A stretch of 50,227 bases of DNA from Betaproteobacteria bacterium (GTDB taxonomy: Bacteria; Pseudomonadota; Gammaproteobacteria; Burkholderiales; Casimicrobiaceae): positions 1 through 50,227 of the forward strand of contig VBCG01000001.1 of assembly GCA_005881895.1 (NCBI GenBank), given 5' to 3'. Shown here one piece after another: positions 1 through 50,227 of this stretch. Under the pieces are notes generated by a model. It saw nothing but the letters and a program-made list of their open reading frames with translations. It was not told where the DNA came from and ran no database searches. The position numbers and the translations under genes are program-made. Within the stretch, counting starts at the first letter, position 1. Each line of letters begins with the position of its first letter.

Positions 1-435
1 ATCGGCCTCGACATGGCCATCCATCACCCTGAGCATGTGACGAAGCTCGTCGTCACCGGGACGAACTCCCACACTGATGGCTACACCGGAGCGCACTGGG
101 ACGCGGTCGACGCCAATCCGGACGACTGGCCTGCCTCCGAAGCCTATGGCCGCCTGTCTCCTGACGGTGTCGACCACTGGCCCATCGTCCTCGGACGCCT
201 GCAGCGCATGTGGGCAGTGGAACCCAACTTCACGCGCGAGGAGATGCAGAGCATCAAGGCGGCGACCCTGATCATCGTCGGCGACCGCGACCTCGTCACG
301 CCGGAGCACGCCGTCGAAATGTTCAGGACGATCCCTGTCGCGCAACTGTGTGTGGTTCCGCACGCCGGCCACGGGGTCATGCCGAAGGACACGATCCTGA
401 CGTTTCTGAAGGAAGCACCCACCGGTAAGAACTAG
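1..435 (+). CDS. alpha/beta hydrolase, C-terminal part (runs in from the left edge)
   Basis: The reading frame is open from base 1 and ends at the TAG at 433-435, so the gene begins outside the window and the first ATG at 13 is internal. The residues IGLDMAIHHPEHV at the edge are what normally follows the nucleophile elbow of alpha/beta hydrolases; the elbow serine itself is therefore just off the edge. The two other triad positions are visible: the aspartate in VGDRDLVTPEH and the histidine in PHAGHGVM. Such proteins hydrolyse esters, lactones or C-C bonds, and the substrate cannot be told from this piece. No neighbour in the window clearly forms an operon with it. Confidence 0.8.
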   Translation: MGLDMAIHHPEHVTKLVVTGTNSHTDGYTGAHWDAVDANPDDWPASEAYGRLSPDGVDHWPIVLGRLQRMWAVEPNFTREEMQSIKAATLIIVGDRDLVTPEHAVEMFRTIPVAQLCVVPHAGHGVMPKDTILTFLKEAPTGKN

Positions 436-573
436 CCGATTCCTCGCGGATGTCGGCATCCGCTGACCACCGCAGTGAATGCGTCGTGAGACACGACCGA
501 CGCATCCCGGACTTCTTTGCCACGCCACCCGACCGCGTGGTACGGTCAAAATTTCTGCCCGTCAGGATGCGCC

Positions 574-1551
574 ATGGCCGAGGTCGTTCCGAGCGAAGAA
601 TTGCGCGCGCTTCTGTTGCGGTTGTACTCGGCAATGGAAGCGCAGGAAGTCGAGACGCTCAGGGAAATGTTCTCGACGAGCGCGCATGCGCTTGCCATCG
701 GAACCGATCCGAACGAGTGGTGGACCGGATCCGATGGCCTCGAAGTCTGGATCGTCCAGATCCGCGAGGCGGGCGGGTTCAGGTTCAAAGCGCGCAAGCC
801 CACGGCGTATTGCGTCGGCAACGTCGGATGGGTGGCGGACGAGCCGCTCGTCACGATCGCGAATGGTGTCGAGATCCGAGTGCGCGTGACCGCGGTCCTC
901 GTGATCGAGCGCGGTCACTGGCGCATCGCGCAATGGCATGCGTCGATCGCGCAGACGAACGAGGAATCGTTCGGGATGGCGTTCACGACAAGTGTCGACA
1001 GGATCGAGCACAGCGTCCGCGCCGATCGACCAGATGTGCGCCCAGCGTCAGCGCCCGATGGCACAGTGACTATCGTGTTCAGCGACATCGAATCATCGAC
1101 GGTGCTGCTCGACCGGCTCGGCGACAGCGAGTTCCTGCGCATGCTCGGCTGGCACGACCGCATCGTGCGCGACACCGCCGAGGAGCACCGCGGCTTCGTC
1201 GTGAAATCGCAGGGCGACGGCTTCATGCTCGCGTTTCCTTCCGCAGCGTTCGCGTTACGCGCGAGCCTCACGATGCGCGACCGGATCGCCGAGGGTTTCG
1301 CCGGGCTTCCGGTACGAATTCGTGCCGGGCTGCATTCCGGTGAAGCGATCAAGCACGACGACGACTTCTACGGCAGAACGGTCGCGATCGCCGCTCGCAT
1401 CAGCGCATTGGCGCTCGGTGGCGAGGTTCTCGCATCGGATCTCGTCTATGCGTTGGCTCGTGGACTTGGCACTTTCACATTCGGGGATCCGCGCACTGCA
1501 ACGCTGAAAGGCATCGACGGCAGCTTCGACCTGCATCCCGTTCTCGGATGA
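574..1551 (+). CDS. SnoaL-like domain fused to a class III adenylate/guanylate cyclase domain
   Basis: The protein has 325 residues. Residues ~1-145 look like a SnoaL/DUF4440-type alpha+beta fold, with the typical end of such domains (GHWRIAQWHASIAQ). Residues ~163-320 form a class III cyclase domain. Both metal-binding aspartates are present: D171 in VFSDIESST and D215 in KSQGDGFML. The helix after FYGRTV reads AIAARIS, so the position normally holding the transition-state asparagine is alanine (A271) while the arginine (R275) is kept; activity is therefore uncertain. I chose the ATG at 574 because the extra N-terminal residues from 517 are not domain-like. If active, it would make cAMP or cGMP in the cytoplasm, with the N-terminal domain as a possible ligand sensor. 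A second cyclase-domain gene follows 126 bp downstream on the same strand. Confidence 0.85.
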   Translation: MAEVVPSEELRALLLRLYSAMEAQEVETLREMFSTSAHALAIGTDPNEWWTGSDGLEVWIVQIREAGGFRFKARKPTAYCVGNVGWVADEPLVTIANGVEIRVRVTAVLVIERGHWRIAQWHASIAQTNEESFGMAFTTSVDRIEHSVRADRPDVRPASAPDGTVTIVFSDIESSTVLLDRLGDSEFLRMLGWHDRIVRDTAEEHRGFVVKSQGDGFMLAFPSAAFALRASLTMRDRIAEGFAGLPVRIRAGLHSGEAIKHDDDFYGRTVAIAARISALALGGEVLASDLVYALARGLGTFTFGDPRTATLKGIDGSFDLHPVLG

Positions 1552-1677
1552 GGCGACCACTTCGGCCCGATTCTGCTCGACGGACGATCGGCCCAGGGTT
1601 GCGCAAGCGCGCAACGATCCGCACACTGTAGTGAATTACCCTGCCCGCGCAGCCGCAAACCGCGGGGGCATCGACCG

Positions 1678-3672
1678 ATGGCCGCGAACCTCCCCGTCAA
1701 TCCCTCTGCTTCGCTGCCCGCGGGCACCGTGACGCTGCTGTTCACCGACATCGAGGGCAGCGCGCGATTGTGGGAAACGCAACAGGCCGCGATGGAGAGG
1801 GCGCTGGCGCGGCACGACGAGCTCTTGCGCTCTTCGATCCGGTCGCGCGGCGGCCACGTTTTCAAGACCGTCGGCGACGCGTTCTGCGCGGCATTCCACA
1901 CGGCGTCGGATGGGCTGACGGCGGCGCTCGAGGCGCAGCGCGCGCTCCATATCGAGTCCTGGCCCGAGCCGGTGAAGCTGCGCGTGCGGATGGCGCTCCA
2001 CACAGGCGATGTCGAAGTGCGCGACGGCGACTACTTCGGCGCACCGCTCAATCGCGTCGCGCGCCTGCTGGCGGCCGGACACGGCGGCCAGACGCTTCTG
2101 TCGGAATCGATGCACGACCTCTGCCGCGGCCACCTGCCGCCGCTCGCGAGCGTCAAGGCGTTGGGCGAGCACGGCCTCAAGGACCTCGCCCGCCGTGAAG
2201 CGGTGTTCCAGCTCTGCCATCCCGACCTGCCGCAGAGCTTCCCGCCGCTGAAGACGCAGAACGCCCCCATGGACAAGGAAACGCCGTCGATCGCGGTGCT
2301 CCCGTTCGTCAACATGAGCGGGGACGAGGAGAACGAGTATTTCGCCGACGGCCTCGCCGAAGAACTGCTCAACGTCCTGTCGAAAATCCGCGGGCTGCGC
2401 GTCGCCTCACGCACCTCCGCGTTTTCCTTCAAGGGCAAGGACGTCGACATCCCGACGGTGGCGCAGAAGCTCAATGTGGCCACGGTGCTCGAGGGCAGCG
2501 TGCGCAAGTCCGGTAAGCGTGTGCGCATCACGGCACAGCTGATCCAAGTGGCATCGGATTCGCACCTGTGGTCGGACACCTACGACCGCGAGCTCGATGA
2601 CATTTTCGCCGTCCAGGACGACATCGCGCAGTCGGTGGTGAAGGAGCTGCGCGCGGCGCTCCTGGGCGAGCACCTCGGATCGAAGGCGAGTGCCGACGCA
2701 AAGGCGGAAGTCGAGGCGGCGGCGACCGGCCGCGCCGGCAACCCGGAGGCGCACCGGCTCTACCTGCAGGGCCGGTATTTTCTCGAACGGCTGACCGAAG
2801 CGGATGTGGCCCGCGGCGCGAAATACTTGGAGCAAGCGACCGCGCTCGATCCCGAGTTTGCGCTCGGGTGGGCGGGCCTCGCTCGGGCGTACCACCTGCA
2901 GGCGGCGTGGGGGTGGGCGCCGATGGCCGCAGGATTCGAGCGCGCGCGCGAAGCGGCCAGGCGGGCGCTCGCCCTCGCGCCGGATCTCGCCGAGGGACAC
3001 GTCTGTCTCGGCATGGTCCTCGAGCGCGGCGACTGGGACTTGCGGGGAGCGGATGTCGAATTCCAGCGCGCCTTCGATCTCGCTCCCGGCAACGTGGATG
3101 TGCTCCTCGCGCGTGCCGGACTCGCCGCCATCCTCGGTCGCAACGACGAAGCGATCGAGCTCCGGCAGAAAGCGGTTGCGCTCGATCCGTTGAGCACGAC
3201 CACCCGGCGCGCGCTCGGATACAGTTACGCGAAATCCGGGCGCTTCGACGACGCGGTCGCGGAGCTTCACGCTGCCCTCGATCTCAATCCCAAGACTGGA
3301 CTGGCGCACAGAGATCTCTCCGATATCCGGCTGCAGCAGGGTCGCACCGCGGAGGCGATCGCGGAGGCCGCATTGGAGCCGATTCCGATTTTGAGTCTGT
3401 GCGCGACCGCCAACGCACAGCACACGTCTGGACATGCAGCCGAATCGGACGCCGCGCTATCGCAGCTGATCGCCGATCACGCGGACGTCGCGGCGTACGA
3501 TATCGCCCTAGTCTGCGCCTGGCGCGGTGAAGTCGACCACGCCTTCGAATGGCTGGAGCGCGCGTACGCGCAGCGCGACACCGGGATGCCGCTTTTGGCC
3601 ACCGACCAATTTCTTGCACCGTTGCACGACGATCCGCGGTGGTCGCCGCTTATCAAGAAGATGGGGTTCTGA
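1678..3672 (+). CDS. class III cyclase with TolB-like and TPR regions
   Basis: This 664-residue protein has three parts. Residues ~16-180 are a class III cyclase domain with both metal aspartates (D24 in FTDIEGS, D67 in VGDAF) and, unlike the upstream cyclase, both transition-state residues (N125 and R129 in NRVAR). Residues ~200-325 match the TolB/FlgO-like region often found in such proteins (SIAVLPFVNMSGDEENEYF, then GLAEELLNVLSKI). Residues ~350-640 are helical TPR-like repeats rich in A, L and D-P turns. No signal peptide or clear membrane span is seen, so it is probably cytoplasmic. Related proteins are taken to be cyclases controlled by protein-protein contacts through the TPR part. 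The ATG at 1678 begins directly before the domain. Confidence 0.88.
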   Translation: MAANLPVNPSASLPAGTVTLLFTDIEGSARLWETQQAAMERALARHDELLRSSIRSRGGHVFKTVGDAFCAAFHTASDGLTAALEAQRALHIESWPEPVKLRVRMALHTGDVEVRDGDYFGAPLNRVARLLAAGHGGQTLLSESMHDLCRGHLPPLASVKALGEHGLKDLARREAVFQLCHPDLPQSFPPLKTQNAPMDKETPSIAVLPFVNMSGDEENEYFADGLAEELLNVLSKIRGLRVASRTSAFSFKGKDVDIPTVAQKLNVATVLEGSVRKSGKRVRITAQLIQVASDSHLWSDTYDRELDDIFAVQDDIAQSVVKELRAALLGEHLGSKASADAKAEVEAAATGRAGNPEAHRLYLQGRYFLERLTEADVARGAKYLEQATALDPEFALGWAGLARAYHLQAAWGWAPMAAGFERAREAARRALALAPDLAEGHVCLGMVLERGDWDLRGADVEFQRAFDLAPGNVDVLLARAGLAAILGRNDEAIELRQKAVALDPLSTTTRRALGYSYAKSGRFDDAVAELHAALDLNPKTGLAHRDLSDIRLQQGRTAEAIAEAALEPIPILSLCATANAQHTSGHAAESDAALSQLIADHADVAAYDIALVCAWRGEVDHAFEWLERAYAQRDTGMPLLATDQFLAPLHDDPRWSPLIKKMGF

Positions 3673-3782
3673 ATGGGCGTCTGCTATCGCGCCAGCGAAC
3701 GTCGGCTTTACGACGTCAGGTGGAAGGAATGGGGCGCGACCGTTTTCCAGCACGCGAAATCGCCATCGCCCTTGCCCCCCGG

Positions 3783-4206
3783 TCACTGAGCGGATTCTCC
3801 GAGCGCAGCGCCTAAGCGGGTGAAATCAGCGTCGCATGATACGAGCACCGCGTCGTTAGTCAGAGCGAGTGTTGCGAGATGCGCATCGGTCGTTAGATTG
3901 CCCGCGGTGCCGCTGTGGTGGAGAAGCGTTTTCAGCCTTCCCCAATGGTCGTCCTTCTCCGAAACGATGCGGATGTTGTCCTGGGCGAGCCAGCTATCGA
4001 CCGTAGCGGCCGCCGCGTCCGGCACAAGGGGGCGCGGGAACACACGAGAATTGGTGGCGAGCCGCAGGAAGCCGAGCAGAACGACCGGGCAAGCCGATAG
4101 TTTCCTCGTCGTTCACGGCCGCTCTCCACCATGCGCGCACGCGCTCGTGCGGCGCTGCGTCCGAGTTCACCGCGTAGAGCAGGGCATTCAAGTCGATGAT
4201 TTTCAC
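3783..4206 (-). pseudogene. VapC-like PIN-domain toxin, frameshifted
   Basis: A GTG at 4206-4204 begins V-K-I-I-D-L-N-A-L-L-Y-A-V, the usual PIN-domain start with its first catalytic aspartate. The frame is good until GLPGR near 4085, after which homology continues in another frame as LLGFLRLATNSRVFPRPL and runs to the TAA-type end at 3783 through TTDAHLATLA and SCDADFTRL, which carry the later acidic residues. Related toxins read roughly GLPWVVLLGF at this place, so two bases appear to be missing around 4081-4086. The GTG overlaps the stop of the antitoxin remnant upstream (GTGA), the arrangement of a working vapBC operon. Either a dead toxin gene or a consensus error. Confidence 0.75.
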
Positions 4207-4322
4207 TTGCGCAGCGCAAGCTCGCGGACAATCTCCTCGTCCTCCGGCGCGGCAGCCAGGGCGAGCGCCTTGTCGAGCGAGACGCGGGGCGCCCCGATAC
4301 ATCGTGCCGCCTCGGGATTGCG
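4203..4322 (-). pseudogene. C-terminal remnant of a VapB-like antitoxin
   Basis: The frame ending in TGA at 4205-4203 encodes about 39 residues, finishing in SLDKALALAAAPEDEEIVRE then LALRK, a plausible antitoxin tail. It is closed upstream by an in-frame TAG at 4325-4323 and has no start codon in the piece. Its stop overlaps the GTG of the broken toxin by two bases. The missing N-terminus coincides with the position of the promoter and start of the forward Phd/VapC pair, so the older module may have been truncated when the newer one arrived. The family call rests on context more than on sequence. Confidence 0.5.
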
Positions 4323-4323
4323 C

Positions 4324-4329
4324 TATAAT
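4324..4329 (+). promoter_or_regulatory. candidate -10 box for the Phd/VapC pair
   Basis: A perfect TATAAT lies 44 bp upstream of the antitoxin ATG. No good TTGACA-like -35 box is seen 16-18 bp further upstream, so the promoter may be weak or need an activator. Antitoxins of this family usually repress their own promoter, but I see no clear operator palindrome here. Confidence 0.4.
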
Positions 4330-4372
4330 GCCACCATCCAGCTTACTGTCTAGCTCGTTACCGGAGACCGCT

Positions 4373-4615
4373 ATGCGTGAAGTTGGGGCTTTCGAGGCGA
4401 AGAACAAATTCGGTACTTTGCTCGACTGGGTCGAAAAGGGCGAGGAAGTCGTCATTACTCGCCGCGGCAAGGTCGTCGCACGGCTGATTCCCGGCACGAG
4501 TGGCTTCGATCGCGAAAAGGCCGCGCAAGCCGTGGCCGGCATCCTTGCTCGGCGTGTTGGCGTGACGCTGGGCGGCCTGAAGATCAAAGACCTCGTGAAC
4601 GAAGGCCGCCGGTGA
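4373..4615 (+). CDS. Phd/YefM-type antitoxin
   Basis: The 80-residue protein begins MREVGAFEAKNKFGTLLDWV and continues with GEEVVITRRGKVVARLIP, the classical N-terminal DNA-binding and dimer fold of Phd/YefM antitoxins. The C-terminal half (about residues 45-80) would wrap the toxin. The ATG at 4373 is chosen because everything upstream in the frame is unlike a protein. It overlaps the toxin gene by four bases (GTGA), which implies translational coupling and fixes the pair as a type II toxin-antitoxin operon. Confidence 0.88.
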   Translation: MREVGAFEAKNKFGTLLDWVEKGEEVVITRRGKVVARLIPGTSGFDREKAAQAVAGILARRVGVTLGGLKIKDLVNEGRR

Positions 4616-5025
4616 GTTTGGTCATCGACAGCTCAGTCACCCTCGCTTGGCTCTTCGAGGACGAGCGGACTGATCACGCCGACGTTGTGATGCGCCAAGT
4701 CGCGAAGGTGGGAGCAGTGGTCCCGTCGCTGTGGTGGCTGGAGATCGCCAACGCGTTGCAATCAGCGGTGCGACGCAAGCGGATAAACGCTGCGTTTCGC
4801 GACGCCTCGATCGCGGACCTGCGTGCGTTCCCGATTGCGGTTGACTCCGAAACGGATCGCCACGCGTGGGGCACTACCCTGACCTTGGCGGAGCGTTGCC
4901 GACTTACGCTCCACGATGCTGCCTATCTCGAGCTCGCGCAGCGCCTACGGGTTCCACTTGCCTCGCTGGATCAGGAACTGCGCGCTGCATGCCGCGTTCT
5001 GCGCGTCGCACTGCGACCCGCGTGA
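4612..5025 (+). CDS. VapC-like PIN-domain ribonuclease toxin
   Basis: The 137-residue protein starts at GTG 4612. PIN-domain acidic residues are all visible: the aspartate in LVIDSSVTLAWLF, the glutamate in WWLEIANAL, the aspartate in LHDAAYLELA and the aspartate in ASLDQEL. Such toxins are Mg-dependent RNases that cut tRNA or rRNA and are held inactive by the antitoxin encoded just upstream. The reading frame is intact and of normal length, in contrast to the reverse-strand PIN gene 400 bp away. Confidence 0.9.
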   Translation: MSLVIDSSVTLAWLFEDERTDHADVVMRQVAKVGAVVPSLWWLEIANALQSAVRRKRINAAFRDASIADLRAFPIAVDSETDRHAWGTTLTLAERCRLTLHDAAYLELAQRLRVPLASLDQELRAACRVLRVALRPA

Positions 5026-5083
5026 CGGAGTTGGGGGCACGCGCTGTAGCGCGCGGACCCGCACGCTCTGTTCGCTTCGCGAC

Positions 5084-5204
5084 TCAACGATTGCCATGGC
5101 ACTCCGCGCAGCCCCGCGAAATGAACAAGTGCTTGCCGCGCGCGATCGACGCTCGCGATCAGAGCGACGATCACATACAAACCGACCTTGAGCGCTTTTC
5201 GCAT
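5084..5204 (-). pseudogene. cytochrome c fragment, frameshifted and truncated
   Basis: From the ATG at 5204 the frame gives a signal-peptide-like start (MRKALKVGLYVIVALIASV). The neighbouring frame then encodes IARGKHLFISRGCAECHGNR followed by TGA at 5086-5084. GCAECHG is a CxxCH haem-binding motif in the usual GK-x-L-x-x-x-x-GC context of class I cytochromes c. The signal peptide and haem site lie in different frames, and the rest of the domain (distal methionine) is missing, so this is a remnant. Confidence 0.5.
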
Positions 5205-5280
5205 GCAATAACCTCGAGGATCGAAAACCCCGGGTGCGTTCCGCGGGTCGAAGATTACTATACGAACGAATGGCATAACG

Positions 5281-5742
5281 ATGTCACGTCTACAGAGCGC
5301 GGGCATCCTCGTATACCGCCGGCGTAACGATGCGCTCGAGTTTCTTCTCGTCCATCCCGGCGGGCCGTTCTGGCAGCGCAGGGACGCCGGCGCATGGTCG
5401 ATTCCGAAGGGTGAATTCAGCGAAGGCGAGTCGCCCGAAGCCGCCGCGCGGCGCGAGTTCACCGAAGAGACCAGCGCGACGCTGCCGGATCACTTGATCG
5501 CGTTAACGCCCATCGCACAGTCGCGCGGCAAAGTGGTTCATCCGTTTGCTGTCGAAGCCGATATCGATGCGGACACTCTGCGCAGCAACACGTTTACGCT
5601 TGAATGGCCGCCGCGCTCGGGCATCATGCGCGAATTTCCCGAGGTCGATCGCGCGGCGTGGTATTCGCTGGCCGACGCGCAACGCAAGATCATTGCCGGT
5701 CAGCGGCCGATATTGACGGAGCTGGTGGAGCGCGTGAAATGA
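5281..5742 (+). CDS. Nudix hydrolase
   Basis: The 153-residue protein carries a Nudix box, GEFSEGESPEAAARREFTEE, matching G-x5-E-x7-REUxEE at about residues 42-61. The start (MSRLQSAGILVYRRR) and the segment GPFWQRRDAGAWSIPKG resemble the group of Nudix proteins that act on nucleoside diphosphate derivatives or small dinucleotides, but the substrate cannot be assigned. It is cytoplasmic. It ends only 3 bp before the converging SnoaL-like gene. Confidence 0.88.
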   Translation: MSRLQSAGILVYRRRNDALEFLLVHPGGPFWQRRDAGAWSIPKGEFSEGESPEAAARREFTEETSATLPDHLIALTPIAQSRGKVVHPFAVEADIDADTLRSNTFTLEWPPRSGIMREFPEVDRAAWYSLADAQRKIIAGQRPILTELVERVK

Positions 5743-5745
5743 CAA

Positions 5746-6117
5746 TCAGGCGAGCATGTTGGCGTCGCGAAACAGAACCCACTTGCCGCTACGCTTTTGC
5801 AGGATCGACAGCGCGTTGCCGGTGCGTGTCGCCGGTGTTCCTCCGCGCGGCGTCATGGCAACGGAGAGCTTGGTCCAGAGATAGGCCCAATCGCCGAACA
5901 CCTTGATCTCCTGAATCTCGCTTTTCGCTTCCATCGCGACATCTTTGAGCGCGTTGTGCCCCGCGATGAACTCCGCCTTGCGCATCGGCGTTTGTCCAGC
6001 AACGAGAAACACGACGTCGTCCGCCATCAGGCTCAACACTTTTTCGATGTCGCCGGCGTTCGACGCGGTGATCCACGTCGACACGAGATCGCGGATCGCC
6101 CGCTCATCGCCATCCAT
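5746..6117 (-). CDS. SnoaL-like/DUF4440 family protein
   Basis: The 123-residue protein begins MDGDERAIRDLVSTWITASN and contains the typical NAGDIEKVLSLMADDVVFL segment, followed by SGKWVLFRDANML at the end, as in the SgcJ/EcaC/DUF4440 group of NTF2-like folds. The ATG at 6117 overlaps the stop of the upstream molybdenum subunit (ATGA), so it is the last gene of the aldehyde oxidoreductase operon. Its role is unknown; proteins of this fold bind small hydrophobic ligands or catalyse simple isomerisations. Confidence 0.82.
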   Translation of the reverse strand: MDGDERAIRDLVSTWITASNAGDIEKVLSLMADDVVFLVAGQTPMRKAEFIAGHNALKDVAMEAKSEIQEIKVFGDWAYLWTKLSVAMTPRGGTPATRTGNALSILQKRSGKWVLFRDANMLA

Positions 6118-8363
6118 CAAACGACCTGGTCGAGCGTAATGGGAAGATCGCGAATGCGGCGGCCGGTCGCGTGGTACACCGCATTGCACAGCGCGCCACC
6201 GACACCGGTGATGCCGATTTCGCCGATGCCGCGCGCGCCGAGCGCCGTGAAACGGTTATCCGGCTCGTCAATGAACGCGACTTCGAGCCGACCGATGTCG
6301 GCATTGACGGGAACGTGATATTCGGCGAGGTTGCTGTTGACGATGCGGCCCGTTTGTCGATCGAGCACCGAATGCTCGAACAACGCGAGGCTCACGCCCC
6401 AGACGATGCCACCGCGCAATTGGCTCATGGCGGTCTTGGCGTTCAACCGCCGGCCGACGTCGTAGGTGGCGACGATCCGCGGCACGCGAATTTCGCCCAA
6501 CTCCTGATCGATCCTCACTTCGGCGAACACCGCGCCGAACGAATGGGCCGCGTAGCGCTTTTCCTCCTCGGCATCGGGCGCCGCATCGCCGCTCGCGACG
6601 AGCGGGGAGCCGCGTCGTCCCAGAAAAGCCGCCAACTCCTCGCGCCGTTGCGGATCGACCGTCGACATCAACACTCCGTTGTCGATCGTGACCTGCGCCG
6701 GCGTCAAGCCTTTGACGGGCGAGCGCTCGTCGCGGATGGCCTGCATGATGACCTTCTGGCGCAATGCATTGCACGCGCTCAATACCGCCGGACCGACGCT
6801 CGCCGACGTCATCGATCCGCCGGAGACAGGCGCGGGCGGCAACGATGTGTCGCCGAGCTCGAAGCGCACCTTCTCCAACGGGAGACCGAGCGCTTCCGCG
6901 GCAATCTGCGTCATGACGGTATAGGCACCGGTACCAAGGTCTTGCGTCCCGGACTGAACGAGCGCCGATCCATCGGGCAGCATCGTCGCAAGCGCTGCCG
7001 CAGGCTGCGAGTGCGCGGGAAACGTCGCAGTCCCCAATCCCCAGCCAATCAGGTAGCGGCCGCTCTGCATCGAACGTGGCGCGGGGTTTCGCCGTGCCCA
7101 GCCGAAGCGCGTCGCGGCATCGCGGTAGCAATCGCGCAAATATTTGCTCGTGAACGGCTTGCCGCTCTGCGGCTCGGCGTCCGCGTAGTTGCGAAGCCGC
7201 AACTCGAGTGGATCGATCGCGAGCGCGTACGCGAGCTCATCCATCGCGACTTCGAGAGCGAAAGTCCCGGTCGACAACCCGGGCGCGCGCTGAAAGGTCG
7301 GCGTGCCGACGTTGAGACTGGCGAGTCGTTGCGACGTCGCGCCGTTCGGGCATGCATAGAGCATTCGCGTGGGCGCCGAAGAGGGTTCGGTGAAATCCTC
7401 GATCTGCGACGTGTGCGAGATGACGTCGTGCCGCATGGCGGTTAACGTTCCGTCGCGCCGCGCGGCCAGCACGATGTGTTGCTCGGTTTGCGGCCTGCCA
7501 CCGACGGGGCCGAACATTTGCGGGCGCGCGAGCACGAGCTTGACCGGGCGCTGCAGCTTGCGCGATGCCATCGCGGCAAGAACCACGTGCGACCACGTCG
7601 ATCCTTTGCAGCCGAAGCCACCGCCGACGAACGGAGACACGACCCGAACCTTGTCCAGCGGAATGCCCAGCGTCTTGGCGACGGTCGAGCGGACGCCCGA
7701 GACATACTGCGTCGAATCGTAGAGCAGCAACTGGTCGCCGTCCCAGGAAGCGACCGTTGCGTGCGGCTCCATCGGATTGTGATGCTCCATCGGCGTTGTA
7801 TAGACGGCGTCGATCTTTACTTCCCCCGCCGCGACGCCGGCCGCGAAGTCGCCCCAGCTTGTCTCACTGGGTGCGCGGCCCTGTGTCGCTGGCGCATGTG
7901 GAGCGCGTTTCGCGCTGGCGAAGTCGAGCGTCGACGTTTGCGGCGTGTACATTGCCTGGATCCGCGACGCTGCAGCGGTCGCACGCTCGAACGTATCGGC
8001 GACCACGACGGCGATCGGCTGTCCGTTGTAGTTGACCACGTCGTCCTGCAGGAGTGACATCACGCGGCCGGCGGGCGGATTGACTGCGGCGCGTCCGCGC
8101 TGCGGCAGCGCCGGCGCATTGAGATGCGTGAGGACCAGCAACACGCCGGGCGAGCGTTCCGCGTCGCGCGTATCGAGTCGCGTGATGCGCGCGCTCGGAA
8201 CCGTGCTTTGCACGAGCACGGCATGGCACAAGCGCGGCAACGTGAATTCCGCTGCGTAGCGCGCAGCGCCGGTTACCTTGAGACGCCCATCGGTGCGGTC
8301 GATCGGCTGTCCGATAATCTTATATGTGCCCTCGTTGAAACTGTCGTCGTTGTTGTCGTTCAT
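6117..8363 (-). CDS. paoC: molybdopterin-binding subunit of a PaoABC-type aldehyde oxidoreductase
   Basis: The 748-residue protein belongs to the xanthine dehydrogenase molybdenum-subunit family, nearest to PaoC (YagR). It starts with YKIIGQPIDRTDGRLKVTG and contains FVGGGFGCKG, a typical molybdopterin segment, and GARGIGEIGITGVGGALCNA near the C-terminus, which holds the catalytic glutamate position. The long reverse frame extends further upstream, but MNDNNDDSF at 8363 is chosen because it overlaps the stop of the FAD subunit (ATGA). It would oxidise aldehydes to acids with a molybdenum cytosine-dinucleotide cofactor, in the periplasm if carried out by the Tat-signal subunit. No paoD-like maturation gene is seen next to the operon. 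Confidence 0.9.
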   Translation of the reverse strand: MNDNNDDSFNEGTYKIIGQPIDRTDGRLKVTGAARYAAEFTLPRLCHAVLVQSTVPSARITRLDTRDAERSPGVLLVLTHLNAPALPQRGRAAVNPPAGRVMSLLQDDVVNYNGQPIAVVVADTFERATAAASRIQAMYTPQTSTLDFASAKRAPHAPATQGRAPSETSWGDFAAGVAAGEVKIDAVYTTPMEHHNPMEPHATVASWDGDQLLLYDSTQYVSGVRSTVAKTLGIPLDKVRVVSPFVGGGFGCKGSTWSHVVLAAMASRKLQRPVKLVLARPQMFGPVGGRPQTEQHIVLAARRDGTLTAMRHDVISHTSQIEDFTEPSSAPTRMLYACPNGATSQRLASLNVGTPTFQRAPGLSTGTFALEVAMDELAYALAIDPLELRLRNYADAEPQSGKPFTSKYLRDCYRDAATRFGWARRNPAPRSMQSGRYLIGWGLGTATFPAHSQPAAALATMLPDGSALVQSGTQDLGTGAYTVMTQIAAEALGLPLEKVRFELGDTSLPPAPVSGGSMTSASVGPAVLSACNALRQKVIMQAIRDERSPVKGLTPAQVTIDNGVLMSTVDPQRREELAAFLGRRGSPLVASGDAAPDAEEEKRYAAHSFGAVFAEVRIDQELGEIRVPRIVATYDVGRRLNAKTAMSQLRGGIVWGVSLALFEHSVLDRQTGRIVNSNLAEYHVPVNADIGRLEVAFIDEPDNRFTALGARGIGEIGITGVGGALCNAVYHATGRRIRDLPITLDQVV

Positions 8364-9346
8364 GCCACTGCTCCGGCGTTGCGCAGCGAGCGTGCAACCG
8401 TGCGCCGCGCGAGATCGACCTTGAACGCGTTGTCGCGCAGAGGTATTGCGCCGACGACGGCGGCGTCGCTCGCCGCGGCAATCGTTTCGTTGTTGAGCGG
8501 ACGTCCAATGAGTGCGCGCTCCGCGGCTTCGGCGCGCCACGGTTTGTGCGCGACGCCGCCGAGCGTGACGCGCGCATCGGCGACACGTCCATCGACGACG
8601 CGCAATCCGGTCGCGACGGAAACCAGCGCAAATGCATAGCTTGCGCGATCGCGAACCTTCAGATAGTCAACACGCCCGCCGAAGCGCGACGGCGGCAGGA
8701 TGACGCCGACAATCAGTTCATCGCGGTCGAGATTCGTGTCGCGTTCCGGCGTCGAGCCGGGCAGGCGGTGGAAGTCGGTCAGCGGAATCCGCCGCGACCC
8801 TCGCGCGCTGCGGACGTCGACAAACGCATCGAGCGCGAGCAGCGCCACGCTCATATCGGAGGGGTTCGTGGCGACGCACTGCGGACTCGCGCCGAAGATC
8901 GCATGGATGCGGTTGTACCCTTCGCGCGCCGCGCACCCGGAACCCGGCCGGCGTTTGTTGCACGCGGCATACGCCGTATCGTAGAAGTAGTAGCAGCGCG
9001 TACGTTGCAGCAGGTTGCCGCCGACCGTCGCCATGTTGCGCAATTGTGGTGAAGCACCCGCGAGCAACGCTCGCGACAGTAACGGATAGCGCTCGCGCAC
9101 GTAGCGATGATTGGCGAGATCGGAATTGCGTACCAGCGCGCCGATGCGCAGTCCGCCGTCTGCGGTTGGCACGATTTCATTCAACGGCAGCCGATTGATG
9201 TCGACGATGCGCACCGGCGTTTCGATGTCGCCCTTCATCAGATCGAGCAGATTGGTGCCGCCGGCGAGACACCGCGTCGACGGCTCGCGCAGATTGAGAA
9301 CGGCTTCGTCGATGGAACGGGCGCGTACGTAATCGAAGGCTTGCAC
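8360..9346 (-). CDS. paoB: FAD-binding subunit of a PaoABC-type aldehyde oxidoreductase
   Basis: The 328-residue protein has the N-terminal FAD-binding PCMH-type fold (CLAGGTNLLDLMKGD, then RNMATVGGNLLQRTRC) and a C-terminal CO-dehydrogenase flavoprotein domain. The insert with cysteines at RTRCYYFYD, AACNKRRPGSGCAA and PQCVATN matches the extra [4Fe-4S] cluster of PaoB (YagS) proteins, which separates it from ordinary xanthine dehydrogenase flavin subunits. It relays electrons between the FeS subunit, FAD and the outside acceptor. Four-base overlap with paoC and 9 bp from the FeS subunit gene show one operon. Confidence 0.9.
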   Translation of the reverse strand: MQAFDYVRARSIDEAVLNLREPSTRCLAGGTNLLDLMKGDIETPVRIVDINRLPLNEIVPTADGGLRIGALVRNSDLANHRYVRERYPLLSRALLAGASPQLRNMATVGGNLLQRTRCYYFYDTAYAACNKRRPGSGCAAREGYNRIHAIFGASPQCVATNPSDMSVALLALDAFVDVRSARGSRRIPLTDFHRLPGSTPERDTNLDRDELIVGVILPPSRFGGRVDYLKVRDRASYAFALVSVATGLRVVDGRVADARVTLGGVAHKPWRAEAAERALIGRPLNNETIAAASDAAVVGAIPLRDNAFKVDLARRTVARSLRNAGAVA

Positions 9347-9355
9347 AGGTAATCC

Positions 9356-10129
9356 TTATCCGCGCTGCAGCGCCTGGCGCAATGCGGCGACGATGCCGGC
9401 GTACGCGCCGCAGCGACAAATGTTGCCGCTCATGCGCTCGCGCAATTCGTCGTCGGTAATTTCGATCGGCATTCGAGCGAGATCGCCGGTCGCGGCGCTC
9501 GCATCGCCCGCGCGCAGCTCACCGAGCAAGGCCACTGCCGAACAGATCTGCCCCGGCGTGCAATAGCCGCATTGAAAGCCGTCGTGCTCGATAAAGGCTT
9601 GCTGTACGGGATGCAACGCCGTTTCGCTCGCGAGACCCTCGACGGTGGTGATGGGTTCGCCTTCGCATGACATCGCCAACGTAAGGCACGAGTTGACGCG
9701 GCGGCCGTTCACCAAGACCGTGCACGCGCCGCACTGGCCGCGATCGCAACCTTTCTTCGTCCCGGTGAAGCCGAGATATTCGCGGAGCGCGTCGAGCAGC
9801 GTGACGCGTGGCTCGAGATCCACGACGTAGTCGTGCTGATTGACGGACAACCGAACCGGTCGCGCCGCGCCGACCGAGCGGCTGGCCGCCGGCGCGTCTC
9901 GCGCCTCTACTGCGACCGGTGCCGCCGCGCCGGCGTAGCGCGTTGCCGCAAGGCCGCCCGTCAGCGCGCCGCTCTCAAGAAGGAAACGGCGTCGCGCGCT
10001 TCCTGCCGGCGACAGATCGTCGTGCTGCGCGTCGACCGGCTCCGGGTTCGCGGGAATTGTTGCGGGAGAATTCGTTTGCTCGCGATCGTTGTGCATGACG
10101 TGCGATGGAAACGGCGCGTTTACCGCCAC
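9356..10129 (-). CDS. paoA: Tat-exported [2Fe-2S] subunit of a PaoABC-type aldehyde oxidoreductase
   Basis: A twin-arginine signal (SARRRFLLESGALTGGLAAT) lies at about residues 45-64, followed by an Ala-rich h-region. Residues ~90-170 form a plant-type [2Fe-2S] domain (GCDRGQCGACTVLVNG, then SC), and residues ~170-257 form the [2Fe-2S]-binding helical domain (GFQCGYCTPGQ and ICRCGAY). All eight cluster cysteines are present. The GTG at 10129 or the ATG at 10096 could be the start; neither has a strong Shine-Dalgarno sequence. This subunit would carry the folded PaoABC complex to the periplasm, where such enzymes detoxify aromatic and other aldehydes. First gene of the operon with paoB, paoC and a SnoaL-like gene. 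Confidence 0.9.
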   Translation of the reverse strand: MAVNAPFPSHVMHNDREQTNSPATIPANPEPVDAQHDDLSPAGSARRRFLLESGALTGGLAATRYAGAAAPVAVEARDAPAASRSVGAARPVRLSVNQHDYVVDLEPRVTLLDALREYLGFTGTKKGCDRGQCGACTVLVNGRRVNSCLTLAMSCEGEPITTVEGLASETALHPVQQAFIEHDGFQCGYCTPGQICSAVALLGELRAGDASAATGDLARMPIEITDDELRERMSGNICRCGAYAGIVAALRQALQRG

Positions 10130-10401
10130 AATGGGCAGCGATGCAGCAGCATGATTCGTTCCAGGTGGCGTTTGGCGGCGTTATCGCCGCTGCGGGACGT
10201 AACGGGAGGGTCGCGATCGAACTCTCGTTTCGCTTCGCATGTAGTTTTTTCAATCACGCGTGCATATTTGGCAGCACGAGACTCGCGTGGCGGCGGGTTG
10301 CGCGCTTCGAACCGATGGCGAATATCTTGCTTGAAAACGGCTCATAAGTTGCGCGCCAATGCGCGCGTGGGGTTTCAGAACGCGTCAAGGAGTTTTCGCC
10401 A

Positions 10402-11059
10402 ATGAGCACCAAGCTCGAAAAGAGAAAGCGGCCATTGCCGACCAATCCGCAACAGCCCGAGTCGACGCCGCCATTTCCCAAGCAACATCTGGAAAAGCCC
10501 GGTATCGAATCGAAGCTCAAGCCGCGCGACGGTGCAAGCGTTCGGCAAGCTGGACATCCTCGTTTCGAACGCTGCGCATCAAAACCGCAAGAAATCGCTC
10601 GATGAGGTGACCGATGCGGAGTTCGACGACACGTTCAAGACGAACGTCTACGCGTACTTCCGTCTCGCGCGAGCCGCACTGCGGCACATGAAAGCCGGCA
10701 GCTCCATCATCGCGACGAGCTCCGTCACCGGCCTGCTCGGCGCAAAAGGTTTGCCGGATTATTCGGCGACCAAAGGCGCGATCAACGCGTTCACGAAAAC
10801 GCTCGCACAAGAACTTGTCGACCGCGGCATCCGCGTCAACGCAGTCGCGCCGGGACCTGTGTGGACGCCGCTCAATGCGGCGGATGCGGGAACCCCGCCG
10901 GAAAAAGTTGCGGAGCATGGAAGTAACGTTCCGATGGGCCGGCCCGCGCAACCGGAGGAGGTCGCGCCGGCGTATGTGTTTCTCGCGTCGAACGCGGACT
11001 CCTCATACATTACCGGCACCGTGCTTCCGCTGCTCGGCGGTGAAACTGCGGGCGCTTAA
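10402..11059 (+). pseudogene. short-chain dehydrogenase (YghA/GSP39 type) with an internal deletion
   Basis: The ATG at 10402, behind an AAGGAG at 10387-10392, begins the Pro-rich N-terminus typical of YghA/general-stress-protein-39 SDRs (PPFPKQHLEKPGIESKLKPR). Near 10527 this breaks into a different frame that resumes at TVQAFGKLDILVSNAA, deep inside the SDR fold. The Rossmann nucleotide loop (TGGDSGIGR in relatives) and roughly 90-100 residues are missing. The rest is well preserved: the serine in SSVTG, YSATK with catalytic Tyr and Lys, and the C-terminal ITGTVLPLLGG. The frames of the two halves differ (a shift at the junction), so no SDR can be made. It could equally be a collapsed assembly. 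Confidence 0.8.
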
Positions 11060-11090
11060 CGATCGACACATCATTCTAAGCGCCGTGTCG

Positions 11091-11486
11091 TCAGCTGCGT
11101 CTGCGTTTCGGTTTGGCGCGGCGGCGCCGCGTCGCTGGTTCGCTTTCGCCGGTTAGCTCATCGATCACGTTCAACGATTCGTCGGTCGGCGGCGGCGCAT
11201 CGCGCCCCGCGGCCGCACGTTCACCCGTGCCAGCCGAATCCGAGTCGCTGTCGAGATTTTCATCGCCGATGTCGGGTCCCGCTGTTTCGGGTCTGCGACT
11301 GCGCTCGGGATCCGATGTCGTTCCATGCTGCAAGTTCAATGCATCGCTATCGTCCTCGAGTCCCGGACCGCCGGTGATATCGCTTCCCGTATCGCTGCTG
11401 TCGCCCGGACCGAGCTCGCGTGTGGTGTGGCCCTTGTCAACGCGCGGTGCGCGCTCACCTGTGTGCTCAAGAGTGCTTCTTCCCAT
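11091..11486 (-). CDS. acidic low-complexity protein with a basic tail
   Basis: The 131-residue product starts MGRSTLEHTGERAPRVDKGH at the ATG behind AAAGAGAG, and I prefer this start to a frame opening at 11585. The body is rich in D, S, G, E and T (for example DSSDTGSDITGGPG and ENLDSDSDSAGTG) and predicted to be disordered. It ends in a strongly basic run, RRRRAKPKRRRS, that could bind nucleic acid or membrane. I do not recognise a domain; similar start sequences occur in uncharacterised betaproteobacterial proteins. Codon use fits coding in this strand. It converges with the broken SDR gene. Confidence 0.6.
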   Translation of the reverse strand: MGRSTLEHTGERAPRVDKGHTTRELGPGDSSDTGSDITGGPGLEDDSDALNLQHGTTSDPERSRRPETAGPDIGDENLDSDSDSAGTGERAAAGRDAPPPTDESLNVIDELTGESEPATRRRRAKPKRRRS

Positions 11487-11605
11487 GTCGCTCTCTCTTT
11501 TCAGTTGCGACGGGTCCGTCACAAAAGAGAGCAACGGGCATGCCACAGCCGTGTGCGGCGTGCGCACAGGTGGCTGCGTTATCATGGAAGATGGGAGGAA
11601 ATATT

Positions 11606-12628
11606 ATGCGAGGTTTCGGGCGAATCGTCGCAGCGCTCTTCCTTGCGCTTACTGCCGGGACCGCGGCCGCGCAAGGTCAACTCAACATCGTTTGCAGCGT
11701 GCAGGCGCCGTGGTGCGAAGCAGTGGCCAACGCATTTCAGAAGGAGACCGGCATCAGGGTCTTGTTCACGCAGAAATCGGCCGGCGAGGCCATGGCGCAA
11801 GTCGCCGCCGAAAAAGCGAATCCCAAAATTGATCTGTGGTACACGGGCACCGGCGATCTGCATTTGCAGGCGGCGGAGATGGGTCTCACCGAGGAATACA
11901 AGTCGCCGATGTTGCCGCAGCTCTACGATTGGGCGGTTCGTCAGGCCGAGCAGTCCAAATTCCACACGGTCGGCGTCTACACCGGCGCGCTTGGCATTGC
12001 CTACAATCCCGAGATACTGGCGAAGAAGCAGATCGCGCCGCCGAAATGCTGGGAGGATCTCGGCAATCCTATCTACAAGGACGAGGTGCAGATCGCGAAC
12101 CCGAACGCGTCGGGCACTGCGTATTCGACGATCGCAACACTTGTGCAGATATTCGGCGAAGACAAGGCGTTCGAGTTGCTCAAGGCGTGGCACAAGAACA
12201 TCAACAACTATCCGCGCAGTGGCGTGGGTCCGGTGCGCGCCGTCGGGCGTGGCGAGACGGCAATTGCCGTGACCTTTCTTCACGACGGGCAGACCGAGGT
12301 CGCCAACGGTTTTCCGGTCAAGCTCATTGTGCCTTGCGAAGGAACCGGTTACGAGGTCGGCTCGATGAGCATCATCAAGGGCGCGAAGAATCTCGACAAT
12401 GCGAAGAGATTCTACGATTGGGCGCTGACGCCGGCCGCGCAAAAGATCGGCGGAGAGCTCAAGAACTTCCAGGTTCCATCCAACCGATCGGTGCCGGCGC
12501 CGCCGGGCGCACCGAAGATGGAAGAGATCAAGCTGATCAATTACAACTTCGCGAAGTACGGCAGCGCGGCGGAGCGAAAGCGGCTGCTGGAGAAGTGGGA
12601 TCGCGAGGTCTACGCGATACCGCGTTGA
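11606..12628 (+). CDS. orphan periplasmic solute-binding protein (family 1, AfuA-like)
   Basis: The 340-residue protein has a signal peptide (MRGFGRIVAALFLALTAGTA, cleavage probably after AAA) and a mature part starting QGQLNIVCSV. The fold is that of family-1 extracellular solute-binding proteins of the ferric/phosphonate/thiamine-like branch: LWYTGTGDLHLQA, then LGIAYNPEIL, then CWEDLGNPIYKD, then TGYEVGSMSIIKGAKN. A GGGAGGA Shine-Dalgarno sequence at 11593-11599 supports the ATG at 11606. No permease or ATPase gene is adjacent, so it is an orphan; a paralog follows 138 bp downstream and a third broken copy lies near 29.6 kb. Ligand unknown. Confidence 0.85.
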   Translation: MRGFGRIVAALFLALTAGTAAAQGQLNIVCSVQAPWCEAVANAFQKETGIRVLFTQKSAGEAMAQVAAEKANPKIDLWYTGTGDLHLQAAEMGLTEEYKSPMLPQLYDWAVRQAEQSKFHTVGVYTGALGIAYNPEILAKKQIAPPKCWEDLGNPIYKDEVQIANPNASGTAYSTIATLVQIFGEDKAFELLKAWHKNINNYPRSGVGPVRAVGRGETAIAVTFLHDGQTEVANGFPVKLIVPCEGTGYEVGSMSIIKGAKNLDNAKRFYDWALTPAAQKIGGELKNFQVPSNRSVPAPPGAPKMEEIKLINYNFAKYGSAAERKRLLEKWDREVYAIPR

Positions 12629-12766
12629 CCGCACATCAGCGTTGAGCGCCGGAGGGCCCGTGCCGAGCCCCCGCCAGCCCTACCATCGTGGGCTGGGCTG
12701 CTATAGTTGCGAAAACGGCTGCCTCCAGGGTCGGAGCCGCGTCAACGAGAACGAAGGGAGAGATCC

Positions 12767-13801
12767 GTGACGATAGCGCTGCGCGCGCTTTGCGTGCTCG
12801 CCGCTGTCGTGGTTGCGTGCCCGGCGTTTGGGGCCGACGCACCGCAAAAGCAGCTCAGTCTGCTCTGCACCGTTCCACTGCCCTGGTGTGAAGCGCTCGC
12901 CCAGGCGTTCGAAAAAAATACCGGCACCAAAGTCGCGGTTACGCAGAAAAGCGGCGCCGACGCTCTCGGCATTCTCGCAGCGCAGAAGGGCGCGCCGCGG
13001 TTCGACGTTTGGTACGCGGGTACGGGCGACTCCCATCTGCAGGCTGCCGAACAGGGGTTGCTCGAAGAGTACCGCTCGCCGCGACTTCCGGAGCTTCGCG
13101 ACTGGGCCGTGCGACATGCGCAGCAGACCAAGCATCGATCGGTCGCCCTTTATCTGCGCTCAGTCGGATTGGTCATCAACACGCGGCGCCTCGCCGCAAA
13201 GCAGCTTGCAGAGCCCAAGTGCTGGAGTGATCTCGGACGACCCGAATACGATGATCAAATCGAGATGGGGCATCCGGCGCAGTCAAACGCCGCTCGCGCG
13301 GCGCTGTTTGCATTCGTGCAGCTGTTAGGCGAAGAGAAGGCCTTCGAGCTGATGAAGCGGATTCACGGCAATGTCGACAATTACACGCGACGCGCCACGA
13401 ATGCCGCGCGCGCCGTTGCGCGCGGCGACGCGACCATTGGGATCGCTTTCCTGTACGCCATTGCGCAAGAGGTCGCAGATGGTTTCCCGGTCAAGCTGAT
13501 CGTCCCGTGCGAAGGCGTCGCCTACGATGTGCTCGCGATGGGCATCGTCAGCAAGGCACGCAATCCCGACGCTGCAAGGACGTTCTATGAGTGGGCATTG
13601 AGCCCCGAAAGCCTCGACATCGGCTACGCGTTTTCGTACTGGCAGATGCCCGCCCACCGCAGCGCCGAGCTGCCATCGCGCGTAGTCAACACCGATCAGG
13701 TCAAGATGATCGACAGCGACTTGAATCGCTTTGGTACGGTGGAGCGCAGGCGTCTGCTCGATCGATGGGACCGCGAGGTGTCGATACTGCCGCGAAATTA
13801 G
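12767..13801 (+). CDS. orphan periplasmic solute-binding protein, paralog of the upstream gene
   Basis: The 344-residue product begins at GTG 12767, six bases after an AGGGAG, and has a signal peptide (TIALRALCVLAAVVVACPAF). The mature part shares the upstream paralog's landmarks: the PWCEAL segment, FDVWYAGTGDSHLQAAEQG, CWSDLGRPEYDD and GFPVKLIVPCEG. It is clearly diverged (for example RRATNAARAVARGDA for the partner's RSGVGPVRAVGRGET), so it may bind a different ligand. Its stop codon TAG (13799-13801) is the first three bases of a palindromic repeat. Like its neighbour it has no transporter partner here. Confidence 0.85.
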   Translation: MTIALRALCVLAAVVVACPAFGADAPQKQLSLLCTVPLPWCEALAQAFEKNTGTKVAVTQKSGADALGILAAQKGAPRFDVWYAGTGDSHLQAAEQGLLEEYRSPRLPELRDWAVRHAQQTKHRSVALYLRSVGLVINTRRLAAKQLAEPKCWSDLGRPEYDDQIEMGHPAQSNAARAALFAFVQLLGEEKAFELMKRIHGNVDNYTRRATNAARAVARGDATIGIAFLYAIAQEVADGFPVKLIVPCEGVAYDVLAMGIVSKARNPDAARTFYEWALSPESLDIGYAFSYWQMPAHRSAELPSRVVNTDQVKMIDSDLNRFGTVERRRLLDRWDREVSILPRN

Positions 13802-13874
13802 GGTCAGACTCCACTTTCGTCTGGGGTCTTTTGTCAGGACTCTGAAGCGTCGACGAAAGCGGAGTCTGACCCTA
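13799..13874. repeat. palindromic repeat, copy A (TAGGGTCAGACTCC family)
   Basis: The 76-bp element has terminal inverted arms TAGGGTCAGACTCCACTTTC and its near-perfect complement ending GGAGTCTGACCCTA; the arms pair over about 22 bp with one mismatch around a loop of ~30 bases. It lies between the second binding-protein gene and the tail of the EamA gene and supplies the former's stop codon. As RNA it would form a long stem that could act as a bidirectional terminator or mRNA stabiliser. Size and shape recall REP/BIME or MITE elements moved by a transposase acting in trans. Confidence 0.85.
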
Positions 13875-13894
13875 ATTTTCACGCGGAGCGGATC

Positions 13895-14809
13895 TCAGGC
13901 GGAAGGACGCTCGACTCGCGCGCGAAGTCGCACGCCGTACACATTCACCACGAGACCGGCAAGCACCAATGCGACGCCGACGGCTTGCAACGGCGCGAGC
14001 GTCTCGTCGAGCAGCAACGCGCCGCTCACAAGACCCGACACCGGAATCAGCAATGCGAACGGCGAAACGAGCGCGGTTGGATAGCGGTGGAGAAGACGCG
14101 CCCACGATGCGAAGCCGAACAGCGTCGAGACGTACGCGAGAAATATCGCGCAACCCCACGCCAGAGCACTGGCATGCGCGATCGCTTGCCACGCGGCGCT
14201 TCCGCCCTCAAACGCATACGACAACGCGGCGAGGGGCAACGGCGGCACGAGGCTCGACCAGACGACCAGCGCGAACATGTCGTCGGCGTGCTCGCCGGCG
14301 GCGCGCTTGGCAATCACATTGCCGGCGCCCCATGCCACCGCGGACGCAATCACGAGCATGAATCCCAGAAATGTCGTGCTGGCACCGCTTTGAATTTTGT
14401 AGATCGCGAGCAATACGATGCCGAACGTCGCGACCGCGGCGCCGATCGCGTTCTCGCGCCGTATGCGGTCACCGAGATACGCCATTCCAAGACCGATCGT
14501 GAAAAATACCTGCAGTTGAATCACGAGCGACGAGAGGCCCGCGGGCATTCCGAGCTTCATGCCCAGGAACAGCAGCCCGAACTGGCAGAAGCCGATCGTG
14601 AACCCGTAGGCGACAACGTAGCGCAGCGGCATTCGCGGCGGCTTGATGAAAAACACCAGCGGAACCGCGGCGAAAAAGAAGCGCACGGCGACGAACGCGA
14701 ACGGCGGGATCTCGTTCAAGCCGACCTTGATCGGCACGAACGAAAATCCCCACAGCGTCACCACGACGAGGGTCAGCGCGAGATCGCGCCCCGTGAGCCG
14801 CGATTTCAT
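13895..14809 (-). CDS. EamA/DMT-family inner-membrane exporter
   Basis: The 304-residue protein has about ten hydrophobic segments in two EamA halves: LALTLVVVTLWGFSFVPIKV opens the first half and LGFMLVIASAVAWGAGNVIA the second. Family members (RhaT/YddG/RarD-like) export amino acids or other metabolites; the substrate is not predictable. The ATG at 14809 directly abuts repeat copy B, so no ordinary Shine-Dalgarno sequence is available; the start is nevertheless the natural one from the alignment of the first helix. It lies 70 bp downstream of the LysR gene on the same strand and is flanked on both sides by the same palindrome. Confidence 0.88.
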   Translation of the reverse strand: MKSRLTGRDLALTLVVVTLWGFSFVPIKVGLNEIPPFAFVAVRFFFAAVPLVFFIKPPRMPLRYVVAYGFTIGFCQFGLLFLGMKLGMPAGLSSLVIQLQVFFTIGLGMAYLGDRIRRENAIGAAVATFGIVLLAIYKIQSGASTTFLGFMLVIASAVAWGAGNVIAKRAAGEHADDMFALVVWSSLVPPLPLAALSYAFEGGSAAWQAIAHASALAWGCAIFLAYVSTLFGFASWARLLHRYPTALVSPFALLIPVSGLVSGALLLDETLAPLQAVGVALVLAGLVVNVYGVRLRARVERPSA

Positions 14810-14882
14810 TAGGGTCAGACTCGACTTTCGTCTGGGATTTGTCAGCACTACGAAGCGCCGATGGAAGTCGAGTCTGACCCTA
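14810..14882. repeat. palindromic repeat, copy B (TAGGGTCAGACTC family)
   Basis: The 73-bp element begins TAGGGTCAGACTCGACTT and ends AAGTCGAGTCTGACCCTA, an 18-bp perfect inverted repeat. The loop shares a segment with copy A (TTGTCAG, then GAAGCG), so the two are homologous over the full length, not only at the arms. On the reverse strand its first three bases are the TAG stop of the LysR gene and its last base touches the ATG of the EamA gene, so it exactly fills the space between them. Confidence 0.88.
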
Positions 14883-15797
14883 TTTTTCCGGCGACAACTC
14901 GCGTAGCGCATCGACCAGCGCGCTGATGGGCGCAAAGTTTCGCGCCGACGCGTGATACAACGCACCGGAGGGGAAGCTCCAGATCTCGCGCCGAAATGGC
15001 ACGATCTTGATGTCCGGCTCCGGCATCGCGCGCAAATACGCATCGGCGAGGCAGCCGAGATAGGGGCCCGATTTCAGAAATTGCATCACGGCGTGCAGCG
15101 ATGTGGTCACGACGGCGACGTTGGGTGCGGCACCGCCGGCATCCTGCATCACCCGCGCCAGCTTGTTCAGCGTGTCGCGATCGTGCTGGTAGAGCACCCA
15201 TGAGTACCGTCCAAGGTCCGCAGTCGTCACGCGCTTCTTGCGATGGAGTGGATGCTGGCGGCCGGCGACGACGCGCAAATGGAACTCACCGAAGTCTTCC
15301 ATCGCAATGCCTGCCGGCAGCGTGCTGGCCTCGGGTAACGCGGACATCACCAAGTCGAGATCGCCGGCAAAAAGCTTCGGGAGCGTTATCGTATTGACGC
15401 CGACCTCGAGATCGACGCGGAGCTTTGGAAAACGAGCCTGCAATCGCGCGACGGCAAGGGGGACGAGCGTCGGCCCCCAATACGGACCTGCGCCGATGCG
15501 GATCGTTCCCGCTTCGCCGTGCGCGAGCGCGTCGATTTCAGCGTCGGCGAAACGGCATTGTGCTTCGATCAGGCGCGCATGCGTCAACAGCGCCGCTCCA
15601 CTCGGGGTCAGCGCCATTCCGCGCGCGCCACGGTCGAATAGGGCCGCTCCGTATTGCTGCTCGAGCTTGCGCACGCTTTTGGTCAGCGCCGGTTGGCTCA
15701 CCGACAAGTCGCGTGCAGCGGCGCTCAGATTCCCGGCCTTGGCGACTGCCAGGAACGGACGGAGGAGCCCGATGCTGCGCAAAAGAACCATTACCAT
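14880..15797 (-). CDS. LysR-family transcriptional regulator
   Basis: The 305-residue protein has the N-terminal winged helix-turn-helix (AKAGNLSAAARDLSVSQPAL, then TKSVRKLEQQYGAALFDRGA) and a C-terminal substrate-binding domain beginning near residue 95 (IRIGAGPYWGPTLVPLAVA). The start is the ATG at 15797, with another at 15791 equally possible. It is transcribed divergently from the sulfatase-ABC-iol cluster across an 88-bp gap, which makes it the likely regulator of that cluster. Related regulators of the GbpR type respond to sugars, which would fit, but the inducer is an inference. Confidence 0.88.
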   Translation of the reverse strand: MVMVLLRSIGLLRPFLAVAKAGNLSAAARDLSVSQPALTKSVRKLEQQYGAALFDRGARGMALTPSGAALLTHARLIEAQCRFADAEIDALAHGEAGTIRIGAGPYWGPTLVPLAVARLQARFPKLRVDLEVGVNTITLPKLFAGDLDLVMSALPEASTLPAGIAMEDFGEFHLRVVAGRQHPLHRKKRVTTADLGRYSWVLYQHDRDTLNKLARVMQDAGGAAPNVAVVTTSLHAVMQFLKSGPYLGCLADAYLRAMPEPDIKIVPFRREIWSFPSGALYHASARNFAPISALVDALRELSPEK

Positions 15798-15798
15798 T

Positions 15799-15812
15799 AG
15801 TTATGGATAACT
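15799..15812. promoter_or_regulatory. candidate LysR operator in the LysR-sulfatase gap
   Basis: AGTTATGGATAACT is an inverted repeat with 6-bp arms and a 2-bp centre, immediately upstream of the LysR start and inside the 88-bp divergent gap. It contains the ATAAC/GTTAT halves expected for an interrupted dyad of a LysR-type protein and is placed where it could repress the regulator and activate the forward cluster. Confidence 0.4.
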
Positions 15813-15885
15813 GAATAGATTGAATTTTACAGCATATCCCGCCGGACCTACGCTATGCGAAATTCCATAGCGCCGGAGGTGCTGG

Positions 15886-17478
15886 ATGAAGGCGGTGTTT
15901 GTTCTGTTCGATTCGCTGTGCCGCAATGCGCTCGGCTGCTACGGCTCGCCGTGGGTGCGCACGCCCAACTTCGACCGATTTGCCCAACGCGGCGTCACCT
16001 TCGACCGGCACTTCGTCGGCAGTCTGCCCTGCATGCCTGCGCGTCGCGACTTGCACACCGGCCGGCTCAACTTCATGCACCGGAGCTGGGGGCCGCTCGA
16101 GCCGTTCGACAATTCGTTCCCCCAGTCGATGTGGCTTGCCGGCATCCACACGCACTTGATCAGCGATCATCTGCATTATTTCGAGGACGGCGGATCCACG
16201 TATCACAATCGCTTTCGCACATGGGATTTTGTCCGCGGTCAGGAATACGACGCGTGGAAGGCGATGGTGCAGCCGCCCGTCGCACGCTTGCGAGAAAAGT
16301 ACGCGGCCAAGCATTATGACTTCGACAGCAGTTGGCAGCACCCGAAGGACATCTACGACGGCAGCTGGAAACGCATCCAGCACGCGATCAACAGCGAGTT
16401 CATGGTCGAGGAAAAGGATCTGCCGCTCGCCCGCTGTTTCGCAGCGGGCTTCGAGTTTCTCGACGTGAATCGGACGGCCGCCCCCTGGTTCCTGATGCTC
16501 GAATGCTTCGATCCGCACGAGCCGTTCCAGGCGCCGGCGCGCTTCAAGGAACAGTACGCGACCGATTGGAACGCGGGCATTCTCGACTGGCCGATCTACG
16601 AGAAGACGACGGACAGCAGTCCCGAAGAGATCGCCGAGATTCGCGCGAACTACGCTGCGCTCGTGGCGGCTTGCGATCACTATTTCGGCCAACTGCTCGA
16701 CTATTTCGATCGGCACGATTTATGGCGCGACACCGCGCTGATCCTCTCCACCGACCACGGCTTCCTGCTCGCCGAACACGATTGGTGGGGCAAAAACCTG
16801 CAGCCGTACTACACGGAAATTTCGCACATTCCGCTGATCGTCCACCATCCGGATTTCGCTAGCCACGCCGGCGAACATCGCAATGCGCTCACGCAAACGA
16901 TGGACCTGATGCCGACGTTCCTGGATTTGTTCGGACTGCCGAAGCCGGCCGAAGTGCGCGCGCACTCCGTCGTGCCGCTGTTGGACGCGGACGCGCCTCA
17001 CCGCGACATCGGCATCTTCGGGATGTTCGGCGGTCCGATCGGCGCAACAGATGGCCGCTACACGTACTATCTCTATCCCGAAGATTTGTACGCCCCCGGC
17101 TTGCATGAATACACGCTGATGCCGATGCACCTGAGCTCGCTTTTCAGTGCGGCGGAGATGAAGACGGCGGTGATGGCGAAGCCCTTCGATTTCACCAAAG
17201 GCATGCCGCTGATGCGCGTCGATGCGTTGAAAGACGCACGCCGCATACCCATCCACGACGACAAGCGCTTCGACTCCGATTTAGGCACGACGCTGTACGA
17301 TCTCGTCACGGACCCGCGCCAAGCGAAGCCCTTTCGGGACGCCGTGCTGGAGCGCCGTTTCCATGCCGGAATTGCGCGCGAGCTACACGCCCACGATGCA
17401 CCCGCCGAAATTTACGGCCGTTATGCCATCCAGATCGAGAAGATGGAGACGGCGATAACGCATGAGGAGGCCCTTTGA
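15886..17478 (+). CDS. sulfatase (formylglycine-dependent family), cytoplasmic
   Basis: The 530-residue protein is a type I sulfatase by motif: the signature C49-M-P-A-R53 in GSLPCMPARRDLHTGR holds the cysteine to be converted to formylglycine; the N-terminal metal aspartate is in VLFDSLCRNALGCYG; D290-H291 in LILSTDHGFLLAEHDWWGKN complete the metal site. There is no signal peptide, so it should act in the cytoplasm on an imported ester. A GGAGGT at 15875-15880 supports the ATG. It overlaps the next gene, a sugar-binding protein, by four bases and leads a cluster containing an importer and iol genes. Phosphonate monoester hydrolases share this signature, so a phospho-diester or phosphonate substrate cannot be excluded. 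No formylglycine-generating enzyme or anSME gene is in the window. Confidence 0.88.
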   Translation: MKAVFVLFDSLCRNALGCYGSPWVRTPNFDRFAQRGVTFDRHFVGSLPCMPARRDLHTGRLNFMHRSWGPLEPFDNSFPQSMWLAGIHTHLISDHLHYFEDGGSTYHNRFRTWDFVRGQEYDAWKAMVQPPVARLREKYAAKHYDFDSSWQHPKDIYDGSWKRIQHAINSEFMVEEKDLPLARCFAAGFEFLDVNRTAAPWFLMLECFDPHEPFQAPARFKEQYATDWNAGILDWPIYEKTTDSSPEEIAEIRANYAALVAACDHYFGQLLDYFDRHDLWRDTALILSTDHGFLLAEHDWWGKNLQPYYTEISHIPLIVHHPDFASHAGEHRNALTQTMDLMPTFLDLFGLPKPAEVRAHSVVPLLDADAPHRDIGIFGMFGGPIGATDGRYTYYLYPEDLYAPGLHEYTLMPMHLSSLFSAAEMKTAVMAKPFDFTKGMPLMRVDALKDARRIPIHDDKRFDSDLGTTLYDLVTDPRQAKPFRDAVLERRFHAGIARELHAHDAPAEIYGRYAIQIEKMETAITHEEAL

Positions 17479-18827
17479 TTCAGCACGCGAGAGTTATCTG
17501 CACATCGTTCCTGGTCGCGGCGCTCGGTTTGTCCGCGGCGGCGATCGCACAGAAGCCGTTCGCCGATGTCGGGAAGCAGCCGCCGATCACGATCCTCATC
17601 GGCTCGACGCCGTGGTATCCGGCGTTCGAGAAAGTCGTCGGCATTTATGAGCAGCAGACCGGCAACAAGATCAAGCTCGATGTCGTGCCGTTCGGGGGAA
17701 TCCTCGAAAAGGCGCGCAACGCAGTGCGGAGCGGTCAAAGTCCCTACGACTTGATGACGCTCGATACGCAGTGGACGATCGAGTTCTACGACGGCGGATT
17801 CTTGTCGCCGTTGAAGGAGATCGATGCCGCTTTCGAGCTGCCGAAGGAAGTGTTGAGCTACGGTGACTCGGGTTATTGGAACGCGCAAAAGCGCTGGCGC
17901 ACGGCCGACGGCGGCAAATTGATGGCGTACACTGTCCTCGGTAACGTGCAGCTTCTCTATTACCGTGGCGATGTGCTGAAGCAGGCCGGCATCGCGCCGC
18001 CGAAGACGTGGGACGACGTTCTCGCGGCGTGCGCGAAGTTGAACGAGCCGCCGAAGATGTACGGATTCGTCGCGCGCGGCGAGAAGGGCAACGGGATACG
18101 CTACGACTGGCAAAGCGTCATGCTGGCCGAGCGCGCGTCGGTCGCGAAGGATCCCGCTGCCGGCGATTACACCGTCACGATCAACAGCCCGCAGGCGAAG
18201 GCGGCGCTCGATCTGTACATCGATTTGCTGAAGCGTTGCGGACCGCCGAACTACGGGTCGCTCGGACAGGGCGACGTGATTCAGCTGCTGGCAACCGGCA
18301 AAGCGGCGATGGGCGACGTCGTCACCGCAGCGTTTGCGAGCTTCGAGGATCCAAACAAGTCGGCCGTGGTCGGCAAGCTCGACACCGTGGCGCTGCCGCG
18401 CGGACGTAGCGGCGCGAATGGCGCCGTAATCGGCAACTGGAACGCTGGCATCCCAAAGAACGCTTCCGACCCGCAAAAGAAAGCGGCGCTCTCGTTTTTG
18501 CGCTGGTTCGTCACCTACGACGCGCAGCACGCGTTCGCGGAGAACGGCGGCATTCCAAACCGCAGCGATGTGTTCACGTCGGATCTCGCGAAACAGCCGC
18601 GCTTCCGCTGGATGCCGGCGTATCTCGAAACGCAGAAGTTTGCGCAGCAGGAGTTGGGTTACGCCGAGGGTGCGCAGGTTGAGCAGGTGCTGGGTTTGCG
18701 GCTCAATCAGGCGTTGATCGGTGAGATGAGCTCGGCGAAAGCGCTCAATACCGCGGCGCGCGAAATCGAAGACATTTTCCGCAAGAGCGGCCGCAAGACC
18801 GGTACATTGCCGCCGTTGCCGGAATAA
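17475..18827 (+). CDS. sugar-type ABC transporter, periplasmic binding protein
   Basis: The 450-residue protein starts at TTG 17475 behind AGGAGG (17465-17470), which lies inside the end of the sulfatase gene. A signal peptide (ICTSFLVAALGLSAAAIA) precedes the mature part. The sequence fits family-1 carbohydrate-binding proteins: KIKLDVVPFGGILEKARNAV, then VLGNVQLLYYRGDVLKQAGI, then NWNAGIPKNASDPQKKAALS. It would deliver the substrate to the permease pair and ATPase encoded next. Downstream lies a repeat (copy C) and then the first permease. Confidence 0.9.
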   Translation: MIQHARVICTSFLVAALGLSAAAIAQKPFADVGKQPPITILIGSTPWYPAFEKVVGIYEQQTGNKIKLDVVPFGGILEKARNAVRSGQSPYDLMTLDTQWTIEFYDGGFLSPLKEIDAAFELPKEVLSYGDSGYWNAQKRWRTADGGKLMAYTVLGNVQLLYYRGDVLKQAGIAPPKTWDDVLAACAKLNEPPKMYGFVARGEKGNGIRYDWQSVMLAERASVAKDPAAGDYTVTINSPQAKAALDLYIDLLKRCGPPNYGSLGQGDVIQLLATGKAAMGDVVTAAFASFEDPNKSAVVGKLDTVALPRGRSGANGAVIGNWNAGIPKNASDPQKKAALSFLRWFVTYDAQHAFAENGGIPNRSDVFTSDLAKQPRFRWMPAYLETQKFAQQELGYAEGAQVEQVLGLRLNQALIGEMSSAKALNTAAREIEDIFRKSGRKTGTLPPLPE

Positions 18828-18828
18828 A

Positions 18829-18966
18829 TAGGGTCAGACTCCGAGTAAAGAGGTCAGACTCCACTTTCACTCGGACCCGGCGAAAAAGCGAAAATGCTGA
18901 TGAAATTGGAGTCTGACCCTATTTCCGCACGGTTCCACTGTGCGTGAGAATTCGAGTCTGACCCTA
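18829..18966. repeat. palindromic repeat, copy C, rearranged, with an extra arm
   Basis: A left arm TAGGGTCAGACTCC starts at 18829, a second partial left arm GGTCAGACTCC lies at 18852, a right arm GGAGTCTGACCCTA ends at 18921, and another right arm GAGTCTGACCCTA spans 18954-18966. The last arm lies inside the first codons of the permease. The complex looks like one intact element plus a partly duplicated or nested second one. It separates the binding-protein gene from the permeases and could attenuate transcription between them. Confidence 0.75.
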
Positions 18967-19833
18967 GTTCTCAATCGCACGTTTCGCCATTGGAGCCTCC
19001 TGCCGGCGGTTGCGTTGTTCGTCGCTCTGACGATTTATCCCGTCGCGAATCTGTTTCGGATGAGCGTCTCGACGATCGAGTTCGCTCAAGCTGGCGAGGC
19101 GTGGACGTTCACGCCGCTGCGCAATCTCGCGCTTTTGCGTGCGGACGAAGTCGTGCCTGCCGCGGTCCGCAACACACTCATCTTCGTCGTTGCGGCGGTC
19201 GCGATCGAGATGGTTCTCGGACTCGCGCTTGCCATCATCGTTGCCGGCGCCGCGCGCGGCAAAGGCCTGATCCGCACGGTGATGATCTTGCCGATCCTCG
19301 TTCCGCCGGTCGCGATCGGCAGCATTTGGAAGCTTCTCTACAACTACGACTTCGGCATCTTCAACCAGACATTGGCGGCGCTGCATTTGCCGCCTGTGAA
19401 TTGGCTCGGATCCACGTCGCTCGCGTTGTGGTCCGTGGTGATCGTCGACGTGTGGCACTGGGTGCCGTTCGTGTTTCTGATTCTGTTTGCGGCGGTCGAG
19501 GCATTGCCCGTCGATGTGCTCGAAGCGGCACGCGTCGACGGTGCCACGCGCTGGCAACTGTTGCGTCGCGTGATGTTGCCCCTGTTGCGCCCGGCGATCG
19601 TCGTGGCGCTTCTGTTCCGGACGATTCTCGCGTTCAAGGTGTTCGACGAAGTGTTTTTGTTGACCTCCGGCGGACCCGGCACGTCGACCGAGCTCGTGAC
19701 GCTGCATCTCTACAAAGTATTCTTCGACCAGAACCAGCTGGGCTATGGTTCGCTTCTCTCGCTCGCGCTGATCGCGGCGATAGTTGCATTTTTGCTGGTG
19801 GGCCGGCAAGCGGTGCGGCTCGCGCGCCCGTGA
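18940..19833 (+). CDS. sugar-type ABC transporter permease 1 (MalF-like)
   Basis: The 297-residue protein has six hydrophobic segments and the cytoplasmic EAA loop (EAARVDGATRWQLLRRVMLP) that docks on the ATPase. The start used is GTG 18940. Residues SSLTL at positions 5-9 are encoded by an arm of repeat copy C, so the N-terminus may be a repeat-derived extension; no better start is visible before the first helix (LLPAVALFVALTIYPVANLF). It overlaps permease 2 by three bases. Part of the importer with the binding protein upstream and the ATPase downstream. Confidence 0.88.
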   Translation: MRENSSLTLVLNRTFRHWSLLPAVALFVALTIYPVANLFRMSVSTIEFAQAGEAWTFTPLRNLALLRADEVVPAAVRNTLIFVVAAVAIEMVLGLALAIIVAGAARGKGLIRTVMILPILVPPVAIGSIWKLLYNYDFGIFNQTLAALHLPPVNWLGSTSLALWSVVIVDVWHWVPFVFLILFAAVEALPVDVLEAARVDGATRWQLLRRVMLPLLRPAIVVALLFRTILAFKVFDEVFLLTSGGPGTSTELVTLHLYKVFFDQNQLGYGSLLSLALIAAIVAFLLVGRQAVRLARP

Positions 19834-20711
19834 TGAATACGTCGGCCACCGCACTTTCGCTCCCGCGTTCCGCGACGACGACGCCGGCTACCGCGGTCGG
19901 TGGCGGGTGGATTGGCACGACGCTGCTTGCGCTCGCAGTCGCGGCGGTGCTCGGACCGTTCGCATGGATCCTGACCGCGTCGTTCAAATACCAGATCGCG
20001 ATCTACTCGGGCGAATGGCCATTCACGCCGACCCTGTCGAATTACGCCGAAGTTCTGTTCGGCCGGCGCTCCGATTTCGTCGGCAATGTCGTCAACAGCC
20101 TGATCGTCGCGTCGGCCAGCACCGCGCTCGTGCTGGTTGTGGGAACGCTCGCCGCGTATTCGCTGCAGCGTTTTCGTTGGCCGGTGTGGGTCAGCGCGGG
20201 ATTTCTCGGGTGGACCCTTGTCTTCCATATGATTCCGGTGATGACGCTGATCGGTCCATGGTACGTGGCGTTTCGCGAGCTCGGACTCTACGACACACGC
20301 ATTGCGTTGATCCTGACGCATGTCACGATCAATTTGCCGATGACTGTATGGCTGATGCGCGCGTTCTTTCGCGAGTTACCGCCCGAGATCGAGGAAGCGG
20401 CGCTGGTCGACGGCTGCCGCCCGCTCGAAGCGTTTCGCCGGGTGACGCTGCCGCTCGTCATCCCTGGCCTGATTGCGTCAGGCATCCTGGCGTTCATTTT
20501 CAGCTGGAACGAATTTCCCGTGGCGTTGAGCCTGACGTCGCGCGATCTCGCGACGGTGCCAGTCGCGATTGCCCGGTTCGCGCAACAATACGAGATCCAG
20601 CACAGCCAGATGGCGGCGGCATCGATTGTCTCGACGATCCCCGCGGTGATCCTGATGGCGCTCGGCCAACGCTTTATCGTCCGCGGCCTGACGCTCGGCG
20701 CGGTGAAATAG
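19833..20711 (+). CDS. sugar-type ABC transporter permease 2 (MalG-like)
   Basis: The 292-residue protein begins MNTSATALSLPRSATT at the ATG overlapping the stop of permease 1. It has six hydrophobic segments and an EAA-type loop (EEAALVDGCRPLEAFRRVTL, then PLVIPG), and a typical C-terminus with SWNEFPVALSL. It forms the heterodimeric membrane channel with permease 1. Confidence 0.92.
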   Translation: MNTSATALSLPRSATTTPATAVGGGWIGTTLLALAVAAVLGPFAWILTASFKYQIAIYSGEWPFTPTLSNYAEVLFGRRSDFVGNVVNSLIVASASTALVLVVGTLAAYSLQRFRWPVWVSAGFLGWTLVFHMIPVMTLIGPWYVAFRELGLYDTRIALILTHVTINLPMTVWLMRAFFRELPPEIEEAALVDGCRPLEAFRRVTLPLVIPGLIASGILAFIFSWNEFPVALSLTSRDLATVPVAIARFAQQYEIQHSQMAAASIVSTIPAVILMALGQRFIVRGLTLGAVK

Positions 20712-20722
20712 GAAGCCACACG

Positions 20723-21799
20723 ATGGCGGCCGTCAACATTCGCAACGTCGGCAAGCAATTCGATTCGGTCGTCGTGATGCGCAACATCGATCTCGACGTA
20801 GCCGACGGCGAATTCATCGTGCTGGTCGGTGCATCGGGCTGCGGGAAATCGACGTTGTTGCGGATGATCGCCGGCCTCGAGCCCATCACATCGGGTGAGA
20901 TTGCGATCGGGGGACGGCGCGTCAACGAGCTCGAGCCCCGGGAGCGCGATGTCGCGATGGTGTTTCAAACCTACGCTCTCTATCCGCACCTCGACGTGCG
21001 GGAGAACATGAGCTTCTCGTTACGCCTGCGCAAGCGAGCGCCGGCCGAGATCGACCGGCTGGTCGAAGCGACCGCGACGACGCTCGACTTGCAGCCATTG
21101 CTCGCTCGACTTCCGCGCGCGCTGTCCGGCGGCCAGCGCCAACGCGTCGCGATGGGCCGGGCAATCGTTCGGCATCCGCAGCTGTTTCTGTTCGACGAGC
21201 CGCTGTCCAATCTCGACGCGAAGCTGCGGGTCGCGATGCGCACCGAGATTCGCGCGCTGCATCAGCGATTACATGCAACATCGATCTACGTGACGCACGA
21301 TCAAGTCGAGGCGATGACGATGGCGGACCGCATGGTAGTGATGAACGCTGGGCGCATTGAGCAGATCGGCCGGCCGCTCGACGTGTACGACCATCCCGCG
21401 ACGCTGTATGTCGCGCAATTCATCGGGTCGCCGGCGATCAACGTGTGGACCGGCGTTGTGGAAGCATCGTCGGAAGGCGCATCGTTGCGGACCGACCATG
21501 GCCTGCGACTGGCGTTGCCGGCTTCGGATGTCACGGCCGGCACGCGGCTTGCTGCTGCGTTTCGACCCGAGCACGTCGTCCTCGACGGCGTCGGGCCACT
21601 CGAGGCGCGGGTCAGCGTCGTCGAGCCGCTTGGACCGGAAACGTATGTGTACCTCGACGTGGGCGGAACTCGCGTGTGCGCCCGCGTTGACCGCACGCAG
21701 ACCCTCGCGCCCGGGGACCCTGTACGCTGCGACGTGGCGGCGAGCGCCATCCATGTGTTCGATGCATCCAATGGAGCGCGGCTGTCCACGACTTCGTGA
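20723..21799 (+). CDS. sugar-type ABC transporter ATPase (MalK/UgpC-like)
   Basis: The 358-residue protein has Walker A GASGCGKST at ~residues 37-45, the Q-loop in FQTYALYPH, the signature LSGGQRQRVAMGRAIV, Walker B LFLFDEP and the switch histidine in YVTHDQVEAMT. A C-terminal OB/TOBE-type regulatory domain (residues ~240-350) places it in the carbohydrate CUT1 group, often called UgpC or MsmX. It powers import by the preceding permeases. It is followed, 11 bp later, by the first inositol catabolic gene. Confidence 0.93.
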   Translation: MAAVNIRNVGKQFDSVVVMRNIDLDVADGEFIVLVGASGCGKSTLLRMIAGLEPITSGEIAIGGRRVNELEPRERDVAMVFQTYALYPHLDVRENMSFSLRLRKRAPAEIDRLVEATATTLDLQPLLARLPRALSGGQRQRVAMGRAIVRHPQLFLFDEPLSNLDAKLRVAMRTEIRALHQRLHATSIYVTHDQVEAMTMADRMVVMNAGRIEQIGRPLDVYDHPATLYVAQFIGSPAINVWTGVVEASSEGASLRTDHGLRLALPASDVTAGTRLAAAFRPEHVVLDGVGPLEARVSVVEPLGPETYVYLDVGGTRVCARVDRTQTLAPGDPVRCDVAASAIHVFDASNGARLSTTS

Positions 21800-21810
21800 T
21801 CTAATAATTC

Positions 21811-23748
21811 ATGCGCAATCAAGTCCGTTTCGCCCCCGGTCGCTCGCTCGACGTCGTCTGCCTCGGACGCTTCGGCGTCGACTTCTACGCGCAGCAGATC
21901 GGCGCGCGATTGGAGGACGTGACGAGCTTCGCGAAATATCTCGGCGGCTCCTCGGCGAATACCGCGTTTGGTTGCGCGCGGCTCGGGCTCAAGGCCGGGT
22001 TGATCTCGCGCGTCGGCGACGACGCGATGGGCCGCTTCCTCGTCGAGACGATCGCCCGCGAAGGCTGCGACGTCAGCCATGTCGGTATCGACCCCGCACG
22101 ATTGACGGCGGCTGTCGTGCTGGGCATCAAGGACAAGGACACGTTTCCGCTCATCTTCCTGCGCGAGAACTGCGCGGACATGGCGATCGGCGAAACCGAA
22201 ATCGACGAAACGTACATCGCCCAAAGCCGCGCGCTGCTTATCACCGGCACGCATTTCTCGACCGAATACATCGATCGGATCGGCAATCTCGCGCTCGACC
22301 GCGCGCGCAAGAACGACGTAAGGACAATCCTCGACATCGATTATCGGCCCGTGCTGTGGGGGCTCACCAAGCGCGGGGATGGCGAAACGCGTTACATTGA
22401 ATCGGACACCGTAACGGCGCATCTGCAGCGCCTGCTGCCGAAGTTCGATCTCGTCATCGGCACGATCGAGGAATTCAACATCGCGGGCGGCAGCACCGAC
22501 ATCATGCAATCGCTTTCCGCGGTGCGACGCCATACCAAGGGAGTGCTGGTCGTCAAGCGCGGTCCGATGGGTTGCGCGGTTATCGACGGCGAAATTCCGC
22601 GCTCGCTCGACGACGCGTTCAACGGCAGCGGTGTTGAAGTCGAAGTATTGAACGTGCTGGGCGCCGGCGATGCGTTCTCCGCCGGATTCTTGTCCGGCTG
22701 GGTGCGTGGCGAGGACTACGACGCGTGTGCGCGATACGCCAACGCCTGTGGCGCACTCGTCGTGTCGCGTCACGGCTGCGCGCCGGCAATGCCGACGCGG
22801 ATCGAGCTCGATTATTTTCTCGCCAACGCGCAGGCGATTCCGCGTCCCGACCAGGATGCGACGCTGACGCGACTGCATCGTGTCACCGCTCCGCGGACGC
22901 CGCGTAAGGAGCTGTTCGTCTTCGCGTTCGATCACCGCAACCAATTTTTCGATTTGGCGCAACAAGCGGGTGTTGACGAAGCGCGCATTTCACGGCTTAA
23001 GCAGTTGTTCGTCGAGGCCGTTGCCGAAACGGAGACGGCGCGTGGTCTCTCGGGGCGCGTCGGGATACTCTGCGACGACCGTTACGGTCAGGATGCGCTC
23101 AATGCCGCGACGGGTCGTGGATGGTGGATCGGACGGCCGGTGGAGTTGCCAGGCTCGAATCCCGTGGTGTTCGACCGCGGACGATCGATCGGCACGACGC
23201 TGCTTCCATGGCCGCAGGAGCACGTCGTCAAATGTCTGGTGCAATTCCATCCGGACGACGCGATCGATAATCGCCTTGAACAGGAGGCACAGATCAAGGC
23301 GCTGTACGATTCGCTGCAGGCGAGCGGCCATGAGCTCCTGCTCGAGATCATTCCGCCGAAGTCGTTGCCGCGCCAGCCCGATACCGTCCATCGTGCGCTG
23401 AAACGGCTCTACAACCTGGACATCTATCCCGAGTGGTGGAAGCTCGAGCCGATGGACGCCGCGCAATGGCGTGCGATCGACGCGTTGATTGGCGAACGCG
23501 ACCCTTATTGCCGTGGTGTCGTGCTGCTCGGATTGAACGCGAGCGCAGACGTGCTCGCGGCGGGATTCGGCAACGCCCGCTCGAGCACGACGTGCTGCGG
23601 CTTCGCTGTCGGTCGTACGATTTTCCACGAGCCCACGCGGCAATGGCTTGCGGGCGCGATCGACGATGCGACGCTCAAGCAAGCAATTCGCCGCAACTTC
23701 GAGGGACTGATCGACGCGTGGCAAAACGCGCGCCGCACTGACCGATGA
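21811..23748 (+). CDS. iolC: 5-dehydro-2-deoxygluconokinase fused to a DUF2090 domain
   Basis: The 645-residue protein has an N-terminal PfkB sugar kinase (~1-325) with KYLGGSSANTAFGCARLGLK near the start and the catalytic NVLGAGDAFSAGFLSG motif at about residues 281-296. Residues ~340-640 are a DUF2090 domain (ELFVFAFDHRNQFFDL onward), a TIM-barrel relative of aldolases. The IolC-DUF2090 fusion is well known in proteobacterial inositol loci. The kinase phosphorylates 5-dehydro-2-deoxygluconate, and the DUF2090 part is thought to cleave the product to malonic semialdehyde and dihydroxyacetone phosphate; the latter role is inferred. The stop TGA is the first three bases of the 86-bp repeat. 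Confidence 0.92.
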   Translation: MRNQVRFAPGRSLDVVCLGRFGVDFYAQQIGARLEDVTSFAKYLGGSSANTAFGCARLGLKAGLISRVGDDAMGRFLVETIAREGCDVSHVGIDPARLTAAVVLGIKDKDTFPLIFLRENCADMAIGETEIDETYIAQSRALLITGTHFSTEYIDRIGNLALDRARKNDVRTILDIDYRPVLWGLTKRGDGETRYIESDTVTAHLQRLLPKFDLVIGTIEEFNIAGGSTDIMQSLSAVRRHTKGVLVVKRGPMGCAVIDGEIPRSLDDAFNGSGVEVEVLNVLGAGDAFSAGFLSGWVRGEDYDACARYANACGALVVSRHGCAPAMPTRIELDYFLANAQAIPRPDQDATLTRLHRVTAPRTPRKELFVFAFDHRNQFFDLAQQAGVDEARISRLKQLFVEAVAETETARGLSGRVGILCDDRYGQDALNAATGRGWWIGRPVELPGSNPVVFDRGRSIGTTLLPWPQEHVVKCLVQFHPDDAIDNRLEQEAQIKALYDSLQASGHELLLEIIPPKSLPRQPDTVHRALKRLYNLDIYPEWWKLEPMDAAQWRAIDALIGERDPYCRGVVLLGLNASADVLAAGFGNARSSTTCCGFAVGRTIFHEPTRQWLAGAIDDATLKQAIRRNFEGLIDAWQNARRTDR

Positions 23749-23917
23749 GCACCGCAGGGCCGTCCCAAGGTGCGAATTACTCCCCCTCAGGGGGCAGCGC
23801 AGCGGCGACAGCCGCAAGCGTGGGGGTCCTGTGAGCACCGCAGGGCCGTCCCAAGGTGCGAATTACTCCCCCTCGGGGGGCAGCGCAGCGGCGACAGCCG
23901 CAAGCGTGGGGGTCCTG
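23746..23917. repeat. 86-bp tandem repeat, two copies, between iolC and iolD
   Basis: Two head-to-tail units (23746-23831 and 23832-23917) differ at one base (CCTCAGGGGG against CCTCGGGGGG). Each begins TGAGCACCGCAGGGCCGTCC and ends CCGCAAGCGTGGGGGTCCTG. The first unit starts on the iolC stop and the second ends on the first base of the iolD GTG. Inside, CCCCCTCAGGGGG and GCGGCGACAGCCGC can form small hairpins. A related single copy lies at 28399. Elements with CCGCAAGCGTGGGGG are common between genes of Burkholderiales, from general knowledge. Confidence 0.9.
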
Positions 23918-25767
23918 TGAGCAAAACGATACGATTGACGACGGCGCAGGCGCTGGTCCGCTATCTCGTGGCGTTGCGGGTCGACGACGCAAGTGGTGAA
24001 CACTTATTCGGCGGCGTTTTCGCGATCTTCGGCCATGGCAATGTCGCGGGCATCGGCGAAGCGCTGTATGAGATGCGAAACGAATTGCCGACGTATCGCG
24101 CGCACAACGAGCAGGCGATGGCGCACGCCGCGGTTGCTTACGCTAAAGCGCACATGCGCCGGCGCATGATGGCGTGCACGACATCGATCGGGCCGGGGGC
24201 AACCAATCTCGTGACGGCGGGGGCGCTCGCGCATGTGAATCGCTTGCCGGTGCTCTTTCTTCCCGGCGATATCTTCATCACGCGTGCGCCTGATCCGGTG
24301 CTGCAGCAGGTCGAAGATTTTCACGACGGCACCGTTTCGGCCAACGATTGCTTCAAGCCGGTATCGCGTTATTTCGATCGCATCGCGCACCCTGCACAAT
24401 TGCTGAATGCGCTGCCGCGCGCCGTCAGCGTCTTGACCGATCCCGCGTTGTGCGGTCCTGTCACGCTCGCGCTGCCCCAGGACGTGCAGACGATGGCGTA
24501 CGATTTTCCCGAAGATTTGTTCGCACCTCGGCACGTTCGTTTCGCGGCACTCCCACCGGTAGATGCGGACGTCGTAACCGTTGCGGCGCTCTTGCGGTCT
24601 GCGAAGCGCCCGTTGATTGTCGCAGGCGGCGGCATGCTCTATGGATTCGCGAGCGACGCACTGCGCACGTTCGCCGAAGCGCACGGCGTCCCCGTCGCGG
24701 AAACGCAGGCCGGAAAGGGTGCGCTCCCGTGGGACCATCGGTTGCAGCAAGGCTCCATCGGTGTGACTGGGTCTCCGGCCGCCAACGGACTCGCGCGCGA
24801 GTGCGACATCGTGATCGCAGTCGGCACGCGGCTGTCGGATTTCACGACCGGATCGCACTCGATGTTTGGCGGGGCGGCGCTCGTCAATCTCAATGTCAAT
24901 CCGCTGGACGCACAGAGGTGGCGGGGCGTCGAGCTTCGCGCCGATGCGCGGCTCGGCCTCGAAGCGTTGTCACAAGCGCTGTCGGGCTGGCGTGCCGAAC
25001 CTGCGTGGACGCGCCGCGCCGAGGAAGCCGGCAGCCAATGGCGTGACGACATTGCGCGCATCACCGGTCAGCGGGAAGTCGATCTGCCGTATGAAGGTGA
25101 CGTCATCGGCGCGGTGCAGCGCTCATCGCCCGACTCGACGATGAACGATATCGTTGTCGGCGCCGCGGGAACGTTGCCGGCGGAGCTGCACAAACTGTGG
25201 CGGACCACGACACCCGGCGGCTATCACATGGAATACGGCTATTCGTGCATGGGTTACGAGATCGCCGGCGGCCTCGGTGTGAAAATGGCAAAGCCTGACC
25301 GCGAGGTTATCGTGATCGTCGGCGACGGCAGCTATCTGATGCTTAATTCCGAGATCGCGACATCGGTCATGCTCGATAAAAAGCTGATCGTCGTTGTTCT
25401 TGACAACTCGGGTTTCGGTTGCATCAACCGCTTGCAGCAGGCATGCGGTAGCGTGCCGTTCAACAATCTGCTCACCGATTGCGTACAGGGACCGCTTGGC
25501 GTGCCAAGGATTGATTTTGCGGCCCATGCCGCCTCGCTCGGCGCGCTCTCGGAGAACGTCAAGACGATTCCGGAGCTCGAAGTGGCGCTCGCCCGCGCTC
25601 GCGCTGCGGACCGCACCTACGTCATCGCGATCGAAACCGATCCCAACAAGACAACGGTCGAAGGCGGATGCTGGTGGGAGGTTGCGGTGCCCGAAGTATC
25701 GGAGCGCGCTGAAGTCCGCCGTGCGCGCGAGCAGTACGAAAACGACAAAAAGCAGCAAAAGCCATGA
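23917..25767 (+). CDS. iolD: 3D-(3,5/4)-trihydroxycyclohexane-1,2-dione hydrolase
   Basis: The 616-residue protein is a thiamine-diphosphate enzyme of the IolD type. The activating glutamate is in YRAHNEQAMAHAAVAYAKA, and the ThDP motif GDGSYLMLNSEI with its following N is near residues 468-480, then VVVLDNSGFGCINRLQQACG, typical of IolD. It opens the ring of trihydroxycyclohexanedione to 5-deoxyglucuronate in the cytoplasm. The GTG at 23917 is preferred over the longer frame from 23770, since that extension is translated repeat sequence. It overlaps iolE by four bases. Confidence 0.93.
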   Translation: MSKTIRLTTAQALVRYLVALRVDDASGEHLFGGVFAIFGHGNVAGIGEALYEMRNELPTYRAHNEQAMAHAAVAYAKAHMRRRMMACTTSIGPGATNLVTAGALAHVNRLPVLFLPGDIFITRAPDPVLQQVEDFHDGTVSANDCFKPVSRYFDRIAHPAQLLNALPRAVSVLTDPALCGPVTLALPQDVQTMAYDFPEDLFAPRHVRFAALPPVDADVVTVAALLRSAKRPLIVAGGGMLYGFASDALRTFAEAHGVPVAETQAGKGALPWDHRLQQGSIGVTGSPAANGLARECDIVIAVGTRLSDFTTGSHSMFGGAALVNLNVNPLDAQRWRGVELRADARLGLEALSQALSGWRAEPAWTRRAEEAGSQWRDDIARITGQREVDLPYEGDVIGAVQRSSPDSTMNDIVVGAAGTLPAELHKLWRTTTPGGYHMEYGYSCMGYEIAGGLGVKMAKPDREVIVIVGDGSYLMLNSEIATSVMLDKKLIVVVLDNSGFGCINRLQQACGSVPFNNLLTDCVQGPLGVPRIDFAAHAASLGALSENVKTIPELEVALARARAADRTYVIAIETDPNKTTVEGGCWWEVAVPEVSERAEVRRAREQYENDKKQQKP

Positions 25768-26657
25768 ACGTCCGTATTGGCATCAATCCGATTTCGTGGA
25801 GCAACGACGATCTGCCGTCGCTCGGCGGCGAGACGCCCCTCGAAGTCGCGTTGTCCGAGGGTAAGGCCATCGGCTACCAGGGCTTCGAGCTCGGCAACAA
25901 GTTTCCGCGCGAGCCCGAAGCGTTGCGGGACGTCTTGGCGCGTCATGATCTGGCGCTCGTGTCTGGTTGGTATTCGGGTCAACTCGCGCGCCGTTCGGTC
26001 GACGAGGAAATCGCTGCCGTGGAGCCGCACTTGCAACTGCTCGCGGCGAACGGTGCTGACGTGATGGTCTACGGCGAAGTCGCCGACAGCACCCAGGGCG
26101 CGAGCGTGCCGCTGTACAAGCGCCCGCGCTTTTTCCGTGACGGGCAGTGGCGGGAATACGGCGACAAGTTGACGGCGTTCGCGCGCTACACGTTGAAGCA
26201 TGGCGTGCGCGTCGGGTATCACCACCACATGGGTGCGTACGTCGAGACGCCGGCCGACGTCGATCGCCTGATGTCGCTCGTCGGCGACGAAGTCGGTCTG
26301 CTGTTCGACAGCGGCCACATGACGTTTGCCGGCGGAGACGCCGTTGCGATGCTCGAGAAGCATGTCGCACGCGTCTGTCATGTCCATTGCAAGGACGTGC
26401 GGCCCGCCGTCATCAAGTTCGCGCGCAATCGCAACTGGAGCTTTCTCGAAGCGGTGATCAACGGCGCCTTCACGGTGCCAGGCGACGGCGCCATCCATTT
26501 CGAATCGCTGCTCGCTATTCTGCGCAAGAATCACTACCGTGGCTGGTTGGTCGTGGAAGCCGAGCAGGATCCCGCCGTTGCACCGGCGTTTCGCTACGCG
26601 GAGATGGGCTTTCGACATCTGCGGCGGATCGTCTCAAACGTGGGGGTGCAATCATGA
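25764..26657 (+). CDS. iolE: myo-inosose-2 dehydratase
   Basis: The 297-residue TIM-barrel protein begins MNVRIGINPISWSNDDLPSL, the standard start of IolE proteins. Metal-binding and catalytic segments are present: GVRVGYHHHMGAYVET, LLFDSGHMTFAGGD and VCHVHCKDVRP, ending in GWLVVEAEQDP. It removes water from 2-keto-myo-inositol to give the trihydroxycyclohexanedione used by IolD. Overlaps of four bases on both sides (iolD and iolB) make tight translational coupling likely. Confidence 0.93.
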   Translation: MNVRIGINPISWSNDDLPSLGGETPLEVALSEGKAIGYQGFELGNKFPREPEALRDVLARHDLALVSGWYSGQLARRSVDEEIAAVEPHLQLLAANGADVMVYGEVADSTQGASVPLYKRPRFFRDGQWREYGDKLTAFARYTLKHGVRVGYHHHMGAYVETPADVDRLMSLVGDEVGLLFDSGHMTFAGGDAVAMLEKHVARVCHVHCKDVRPAVIKFARNRNWSFLEAVINGAFTVPGDGAIHFESLLAILRKNHYRGWLVVEAEQDPAVAPAFRYAEMGFRHLRRIVSNVGVQS

Positions 26658-27451
26658 GCCTGTTGGTCAAGGCGCGGCGCGATGGCCGCGAAATCGTCAA
26701 CGTGACGCCGCGCTCAGCGGGATGGAAATATGTCGGCTTTGCCGCGTATCGTTTGAGCGCGGGCGATTCCGTTACGCTACAAAAGCCAGACGACGAGCTG
26801 TGCATCATCGTTCTCGCCGGCAAAGTAACCGTGAAGCACGGCAGTGAAACGTGGCGCGACATCGGCGAGCGCAGCGATGTGTTCGAAGATCGAGCCCCGT
26901 ATGCCATCTATCTTCCTGCCGGCGACGAAGTCGTCGTGACTGCGCATACGCGAGCCGAAATCGGTGTCGCAAGTGCGCCGGCCGCCAACGCACCCTTGCC
27001 GGGGCGGTTGATCGAGCCGTCGGCGATGAAGCGCTTCGCACGCGGGACGGGGCTGAATGAGCGCTTCGTCTGCGACATCCTGCCGCAAACCGAGCCCGCC
27101 ACGCATTTGCTCGTCGTCGAAGTTCGCACGCCCAGCGGTCATTCGTCGAGTTATCCGCCGCATAAGCATGATTCCGATAATCTGCCGCAGGAGAGCGCGC
27201 TCGAAGAGACGTACTACCACCGCTTGCAGCCGGCGCAGGGCTTCGCGTTTCAGCGCGTGTACACCGACGATCGTTCGCTCGACGAGTCGCTGGCCGTGGA
27301 GGATCACGACGTCGTACTGGTTCCGCGCGGTTATCATCCCGTCGTCGTTCCGTTCGGCTACGAGTCGTACTATTTGAACGTGATGGCCGGACCCAAGCGC
27401 GAATGGCATTTCAAGAACGACCCTGCGCATGAATGGATGCTGCAGCGATGA
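26654..27451 (+). CDS. iolB: 5-deoxy-glucuronate isomerase
   Basis: The 265-residue protein is a double cupin of the IolB/KduI family. Metal-binding residues stand in SSYPPHKHD, LEETYYHR and VPRGYHPVVV, and the ending YLNVMAGPKREWHFKNDPAH is diagnostic. It isomerises 5-deoxyglucuronate to 5-dehydro-2-deoxygluconate, the substrate of IolC. The ATG at 26654 overlaps the iolE stop. Confidence 0.93.
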   Translation: MSLLVKARRDGREIVNVTPRSAGWKYVGFAAYRLSAGDSVTLQKPDDELCIIVLAGKVTVKHGSETWRDIGERSDVFEDRAPYAIYLPAGDEVVVTAHTRAEIGVASAPAANAPLPGRLIEPSAMKRFARGTGLNERFVCDILPQTEPATHLLVVEVRTPSGHSSSYPPHKHDSDNLPQESALEETYYHRLQPAQGFAFQRVYTDDRSLDESLAVEDHDVVLVPRGYHPVVVPFGYESYYLNVMAGPKREWHFKNDPAHEWMLQR

Positions 27452-27470
27452 AGAGAGGGAACAGGGAACA

Positions 27471-28401
27471 ATGATTGAGGTCGCCCTATTCGGCGCCGGC
27501 CGGATCGGCAAGATCCACGCCGGCAACGTCGTCCGCCAGCCTGGCGTCACGCTCAAATATGTGGTCGATGTCGATTCCGCTGCTGCCGCCGCGCTCGCGA
27601 AGCAACACGGCGCGAAAGTCGCTTCCGCCGACACCGTCTTCGCTGACGGGTCGATCGATGCGGTCATCATCGCATCGTCGACCGATACGCACGCCGATTT
27701 GATTCAACGCGGGGCCGCCGCGGGTAAAGCGATCTTCTGCGAAAAGCCGGTCGATCTGGATCTCGATCGTGCGCGCACGTGTGCTCAGGCGGTCGCTCGC
27801 GCCGGCGTGGCATGTCTGATCGGCTTTCAGCGCCGCTACGATCCCACGTTCGCGGCGTTGAAGGCGCGTATCGACGAAGGCGAGATTGGCGATCCCGAAA
27901 TGCTGATCGTGACGAGCCGCGACCCCGGGGCGCCGCCGGTCGACTACATCAAGCGCTCCGGCGGCATCTTCAAGGACATGCTGATTCACGACTTCGACAT
28001 CTTCCGCTGGATACTTGACGACGAAGCGGATACGGTTTATGCGACGGGAAGCTGCATTACCGATCCGGCAATCGAAGCGGCGGGCGACATCGATGCAACC
28101 GCCGTAACGGTTCGAACGAAGCGCGGCCGGCTCGCGCAGATCAACACGATTCGCCGCGCCGTGTACGGCTACGATCAACGCTTCGAAGTGATCGGCAGCA
28201 AAGGGATGCTGCAGGCGGGGAACCACAAGCCGACCGAAGTGGTGGCGTGGAACGCGAGCAGCATCAGCAGCGATAAACCGGAGCACTTCTTTCTCGAGCG
28301 CTATCGCGCTGCGCACGTCGATCGACGACGGCGTCAGAGCGCTCGCGCTGGCCGACGCGGCGACCCGATCGTGGCGCGAGAAACGAGTCGTGGAACTATG
28401 A
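27471..28401 (+). pseudogene. iolG: inositol 2-dehydrogenase (Gfo/Idh/MocA), broken by a small internal deletion
   Basis: From ATG 27471 the first ~280 residues are a normal inositol dehydrogenase: VALFGAGRIGKIHAGNV Rossmann loop, EKPVDLDLDRA with the conserved Lys, and GGIFKDMLIHDFDIFRW with the catalytic Asp/His pair. After FFLERYRAA (near 28313) the frame changes: the family's C-terminus TSIDDGVRALALADAATRSW continues in another frame and ends VVEL-TGA at 28399-28401. Relatives have about 18-20 more residues between these points, so ~55-60 bp are missing and the frame is shifted. The open frame as it stands runs to 28472 through repeat sequence with a foreign tail of about 45 residues. A second dehydrogenase gene downstream could compensate. 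Confidence 0.85.
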
Positions 28402-28489
28402 GCGTCGCCGGGCCGTCCCTAGGCGCGAATTGCTCCCCCGTTGGGGGCAGAGGGCAGAGCGTAGCGGCGTAAGCCGCAAGCGTGGGGGT
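28399..28489. repeat. diverged single copy of the iolC-iolD repeat
   Basis: The segment starts TGAGCGTCGCCGGGCCGTCC and ends CCGCAAGCGTGGGGGT, matching the 86-bp unit at 23746 with several substitutions and a small insertion (GGCAGAGGGCAGAGCGTAGC region). It again begins at an ancestral stop codon (iolG TGA) and is followed within 13 bp by the GTG of the next gene. CCCCCGTTGGGGG forms a short hairpin. Confidence 0.8.
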
Positions 28490-28501
28490 ACACCGATCAA
28501 A

Positions 28502-29521
28502 GTGAAAGACGCGCTGCGCGTCGGCATCGCCGGCTTGGGTCGGATGGGCCGGCGACACGCCGAGAATCTCGCGCGTCGCGTAACCGGCGCGGCGCTCGTC
28601 GCCGCTTGCAGTCCGGTGGACGAAGAGCGCGCATGGGCCAAGCAGTCGCTCGGCGTCCAGCACACGTTTTCGGAGTACGCGACGATGCTTGCGCGTCCCG
28701 ACGTCGACGCCGTTTTTCTCGTGACGCCGACGACGCTGCACGCGCAGCAGATCATTGATGCGCTGCACGCGGGCAAGCACGTGTTTTCGGAAAAGCCGCT
28801 GTCGCTGGACCTCGATCAATGCCTTCGGGTTGAGCGCGAAGCGAAGCGTTTCCCAAACCTCAAGGTAATGATCGGATTCGTCCGCCGCTTCGACGCGAGC
28901 TACTGCGATGCCCACGATCGTATTGCACAAGGCGCGATCGGCACGCCGTTCATGGTCCGCTCGCAGACGCTCGACAAGCACGACCCAAGCGGATTCTTCC
29001 TGCGCTTTGCGGCGACGAGCGGCGGCATCTTCCTCGACATGAGCGTCCACGACATCGACACCGCACGCTGGCTGCTCGGCAGTCCGGCACCGATCCGCGC
29101 CTATGCGACCGGCACCGTCGCCATTCACGAAGGCCTCCGCCAGTGGCAGGACGTCGACAACGGCGCGGCGCTGTGCGAGTTCGCGGGCGGGAAGATCGCA
29201 TACTTCTGCGCATCGAGGACGATGGCGCACGGATTCGAGGCGTCGACCGAGATCGTCGGGACGCAAGGACGATTGACGGTCTGCAGCAATCCACGCGCCA
29301 ATCTTCTCGATATCGCGGATGCGCACGGCGTGCGCAACGAATGCACGCCGACATTCTATGAACGATTCGAAGACGCGTTCCTGCGCGAAGATCAGGCATT
29401 CGTCGATGTCGTTCTTGACGATCGACCGCCGCCGCTTAGCTTGCACGATGCAACCGAGGCGACGCGCATTGGCATCGCGCTGCGGGAGTCGTTGCTGACC
29501 AAGCGATTGATCGAACTTTAG
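28502..29521 (+). CDS. second Gfo/Idh/MocA-family dehydrogenase, probably inositol dehydrogenase
   Basis: The 339-residue protein starts at GTG 28502, just behind the repeat; the longer frame from 28430 would translate repeat sequence. It has an NAD-binding N-terminal domain (VGIAGLGRMGRRHAENLA), the EKP motif (HVFSEKPLSLDLDQ) and SGGIFLDMSVHDIDTARWLL with the catalytic His-Asp pattern. It is clearly different from the broken iolG and may act on another inositol isomer (scyllo- or chiro-) or on an inositol ether or ester, or may now provide the only dehydrogenase of the cluster. Confidence 0.88.
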   Translation: MKDALRVGIAGLGRMGRRHAENLARRVTGAALVAACSPVDEERAWAKQSLGVQHTFSEYATMLARPDVDAVFLVTPTTLHAQQIIDALHAGKHVFSEKPLSLDLDQCLRVEREAKRFPNLKVMIGFVRRFDASYCDAHDRIAQGAIGTPFMVRSQTLDKHDPSGFFLRFAATSGGIFLDMSVHDIDTARWLLGSPAPIRAYATGTVAIHEGLRQWQDVDNGAALCEFAGGKIAYFCASRTMAHGFEASTEIVGTQGRLTVCSNPRANLLDIADAHGVRNECTPTFYERFEDAFLREDQAFVDVVLDDRPPPLSLHDATEATRIGIALRESLLTKRLIEL

Positions 29522-29560
29522 CGAGACCGGCCACAGAACCGCCTTAAAAAGGAGAACCGC

Positions 29561-30192
29561 ATGTTTCGCCTTAGCTTTTGCGTCGCCTCGACGCTTTTTG
29601 TCATGGTTTCGGCACCGCTGCACGCGCAAGGGCAGGTTAATGTCATCTGCAGCGTGCCGGTACCCTGGTGCGAAGCGCTCGCCGCGCAATTTACGAAGGA
29701 GACCGGCATCAAGGTCGGCCTCACGCAAAAGGGTTCCGGAGAATCGATGGCGCAAGTCGCGGCAGAAAAGGCGAATCCCAAGTACGACGTTTGGTACGCA
29801 GGCACCGGCGATCCCCATTTGCAGGCGGCGGAGCTCGGGCTGACCGAGGAATACAAATCCCCGATGCTCGCAGAGCTCTACGATTGGGCCGCCCGGCAGG
29901 CGGAGCAATCGAAGTTCCGCACGGATCGATGAGCGTCATCAAAGGCGCGCGCAATCTCGACAACGCGAAAAAATTCTACGACTGGGCGTTGACGCCGGCC
30001 GCGCAGAAAATCGACGGCAATCTCGGGAACTTCCAGACGCCGTCGAACAAGACGACGCGAATACCCGCAGGAGCACTCAAGATGAGCGACCTGAAGCTCA
30101 TCGCTTACGACTTCGCCAAATATGGCAGCGCCACCGAGCGGAAGCGCATACTCGAAAAGTGGGACAAGGACGTCTACGCGCTGCCGCGGTGA
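29561..30192 (+). pseudogene. orphan solute-binding protein, third paralog, with a large internal deletion
   Basis: An ATG at 29561 behind AAGGAG begins a signal peptide (FRLSFCVASTLFVMVSAPLH) and then the same mature protein as the gene at 11606 (PWCEALAAQFTKETGIKVGL, YDVWYAGTGDPHLQA). After SKFRT near 29925 the frame hits TGA at 29930-29932; the C-terminal part resumes from MSVIKGARNLDNAKKFYDWA to the family end YALPR. Compared with the paralog about 131 residues (some 394 bp) are missing and the frame is shifted. Both ends are otherwise well preserved, so the event is recent or an assembly collapse. Confidence 0.88.
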
Positions 30193-30226
30193 TCCGCGCC
30201 GTCAATGGTCGGACCGGGCACGAGGC

Positions 30227-30487
30227 TTATTTGGAGCGTGGAGGCCACCACGACAAGAGTGCCGGTACCTCGTCCGGCGGCGATATCGCTTCATCGTTGG
30301 CGCTGCCGCGCTCGAGCAGCGCGCAGTTTTCATCGAGCTCCGTCGCCTGCGCGGACGATGGCTCTCCGTCGACGATGGCATGTTCGACGTTCATTTCCTC
30401 AACATCGAAACTTTCCTGCGCCGGCGGCGCGCGCCGCATCCTTCGCTTGCGCATTTTCGGTGTACGGTGAAACTGCGGTATCGGCAT
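30227..30487 (-). CDS. small acidic protein of unknown function
   Basis: A reverse frame gives about 86 residues from MPIPQFHRTPKMRKRRMRRA followed by an acidic middle (ESFDVEEMNVEHAIVDGEP). The basic start and acidic body recall, with opposite polarity, the low-complexity protein encoded at 11091-11486, and both lie beside members of the orphan binding-protein family. No domain is recognised. The forward frames of this stretch give nothing better, but a non-coding spacer is also possible. Confidence 0.4.
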   Translation of the reverse strand: MPIPQFHRTPKMRKRRMRRAPPAQESFDVEEMNVEHAIVDGEPSSAQATELDENCALLERGSANDEAISPPDEVPALLSWWPPRSK

Positions 30488-30603
30488 GCATCCCTCCGTC
30501 GTTCCCAAGTGTGCACGCGACCGTTGCAATCTTTACATGAACGGTCGCAGTTTCGGCTGGTGAGCGAGCCGATCCGACCCTTGCGAGCAGAATCCATGCC
30601 GTC

Positions 30604-31401
30604 ATGAATGATCGCTATACATTTGCCTGCACGATCGCGCGTAAGGCCGGCGCGCTCGCGCTTGATTTTTGGAATCGGCGCGACGAGCTCGTCATCGAGC
30701 TCAAAGGTCCGGGCGATTTTGTGAGCGTTGCCGATCGCGAGGTTGAAAATCTCCTCCGTCGCGAGCTCGCCGCGGCGTTTCCCGATGATCGATTCCTTGG
30801 TGAAGAAACCGCGCCGGATTTCGCCGGACCATTCGATCGTTCCTGGGTCGTCGATCCGATAGACGGCACGCACAATTTTCTGCGCGGCATGCCCTACTGG
30901 AACGTCGCGATCGCGTATGTGGAAAACGCGCGCGCGCAAATTGGCGTCGTCTTCGATCCAACGCAGAACGAGCTTTATCACGCGATCCGCGGCGGCGGCG
31001 CGTGGTGCGATTCGCGTTCGGGTTCGAAAAGGCTGCACACCGCAACGGCCGCCACATTAGCGGGCGCCTACGTCGCGTTCGGCCATCACGATCGAGCGCC
31101 CGATTACGAGTATCTCGAGATCCGGCAGCGGATGATGGATGCCGGCGTGGCGATGCGCAACTTCGGTTCGGCGGCGTTGCAGCTCGCGCACGTCGCGGCC
31201 GGACGGCTCGATGGATTCATCGAGCTGCAGCTATCGATCTGGGATGCGATCGGCGGACTGGCGCTGGTCGAGGAAGCGGGTGGCTACACGGCGCCGTTCT
31301 CGCCGTCACGAGCGACGGAAAAAGTTGCGTGCCTCGCCTGCGCACCCGGCATCGCGGCCGCCTTCCTCGACTTGACCGGCGCTGGACGTCGCGCGAAGTA
31401 A
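30604..31401 (+). CDS. inositol monophosphatase family protein
   Basis: The 265-residue protein has the family's metal-binding motifs in order: FLGEETA with the acidic pair, WVVDPIDGTHNFLRGMPYWN and LSIWDAIGGLALVEEAGGYT. Members are Li-sensitive, Mg-dependent phosphatases on inositol phosphates, or on 3'-phosphoadenosine 5'-phosphate (CysQ) or other sugar phosphates. At the end of a sulfatase-importer-iol cluster both readings are attractive: release of inositol from its phosphate, or removal of PAP made during sulfur metabolism. It lies 412 bp after the broken binding protein, so it may have its own promoter. Confidence 0.88.
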   Translation: MNDRYTFACTIARKAGALALDFWNRRDELVIELKGPGDFVSVADREVENLLRRELAAAFPDDRFLGEETAPDFAGPFDRSWVVDPIDGTHNFLRGMPYWNVAIAYVENARAQIGVVFDPTQNELYHAIRGGGAWCDSRSGSKRLHTATAATLAGAYVAFGHHDRAPDYEYLEIRQRMMDAGVAMRNFGSAALQLAHVAAGRLDGFIELQLSIWDAIGGLALVEEAGGYTAPFSPSRATEKVACLACAPGIAAAFLDLTGAGRRAK

Positions 31402-31410
31402 ACGACTCCG

Positions 31411-32844
31411 CTATAGCGTCAACAAGAACGCGACGAGATCGTCGTGCTCGGCGTCCGTAAGGCCGAGACCGAAGCGCTCGTTGTAGAAATCCACTGCCGC
31501 ATCCAAGTCCTTTGCGAATCCGTTATGGAAATATGGCGCGCGCGCCGCGAGCCCGCGCAAGATCGGGCCTTTGAAACGGCCGATGTCGCGCCACTTTCCG
31601 GTAATCAACGCGCGTCCCGGATCCGTGGTCTGCACGACCAATTCCGGATTTTGCTTGTTGCGTAACGTGTAAAGCGGCATGTCGGACGTCCGCCGCTTCG
31701 CGTCGGTGAGGCCGATGTCGAGCGGCGCGGGAATCGAATGGTTGCCGGACGTCGGCGTGCCGTGGCACGTCGTGCACGGTCCCGGCAGCGTTTCAATGCC
31801 GGAGTCATCGTTTAGCCCTTTGACGTCGGTGATCTGGATCGGCCTGGAATTGAAGAGGATCTCGCATCGTGCAACGGCGGCGCGTGCGGCCTTGCGGCCC
31901 TGGTCGTCGCCGCCGCCATCGGCTTTTGCGCGCCAGCTTTCGTACAAATTGAACGCGGTCGGATTGAACGCCGCGCCGGTCTTGTAGTCACCGGACACGA
32001 CGTCGTTGATGCCGAAATAGAACGGTTGTGACGACAGATACTCGGGTCCGCCGCGCGCGTGGCGCGCCGACAGGTGACCGGCCTACGCGTCGAACACTTG
32101 CGCGGTGAACAGGGTCATCTCGAATGCGACGATCGCCTCGCGCTGTTCGGTGGTCAACTCGTTGGCTGCCTGGGCGTGGCCTGTCGTCGCGGCGTTCGAC
32201 TGATGGGCCAGATCGAAGTGCAGTGATGCGAAGCAAGTCGTCGTGCCGACAATGCAGTCCTGCGATATCGGGTCCTTGAATGTCTCGCGACCGTCCAACA
32301 TTACCGTGCTCAAAAACTTGAGATTCGTCGACGGCAGCGGCCGCCGGAACAGCGATAGTTCGGCCGCGCTTGCATAACCGTAAGGATCGTCGACCGCGAT
32401 CACCTCGAATTCGGGATCGGGGGGCATGCCGATGCCCACGCGAATCAAACCCTTGTTCAGCAGCATGCTGTAGGCATTGCGTCGCGCATCGACAGTGGAG
32501 ACGTCGGCGAGAGGCGAATTCGACCCATCATTGATCCGGAAAATCGGATCGAGTCCGCCACTCGTTTCGAATCGCTCGCGGATATGACTCGGGATTACCG
32601 TCCAGCCGTCGCCGGGTTGATGGCAGCTGCCGCAGCTACGGCCGTTGCTGCCGAGACTTTGGAAGAACGGACCGTCGAGACGAATCTTCCCCGTGGCGCT
32701 GTACGTTGCCGCAAGGCCGGTCGGATTCGGAAACGACAGCATACTGGGCAAGAATGTCGCTTCGCCGGCGTGTCCTGCGGCGCTGACGGCAAAAAACCCG
32801 GCGAGAGCGGCGCTCACGTGGCGGCGCGTGAGTGCGTACTTCAT
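31411..32844 (-). pseudogene. MauG/cytochrome c peroxidase-like di-haem protein split by an in-frame TAG
   Basis: From ATG 32844 (GGAGG upstream) there is a signal peptide (HVSAALAGFFAVSAAGHA) and haem site 1, C71-G-S-C74-H75 in GRSCGSCHQPGDGW. After FTAQVFDA a TAG stands at 32085-32083; the same frame then continues AGHLSARHARGGPEYLSSQP and reaches haem site 2, CTTCHG, and a normal end (LDAAVDFYNERFGLGLTDAE, then FLLTL). Only one codon separates an intact 477-residue gene from this form; a CAG to TAG change would do it. As annotated, the product would lose the second haem. Such periplasmic proteins reduce peroxide or oxidise protein side chains. Confidence 0.85.
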
Positions 32845-32908
32845 TGTGAAGCCTCCCTGTCTGTTGCGGATCGCGTTCCTCAATACACCGCGCGATCGCG
32901 TCTTCCAG

Positions 32909-33220
32909 CTAAAACGTCGCGATGGGCTCCGCCGACTCCGTTGCCTGGTTGCGGTAATGGTCCGGGAAATAGTCGAACCGGGGCTGCTGATCGGCGTTCG
33001 AAGGTACGTCGCCGGTCGACTTGGTCGCGCCGACCAACGGTTTCGCGTGGGTCGTTGCGTTCGCGTCGCCGAGGGCGGCTGTCGAAAATTCGCCAAACGA
33101 CACCAGTGAAGCAACGCCGACGATGATCAGGGCGGCAGCAACGATCGCGGCCAATGCAAAAGCGCTCCCCGCGTGTAGTCGCTTCGCGCGTAACGTCGAG
33201 AGATCGTGAATTTTCGCCAT
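32909..33220 (-). CDS. small membrane-anchored protein beside the di-haem gene
   Basis: The 103-residue protein begins MAKIHDLSTLRAKRLHAGSA and has one strong hydrophobic helix (AFALAAIVAAALIIVGVASL) at about residues 20-40, then a hydrophilic tail with QPRFDYFPDHYRNQATESAE. Topology would be N-in with the tail in the periplasm. It lies 64 bp upstream of the di-haem gene on the same strand and may be its partner. No known family is recognised. Confidence 0.6.
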   Translation of the reverse strand: MAKIHDLSTLRAKRLHAGSAFALAAIVAAALIIVGVASLVSFGEFSTAALGDANATTHAKPLVGATKSTGDVPSNADQQPRFDYFPDHYRNQATESAEPIATF

Positions 33221-33540
33221 GGTCCTCTCCCTTCATGAACTGCGCCGAGCCGCTGCCGTCCTCTCTGACGGTGTGCGTTTCCTGGCGCTCCACTGATCAA
33301 ATCGAAATCGGCGCGCAAAACCCGACAGCCCCTGAATCCACAACCGCCTCGCCGGCGGAGTCTTGAAGAACCCATTAAAAATCAATAAGACTTTGTCGTG
33401 TTCCGGAGCATCATTGGTTCGTGACAAAAGTCTTGGAGATCGGGCCGTTCCGACTCAAGCCTGAAGCGCGTGTGCCCACGCGCGATGGGATCGCGGCGCC
33501 CCGCTAGGCTTCATCATGGGCCGCCAGTTTCCGGCAACGC
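33221..33540. other. intergenic stretch without a supported gene
   Basis: This lies between the 3' end of the kinase gene and the start of the small membrane protein, both on the reverse strand. A 64-residue reverse frame at 33233-33427 has no domain, no Shine-Dalgarno sequence and poor codon character, and is not called. An AT-rich patch around 33370-33400 (for example ATTAAAAATCAATAA) is a plausible promoter region for the reverse genes, but no clear box pair is seen. Confidence 0.5.
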
Positions 33541-36318
33541 CTACCGGCTGCTCGCCGCGACGTTTTTCCCCAATAGATCTTTGGCGAGTTGCGTGAGCGG
33601 ATGGTCGGTACCGAGGCCGCCCTCAAGCGAAGTGGACGCCTGCTCGAGCAGCGGTCGCGCGCTCTCGTTCTCGCCTCGTGCGATCTTTGCTTGCGCTTGC
33701 AGCAACAACGCTTCGCCGACATCGGCGCTTGCCGAGGCATCACGCGCGACGCTTTCCGCGATACGCAGCGATTCCGCCGCGAATGTGTCGGCGGCTGTGG
33801 AGTCTCCTTTCGCCAAAGCGACGATTGCCGCCGTGCGATTAAGCCTAATCGAATAGAACGGTGTGGTCGCCGATGGCTTGTCCAAATAAGTGCGAGCATG
33901 ATCGACGAACTTTTGCGCTTCTTCCTTTTGGTCTTGCGCCAGCGCCGTCTCGGCGCGGACAAGCGCTGCGTGCAGCAGCACCCCGGCGTAGACGCTTGGA
34001 TCGCGGGCGAAGAATGCTTCCGCCTTTGCAAGCTCCTCTTCGGCTGCGGCGAAATCGCGCTGATGCACGAACGCTTGCGCCAGCTCGAAGCGGGCGCGCG
34101 ACGCCCAGGCCTCGGCAGCGTGATCTTGCGCCGCGGTTGCCGCTTGACGCAAAAGCTCGATCGCTTCGGCGTCTTTGCCGAGCTGGACCAGTGCGCGTCC
34201 CTCGTGATAAGCGTAAGAGGACTTGTCCAGTTCCGGCGATCCTTCGACGCGCTCGCGCGCAGACCGCGCCTGCGCCGCCGACGCCTTGATCTCTCCAACG
34301 TTGTAGAGAACTGTCGCGCGATTGACGAGCAGCGTCGCATAGCCGACTGTGTTGCCCCGACCGTTGCGGTCGAACAAGTCGAGCAGCGTCTGGTTGTTCG
34401 TCAACGCGTCTCCCCACCGGCCGGAACGGACATACACGTAGCCAAGGTCGTTCAGCGTCGAGGTATATGAGAGTGTGCGCGTGTCGCCAGCGCCCTCGAG
34501 CAGCCGCAGCGCTCGATCGAGCGGAGGTATTGCCTCGTCCCAGCGTCCTGTGAAGTTGCGCAGGTAGGACTCGGCACGCAAGCACTCAACCTGCGCCTGC
34601 ACGCTCGGTGCGGCAAGACGCGCGAGAGCGCTTTGCCCTCCGGCGAGCCAACGTTCTGCTTCGCCCGATTTGGCATCGCCCACCTCAGTCTGTACCCGCA
34701 AGCACTTTGCGGACGCCAGAACCTCCGCATCGTTGGATTGGCTCGCGATCGCCACGGCGCGGTCGAGCGTCTCACGCTCCTTTTGCGTGCGATCGAGATC
34801 CATGTAGCGATGCGCCATCTGGACCAGCATGAGTCCCATCATGTGCGGGTCTGCGCTGTAACGGCGCTCGAGCAGCTCCACGCCGCGATCGATCAGCGCG
34901 TCGAGCGCCAGCGGTTTTCCTCCCGGACCGATCTCCTCGAGCATCAAGCTCATCACCTCGCTCGATGCCTCCGCGCGCTGCGCCTGATAGCGTGCTTCGT
35001 CGCGCTGCAGCTCCGCAATTGCCGCCTGCCGCGTCGCACGCTGCGCCTGCGTGATCGTTCCCGCAAGACCACCGATTAAGGCGACGACCGCGAGAGCGCT
35101 CAATGCCACGGCGACGCGATTTCTGCGCACGAACTTCGCGGCGCGGTAGCCGAACGAATCGGAACGCGCGCTGACCGGCTCGTGCTGCGTATAACGCCGA
35201 ATGTCGTCGGCGAACGCCGTGATCGACACGTAACGCTCCTGCGGATCCTTCTTGAGCGCCTTGCCGACGATGTTGTCGAGATCGCCGCGCAATGCATGCT
35301 TCAGTTTCTCGGGCGTCGCAGCGCGTTTGGCGGCGTTTTCTCTCAGCGTTTTCTTGGGCAACGTCTTCTTCGCAGTCACCGCGTCGGAGAGACGAGGTGG
35401 ATCGGTATCGACGATCGCCTTGACGAGCTCAGCGGCCGAACTCGTATGACCTTCGGCGGGATGTTGACCGGCCAACAGCGAATAGAGCAGCACACCGAGC
35501 GCATAGACATCCGTCGCCGTCGTTACCGGGTTGCCAAGCAGCTGTTCCGGCGCGGCAAATTCGGGCGCCAGCGCCCGACCGGCATCGCGGGTCAATTGGG
35601 TCGCGTCGCGGAGCTCGGCTTCGTCCTCCAGGAGCTTCGCGATGCCGAAATCCAGCAGCTTGACGACGCCGCGGTCCCCGACCAGCACATTCGACGGCTT
35701 GATGTCGCGATGGATGACTAGATTGGCGTGAGCGTTGGCGACCGCGGCCAGAACGTCGAGGAACAAACGAAGACGTGCAGCGACATCGAGCTTATTGACG
35801 TCGCAATAGTTATCGATCCGCTCGCCTTCGACGTACTCGAGGACCAAATACGGTTGTCCGGTAGGCGAGACGCCGGCGTCGATCAAGCGTGCGATGTTCG
35901 GATGGGTAAGACGAGCAAGGATGCTGCCTTCGCGCTGAAAACGTTCCTCCCCCGCGCGCCCGACCAATGCAGTGTTCAGCAACTTGATGGCGACTTTGCC
36001 CTCGAAGCGCCCGTCGCTGCGCCGTGCGAGCCACACGGTGCCCATGCCGCCTTGGCCCAACGGCGCTTCCAGCGTGTACGCGCCGATCGTTTGACCGATC
36101 AGCGACGATTGCTGCGCAAAGGCCGAGAATGGACTGTGCGCCAGAAAGCCTTCGCGCTCGAGCGTATGCTGCTCTTCCAGAAACGCTTCGAGCTCCGCGG
36201 CGAGCGCTTCGTCTTCGCCGCGTAATTGTTCAAGCCAAGCAGAACGCTCGCCGATGTCGAGGTCGAGCGCTCGATCGAGCAGCGGACTCAGTCGCTGCCA
36301 GCGGTCGTGGTCGAGCAT
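33541..36318 (-). CDS. membrane-anchored Ser/Thr protein kinase with a C-terminal TPR-like region
   Basis: The 925-residue protein starts at ATG 36318, nine bases after the sigma-factor stop. After ~75 residues of leader, a eukaryotic-type kinase domain shows the glycine loop LGQGGMGTVWLA, VAIKLL with the ATP lysine, VIHRDIKPSN and LLDFGIAKLL, and FAAPEQL. A single transmembrane helix (VAVALSALAVVALIGGLAGT) follows near residues 400-420. The rest (~430-925) is a helical TPR-like region with many A-x-x-L patterns, which would lie outside the membrane if the kinase is inside. Kinase-TPR proteins of this kind are usually encoded next to an ECF sigma factor, as here, and probably act with it in a phospho-signalling pathway. 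Confidence 0.9.
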   Translation of the reverse strand: MLDHDRWQRLSPLLDRALDLDIGERSAWLEQLRGEDEALAAELEAFLEEQHTLEREGFLAHSPFSAFAQQSSLIGQTIGAYTLEAPLGQGGMGTVWLARRSDGRFEGKVAIKLLNTALVGRAGEERFQREGSILARLTHPNIARLIDAGVSPTGQPYLVLEYVEGERIDNYCDVNKLDVAARLRLFLDVLAAVANAHANLVIHRDIKPSNVLVGDRGVVKLLDFGIAKLLEDEAELRDATQLTRDAGRALAPEFAAPEQLLGNPVTTATDVYALGVLLYSLLAGQHPAEGHTSSAAELVKAIVDTDPPRLSDAVTAKKTLPKKTLRENAAKRAATPEKLKHALRGDLDNIVGKALKKDPQERYVSITAFADDIRRYTQHEPVSARSDSFGYRAAKFVRRNRVAVALSALAVVALIGGLAGTITQAQRATRQAAIAELQRDEARYQAQRAEASSEVMSLMLEEIGPGGKPLALDALIDRGVELLERRYSADPHMMGLMLVQMAHRYMDLDRTQKERETLDRAVAIASQSNDAEVLASAKCLRVQTEVGDAKSGEAERWLAGGQSALARLAAPSVQAQVECLRAESYLRNFTGRWDEAIPPLDRALRLLEGAGDTRTLSYTSTLNDLGYVYVRSGRWGDALTNNQTLLDLFDRNGRGNTVGYATLLVNRATVLYNVGEIKASAAQARSARERVEGSPELDKSSYAYHEGRALVQLGKDAEAIELLRQAATAAQDHAAEAWASRARFELAQAFVHQRDFAAAEEELAKAEAFFARDPSVYAGVLLHAALVRAETALAQDQKEEAQKFVDHARTYLDKPSATTPFYSIRLNRTAAIVALAKGDSTAADTFAAESLRIAESVARDASASADVGEALLLQAQAKIARGENESARPLLEQASTSLEGGLGTDHPLTQLAKDLLGKNVAASSR

Positions 36319-36326
36319 CACCGCGG

Positions 36327-36896
36327 TTACGTGAGCGGGAAGTCGCTGTTGAGCGCGTGATGCAAATAGAGCCGCGCTTTTTCCCAATCGCGTTGCACGG
36401 TACGCTCGCACACGCCGCGAAGCGCCGCGATCTCGGCAATCGAGAAACCGCAAAAGAACTTGAGATCGACGAGTTGCGCAAGCTCCGGCTCGACCGTGGC
36501 GAGCTCATCGAGCGCCTCGCCGACGCACGTCAGCTGTTGATCATCGACCGCCGCGTCGGCGATGTCGGTGTTGAGCGAAGTGAATTCGAAATCGCTGCCG
36601 CGCTTTAGCGTCTTGCGACTCCGCACGTAGTCGATGATCAGTCCGCGCATCGCGCGCGCCGCATAAGCCATGAAGTGCGCGCGGTCCTCGAATGAAATCT
36701 TCACGCGACCCGACATATTGAGGAACGCTTCGTGAAGCGCCGTCGTTGCGCCAAGCGATCCCAACGCCCCGTTGCGCACGAGTTCGCGCTTGGCGACTCT
36801 GTGCAGCTCGCCGTACAAGGCCTGGAAGAGCTGTTGCGCGGCCGCCGGATCGCCCTTTTGCGTCGACGCGAACAGCGTGGGAATCGTCGTATCCAA
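36327..36896 (-). CDS. ECF-type RNA polymerase sigma factor (kinase-linked group)
   Basis: The 189-residue protein has region 2 (ALHEAFLNMSGRVKISFEDR, then AHFMAYAARAMRGLIIDYVR) and region 4 (FFCGFSIAEIAALRGVCERT, then VQRDWEKARLYLHHAL). This matches the sigma-70 subgroup found beside Ser/Thr kinases, with no anti-sigma gene nearby; the kinase downstream is thought to control activity by phosphorylation. It is the first gene of a two-gene reverse operon (8-bp gap). An inverted repeat lies 38 bp upstream of its start. Confidence 0.9.
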   Translation of the reverse strand: MDTTIPTLFASTQKGDPAAAQQLFQALYGELHRVAKRELVRNGALGSLGATTALHEAFLNMSGRVKISFEDRAHFMAYAARAMRGLIIDYVRSRKTLKRGSDFEFTSLNTDIADAAVDDQQLTCVGEALDELATVEPELAQLVDLKFFCGFSIAEIAALRGVCERTVQRDWEKARLYLHHALNSDFPLT

Positions 36897-36934
36897 GGCG
36901 ACATCTCCGAGGAAAGCGCCAGGGGAGCAGTATA

Positions 36935-36970
36935 TGACAATTGGATAATGGTCGTGCGACGAAATTGTCA
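36935..36970. promoter_or_regulatory. inverted repeat upstream of the ECF sigma gene
   Basis: TGACAATT (36935-36942) and AATTGTCA (36963-36970) are perfect 8-bp inverted halves, 20 bases apart, in the 154-bp gap between the sigma gene and the M16 protease gene. Their place 38-74 bp upstream of the sigma ATG suits an operator or overlapping promoter. The left half reads TTGTCA on the reverse strand and could also be a -35 box. Confidence 0.35.
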
Positions 36971-37050
36971 GTCCCGGGACGGTGATTATTCGCCCAAACG
37001 GCGAAAAGCAGGTTCCTCGGACGATAGAGCGTTATCCTCGGAATGACGAA

Positions 37051-39786
37051 TCAGTGGCTTTTCGCGAAATCGCCGCCGTACGCGTATGCAAAGCCGTCCG
37101 GACTCACATATTTGCGTAGCGCCGCACTGACGTCGACGGCGCTCTGCGCGGCAATCGCAGCATCGATCTTCGCCGCGAAATCGAAACGGCGGTCCAAATA
37201 GGATTGCTGCATCAGCGCCGCAGCGACGCTTGCGTCCTGCGTCCGCGCGAGCCGGCGTTGCCTGAGGATGCTCTCTTTCGCCTGCGCAACCTCAGCATCG
37301 GTAAAGCCGTCGCGCACCGCCCGCGCGAGCTCCTCGGAAAGCGCCGCGCGAAGTTTGCCGAGGTTTTGCGGCGCGAAGATCGCAGACATGCCGATCGTCG
37401 CATTGGGCTCGAAGCTGCTCACATCGAGCGAGCTGCGAATCCCATAGCTCAAGCCGTCTCTTTCGCGCACGCGCGACCATAGCCGCGACGCGCCTGGCGT
37501 CCCCAGTATGTGATTCGCGACGACGAGCGCCGGATAGTCGACGCTGGTATCGCTCACCGGAACGTCGAACTGCGCGCGCATCGCCGCGTTGGCCTTATCG
37601 GGCGTTTCGATCTCGATCGACGTCGCCGGTTTTGTTATCAGCGGATCGGGGACGCGCGCAAACGGTGTGGGCGTCACCCACGTGCCGAATATCTCGGCGA
37701 GAAGGGGCCGTAACGCGGCGGCATCGAAGTCGCCGACGAGCGCCAGCTCCGCGTGCGAGCCGCCGAAGAACTGCCGATGAAATGCCTTTACATCGGCGAT
37801 CGTCGTGGCCGATAGCGTCTGCATCTCCTCATCGAGCGTCGGCATGTACCGAACGTCGTCGCGAGAATACGGATTGCGGTAACGCCCGAGCGCGCGTGCG
37901 GTAACGGCTTCCGGGCTTTGGCGTTCGGACTCGAGCGATGTGATCCGCTCGCGTTTGAGTTTCTCGAATTCCTCTGCCGGAAACGCGGGCTCGCGCAACG
38001 CTTCTCCGACAAGCTTCAACGTGTCCGCGACGTCCGAGCGAACGGTCTCACCCGTTGCGACCGTGCGTGTCTCCGAGCCGTTGATATTGAGCCGTGCATG
38101 CAGCCGATCGAGCGCGTCCTCGATTTGCTGGCGGCTGCGCTTCGTCGTGCCCCGCATCAGCATCGCGGCGGCGAGCTCGCCTTGCGGCGTGCGACCGGAG
38201 AGCGATTTCTCATCGCCTTCGTGAAGCTGAAGCGAAAAATAGACTTTTGTGCCGCGCGTCTTCTTCGGCAGCAGCGCGATCTTCATCCCGTTCGCCAGCG
38301 CGAAGCGCTCGGTGCGGGCTTCGAGATTGGCCGGCGTCGGATCGAAGTCTTCGCCTGCGGCGAGTGCGGGGTCGCCCTTGTAGTCGCGCAGCAGGTCGAC
38401 GACGTCGACGGGGGCGACGTTCGGTGCACGGTCCGGCTTGGCTTCGGGAACGAACAGCGCGACGGTACGATTGGCGGGCTTCAGATATTGCATTGCGACA
38501 CGGTTCACATCGACGGCAGTGACTTTGCGCCAGCGGTCGCGCTGCAGGAAGAACAGCCGCCAGTCGCCGGCGGCGATCGATTCGGAGAGTCTGACGCCCA
38601 GCGCAGTCGGATTGGCGATCGCATCGTCAACGTTCTTCAGTGCCCGCGTTCGCACGCGATCGACTTCCACGTCTGTCACCGGGCTGGTCCGCACATCTTC
38701 GAGCGTCGCCAGCATGGCAACGCGCGCGGCATCGAGCGAATCCGCCGGCGGCAGTTGAGTGTAAAAAACGAGGGCTCCCGGATCGTGCAGCGAGGGCGCG
38801 AAGCCGCCGACGCTTGTCGCTTTGCGAGCGTCGATCAGCGCTTGGTACAAACGACCTGCGGGCGCAATCGTCATCACGTTCACGAGCGCTTGGAGCGGAA
38901 CGAAATCAGGATGCGCGCCCGGGACGATGTGATAGCCGACACCAACCAACTGCGTATCGCCGGCACGGCGCAGCGTGACCGATCGTTCGCCGTCTTGCAC
39001 CGGCTCCTCGGTGTAAAGGCGCGGCAGCACGCGAGCAGGCTTCGGTATCGGACCGAAATCGCGGGCGATGGCCGCGAGCGTCTTGTCGGCGTCGAAGCGA
39101 CCGGTGACGATCAATACCGCATTGTCGGGCTGGTAATACATGCGATAGAACGCCTGCAAACGGCCGATGTCGACGTTCTCGACGTCCGAGCGCGCGCCGA
39201 TCGTCGACTTCCCGTAGTTGTGCCAGTCGAACGACGCGGAGCCAAGACGCTGCAACAGCATTTGGAACGGGTTGTTTTCGCCGCGCTCCATCTCGTTGCG
39301 CACGACGGTCATTTCGCTGTCGAGGTCGGTGCGGGCGATCTTCGAATGCACCATCCGATCGGCTTCCATCGCGAGCGCCCAGTCCAAGTCGCTCTCCGAG
39401 GCGTTGAACGTTTCGTAATAGTTCGTACGGTCGTACCAGGTCGTGCCGTTGAATTGCATGCCTCGCTTGCTCATCGCATCCATGAAGCTGCCGGACGTCG
39501 GCGTGCCCTTGAACATCAAGTGCTCGAGCAGGTGCGCCATGCCGGTCTCACCGTAGTTCTCGTGACGCGAGCCGACGAGATAGGTGATGTTCACCGTCGT
39601 CTTCGGCTGGCTCGCGTCGGGAAACAGCAGCACCTTGAGCCCATTCCCCAGCGTGTATTCGGTGATGCCCTCGACGGACGGCCCCTGCTTGACGCCGTCC
39701 GGAAGCGCCGCAACGGCAACGCCGACGGCGGCGAAAAATGCAAAGGGGACGAGCGCGCGAGCGAGCCAGCAATGGAAGCGGATCAT
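37051..39786 (-). CDS. exported M16-family zinc peptidase, two-domain
   Basis: The 911-residue protein has a signal peptide (HCWLARALVPFAFFAAVGVA) and two M16 pairs. The first contains the inverted zinc motif H-L-L-E-H in GMAHLLEHLMFKGTPTSGSF, and a downstream glutamate in RTDLDSEMTVVRNEMERGEN; the second half (SLQLHEGDEKSLSGRTPQGE onward) lacks a HxxEH and serves as the inactive partner. Bacterial pairs of PqqL/YmxG type degrade peptides in the periplasm. It lies alone, divergent from icmF across a 241-bp gap. Confidence 0.92.
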   Translation of the reverse strand: MIRFHCWLARALVPFAFFAAVGVAVAALPDGVKQGPSVEGITEYTLGNGLKVLLFPDASQPKTTVNITYLVGSRHENYGETGMAHLLEHLMFKGTPTSGSFMDAMSKRGMQFNGTTWYDRTNYYETFNASESDLDWALAMEADRMVHSKIARTDLDSEMTVVRNEMERGENNPFQMLLQRLGSASFDWHNYGKSTIGARSDVENVDIGRLQAFYRMYYQPDNAVLIVTGRFDADKTLAAIARDFGPIPKPARVLPRLYTEEPVQDGERSVTLRRAGDTQLVGVGYHIVPGAHPDFVPLQALVNVMTIAPAGRLYQALIDARKATSVGGFAPSLHDPGALVFYTQLPPADSLDAARVAMLATLEDVRTSPVTDVEVDRVRTRALKNVDDAIANPTALGVRLSESIAAGDWRLFFLQRDRWRKVTAVDVNRVAMQYLKPANRTVALFVPEAKPDRAPNVAPVDVVDLLRDYKGDPALAAGEDFDPTPANLEARTERFALANGMKIALLPKKTRGTKVYFSLQLHEGDEKSLSGRTPQGELAAAMLMRGTTKRSRQQIEDALDRLHARLNINGSETRTVATGETVRSDVADTLKLVGEALREPAFPAEEFEKLKRERITSLESERQSPEAVTARALGRYRNPYSRDDVRYMPTLDEEMQTLSATTIADVKAFHRQFFGGSHAELALVGDFDAAALRPLLAEIFGTWVTPTPFARVPDPLITKPATSIEIETPDKANAAMRAQFDVPVSDTSVDYPALVVANHILGTPGASRLWSRVRERDGLSYGIRSSLDVSSFEPNATIGMSAIFAPQNLGKLRAALSEELARAVRDGFTDAEVAQAKESILRQRRLARTQDASVAAALMQQSYLDRRFDFAAKIDAAIAAQSAVDVSAALRKYVSPDGFAYAYGGDFAKSH

Positions 39787-39924
39787 GTTGACCCTTGGGG
39801 TGCGAAATGGCGGAGGGGGAAGCTTAACGATGATCGGTTATCGGGAGCTTAAGAGTACAACGGCGCGCCACGGACGTTGGGTGATCGATCAAAGTTCCCA
39901 GGAAACGAGTTTTCTGGGGCCGAT

Positions 39925-39944
39925 TGACGTTTACGTAAACGTCA
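39925..39944. promoter_or_regulatory. perfect 20-bp palindrome upstream of icmF, LiuR-like operator
   Basis: TGACGTTTACGTAAACGTCA is a perfect 20-bp palindrome, 83 bp before the icmF ATG in the icmF/M16 divergent gap. From memory it resembles the TTTACG/CGTAAA motif of MerR-family LiuR-type regulators of branched-chain amino acid and acyl-CoA degradation in proteobacteria. The target gene fits that regulon. The regulator itself is not in the window, and the consensus match should be checked. Confidence 0.6.
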
Positions 39945-40027
39945 GATAACGTTGCATTTGTTCGTCCGCCGCGACGCCGAGCGGATAATCTGGCTCACTG
40001 TTGAAGCGCCGCCGACACCTTGACCCG

Positions 40028-43000
40028 ATGAACGACTCGACCCGACCGCCGCTCGTCTACAAACCCCTCACCAGGGTGCGCTTCGTCACCGCGGCCAGCC
40101 TGTTTGATGGTCACGACGCGTCGATCAACATCATGCGCCGGATCCTCCAGGCGACGGGCTGTGAAGTCGTCCACCTCGGCCATAACCGGTCGGTGGAAGA
40201 GATCGTGACCTGCGCGCTGCAGGAAGACGTGCACGCGATCGCCATCTCCTCGTATCAAGGCGGTCATGTCGAGTTCTTCAAGTACATGCTCGATCTGCTG
40301 CGCGGGCGCGGCGCGGCGCATGTCAAGGTGTTCGGCGGCGGCGGCGGCGTGATCGTCCCGGCGGAGATCGAGGAGCTGCACCACTACGGTGTGGCGCGGA
40401 TCTTTTCCCCCGAAGACGGGCAGCGGCTCGGCTTGCAAGGGATGATCAATGAGATCGTCGCTGCTGCCGACGTCGATCTCGCGCAATCATTGCCGGCTTC
40501 GCCGGCCGCGCTGACCGACAGCAATGTTTATGCACGGACGCGCGCACTGGCGCGGCTCATCACCGGGTTTGAAAGCGGCGTCGTGCCGCCGAAGCTGCGG
40601 GATGACTTGCAAGCGGCGGCCGCCAAGTCGAAAGCGCCCGTACTGGGCATCACGGGTACCGGCGGCGCAGGCAAGAGCTCGCTCACCGACGAGCTCGTGC
40701 GGCGTTTCCGTCTCGACCAAGACGACGCGCTCAGGATCGCGATCATCTCGATCGACCCGTCGCGCCGCAAGTCGGGCGGCGCACTGCTGGGCGACCGCAT
40801 TCGGATGAACGCGATCGAGCACCCGAATATTTATGTGCGCTCGCTCGCGACGCGCGAAACCGGCAGCGAAATCTCGCAAGCGCTTCCCGATGCGATCGTT
40901 GCCTGCAAAGCCGCAGGATTCGACCTGGTGATGGTCGAGACGTCGGGTATTGGCCAGGGCGGTGCCGCGATCGTGCCGCATGCCGACGTGTCGATGTACG
41001 TGATGACGCCAGAATTCGGTGCCGCCACGCAGCTCGAGAAAATCGACATGCTCGATTTTGCCGACTTTGTCGCGATCAACAAGTTCGATCGCAAGGGCGC
41101 AGCCGATGCGCTCCGCGACGTACGCAAGCAGTATCAGCGTAATCGTGAACTGTTCAGGGAGGCGCCTGATCAGATGCCCGTCTACGGAACGATCGCGTCA
41201 CGCTTCAACGACGACGGCGTCACGGCGCTTTATCAGGCTGTCGCGGGAAAGCTCGCCGAGCATGGACTCAAGCTCAAACCCGGCAAGTTGTCCGCCGTCA
41301 CGTTGCGGCATTCAAGTGCGCAGCACGCGATCGTCCCGCCCGCAAGGACGCGTTACCTGGCAGAGATCGCGGAGACCGTGCGGACGTATTACCATCACAC
41401 CGATGAGCAGGCGAAGCTCGCGCGCGAACGCCAGCAACTGCAGGCGACGAAGTTGATGCTGGCGAGTGAAGAAGTACCGGCCATCGACGCGCTGATCGCG
41501 GAGCGTACCGCCAAGCTCGACGCGCGCGCGAAGAAGCTCGTCGACATGTGGCCGAAGACGACAGCCGCATACGCCGGCGACGAATACGTCGTGAAGATCC
41601 GCGACAAGGAAGTGCGCACCGCGCTCACGACGACGTCGTTGTCCGGCACGAAGGTGCGCAAGGTCGTGCTGCCCAAGTTCGAAGACCATGGCGAGATCCT
41701 GCGCTGGCAGCTGAAGGAAAACGTTCCCGGCAGCTTTCCGTTCACCGCCGGCGTGTTCGCGTTCAAGCGCGAGAACGAGGATCCGACGCGAATGTTCGCC
41801 GGCGAAGGCGATCCGTTTCGCACGAACAAGCGTTTCCATTTGCTCGCCGACGGCATGCCGGCGAAGCGCCTCTCGACCGCCTTCGATTCCGTGACGCTGT
41901 ATGGCAACGAGCCCGACCGGCGTCCCGATATCTATGGCAAGGTGGGCAATTCGGGTGTATCGATCGCGACGCTCGACGACATGAAGGTTTTGTATTCGGG
42001 ATTCGACCTGTGCGCACCCGACACGTCGGTCTCGATGACGATCAACGGGCCGGCACCAACGATCCTTGCGATGTTCATGAACACCGCGATCGACCAGCAG
42101 CTCGACAAGTTCCGCGCCGACAACGGCCGCGAGCCGACCGACGACGAGGCCGACAAGATTCACGCTTGGGCGTTATCGACGGTGCGCGGCACCGTGCAGG
42201 CCGACATCCTGAAAGAGGATCAAGGTCAGAACACCTGCATCTTCTCGACCGAATTCAGTTTGAAGGTGATGGGCGACATCCAGGAATACTTCGTCCATCA
42301 CAACGTCCGCAATTTCTATTCGGTGTCGATCTCCGGTTATCACATCGCCGAGGCCGGCGCGAATCCGATCTCGCAGCTCGCGTTCACGCTGTCGAACGGC
42401 TTCACGTTCGTCGAAGCGTACCTCGCGCGCGGCATGCACATCGACGACTTCGCGCCGAACCTTTCGTTCTTTTTCAGCTACGGCATGGATCCCGAATACG
42501 CGGTCATCGGCCGCGTCGCGCGCCGGATCTGGGCGATCGCGATGCGCGAGCGCTATGGCGCCAACGAACGCTCGCAGAAGCTCAAATTCCATTCGCAGAC
42601 ATCGGGCCGTTCGCTGCACGCGCAGGAAGTCGCGTTCAACGACATCCGCACGACGCTGCAGGCATTGATCTCGACGTACGACAACACGAACTCGCTCCAT
42701 ACAAACGCCTACGACGAGGCGATCACGACGCCCACCGCCGAAAGCGTCCGCCGCGCGATGGCGATCCAGCTGATCATCAATCGCGAATGGGGTCTCGCAA
42801 AGAACGAGAATCCGAACCAGGGCGCGTTCGTCATCGATGAGCTGACCGATCTCGTCGAGGAGGCGGTGCTCAAAGAGTTCGAGGCGATCTCCGAGCGCGG
42901 CGGGGTGCTGGGCGCGATGGAGACCGGTTACCAGCGCGGCAAGATCCAGGAAGAGTCGCTCTATTACGAGCACCAGAAGCACGACGGCAGCTATCCGATC

Positions 43001-43285
43001 GTCGGCGTCAACACATTCCGCAATCCGAACGCCGGATCGACGCCGCACAAGGTCGAGCTCGCGCGCTCGACCGAGGAGGAGAAGCAGTCCCAACTGCAAC
43101 GCTTGGCTGATTTTCATGCGCGGCATGCGGACAACGCCCCGACGGCGCTCGCGAAGCTCAGGCAAACCGTGATCGACGACGGCAACGTATTTGCGGAGTT
43201 GATGAACACCGTGCGCGTCTGCTCGCTCGGGCAGATCACCAATGCGCTGTTCGAGGTGGGCGGGCAATATCGGCGAAGCATGTGA
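40028..43285 (+). CDS. icmF: fused isobutyryl-CoA mutase
   Basis: The 1085-residue protein joins three parts. Residues ~15-150 are the B12-binding domain (D27-x-H29 in [13 protein letters not shown], then [12 protein letters not shown]). Residues ~200-420 are a MeaB/ArgK-type G-protein chaperone: Walker A GTGGAGKS at 210-217 and NKFD at 351-354. Residues ~555-1085 are the acyl-CoA mutase barrel ([40 protein letters not shown]). The order and length match IcmF, and the [11 protein letters not shown] segment differs from methylmalonyl-CoA mutases. It interconverts isobutyryl-CoA and butyryl-CoA with adenosylcobalamin, the chaperone part guarding the cofactor. ATG 40028 fits the domain start. 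Confidence 0.95.
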
Positions 43286-43334
43286 TGCGGGAATCGCCAT
43301 TGGAGCGTAGATTCGCGCTCGGCGAGGAGAACTC

Positions 43335-43676
43335 ATGGTGGAAACAGCAAAGCCCACCGCGCCCGCGCGGGATCCACTCGAGGTGAACGACGCCGATTTT
43401 GCGGCGCAATTCGATGCGCTCTACGGCAGCACGTGGGGTGCGGGCGCGATACCGGCGAAGTACAAGGAGTTGACCGGCGTCAGCATTTCCGTCGTTACTC
43501 GTTGCGAGCCCTGTCTCGCTCATCATCTGCGGATGGCCCATGGTCAAAAGGCCACCAAGGACGAGTTCGTCGAGGCGATCCGGCTGGGGCTTCTGACCGG
43601 CGGTTCGATAACGATTCCGACCGCTCGTTATGGCTACAAGGTGTTGCAGGATCTGGGTGTGCTGAATTCGCGCTGA
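43335..43676 (+). CDS. AhpD/carboxymuconolactone decarboxylase-like protein
   Basis: The 113-residue protein starts at the ATG behind GAGGA. It has the peroxidase-type motif CEPCLAHHL, a CxxC followed by His, in SVVTRCEPCLAHHLRMAHGQ, plus the helical pattern TKDEFVEAIRLGLLTGGSIT of the AhpD/CMD family. Such small helical proteins reduce hydroperoxides or alkylhydroperoxidase partners. It lies 49 bp after icmF and 21 bp before the amino acid transporter, with no functional link that I can see. Confidence 0.85.
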   Translation: MVETAKPTAPARDPLEVNDADFAAQFDALYGSTWGAGAIPAKYKELTGVSISVVTRCEPCLAHHLRMAHGQKATKDEFVEAIRLGLLTGGSITIPTARYGYKVLQDLGVLNSR

Positions 43677-43697
43677 CATCACTTCGAGGGAGCACCA

Positions 43698-44525
43698 ATG
43701 AAATCTTTTGTTTGTTTCGCCTTTGCGACTGCGGCGTTTGCTGTTGTGACGACAGCCCGCGCCGACGTCACGGTTCCCGCGCCGGGTGCCAGCCCGCGCA
43801 TCGATGCGATCAAAAAATCAGGCGTGCTTCGCGTCGGCGTCCTCGCCAACGCGCCGTGGCTCGTCGAGAATACGTCCGGGCAGGGCGAGGCGTGGAGCGG
43901 TCCCGCATGGCTCCTGGCGCAGGAATACGCGAAGCGTTTGAACGTGAAGCTCGAAGCGATTCCCGTCAGTCACGAAACCAAGGTGCCGGTGCTCGCGTCC
44001 AATCAAGTCGATATCTCTGTCACGCCGCTTGCCGAGACGCCCGACCGATTGAAGGTCGTCGATTTCGTCATCTACTCCAGTACCAGCGTTTGCCTGTTCG
44101 GACTCGCATCGAATCCGAAGTTCGCCGAGGCAAAAAGCGTCGACGATCTCAACAAGTCCGACATCACGATCGCCTATTACACCGGCGGCGGCGAAGAAGG
44201 CTGGGTGAAGGAACGGTTTCCGAAAGCGCAGCTGCGCGGCGTCGCGGGATCGGGCGTGGCGCCGGTCGAGGAAGTGATGGCCAAGCGCGCGGATGCCGTG
44301 CCGATCAATCGCGTGCCGTGGGTCGCGATGGGGCGCAAGCTGAAGCAGCTCGCGGTCCTCCCCAAGGACAACAACTGCCAGAACAGCACGGAAAAAGCAG
44401 CGCCCGTCGGCATGGCGATCGACAAGAACCAGCCGGCGTTTCTGCAGTGGACGCGCGCGGTCGAAAAAGAAATCGAGGGCAAGCTCAAGGCCGATGAGGC
44501 GCGCGTTGTCGACACGATGAAGTAG
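43698..44525 (+). CDS. polar amino acid ABC transporter, periplasmic binding protein
   Basis: The 275-residue protein has a signal peptide (KSFVCFAFATAAFAVVTTAR) and a family-3 solute-binding fold: KSGVLRVGVLANAPWLVENT, then KVPVLASNQVDISVTPLAET, then TPDRLKVVDFV. It would bind a polar amino acid or opine. It is followed by two permeases and an ATPase, giving a complete transporter. SD GAGGGAGC upstream. Confidence 0.9.
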   Translation: MKSFVCFAFATAAFAVVTTARADVTVPAPGASPRIDAIKKSGVLRVGVLANAPWLVENTSGQGEAWSGPAWLLAQEYAKRLNVKLEAIPVSHETKVPVLASNQVDISVTPLAETPDRLKVVDFVIYSSTSVCLFGLASNPKFAEAKSVDDLNKSDITIAYYTGGGEEGWVKERFPKAQLRGVAGSGVAPVEEVMAKRADAVPINRVPWVAMGRKLKQLAVLPKDNNCQNSTEKAAPVGMAIDKNQPAFLQWTRAVEKEIEGKLKADEARVVDTMK

Positions 44526-44553
44526 CAGTCTTCCGCCAGCGCGCGGATCGCGC

Positions 44554-45219
44554 ATGGAGTTCGATTTCGCGGTCATCACCGATCACGCGCGATTTCTCGC
44601 GTCGGGCGTCGGCGTCTCGCTTCTGCTCGCCGTGCTGTCCGGTGCGACGAGTCTCGCCACCGGGTTTATCGTTGCGCTGCTGCGTCTCTACGGCCCGCCC
44701 TGGCTCAAGCCCGCGGTCGTGCTCTACATCGACTCGATGCGCGCCATTCCGGTGCTCGTGGTGCTGGTGTGGACGTTCTTCGCGCTGCCGATCGTCACCG
44801 GCCTCACGATGCCGCCGTTCTTTGCCGCGTTGCTGGGGCTCACGATTCATCTCGCGGCGTACGCCGCCGAGATCGTGCGCGCCGGCATCGAATCGGTGCG
44901 GCCGGGCCAAACGCGGGCGGCGCTGGCGCTCGGCATGTCGCGGTCACAAATCCTGCTGCGCATCGTTCTGCCGCAGGCGATTGTGCGGATGCTGCCGGCG
45001 TTCGGCTCATTGTTGTCGATCACGATCAAGGACACAGCAATCGCCTCGGTGATTGCGGTGCCGGAGCTGATGCGGCAATCGGAAACCGTCGCCGGCCAGA
45101 GCTTTCAGCCGATCGAGGTCTACACGTTTGCGATGCTCGTGTATTTCGCGATGCTGTTTCCCGTTACGCGCGGCGTCGATCTGTTCTATCGCCGCGTTGC
45201 GCACCTCGGCCGCTCATGA
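44554..45219 (+). CDS. polar amino acid ABC transporter permease 1
   Basis: The 221-residue protein has five or so hydrophobic segments and the His/Glu/Gln/Arg/opine family permease signature (RPGQTRAALALGMSRSQILL, then RIVLPQAIVRMLPAFGSLLS) with the EAA-type loop. ATG 44554 is 28 bp after the binding protein stop. The next permease begins inside its last codons. Confidence 0.92.
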   Translation: MEFDFAVITDHARFLASGVGVSLLLAVLSGATSLATGFIVALLRLYGPPWLKPAVVLYIDSMRAIPVLVVLVWTFFALPIVTGLTMPPFFAALLGLTIHLAAYAAEIVRAGIESVRPGQTRAALALGMSRSQILLRIVLPQAIVRMLPAFGSLLSITIKDTAIASVIAVPELMRQSETVAGQSFQPIEVYTFAMLVYFAMLFPVTRGVDLFYRRVAHLGRS

Positions 45220-45875
45220 CGCTCGATTGGGGTGTGGTGTGGCAGAACCGTGACGCGCTGATCAAAGGCACGGCGACGACGATCCTGCTGACGTTTGCGA
45301 CAATGGCCATCGCGCTGCCCTGTGGCGCCGTCGTCGCGGTGTTGCGGCTTTACGCATGGAAGCCGATCCGCGGGCTTGCTACCGCGTACGTCGAATTCTT
45401 CCGTAATCTGCCGTTGATTCTGGTTGTCTACTGGGCGTTTTACGTGTTGCCGATCCTCACGGGATTCGGCGTGTCGCCGCTACTCACCGGCCTCGCGGCG
45501 CTCGCGCTCAACGTGACTGCGTACAACGCCGAAACGTTTCGCGCGGGAATCAACTCGATCCGCCGCGGTCAGGTCGAGGCCGCGATGGCGCTCGGGATGA
45601 GTCGCGTGCAGGCATTGCGCCGCGTCGTGATCCCGCAGGCGTTGCGCCGCATTCTGCCGGTGCTGGCGAGCACGTGGGTGTCGCTGTTCAAGGATACGTC
45701 GCTTGTCTCGGTCATCGCGGTGACGGAGCTCGCGTACGTGTCCATGCAAGTTCGTGCGCAGACGTTTCGCGTGCTCGAGATGTTGACGGCGATGGCGATT
45801 ATTTATTGGTTGCTGGGCTATCCGCAGGCGAAGCTCGTCGATTGGATCCAGCGGCGCTATGCGGTGACTGAATGA
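45216..45875 (+). CDS. polar amino acid ABC transporter permease 2
   Basis: The 219-residue protein begins [20 protein letters not shown] at an ATG overlapping the stop of permease 1. It has the same family signature ([20 protein letters not shown], then [20 protein letters not shown]). The two permeases probably form a heterodimer with the ATPase encoded next; its stop overlaps that ATG by four bases. Confidence 0.92.
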
Positions 45876-46654
45876 TTGCTGAAAACAACAGTGGCGGCCG
45901 CGCCAAAGGCACCGGTGCGACGATCATCCGTTACCGCGGCGTCGTCAAGCGCTACGGTGCATTCACGGCGTTGGACGGCGTCTTTCTCAACGTTCATGCG
46001 GGCGAGGTCGTGTGCCTGATCGGCCCCTCGGGATCGGGAAAATCGACGCTCCTTCGTTGCACGAACGGCCTCGAATCGATCGAGGGCGGTGACATCGAAT
46101 TCGAGGGCACGATGCTTCCTCGCGACGAGCGCGCGCTACGCGCGGTGCGGCAGCGGATGGGGATGGTGTTCCAGAGCTTCGAGCTTTTTCCGCACCTGAC
46201 CGCGCAGCAGAACGTATCCGAGGGGCCGCGCACGGTGCTGCAAATGAATCAAGCCGACGCGAATCAGCGCGCCGCCGCACTGCTCGACAAGGTCGGGCTC
46301 GCCGACAAAGCGCCCAATTATCCTTCGGCGCTATCGGGCGGTCAGCAGCAGCGCGTCGCGATTGCGCGTGCGCTCGCAATGAATCCCGACGTGATGCTCT
46401 TCGACGAGCCCACTTCGGCGCTCGATCCGGAAACAATCGGCGAAGTGCTGAGCGTGATGAAGAAACTGGCGGACGAGGGCATGACGATGGTCGTCGTGAC
46501 GCACGAGATGTCATTTGCGCGGCGCGTCGGCGATTGGGTCGCGGTGTTCGACGCCGGCCGCATTGTCGAGCAAGGTCCGCCGAGGCAGATTTTCGACGCG
46601 CCGACGACCGAGCGCACGCGCGATTTCCTGAGTCATCTCGGGTGGAGTGGTTGA
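45872..46654 (+). CDS. polar amino acid ABC transporter ATPase (GlnQ/HisP-like)
   Basis: The 260-residue protein has Walker [10 protein letters not shown], the Q-loop in [12 protein letters not shown], signature [16 protein letters not shown], Walker [15 protein letters not shown] and the H-loop [10 protein letters not shown]. The [10 protein letters not shown] plus VTHEM pattern is that of the polar amino acid family. It closes the operon. Downstream the forward strand holds no gene until 47303. Confidence 0.95.
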
Positions 46655-46729
46655 CGCGCCACATCCGACATCGAGAAGCTTTGACCGCGCTGCCGGACGG
46701 CGGGATGTCGCGACGTAATCGGAGGTTCG

Positions 46730-47135
46730 CTAGAACAATATGCCGAACAACTTTTTCAGAAGCTCCTCCAGCGGCATCATGGTGAGCAACAGCGGCACAA
46801 TCGGAACGAGTGTCGCGGCCGCAAGTCGGACGATGGCATCTCGTTATGGGCGCGGCGCGCATGGTGCGCACCACCTCCTAACTGTTGCCCAGATCGGCAA
46901 GCGGCTGGATGTCGGCGCTGCCTACGAACGGCTCATCGGCGGGCGCGCCGCCACGTAGCATTTGGCATCGACCTCGCGCACGTAGCGTTCGGCCAGCGTT
47001 CCATATTCGCGCAGGCCCATCCGCTTCGCCGCTGCAAGCTGCGGCGCAAATACCAGGAGGGGACCGAGGACCACGCACAGCAGGAAGATGACCATGATCG
47101 CGATCTCGGCCTTGAACTGAGTCAGTTCGGCCCCA
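46730..47135 (-). pseudogene. decayed C-terminus of a conserved membrane protein
   Basis: Three reverse frames in turn carry one continuous homology. TQFKAEIAIMVIFLLCVVLG then PLLVFAPQLAAAKRMGLREY and GTLAERYVREVDAK come first; the next frame holds LRGGAPADEPFVGSADIQPL, then ADLGNS and an in-frame TAG, then EVVRTMRA; a further frame gives IVRLAAATLVPIVPLLLTMM, then PLEELLKKLFGILF and TAG at 46732-46730. I recognise this as the tail of a proteobacterial multi-pass protein of unknown function. At least two frameshifts and one stop separate the pieces, and the N-terminal half is absent. Clear decay, not a single error. Confidence 0.72.
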
Positions 47136-47302
47136 ACGAACCCCTGGCTATCCGACGAGACTAATGCCGCAACACGAGGCCGTGACCTCGGGAAACTACG
47201 AGGTTCGGACGCGGAATTTACGAGCGAGTCAGCGAATCGTGCTCCGGTGACCTCTAAGCCGGCCGCGCGCGGGTAACATCCGAAACATTTCCCGACGCAA
47301 CC

Positions 47303-48382
47303 ATGGAACACGACCTCCGACGCGATCTCACCCGCACCGTCCTCGCGGTTCTCATCATCGGCGGGCTCATCGCCGCGTCGCTGTGGATCGTACGGCCTTT
47401 CCTCGCGGCGACGATCTGGGCGACGATGATCGCCGTGACCACTTGGCCGGTTCTGCGCACGCTCCAGAGGCGTCTGTGGGGCAAACGCTGGCTCGCTGCG
47501 ACCGTCATGACAGCGGCACTGCTGCTGATCTTCGTGATACCGCTCTCCGCTGCGATCGGCACGATCGTCGCCAACGCCGGTGAGATCGTTGATTGGGCGA
47601 ATCGATTCTCCGATGTGAAGCTTCCGCAGCCACCTGAGTTCGTCGAGAAGATTCCGATCGTCGGCGAAAAGACGGCGAACCTTTGGCGCGAATACGCCGA
47701 CAAGGGATCGGAAGAGCTCGCGGAAATTGTCCGGCCTTACGCCAGCCGCGTCGCGACCTGGTTCGTCGCAGAGGTCGGGAACTTCGGTCTGGTGACGCTA
47801 CAGTTCCTGCTCACCGTCGTCATTTCCGCGATCCTTTATATGATCGGCGAGGATGCTGCCCGCTGGGTCCGCCGATTCGGTCGGCGCCTCGCCGGTCAGG
47901 CGATCCGTGGAGTGGCGCTCGGCGTCGTGGTCACGGCGTTCGTCCAATCGGTGCTGGGCGGCATCGGTCTCGCGATCGCCGGCGTGCCGTTTGCGGCGGT
48001 GTTGACGGCGGTGATGTTCATGCTTGCGCTTGCGCAGATCGGCGCGGTGCCGGTGCTCTTGGGCGGGCTGGCTTGGTTGTGGTGGATGGGCGATACCGGG
48101 TGGTTTGTCGCCCTGCTTGTATGGACGATTGTCGTGGGAAGCCTCGACAACATCCTGCGTCCAGTCCTGATCAAGAGAGGCGCCGATTTGCCGTTGCTGC
48201 TTATTTTCGCAGGCGTTATCGGAGGCTTGTTTGCGTTCGGCCTACTCGGGTTGTTTGTTGGCCCGGTGCTCCTCGCGGTCGGCTACACGCTTCTCGACGC
48301 ATGGGTGGCGGAGGCGCCCGACGACGAGGTCATTGCAACCGACGGCGAAGCGGTCCGTGCACTCGGCGCCGACGGAAGCTGA
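47303..48382 (+). CDS. AI-2E family transporter
   Basis: The 359-residue protein has the AI-2E (formerly PerM/YdiK/TqsA) pattern: hydrophobic pairs at both ends, a hydrophilic middle loop of about 90 residues (~85-170), and the family's GGIGLAIAGVPFAAVLTAVM and LFAFGLLGLFVGPVLLAVGY segments. Members export autoinducer-2 or act as Na/H antiporters, so the name is a family name and not a proof of substrate. It is intact, between two broken genes. Confidence 0.88.
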   Translation: MEHDLRRDLTRTVLAVLIIGGLIAASLWIVRPFLAATIWATMIAVTTWPVLRTLQRRLWGKRWLAATVMTAALLLIFVIPLSAAIGTIVANAGEIVDWANRFSDVKLPQPPEFVEKIPIVGEKTANLWREYADKGSEELAEIVRPYASRVATWFVAEVGNFGLVTLQFLLTVVISAILYMIGEDAARWVRRFGRRLAGQAIRGVALGVVVTAFVQSVLGGIGLAIAGVPFAAVLTAVMFMLALAQIGAVPVLLGGLAWLWWMGDTGWFVALLVWTIVVGSLDNILRPVLIKRGADLPLLLIFAGVIGGLFAFGLLGLFVGPVLLAVGYTLLDAWVAEAPDDEVIATDGEAVRALGADGS

Positions 48383-48483
48383 AAACATCTGATCATGTTA
48401 TGGGTTCTACTGGATAATCGCCACCAAGTCGTCGGGATGCCTTCGGTTCTTATCCACAAATCCTGCCTCGCGTGAAAAGAAAA

Positions 48484-48957
48484 TCAGACGCGAAACCAAG
48501 GAAGTGCAAGGAACGCTTTCACGATGAATGCGTTTGCCAGGTCGACGAAGAGCGACCCGGCCAACGTGATCAGCAGAAATGCTTTCGGCGAAGGTCCGTA
48601 GCGCAACGCAACACTATCCATCGTCGCCATCGCGACTGGCATCGAGCTCAATCCGAATCCCAGAAATCCGCCGACAGTAACGGCGGCGTCGTAGTCGCGG
48701 CCGAGCCAGCGAAACAGAAGCAGGACAGCGATCAACGCAGTGACAAGGATCTGGATCGCGACGTTGGCCAGCAGCGGTCCGATTGCTGCGCCCAACAACC
48801 ACAGCTTGAGGCTCATGAGGTACATCACGAGGAACGCCTGCAACGCAATCTCTCCACCGCGCTCGATCGGGTCAAAATCGAGCTTCGCTCCGATTGCGTC
48901 GCCCACCTTGGTGATCGCGACGCCAGCGAGCATTGCCGTAAGGAAACCGGGCAACAC
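48484..48957 (-). pseudogene. C-terminal remnant of a sodium/glutamate symporter (GltS-like)
   Basis: The reverse frame gives about 157 residues matching the C-terminal third of ESS-family symporters: LPGFLTAMLAGVAITKVGDA, LSL-type helices in FLVMYLMSLKLWLLGAAIGP, FRWLGRDYDAAVTVGGFLGF and GLSSMPVAMATMDSVALRYG, and the end PSPKAFLLITLAGSLFVDLA. The usual N-terminal two-thirds are missing; upstream sequence has stops in this frame. A GTG at 48957 opens the frame but a working symporter cannot result. Confidence 0.78.
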
Positions 48958-49167
48958 AAATCCCGCTTATCTTGCGTAATCAGTTGACGATTTCTGTTGC
49001 AATGCGAATCACCCGAATCAAAATTGGATGTTGGAGGTCACATCCTGTCCCGGCTAGGTCTTGTCGATTCAGGCGGCAGCGTTCGCTTGCGACACGCGCT
49101 CCGGAGTCGCTCGCGACTTGTCGGACCCCTTCTTGGGAGTCAGTTGGGCCGATCTCGGCTGCTAAGG

Positions 49168-49778
49168 CTACTGAAGGAGCCGAACGCGTCCCGTGACGAG
49201 ATCGTATATAGCGCCCACCAACTTCACGTCGCCCCGCACCGCGCGGGCCTTCCCTTCGCGCGATTCAAGCACGACCCGAATAGTCCAACGCACGTTTGCT
49301 TCGACGGCCGCGCTGAGCAGCTGCGCTGGAGGCAGCATCTGGTCGAGATTGTCCAGGGCCGGACTAATGCTCTTCAGGAGCGAAGCGATCCGGCTACGAT
49401 AGCGAGTGCCGTGGAACTTCTCGGCGATAGCGGCACCGCCCCGCAGCCCTCATGCCCCAAGACTACAAACAGCGGTGTGTGCAGGTGTGTGCCGGCGTAC
49501 TGCAGCGTCCCCGTGATCAAGGGGCCGAGAACGTTTCCTGCGACTCGTATGACGAACAGCTCGCCGAATCCCGCATCGAACAAAAGCTCCGGCGGCACCC
49601 GGCTGTCGCTGCACCCGAGAATCGTGGCGTAGGGTTGCTGGGCCTTGGCGAGCTCCGCCAAGACTTCCTTCTGCATTGTCGGGAACTGCGCGCGGCCGGT
49701 TGCGAAGCGTGCATTGCCTTCCCGTAAACGATTGAGCGCCTCGTCGGCGGAATAGTTAGGTTGAAGGCTGGCTGTCAC
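49168..49778 (-). pseudogene. beta-carbonic anhydrase with a frameshift
   Basis: The first part has zinc site CSDSRVPPELLFD and later GHEGCGAV with the second Cys/His pair. After GHEGCGAV the original frame runs into PLSPRSSTALAIVAG and stops near 49374. Sequence in the next frame continues the family: AAIAEKFHGTRYRSRIASLL, then KSISPALDNL, SREGKARAVRGDVKLVGAIY and DLVTGRVRLLQ with TAG at 49170-49168. One base is missing near 49438, where GTGCCGCT stands for an expected GTGGCCGCT-like sequence. The start is uncertain: a GTG at 49778 or an ATG up to 49886 or 49937. The enzyme would hydrate CO2; as it stands it is broken. Confidence 0.82.
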
Positions 49779-50122
49779 GATTCGCGATCGCCCTGGCGAT
49801 AAGTTGCTCGCGGAATGATAGCTGCCCCTATGGACGCACCCTAGTCCGAGCGCGCGACTTCTTCCCCACGCCACCTCAGAGGGCATTGCGTTCGGAACCT
49901 GTTCGTGTAGGGCCGCTGCCCAATAATGCGGCCGCAAGGATCAATCTTACGACCCCGCGATATTTATCCTTGGCCTACCGCAACGTCTGCTTCCTGTGAT
50001 CGGACAGTTCCGCGGACTTCGCCTCTGGCCAATCGCAGCCTGTCGTTTTTCGCGAAGGACCGGAATAAACAACGAGCTAAGCGCCGTAGTCGATTCGCTT
50101 CCCGATGGTTACTGTTCATTGG
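49779..50122. other. stretch without a recognised gene
   Basis: A forward 71-residue frame (49926-50141) and the extension of the reverse carbonic-anhydrase frame to 49937 are open, but neither shows a domain or ribosome-binding site. The stretch is less G+C-rich than the core of the window and contains no obvious palindrome or repeat. It may hold the promoter of the carbonic anhydrase remnant. Confidence 0.4.
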
Positions 50123-50227
50123 TCACCGCGTCGGCGAGTGATAGGCGCTTTGGGTCTTGCCCGTCGCCTGCTCAATTTCCCAAGGCAATGCATCGGGCGC
50201 TGCCGGGGGCGGATTATTGCCAGGTGG
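50123..50227 (-). CDS. possible C-terminus of a gene running off the right edge
   Basis: The reverse frame is open from the last base and encodes 34 residues, beginning PPGNNPPPAAPDALPWEIEQ and ending ATGKTQSAYHSPTR before TGA at 50125-50123. The proline-rich linker followed by LPWEIEQATGK is protein-like. No family is recognised, and the piece is short. Confidence 0.3.
   Translation of the reverse strand, partial: PPGNNPPPAAPDALPWEIEQATGKTQSAYHSPTR

Follow-up and report, generated by a model that had tools for sequence, protein, structure and literature searches.

A LysR-sulfatase-importer module directly ahead of inositol catabolism genes: a putative route from a sulfate ester into the iol pathway

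Sulfate esters make up a large share of the organic sulfur in soil and, to our knowledge, only a few defined small ones have been recognised as nutrients of bacteria. Among the sulfate-ester systems is the ats/sft system of Pseudomonas, with the LysR regulator SftR, the importer AtsRBC and AtsA; its importer is of the sulfonate/taurine type and its role is the scavenging of sulfur without a linked carbon pathway. The locus described here resembles this system in combining LysR control with an ABC importer and a cytoplasmic sulfatase. The smo cluster, which serves sulfoquinovose, works without a sulfatase step. Its SmoF is also a CUT1 binding protein, takes an anionic sulfur-bearing sugar and is similar in fold to the solute-binding protein (SBP) of our locus (rank 8, TM-score 0.75 by query), but the two are only 19-20% identical and the ligand of SmoF is a sulfonate, not a sulfate ester. 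In the choline-O-sulfate utilisation system of Sinorhizobium meliloti, BetC, a sulfatase of the same superfamily as ours, acts on a small sulfate ester whose product enters a linked catabolic pathway, as may be the case here; the linkage of BetC to the bet genes is described in PMC3557214, and the spacing of the D, C, D, H and K catalytic residues of choline sulfatase, as given in PMC5870055, resembles that of the sulfatase studied here. The latter, however, is 15-17% identical to the 6fny chains in a fold search, adjoins iol rather than bet genes and is accompanied by a CUT1 importer. According to a survey (PMC9430895), bacterial iol clusters have a common iolC-D-E-B core and vary in their transporters and regulators, and the word sulfatase occurs 0 times in its main text. 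In a literature search covering listings and some passages, we met no paper in which an inositol sulfate is said to nourish bacteria, and the listings contained nothing on a sulfatase-fed iol system.

The window, by which we mean the whole stretch of 50,227 nucleotides that was analysed, contains a module consisting of a divergent LysR gene, a cytoplasmic C-x-P-A-R sulfatase and a CUT1 sugar-type importer, which runs directly into iolC-DUF2090 (Table 1). A sequence-only reading had proposed a cluster leading from the sulfatase through the importer and the iol genes to an IMPase-family gene. Every gene that it named was found, on a single strand and in the order claimed, and the stop codon of the sulfatase gene does overlap the start of the SBP gene by 4 nt (TTGA). 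The divergent LysR gene, which it did not list, is to be counted with the unit as well and likely controls the module. Judged from its sequence, the region between the LysR and sulfatase genes is a probable control region. The end of the UgpC gene and the start of iolC are 11 bp apart. Taken together, iolB, iolC, iolD and iolE, each of which passes its curated cut-off, make up a myo-inositol catabolic cluster, and IolG passes its model as well.

Table 1. Positions in the window of the module, the iol genes and neighbouring features.
Feature	Position	Strand	Remarks
REP-like palindrome, AGGGTCAGACTCGACTT arms	14811..14881	.	between EamA and LysR, left edge of inserted module
LysR-family regulator	14880..15797	-	Pfam HTH_1 and LysR_substrate; divergent from sulfatase
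LysR-sulfatase intergenic region	15798..15885	.	block GAATTTTACAG in common with L001 and L165
Cys-type sulfatase, cytoplasmic, C49-M-P-A-R, without signal peptide	15886..17478	+	profile, motif and fold matches
CUT1-type solute-binding protein (SBP)	17475..18827	+	signal peptide judged by eye
Permease, MalF type	18940..19833	+	
Permease, MalG type	19833..20711	+	
ATPase, UgpC/MalK type	20723..21799	+	UgpC subfamily cut-off passed
iolC fused to DUF2090 (5-dehydro-2-deoxygluconokinase and aldolase)	21811..23748	+	NF047869, 1034 bits, cut-off 600
86-bp unit, two tandem copies	23746..23917	+	between iolC and iolD
iolD	23917..25767	+	TIGR04377, 892 bits, cut-off 715; start placed by eye
iolE	25764..26657	+	TIGR04379, 396 bits, cut-off 290
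iolB	26654..27451	+	TIGR04378, 327 bits, cut-off 205
iolG	27471..28472	+	TIGR04380, 374 bits, model passed, matched to 288 of 330
Second Gfo/Idh/MocA dehydrogenase	28502..29521	+	IolG-like, 312 of 355 bits (below iolG cut-off)
phnS2-like SBP gene remains, internal deletion	29561..30192	+	between second dehydrogenase and IMPase
IMPase-family phosphatase	30604..31401	+	PF00459; best curated models HisN, SuhB-like below cut-off

The sulfatase matches the Pfam Sulfatase profile with 119.7 bits (cut-off 25) and combines the C/S-x-P-x-R motif of type I (formylglycine) sulfatases, present as C49-M-P-A-R, with the alkaline-phosphatase-superfamily fold, sulfatases being among its fold matches. C49 is conserved in at least 97% of 89 aligned rows (84 distinct), and D9, C49, R53, H211, D290, H291 and K303 are invariant (24 of 24) in the fold alignment A3, which omits the L088, L089 and L093 proteins that alignment A1 includes. 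The sulfatase tree was built from 85 rows (84 different), leaving aside filtered loci (those with stops or unknown residues, or short ones; L003 and L004 among them) and duplicate copies of one locus. The metal-site Asp is already residue 9 of the 530-residue protein and the open frame has only 535 codons, so that there is no space for a signal peptide, as had been claimed from the sequence. Against the choline-sulfatase model TIGR03417 the protein scores 85.6 bits (cut-off 433) and its best NCBIfam match, PehA (NF045661), reaches 141.7 of 900 bits, so that neither the BetC nor the PMH/PehA cut-off is attained. Its Foldseek matches (TM-scores of around 0.6, 14-20% identity) are too distant to point to a substrate; we infer that it hydrolyses a sulfate ester. 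On the importer side, the binding protein scores only 22.7 of 411 bits against the UgpB model, and the closest solved binding protein in the fold search is 24% identical, with none close that has a known ligand.

No match to FGE or anSME was found in the window's own draft genome, which is 96% complete and could have a gap at this point; its sole FGE-family (PF03781) match is EgtB, and the absence of FGE previously noted for the window thus extends to the draft genome. Neither maturation enzyme was detected in any of the nine draft genomes with the nearest sulfatases, compared with 11 of the remaining 43 sulfatase genomes that have neither, and the PF03781 matches in the nine either are without the two paired cysteines of FGE or have no alignment over that region. 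All nine genomes are drafts, so that a maturase gene could have escaped assembly. Eight of the nine nearest sulfatases were read, all of which keep the C49 motif, and seven of these eight (the seven present in A3) also keep the remaining active-site residues. Among the relatives, FGE is found near the sulfatase in 9 of 80 loci, and an anSME also occurs.

The sulfatase family is widespread and its usual unit consists of LysR, sulfatase and importer, with a divergent LysR gene beside the sulfatase recurring in many relatives. From 184 relatives found, 80 genome loci were examined; iol genes flank the sulfatase in one of these and are absent from the available flanks of the other 79, and none are present in eight of eight plasmid regions with a sulfatase-importer unit. 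The importer beside the sulfatase can be of the CUT1, TTT (L082, L087) or PTS (L089) type. At E<=1e-150, iolD was detected in 30 of 52 sulfatase-bearing genomes and was absent from the other 22; all nine genomes with the nearest sulfatases have it, the G063 copy being a partial gene below the cut-off. We consider iolD a better marker than IolC-DUF2090, which was found in 21 of 50 sulfatase genomes (a subset of the 80 loci that, L070 apart, was made up largely of the closest distinct genomes) and overlooked some genomes having iolD. Outside the Betaproteobacteria, according to taxonomic labels that we assigned ourselves, iolD is equally common without (10/12) and with (17/21) ABC genes. A general need of sulfatase genomes for inositol catabolism is unsupported by these frequencies.

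Of 64 genomes from the bacterial family to which the window belongs, 5 have such a sulfatase, and in three of these five, belonging to two genera, the module abuts iolC. These are the window's own genome, G127 from the other genus, and G013, so that the arrangement also occurs beyond the contig of the window, all three examples among the genomes examined coming from one family. In the window, the module occupies the site between EamA and iolC, which carries no insert in G020 or in six more relatives (7 of 18 iolC stretches). The order in G127 is LysR|sulf-SBP-MalF-MalG-iolC-D-E-B-G with around 120 bp between MalG and iolC, and its module lies between the IMPase gene and iolC, two genes that adjoin each other in L124 and L125. 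The module of G013 is inverted, its LysR gene ending around 20 bp before iolC and the sulfatase being divergent. A UgpC/MalK-type ATPase was not found in the module of either G013 or G127. The presence of the module at two sites, together with its inversion in a third genome, supports a functional link between module and iol genes. In G034, the sulfatase (76%) and iolC are on separate contigs and iolC is located beside the IMPase gene. In the iol-gene tree, the window falls together with G020, G013 and G017, apart from G127 and all others (100/100), whereas in the module-gene tree it falls together with G127, apart from G013 and the others (99.8/100); G017, the sister of G013 in the iol tree, is without the module. 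This conflict suggests that the module probably moved horizontally. Ancestral copies followed by differential loss could produce the same conflict, and the three placements may therefore not be independent. A single transfer taking iolC together with the module is not supported by sliding identity, in which iolC does not track G127; one-sided recombination in short stretches is possible. Gene content upstream of iolC differs across the family, and other transporters found ahead of iolC are a TRAP permease, recognised in L127 by a scan and in L126 from a start resembling that of L127, and, in L136, an ABC importer of rhizopine-like type (237 of 420 bits).

The best explanation, to which we give an even chance, is that a transferred sulfate-ester import and desulfation module feeds iol catabolism. 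We propose that LysR, cytoplasmic sulfatase and CUT1 importer were moved horizontally and placed directly ahead of the iol operon, where the LysR-sulfatase promoter region would now drive transcription of the iol genes as well. The binding protein and permeases would carry a small sulfate ester into the cytoplasm and the sulfatase would take off the sulfate, which could be assimilated as sulfur. IolG or the second dehydrogenase would then oxidise the leftover polyol, inositol or a close derivative, whose further path would lead through the IolE, IolD, IolB and IolC steps. Import and desulfation of a sulfate ester, with the product passing into inositol catabolism, are most likely; an inositol sulfate as the substrate is only the simplest guess. 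For these few related bacteria, the position of the module suggests a sulfated inositol, or a compound much like it, as a natural food source. Of the sequence-only interpretation, the coupling of a cytoplasmic sulfatase to an importer is retained and the link to iol does not look random, in view of the three genomes from two genera and of the conflict between the trees, but an action of the IMPase on the compound taken up by the importer found no support: an IMPase sits in the iol locus of relatives without the sulfatase, and the HisN and SuhB-like models remain below their cut-offs. The IMPase belongs with the older iol locus and may act on a substrate of its own. A cassette that recurs ahead of iol points to one small sulfate-ester nutrient of the kind of which few are known, and the binding protein and the sulfatase, both small soluble proteins, offer handles for finding the substrate. 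If the lack of FGE and anSME in the nearest relatives is true in complete genomes, other routes of sulfatase maturation become directly testable. The combined proposal that a natural inositol sulfate or derivative is used via a transferable LysR-sulfatase-importer cassette docking on resident iol operons, and that the Cys-type sulfatases of this clade are matured without FGE or anSME, is in our judgement unlikely.

The module might instead serve the scavenging of sulfate esters in general or the uptake of sugar sulfates, with a substrate unrelated to inositol, and have settled ahead of iolC because a strong and regulated front of the operon was of use or because the site is insertion-prone. 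This possibility, which we regard as tentative, would be in accordance with the 79 loci of the family without iol genes in their flanks, the changing importer type, the REP-like palindromes at the left edge of the module and the variable gene content upstream of iolC; the three placements, spread over two genera and both orientations and all touching iolC, are nevertheless more than random landing would lead one to expect.

Two further explanations concern the enzyme itself. It is improbable that it is a PMH-type phosphodiesterase or phosphonate monoester hydrolase, in which case a glycerophospho-inositol-like diester would be imported with the help of the UgpC-like ATPase, cut and then dephosphorylated by the IMPase. 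PehA is the best NCBIfam match, though far below its cut-off, the nearest folds and the nearest profile matches include PMHs, and both a UgpC-type ATPase and an IMPase are encoded in the locus, but the binding protein hardly matches UgpB and FGE or anSME is kept near the gene in relatives, even if PMHs are also able to use formylglycine. In addition, H95 aligns with a His of the sulfatase 4upl and a Tyr of the PMH 4upk, a weak argument, as it comes from a low-confidence stretch in which D94 lies opposite a Lys of 4upl. We also consider it very doubtful that the sulfatase is left immature here and that the module is a mere importer of free or modified polyols for iol. The distribution of FGE and anSME and the state of the PF03781 matches in the nine nearest genomes speak for such an immature enzyme; the conserved C49 motif and active-site residues, which an inactive enzyme would not need, and the draft state of the genomes speak against it.

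The arms of the REP-like palindrome gave 7 matches at <=3 mismatches versus 0.07 expected, with further copies at positions 13800-13873 and 18850-18920. Fuller phnS2-like paralogues are located upstream at around 11654-12628 and at 12767-13801, and only the downstream copy is plainly broken. As these two fuller genes persist, we rejected the idea that sulfatase strains had swapped a phosphate-ester importer (phnS2-like SBP) for the module. In the present assembly, iolG is frameshifted near its 3' end, the reading frame being lost at around 28320 and the last ~45 residues being off-frame as a result. A third, weaker copy of the 86-bp unit is found at positions 28399-28484.

The cluster of sulfatase, importer, iol and IMPase genes proposed in the sequence-only reading is real; its genes were found on the plus strand, on contig C66 of a draft genome of 4.29 Mb that is 96% complete. 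The junctions are tight, with the sulfatase and solute-binding protein (SBP) genes overlapping by 4 nt and UgpC separated from iolC by 11 bp. The reading frame of iolG is lost at about 28320, where some 30 bp are absent relative to a related locus (L122), and the C-terminus runs on in another frame.

Features of the sulfatase-iol region
Feature	Position	Strand	Remarks
phnS2-like SBP gene	11654-12628		
phnS2-like SBP gene	12767-13801		
REP-like palindrome	13800-13873		
REP-like palindrome	14811-14881		
LysR-family gene	14880-15797		divergent from sulfatase
Sulfatase	15886-17478	+	passes Pfam Sulfatase
SBP, CUT1 type	17475-18827	+	
REP-like palindrome	18850-18920		
MalF-type permease	18940-19833	+	
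MalG-type permease	19833-20711	+	
UgpC-type ATPase	20723-21799	+	
iolC-DUF2090	21811-23748	+	curated model passed
86-bp unit, tandem	23746-23917		
iolD	23917-25767	+	curated model passed
iolE	25764-26657	+	curated model passed
iolB	26654-27451	+	curated model passed
iolG	27471-28472	+	curated model passed; frame lost near 3' end
86-bp unit, diverged third copy	28399-28484		
Second dehydrogenase	28502-29521	+	
Broken SBP gene, phnS2-like	29561-30192	+	internal deletion
IMPase-family gene	30604-31401	+	

The association could have been unique to this contig, as the sequence-only reading allowed, and it is not: the module of LysR, sulfatase and importer genes touches iolC in three genomes. The sulfatase was detected (E<=1e-80) in 5 of the 64 genomes of the window's bacterial family, and the module abuts iolC in three of those five, namely the window, G127 and G013. 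In G127, which belongs to another genus, the IMPase and LysR genes lie on one strand and the sulfatase (interrupted by an assembly gap), SBP, MalF, MalG, iolC, iolD, iolE, iolB and iolG genes on the opposite one. G013, the same locus as L001, has LysR followed by iolC on the minus strand, with the sulfatase operon divergent. The sulfatase of G034 lies at a contig edge, with iolC beside an IMPase gene on a separate contig, and G006 holds a 48-50% relative in a different setting. Twenty iolC stretches from relatives were fetched and 18 counted; EamA and iolC are neighbours without the module in seven of the 18 (L120, L121, L128, L129, L131, L132, L133), and IMPase and iolC in L124 and L125. Relative to G020, a genome that is 66% complete but in which the site is visible, the window module sits exactly between EamA and iolC.

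The iol tree places the window, G020, G013 and G017 apart from all others (100/100), with seven further genomes of the same genus outside this group and G127 weakly grouped with L124/L125 (94.8/72). The module tree sets the window and G127 apart from G013 and the rest (99.8/100), and no overall closeness of the window iolC to that of G127 was seen. Based on the placements, the iol versus module trees and the iolC comparison, we propose that the module has probably moved horizontally and was repeatedly placed ahead of iolC. Perhaps not all three placements arose independently, as differential loss, recombination through shared flanks or rearrangement of a single ancestral insertion could have contributed. 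The association is real and narrow, and probably mobile. Other relatives carry other transporters ahead of iolC: a TRAP permease in L127, where scanning also found a binding-protein gene upstream, the same permease start in L126, and a rhizopine-like ABC importer, below its model's cut-off, in the order-level relative L136. The slot ahead of iolC therefore appears to host uptake genes, the sulfatase module being one choice.

Several repeats and additional genes surround the locus. One of the three REP-like palindromes, which have AGGGTCAGACTCGACTT arms, lies at the module's left edge; another is between the SBP and first permease genes. The 86-bp unit is found in tandem between iolC and iolD and again at the iolG end, and a similar sequence is present in L120 between iolG and the second dehydrogenase gene. 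Genes similar to the three phnS2-like genes occur in relatives, some with permease and ATPase genes.

Residues D9, C49, R53, H211, D290, H291 and K303 of the sulfatase are invariant in a 24-sequence alignment, and the spacings of its catalytic residues are like those of choline sulfatase (D14, C54, D296, H297 and K309 in the available part of PMC5870055). In a profile alignment, H95 is matched to a His of the sulfatase 4upl and a Tyr of the phosphonate monoester hydrolase (PMH) 4upk, and D94 is aligned where 4upl carries a Lys, a pattern that would weakly favour a sulfatase over a PMH. About 5 open codons precede the start of the window gene; among 87 relatives with a visible upstream stop, the open frame reaches no more than 25 codons ahead of the homologous start in 50 and further in 37. 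Due to these counts, the window enzyme is firmly predicted to be cytoplasmic, and all of its relatives are likely to be so. None of the cut-offs of the choline sulfatase, PehA and arylsulfatase models was reached by the window sulfatase, and a fold search with its AlphaFold model (mean pLDDT 82) gave as closest matches, at 14-20% identity, the dimeric sulfatase 4upl along with carbohydrate sulfatases and PMHs; such predicted neighbours and failed cut-offs cannot give a reading of the substrate. The model of the CUT1-type binding protein (pLDDT 91) has as its nearest solved structures 5iai, MalE3, a trehalose/maltose binder, 4rya and 5ci5 (22-24% identity), of which we take 5iai and 4rya to be polyol binders; SmoF, which binds sulfoquinovosyl compounds, appears from rank 8.

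In the best reading, a sulfate ester would be imported and then desulfated, and the product handed to the iol pathway, a proposal that we consider evenly balanced. The sequence-only reading had the IMPase strip the imported substrate as well, which is not supported: relatives without the module also carry IMPase at the locus, and its substrate need not be that of the module. Importer-linked cytoplasmic sulfatases feeding a catabolic pathway are a known kind, of which the window arrangement is a variant. No paper joining inositol sulfate, sulfatase and iol was found in a search largely without subscription journals, which leaves novelty unproven, and matches to "inositol sulfate" alone were unrelated by title. 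In the accessible portion of PMC3557214, found for sulfatase and inositol catabolism, the sulfatase passage concerns BetC; inositol hexasulfate appears, among the papers listed, mostly in phytase studies, and sulfatase is unmentioned in the available main text of the iol survey PMC9430895.

The only PF03781 match in the window's genome is EgtB (TIGR03440, 586 bits, cut-off 360). The maturases FGE (query E<=1e-25) and anSME (TIGR03942, E<=1e-30) were found in none of the nine draft genomes whose sulfatases lie nearest to the window enzyme (G000, G013, G061-G065, G088 and G110, G065 being G034), compared with 32 of the other 43 genomes, 31 with FGE and one with anSME only (Fisher p = 4.6e-5, uncorrected for shared ancestry); the 31 are matches to the query, with active-site cysteines checked in part of them. 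PF03781 was searched in all nine and matched in eight. For seven matches, the cysteine pair of true FGEs, kept in 4/4 controls, is absent or the alignment does not span that region, and the eighth (G034/G065, L150) is EgtB-like in sequence and gave no alignment to FGE. The catalytic Cys of the sulfatase is retained in all eight sequences read among the nine closest. It is possible that these genomes use another maturation route, or that the drafts have gaps.

Scanning 84,980 species genomes turned up 184 relatives, and the analysis went on with the best 80. No iol genes were seen within the flanks (<=10 kb, many ended by the contig) of 79 of these 80 loci, L001 being the sole exception, and none is present in the eight annotated plasmid regions read from among the 406 plasmid records that matched. 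A divergent LysR gene, the sulfatase and a CUT1 ABC importer form a recurring unit; other loci have TTT (L082, L087) or PTS importers (L089, which also carries an anaerobic sulfatase maturase), and an FGE gene is flanking in 9/80. On this evidence, the family appears to couple a cytoplasmic sulfatase with import and to vary in its downstream context. A DUF4432 gene, presumably aldose-epimerase-like, flanks the sulfatase in 14 of the 80 loci (L017, L018, L021, L022, L023, L027, L029, L034, L035, L040, L046, L057, L071, L080), which may hint at a sugar-like substrate. IMPase-family genes without iol are located near the sulfatase in L008 (841-1590), L009 (18283-19050) and L012 (18075-18896). The contig of L053, from a record titled Akkermansia muciniphila, is probably misbinned, as its sulfatase clusters with Comamonadaceae in the tree.
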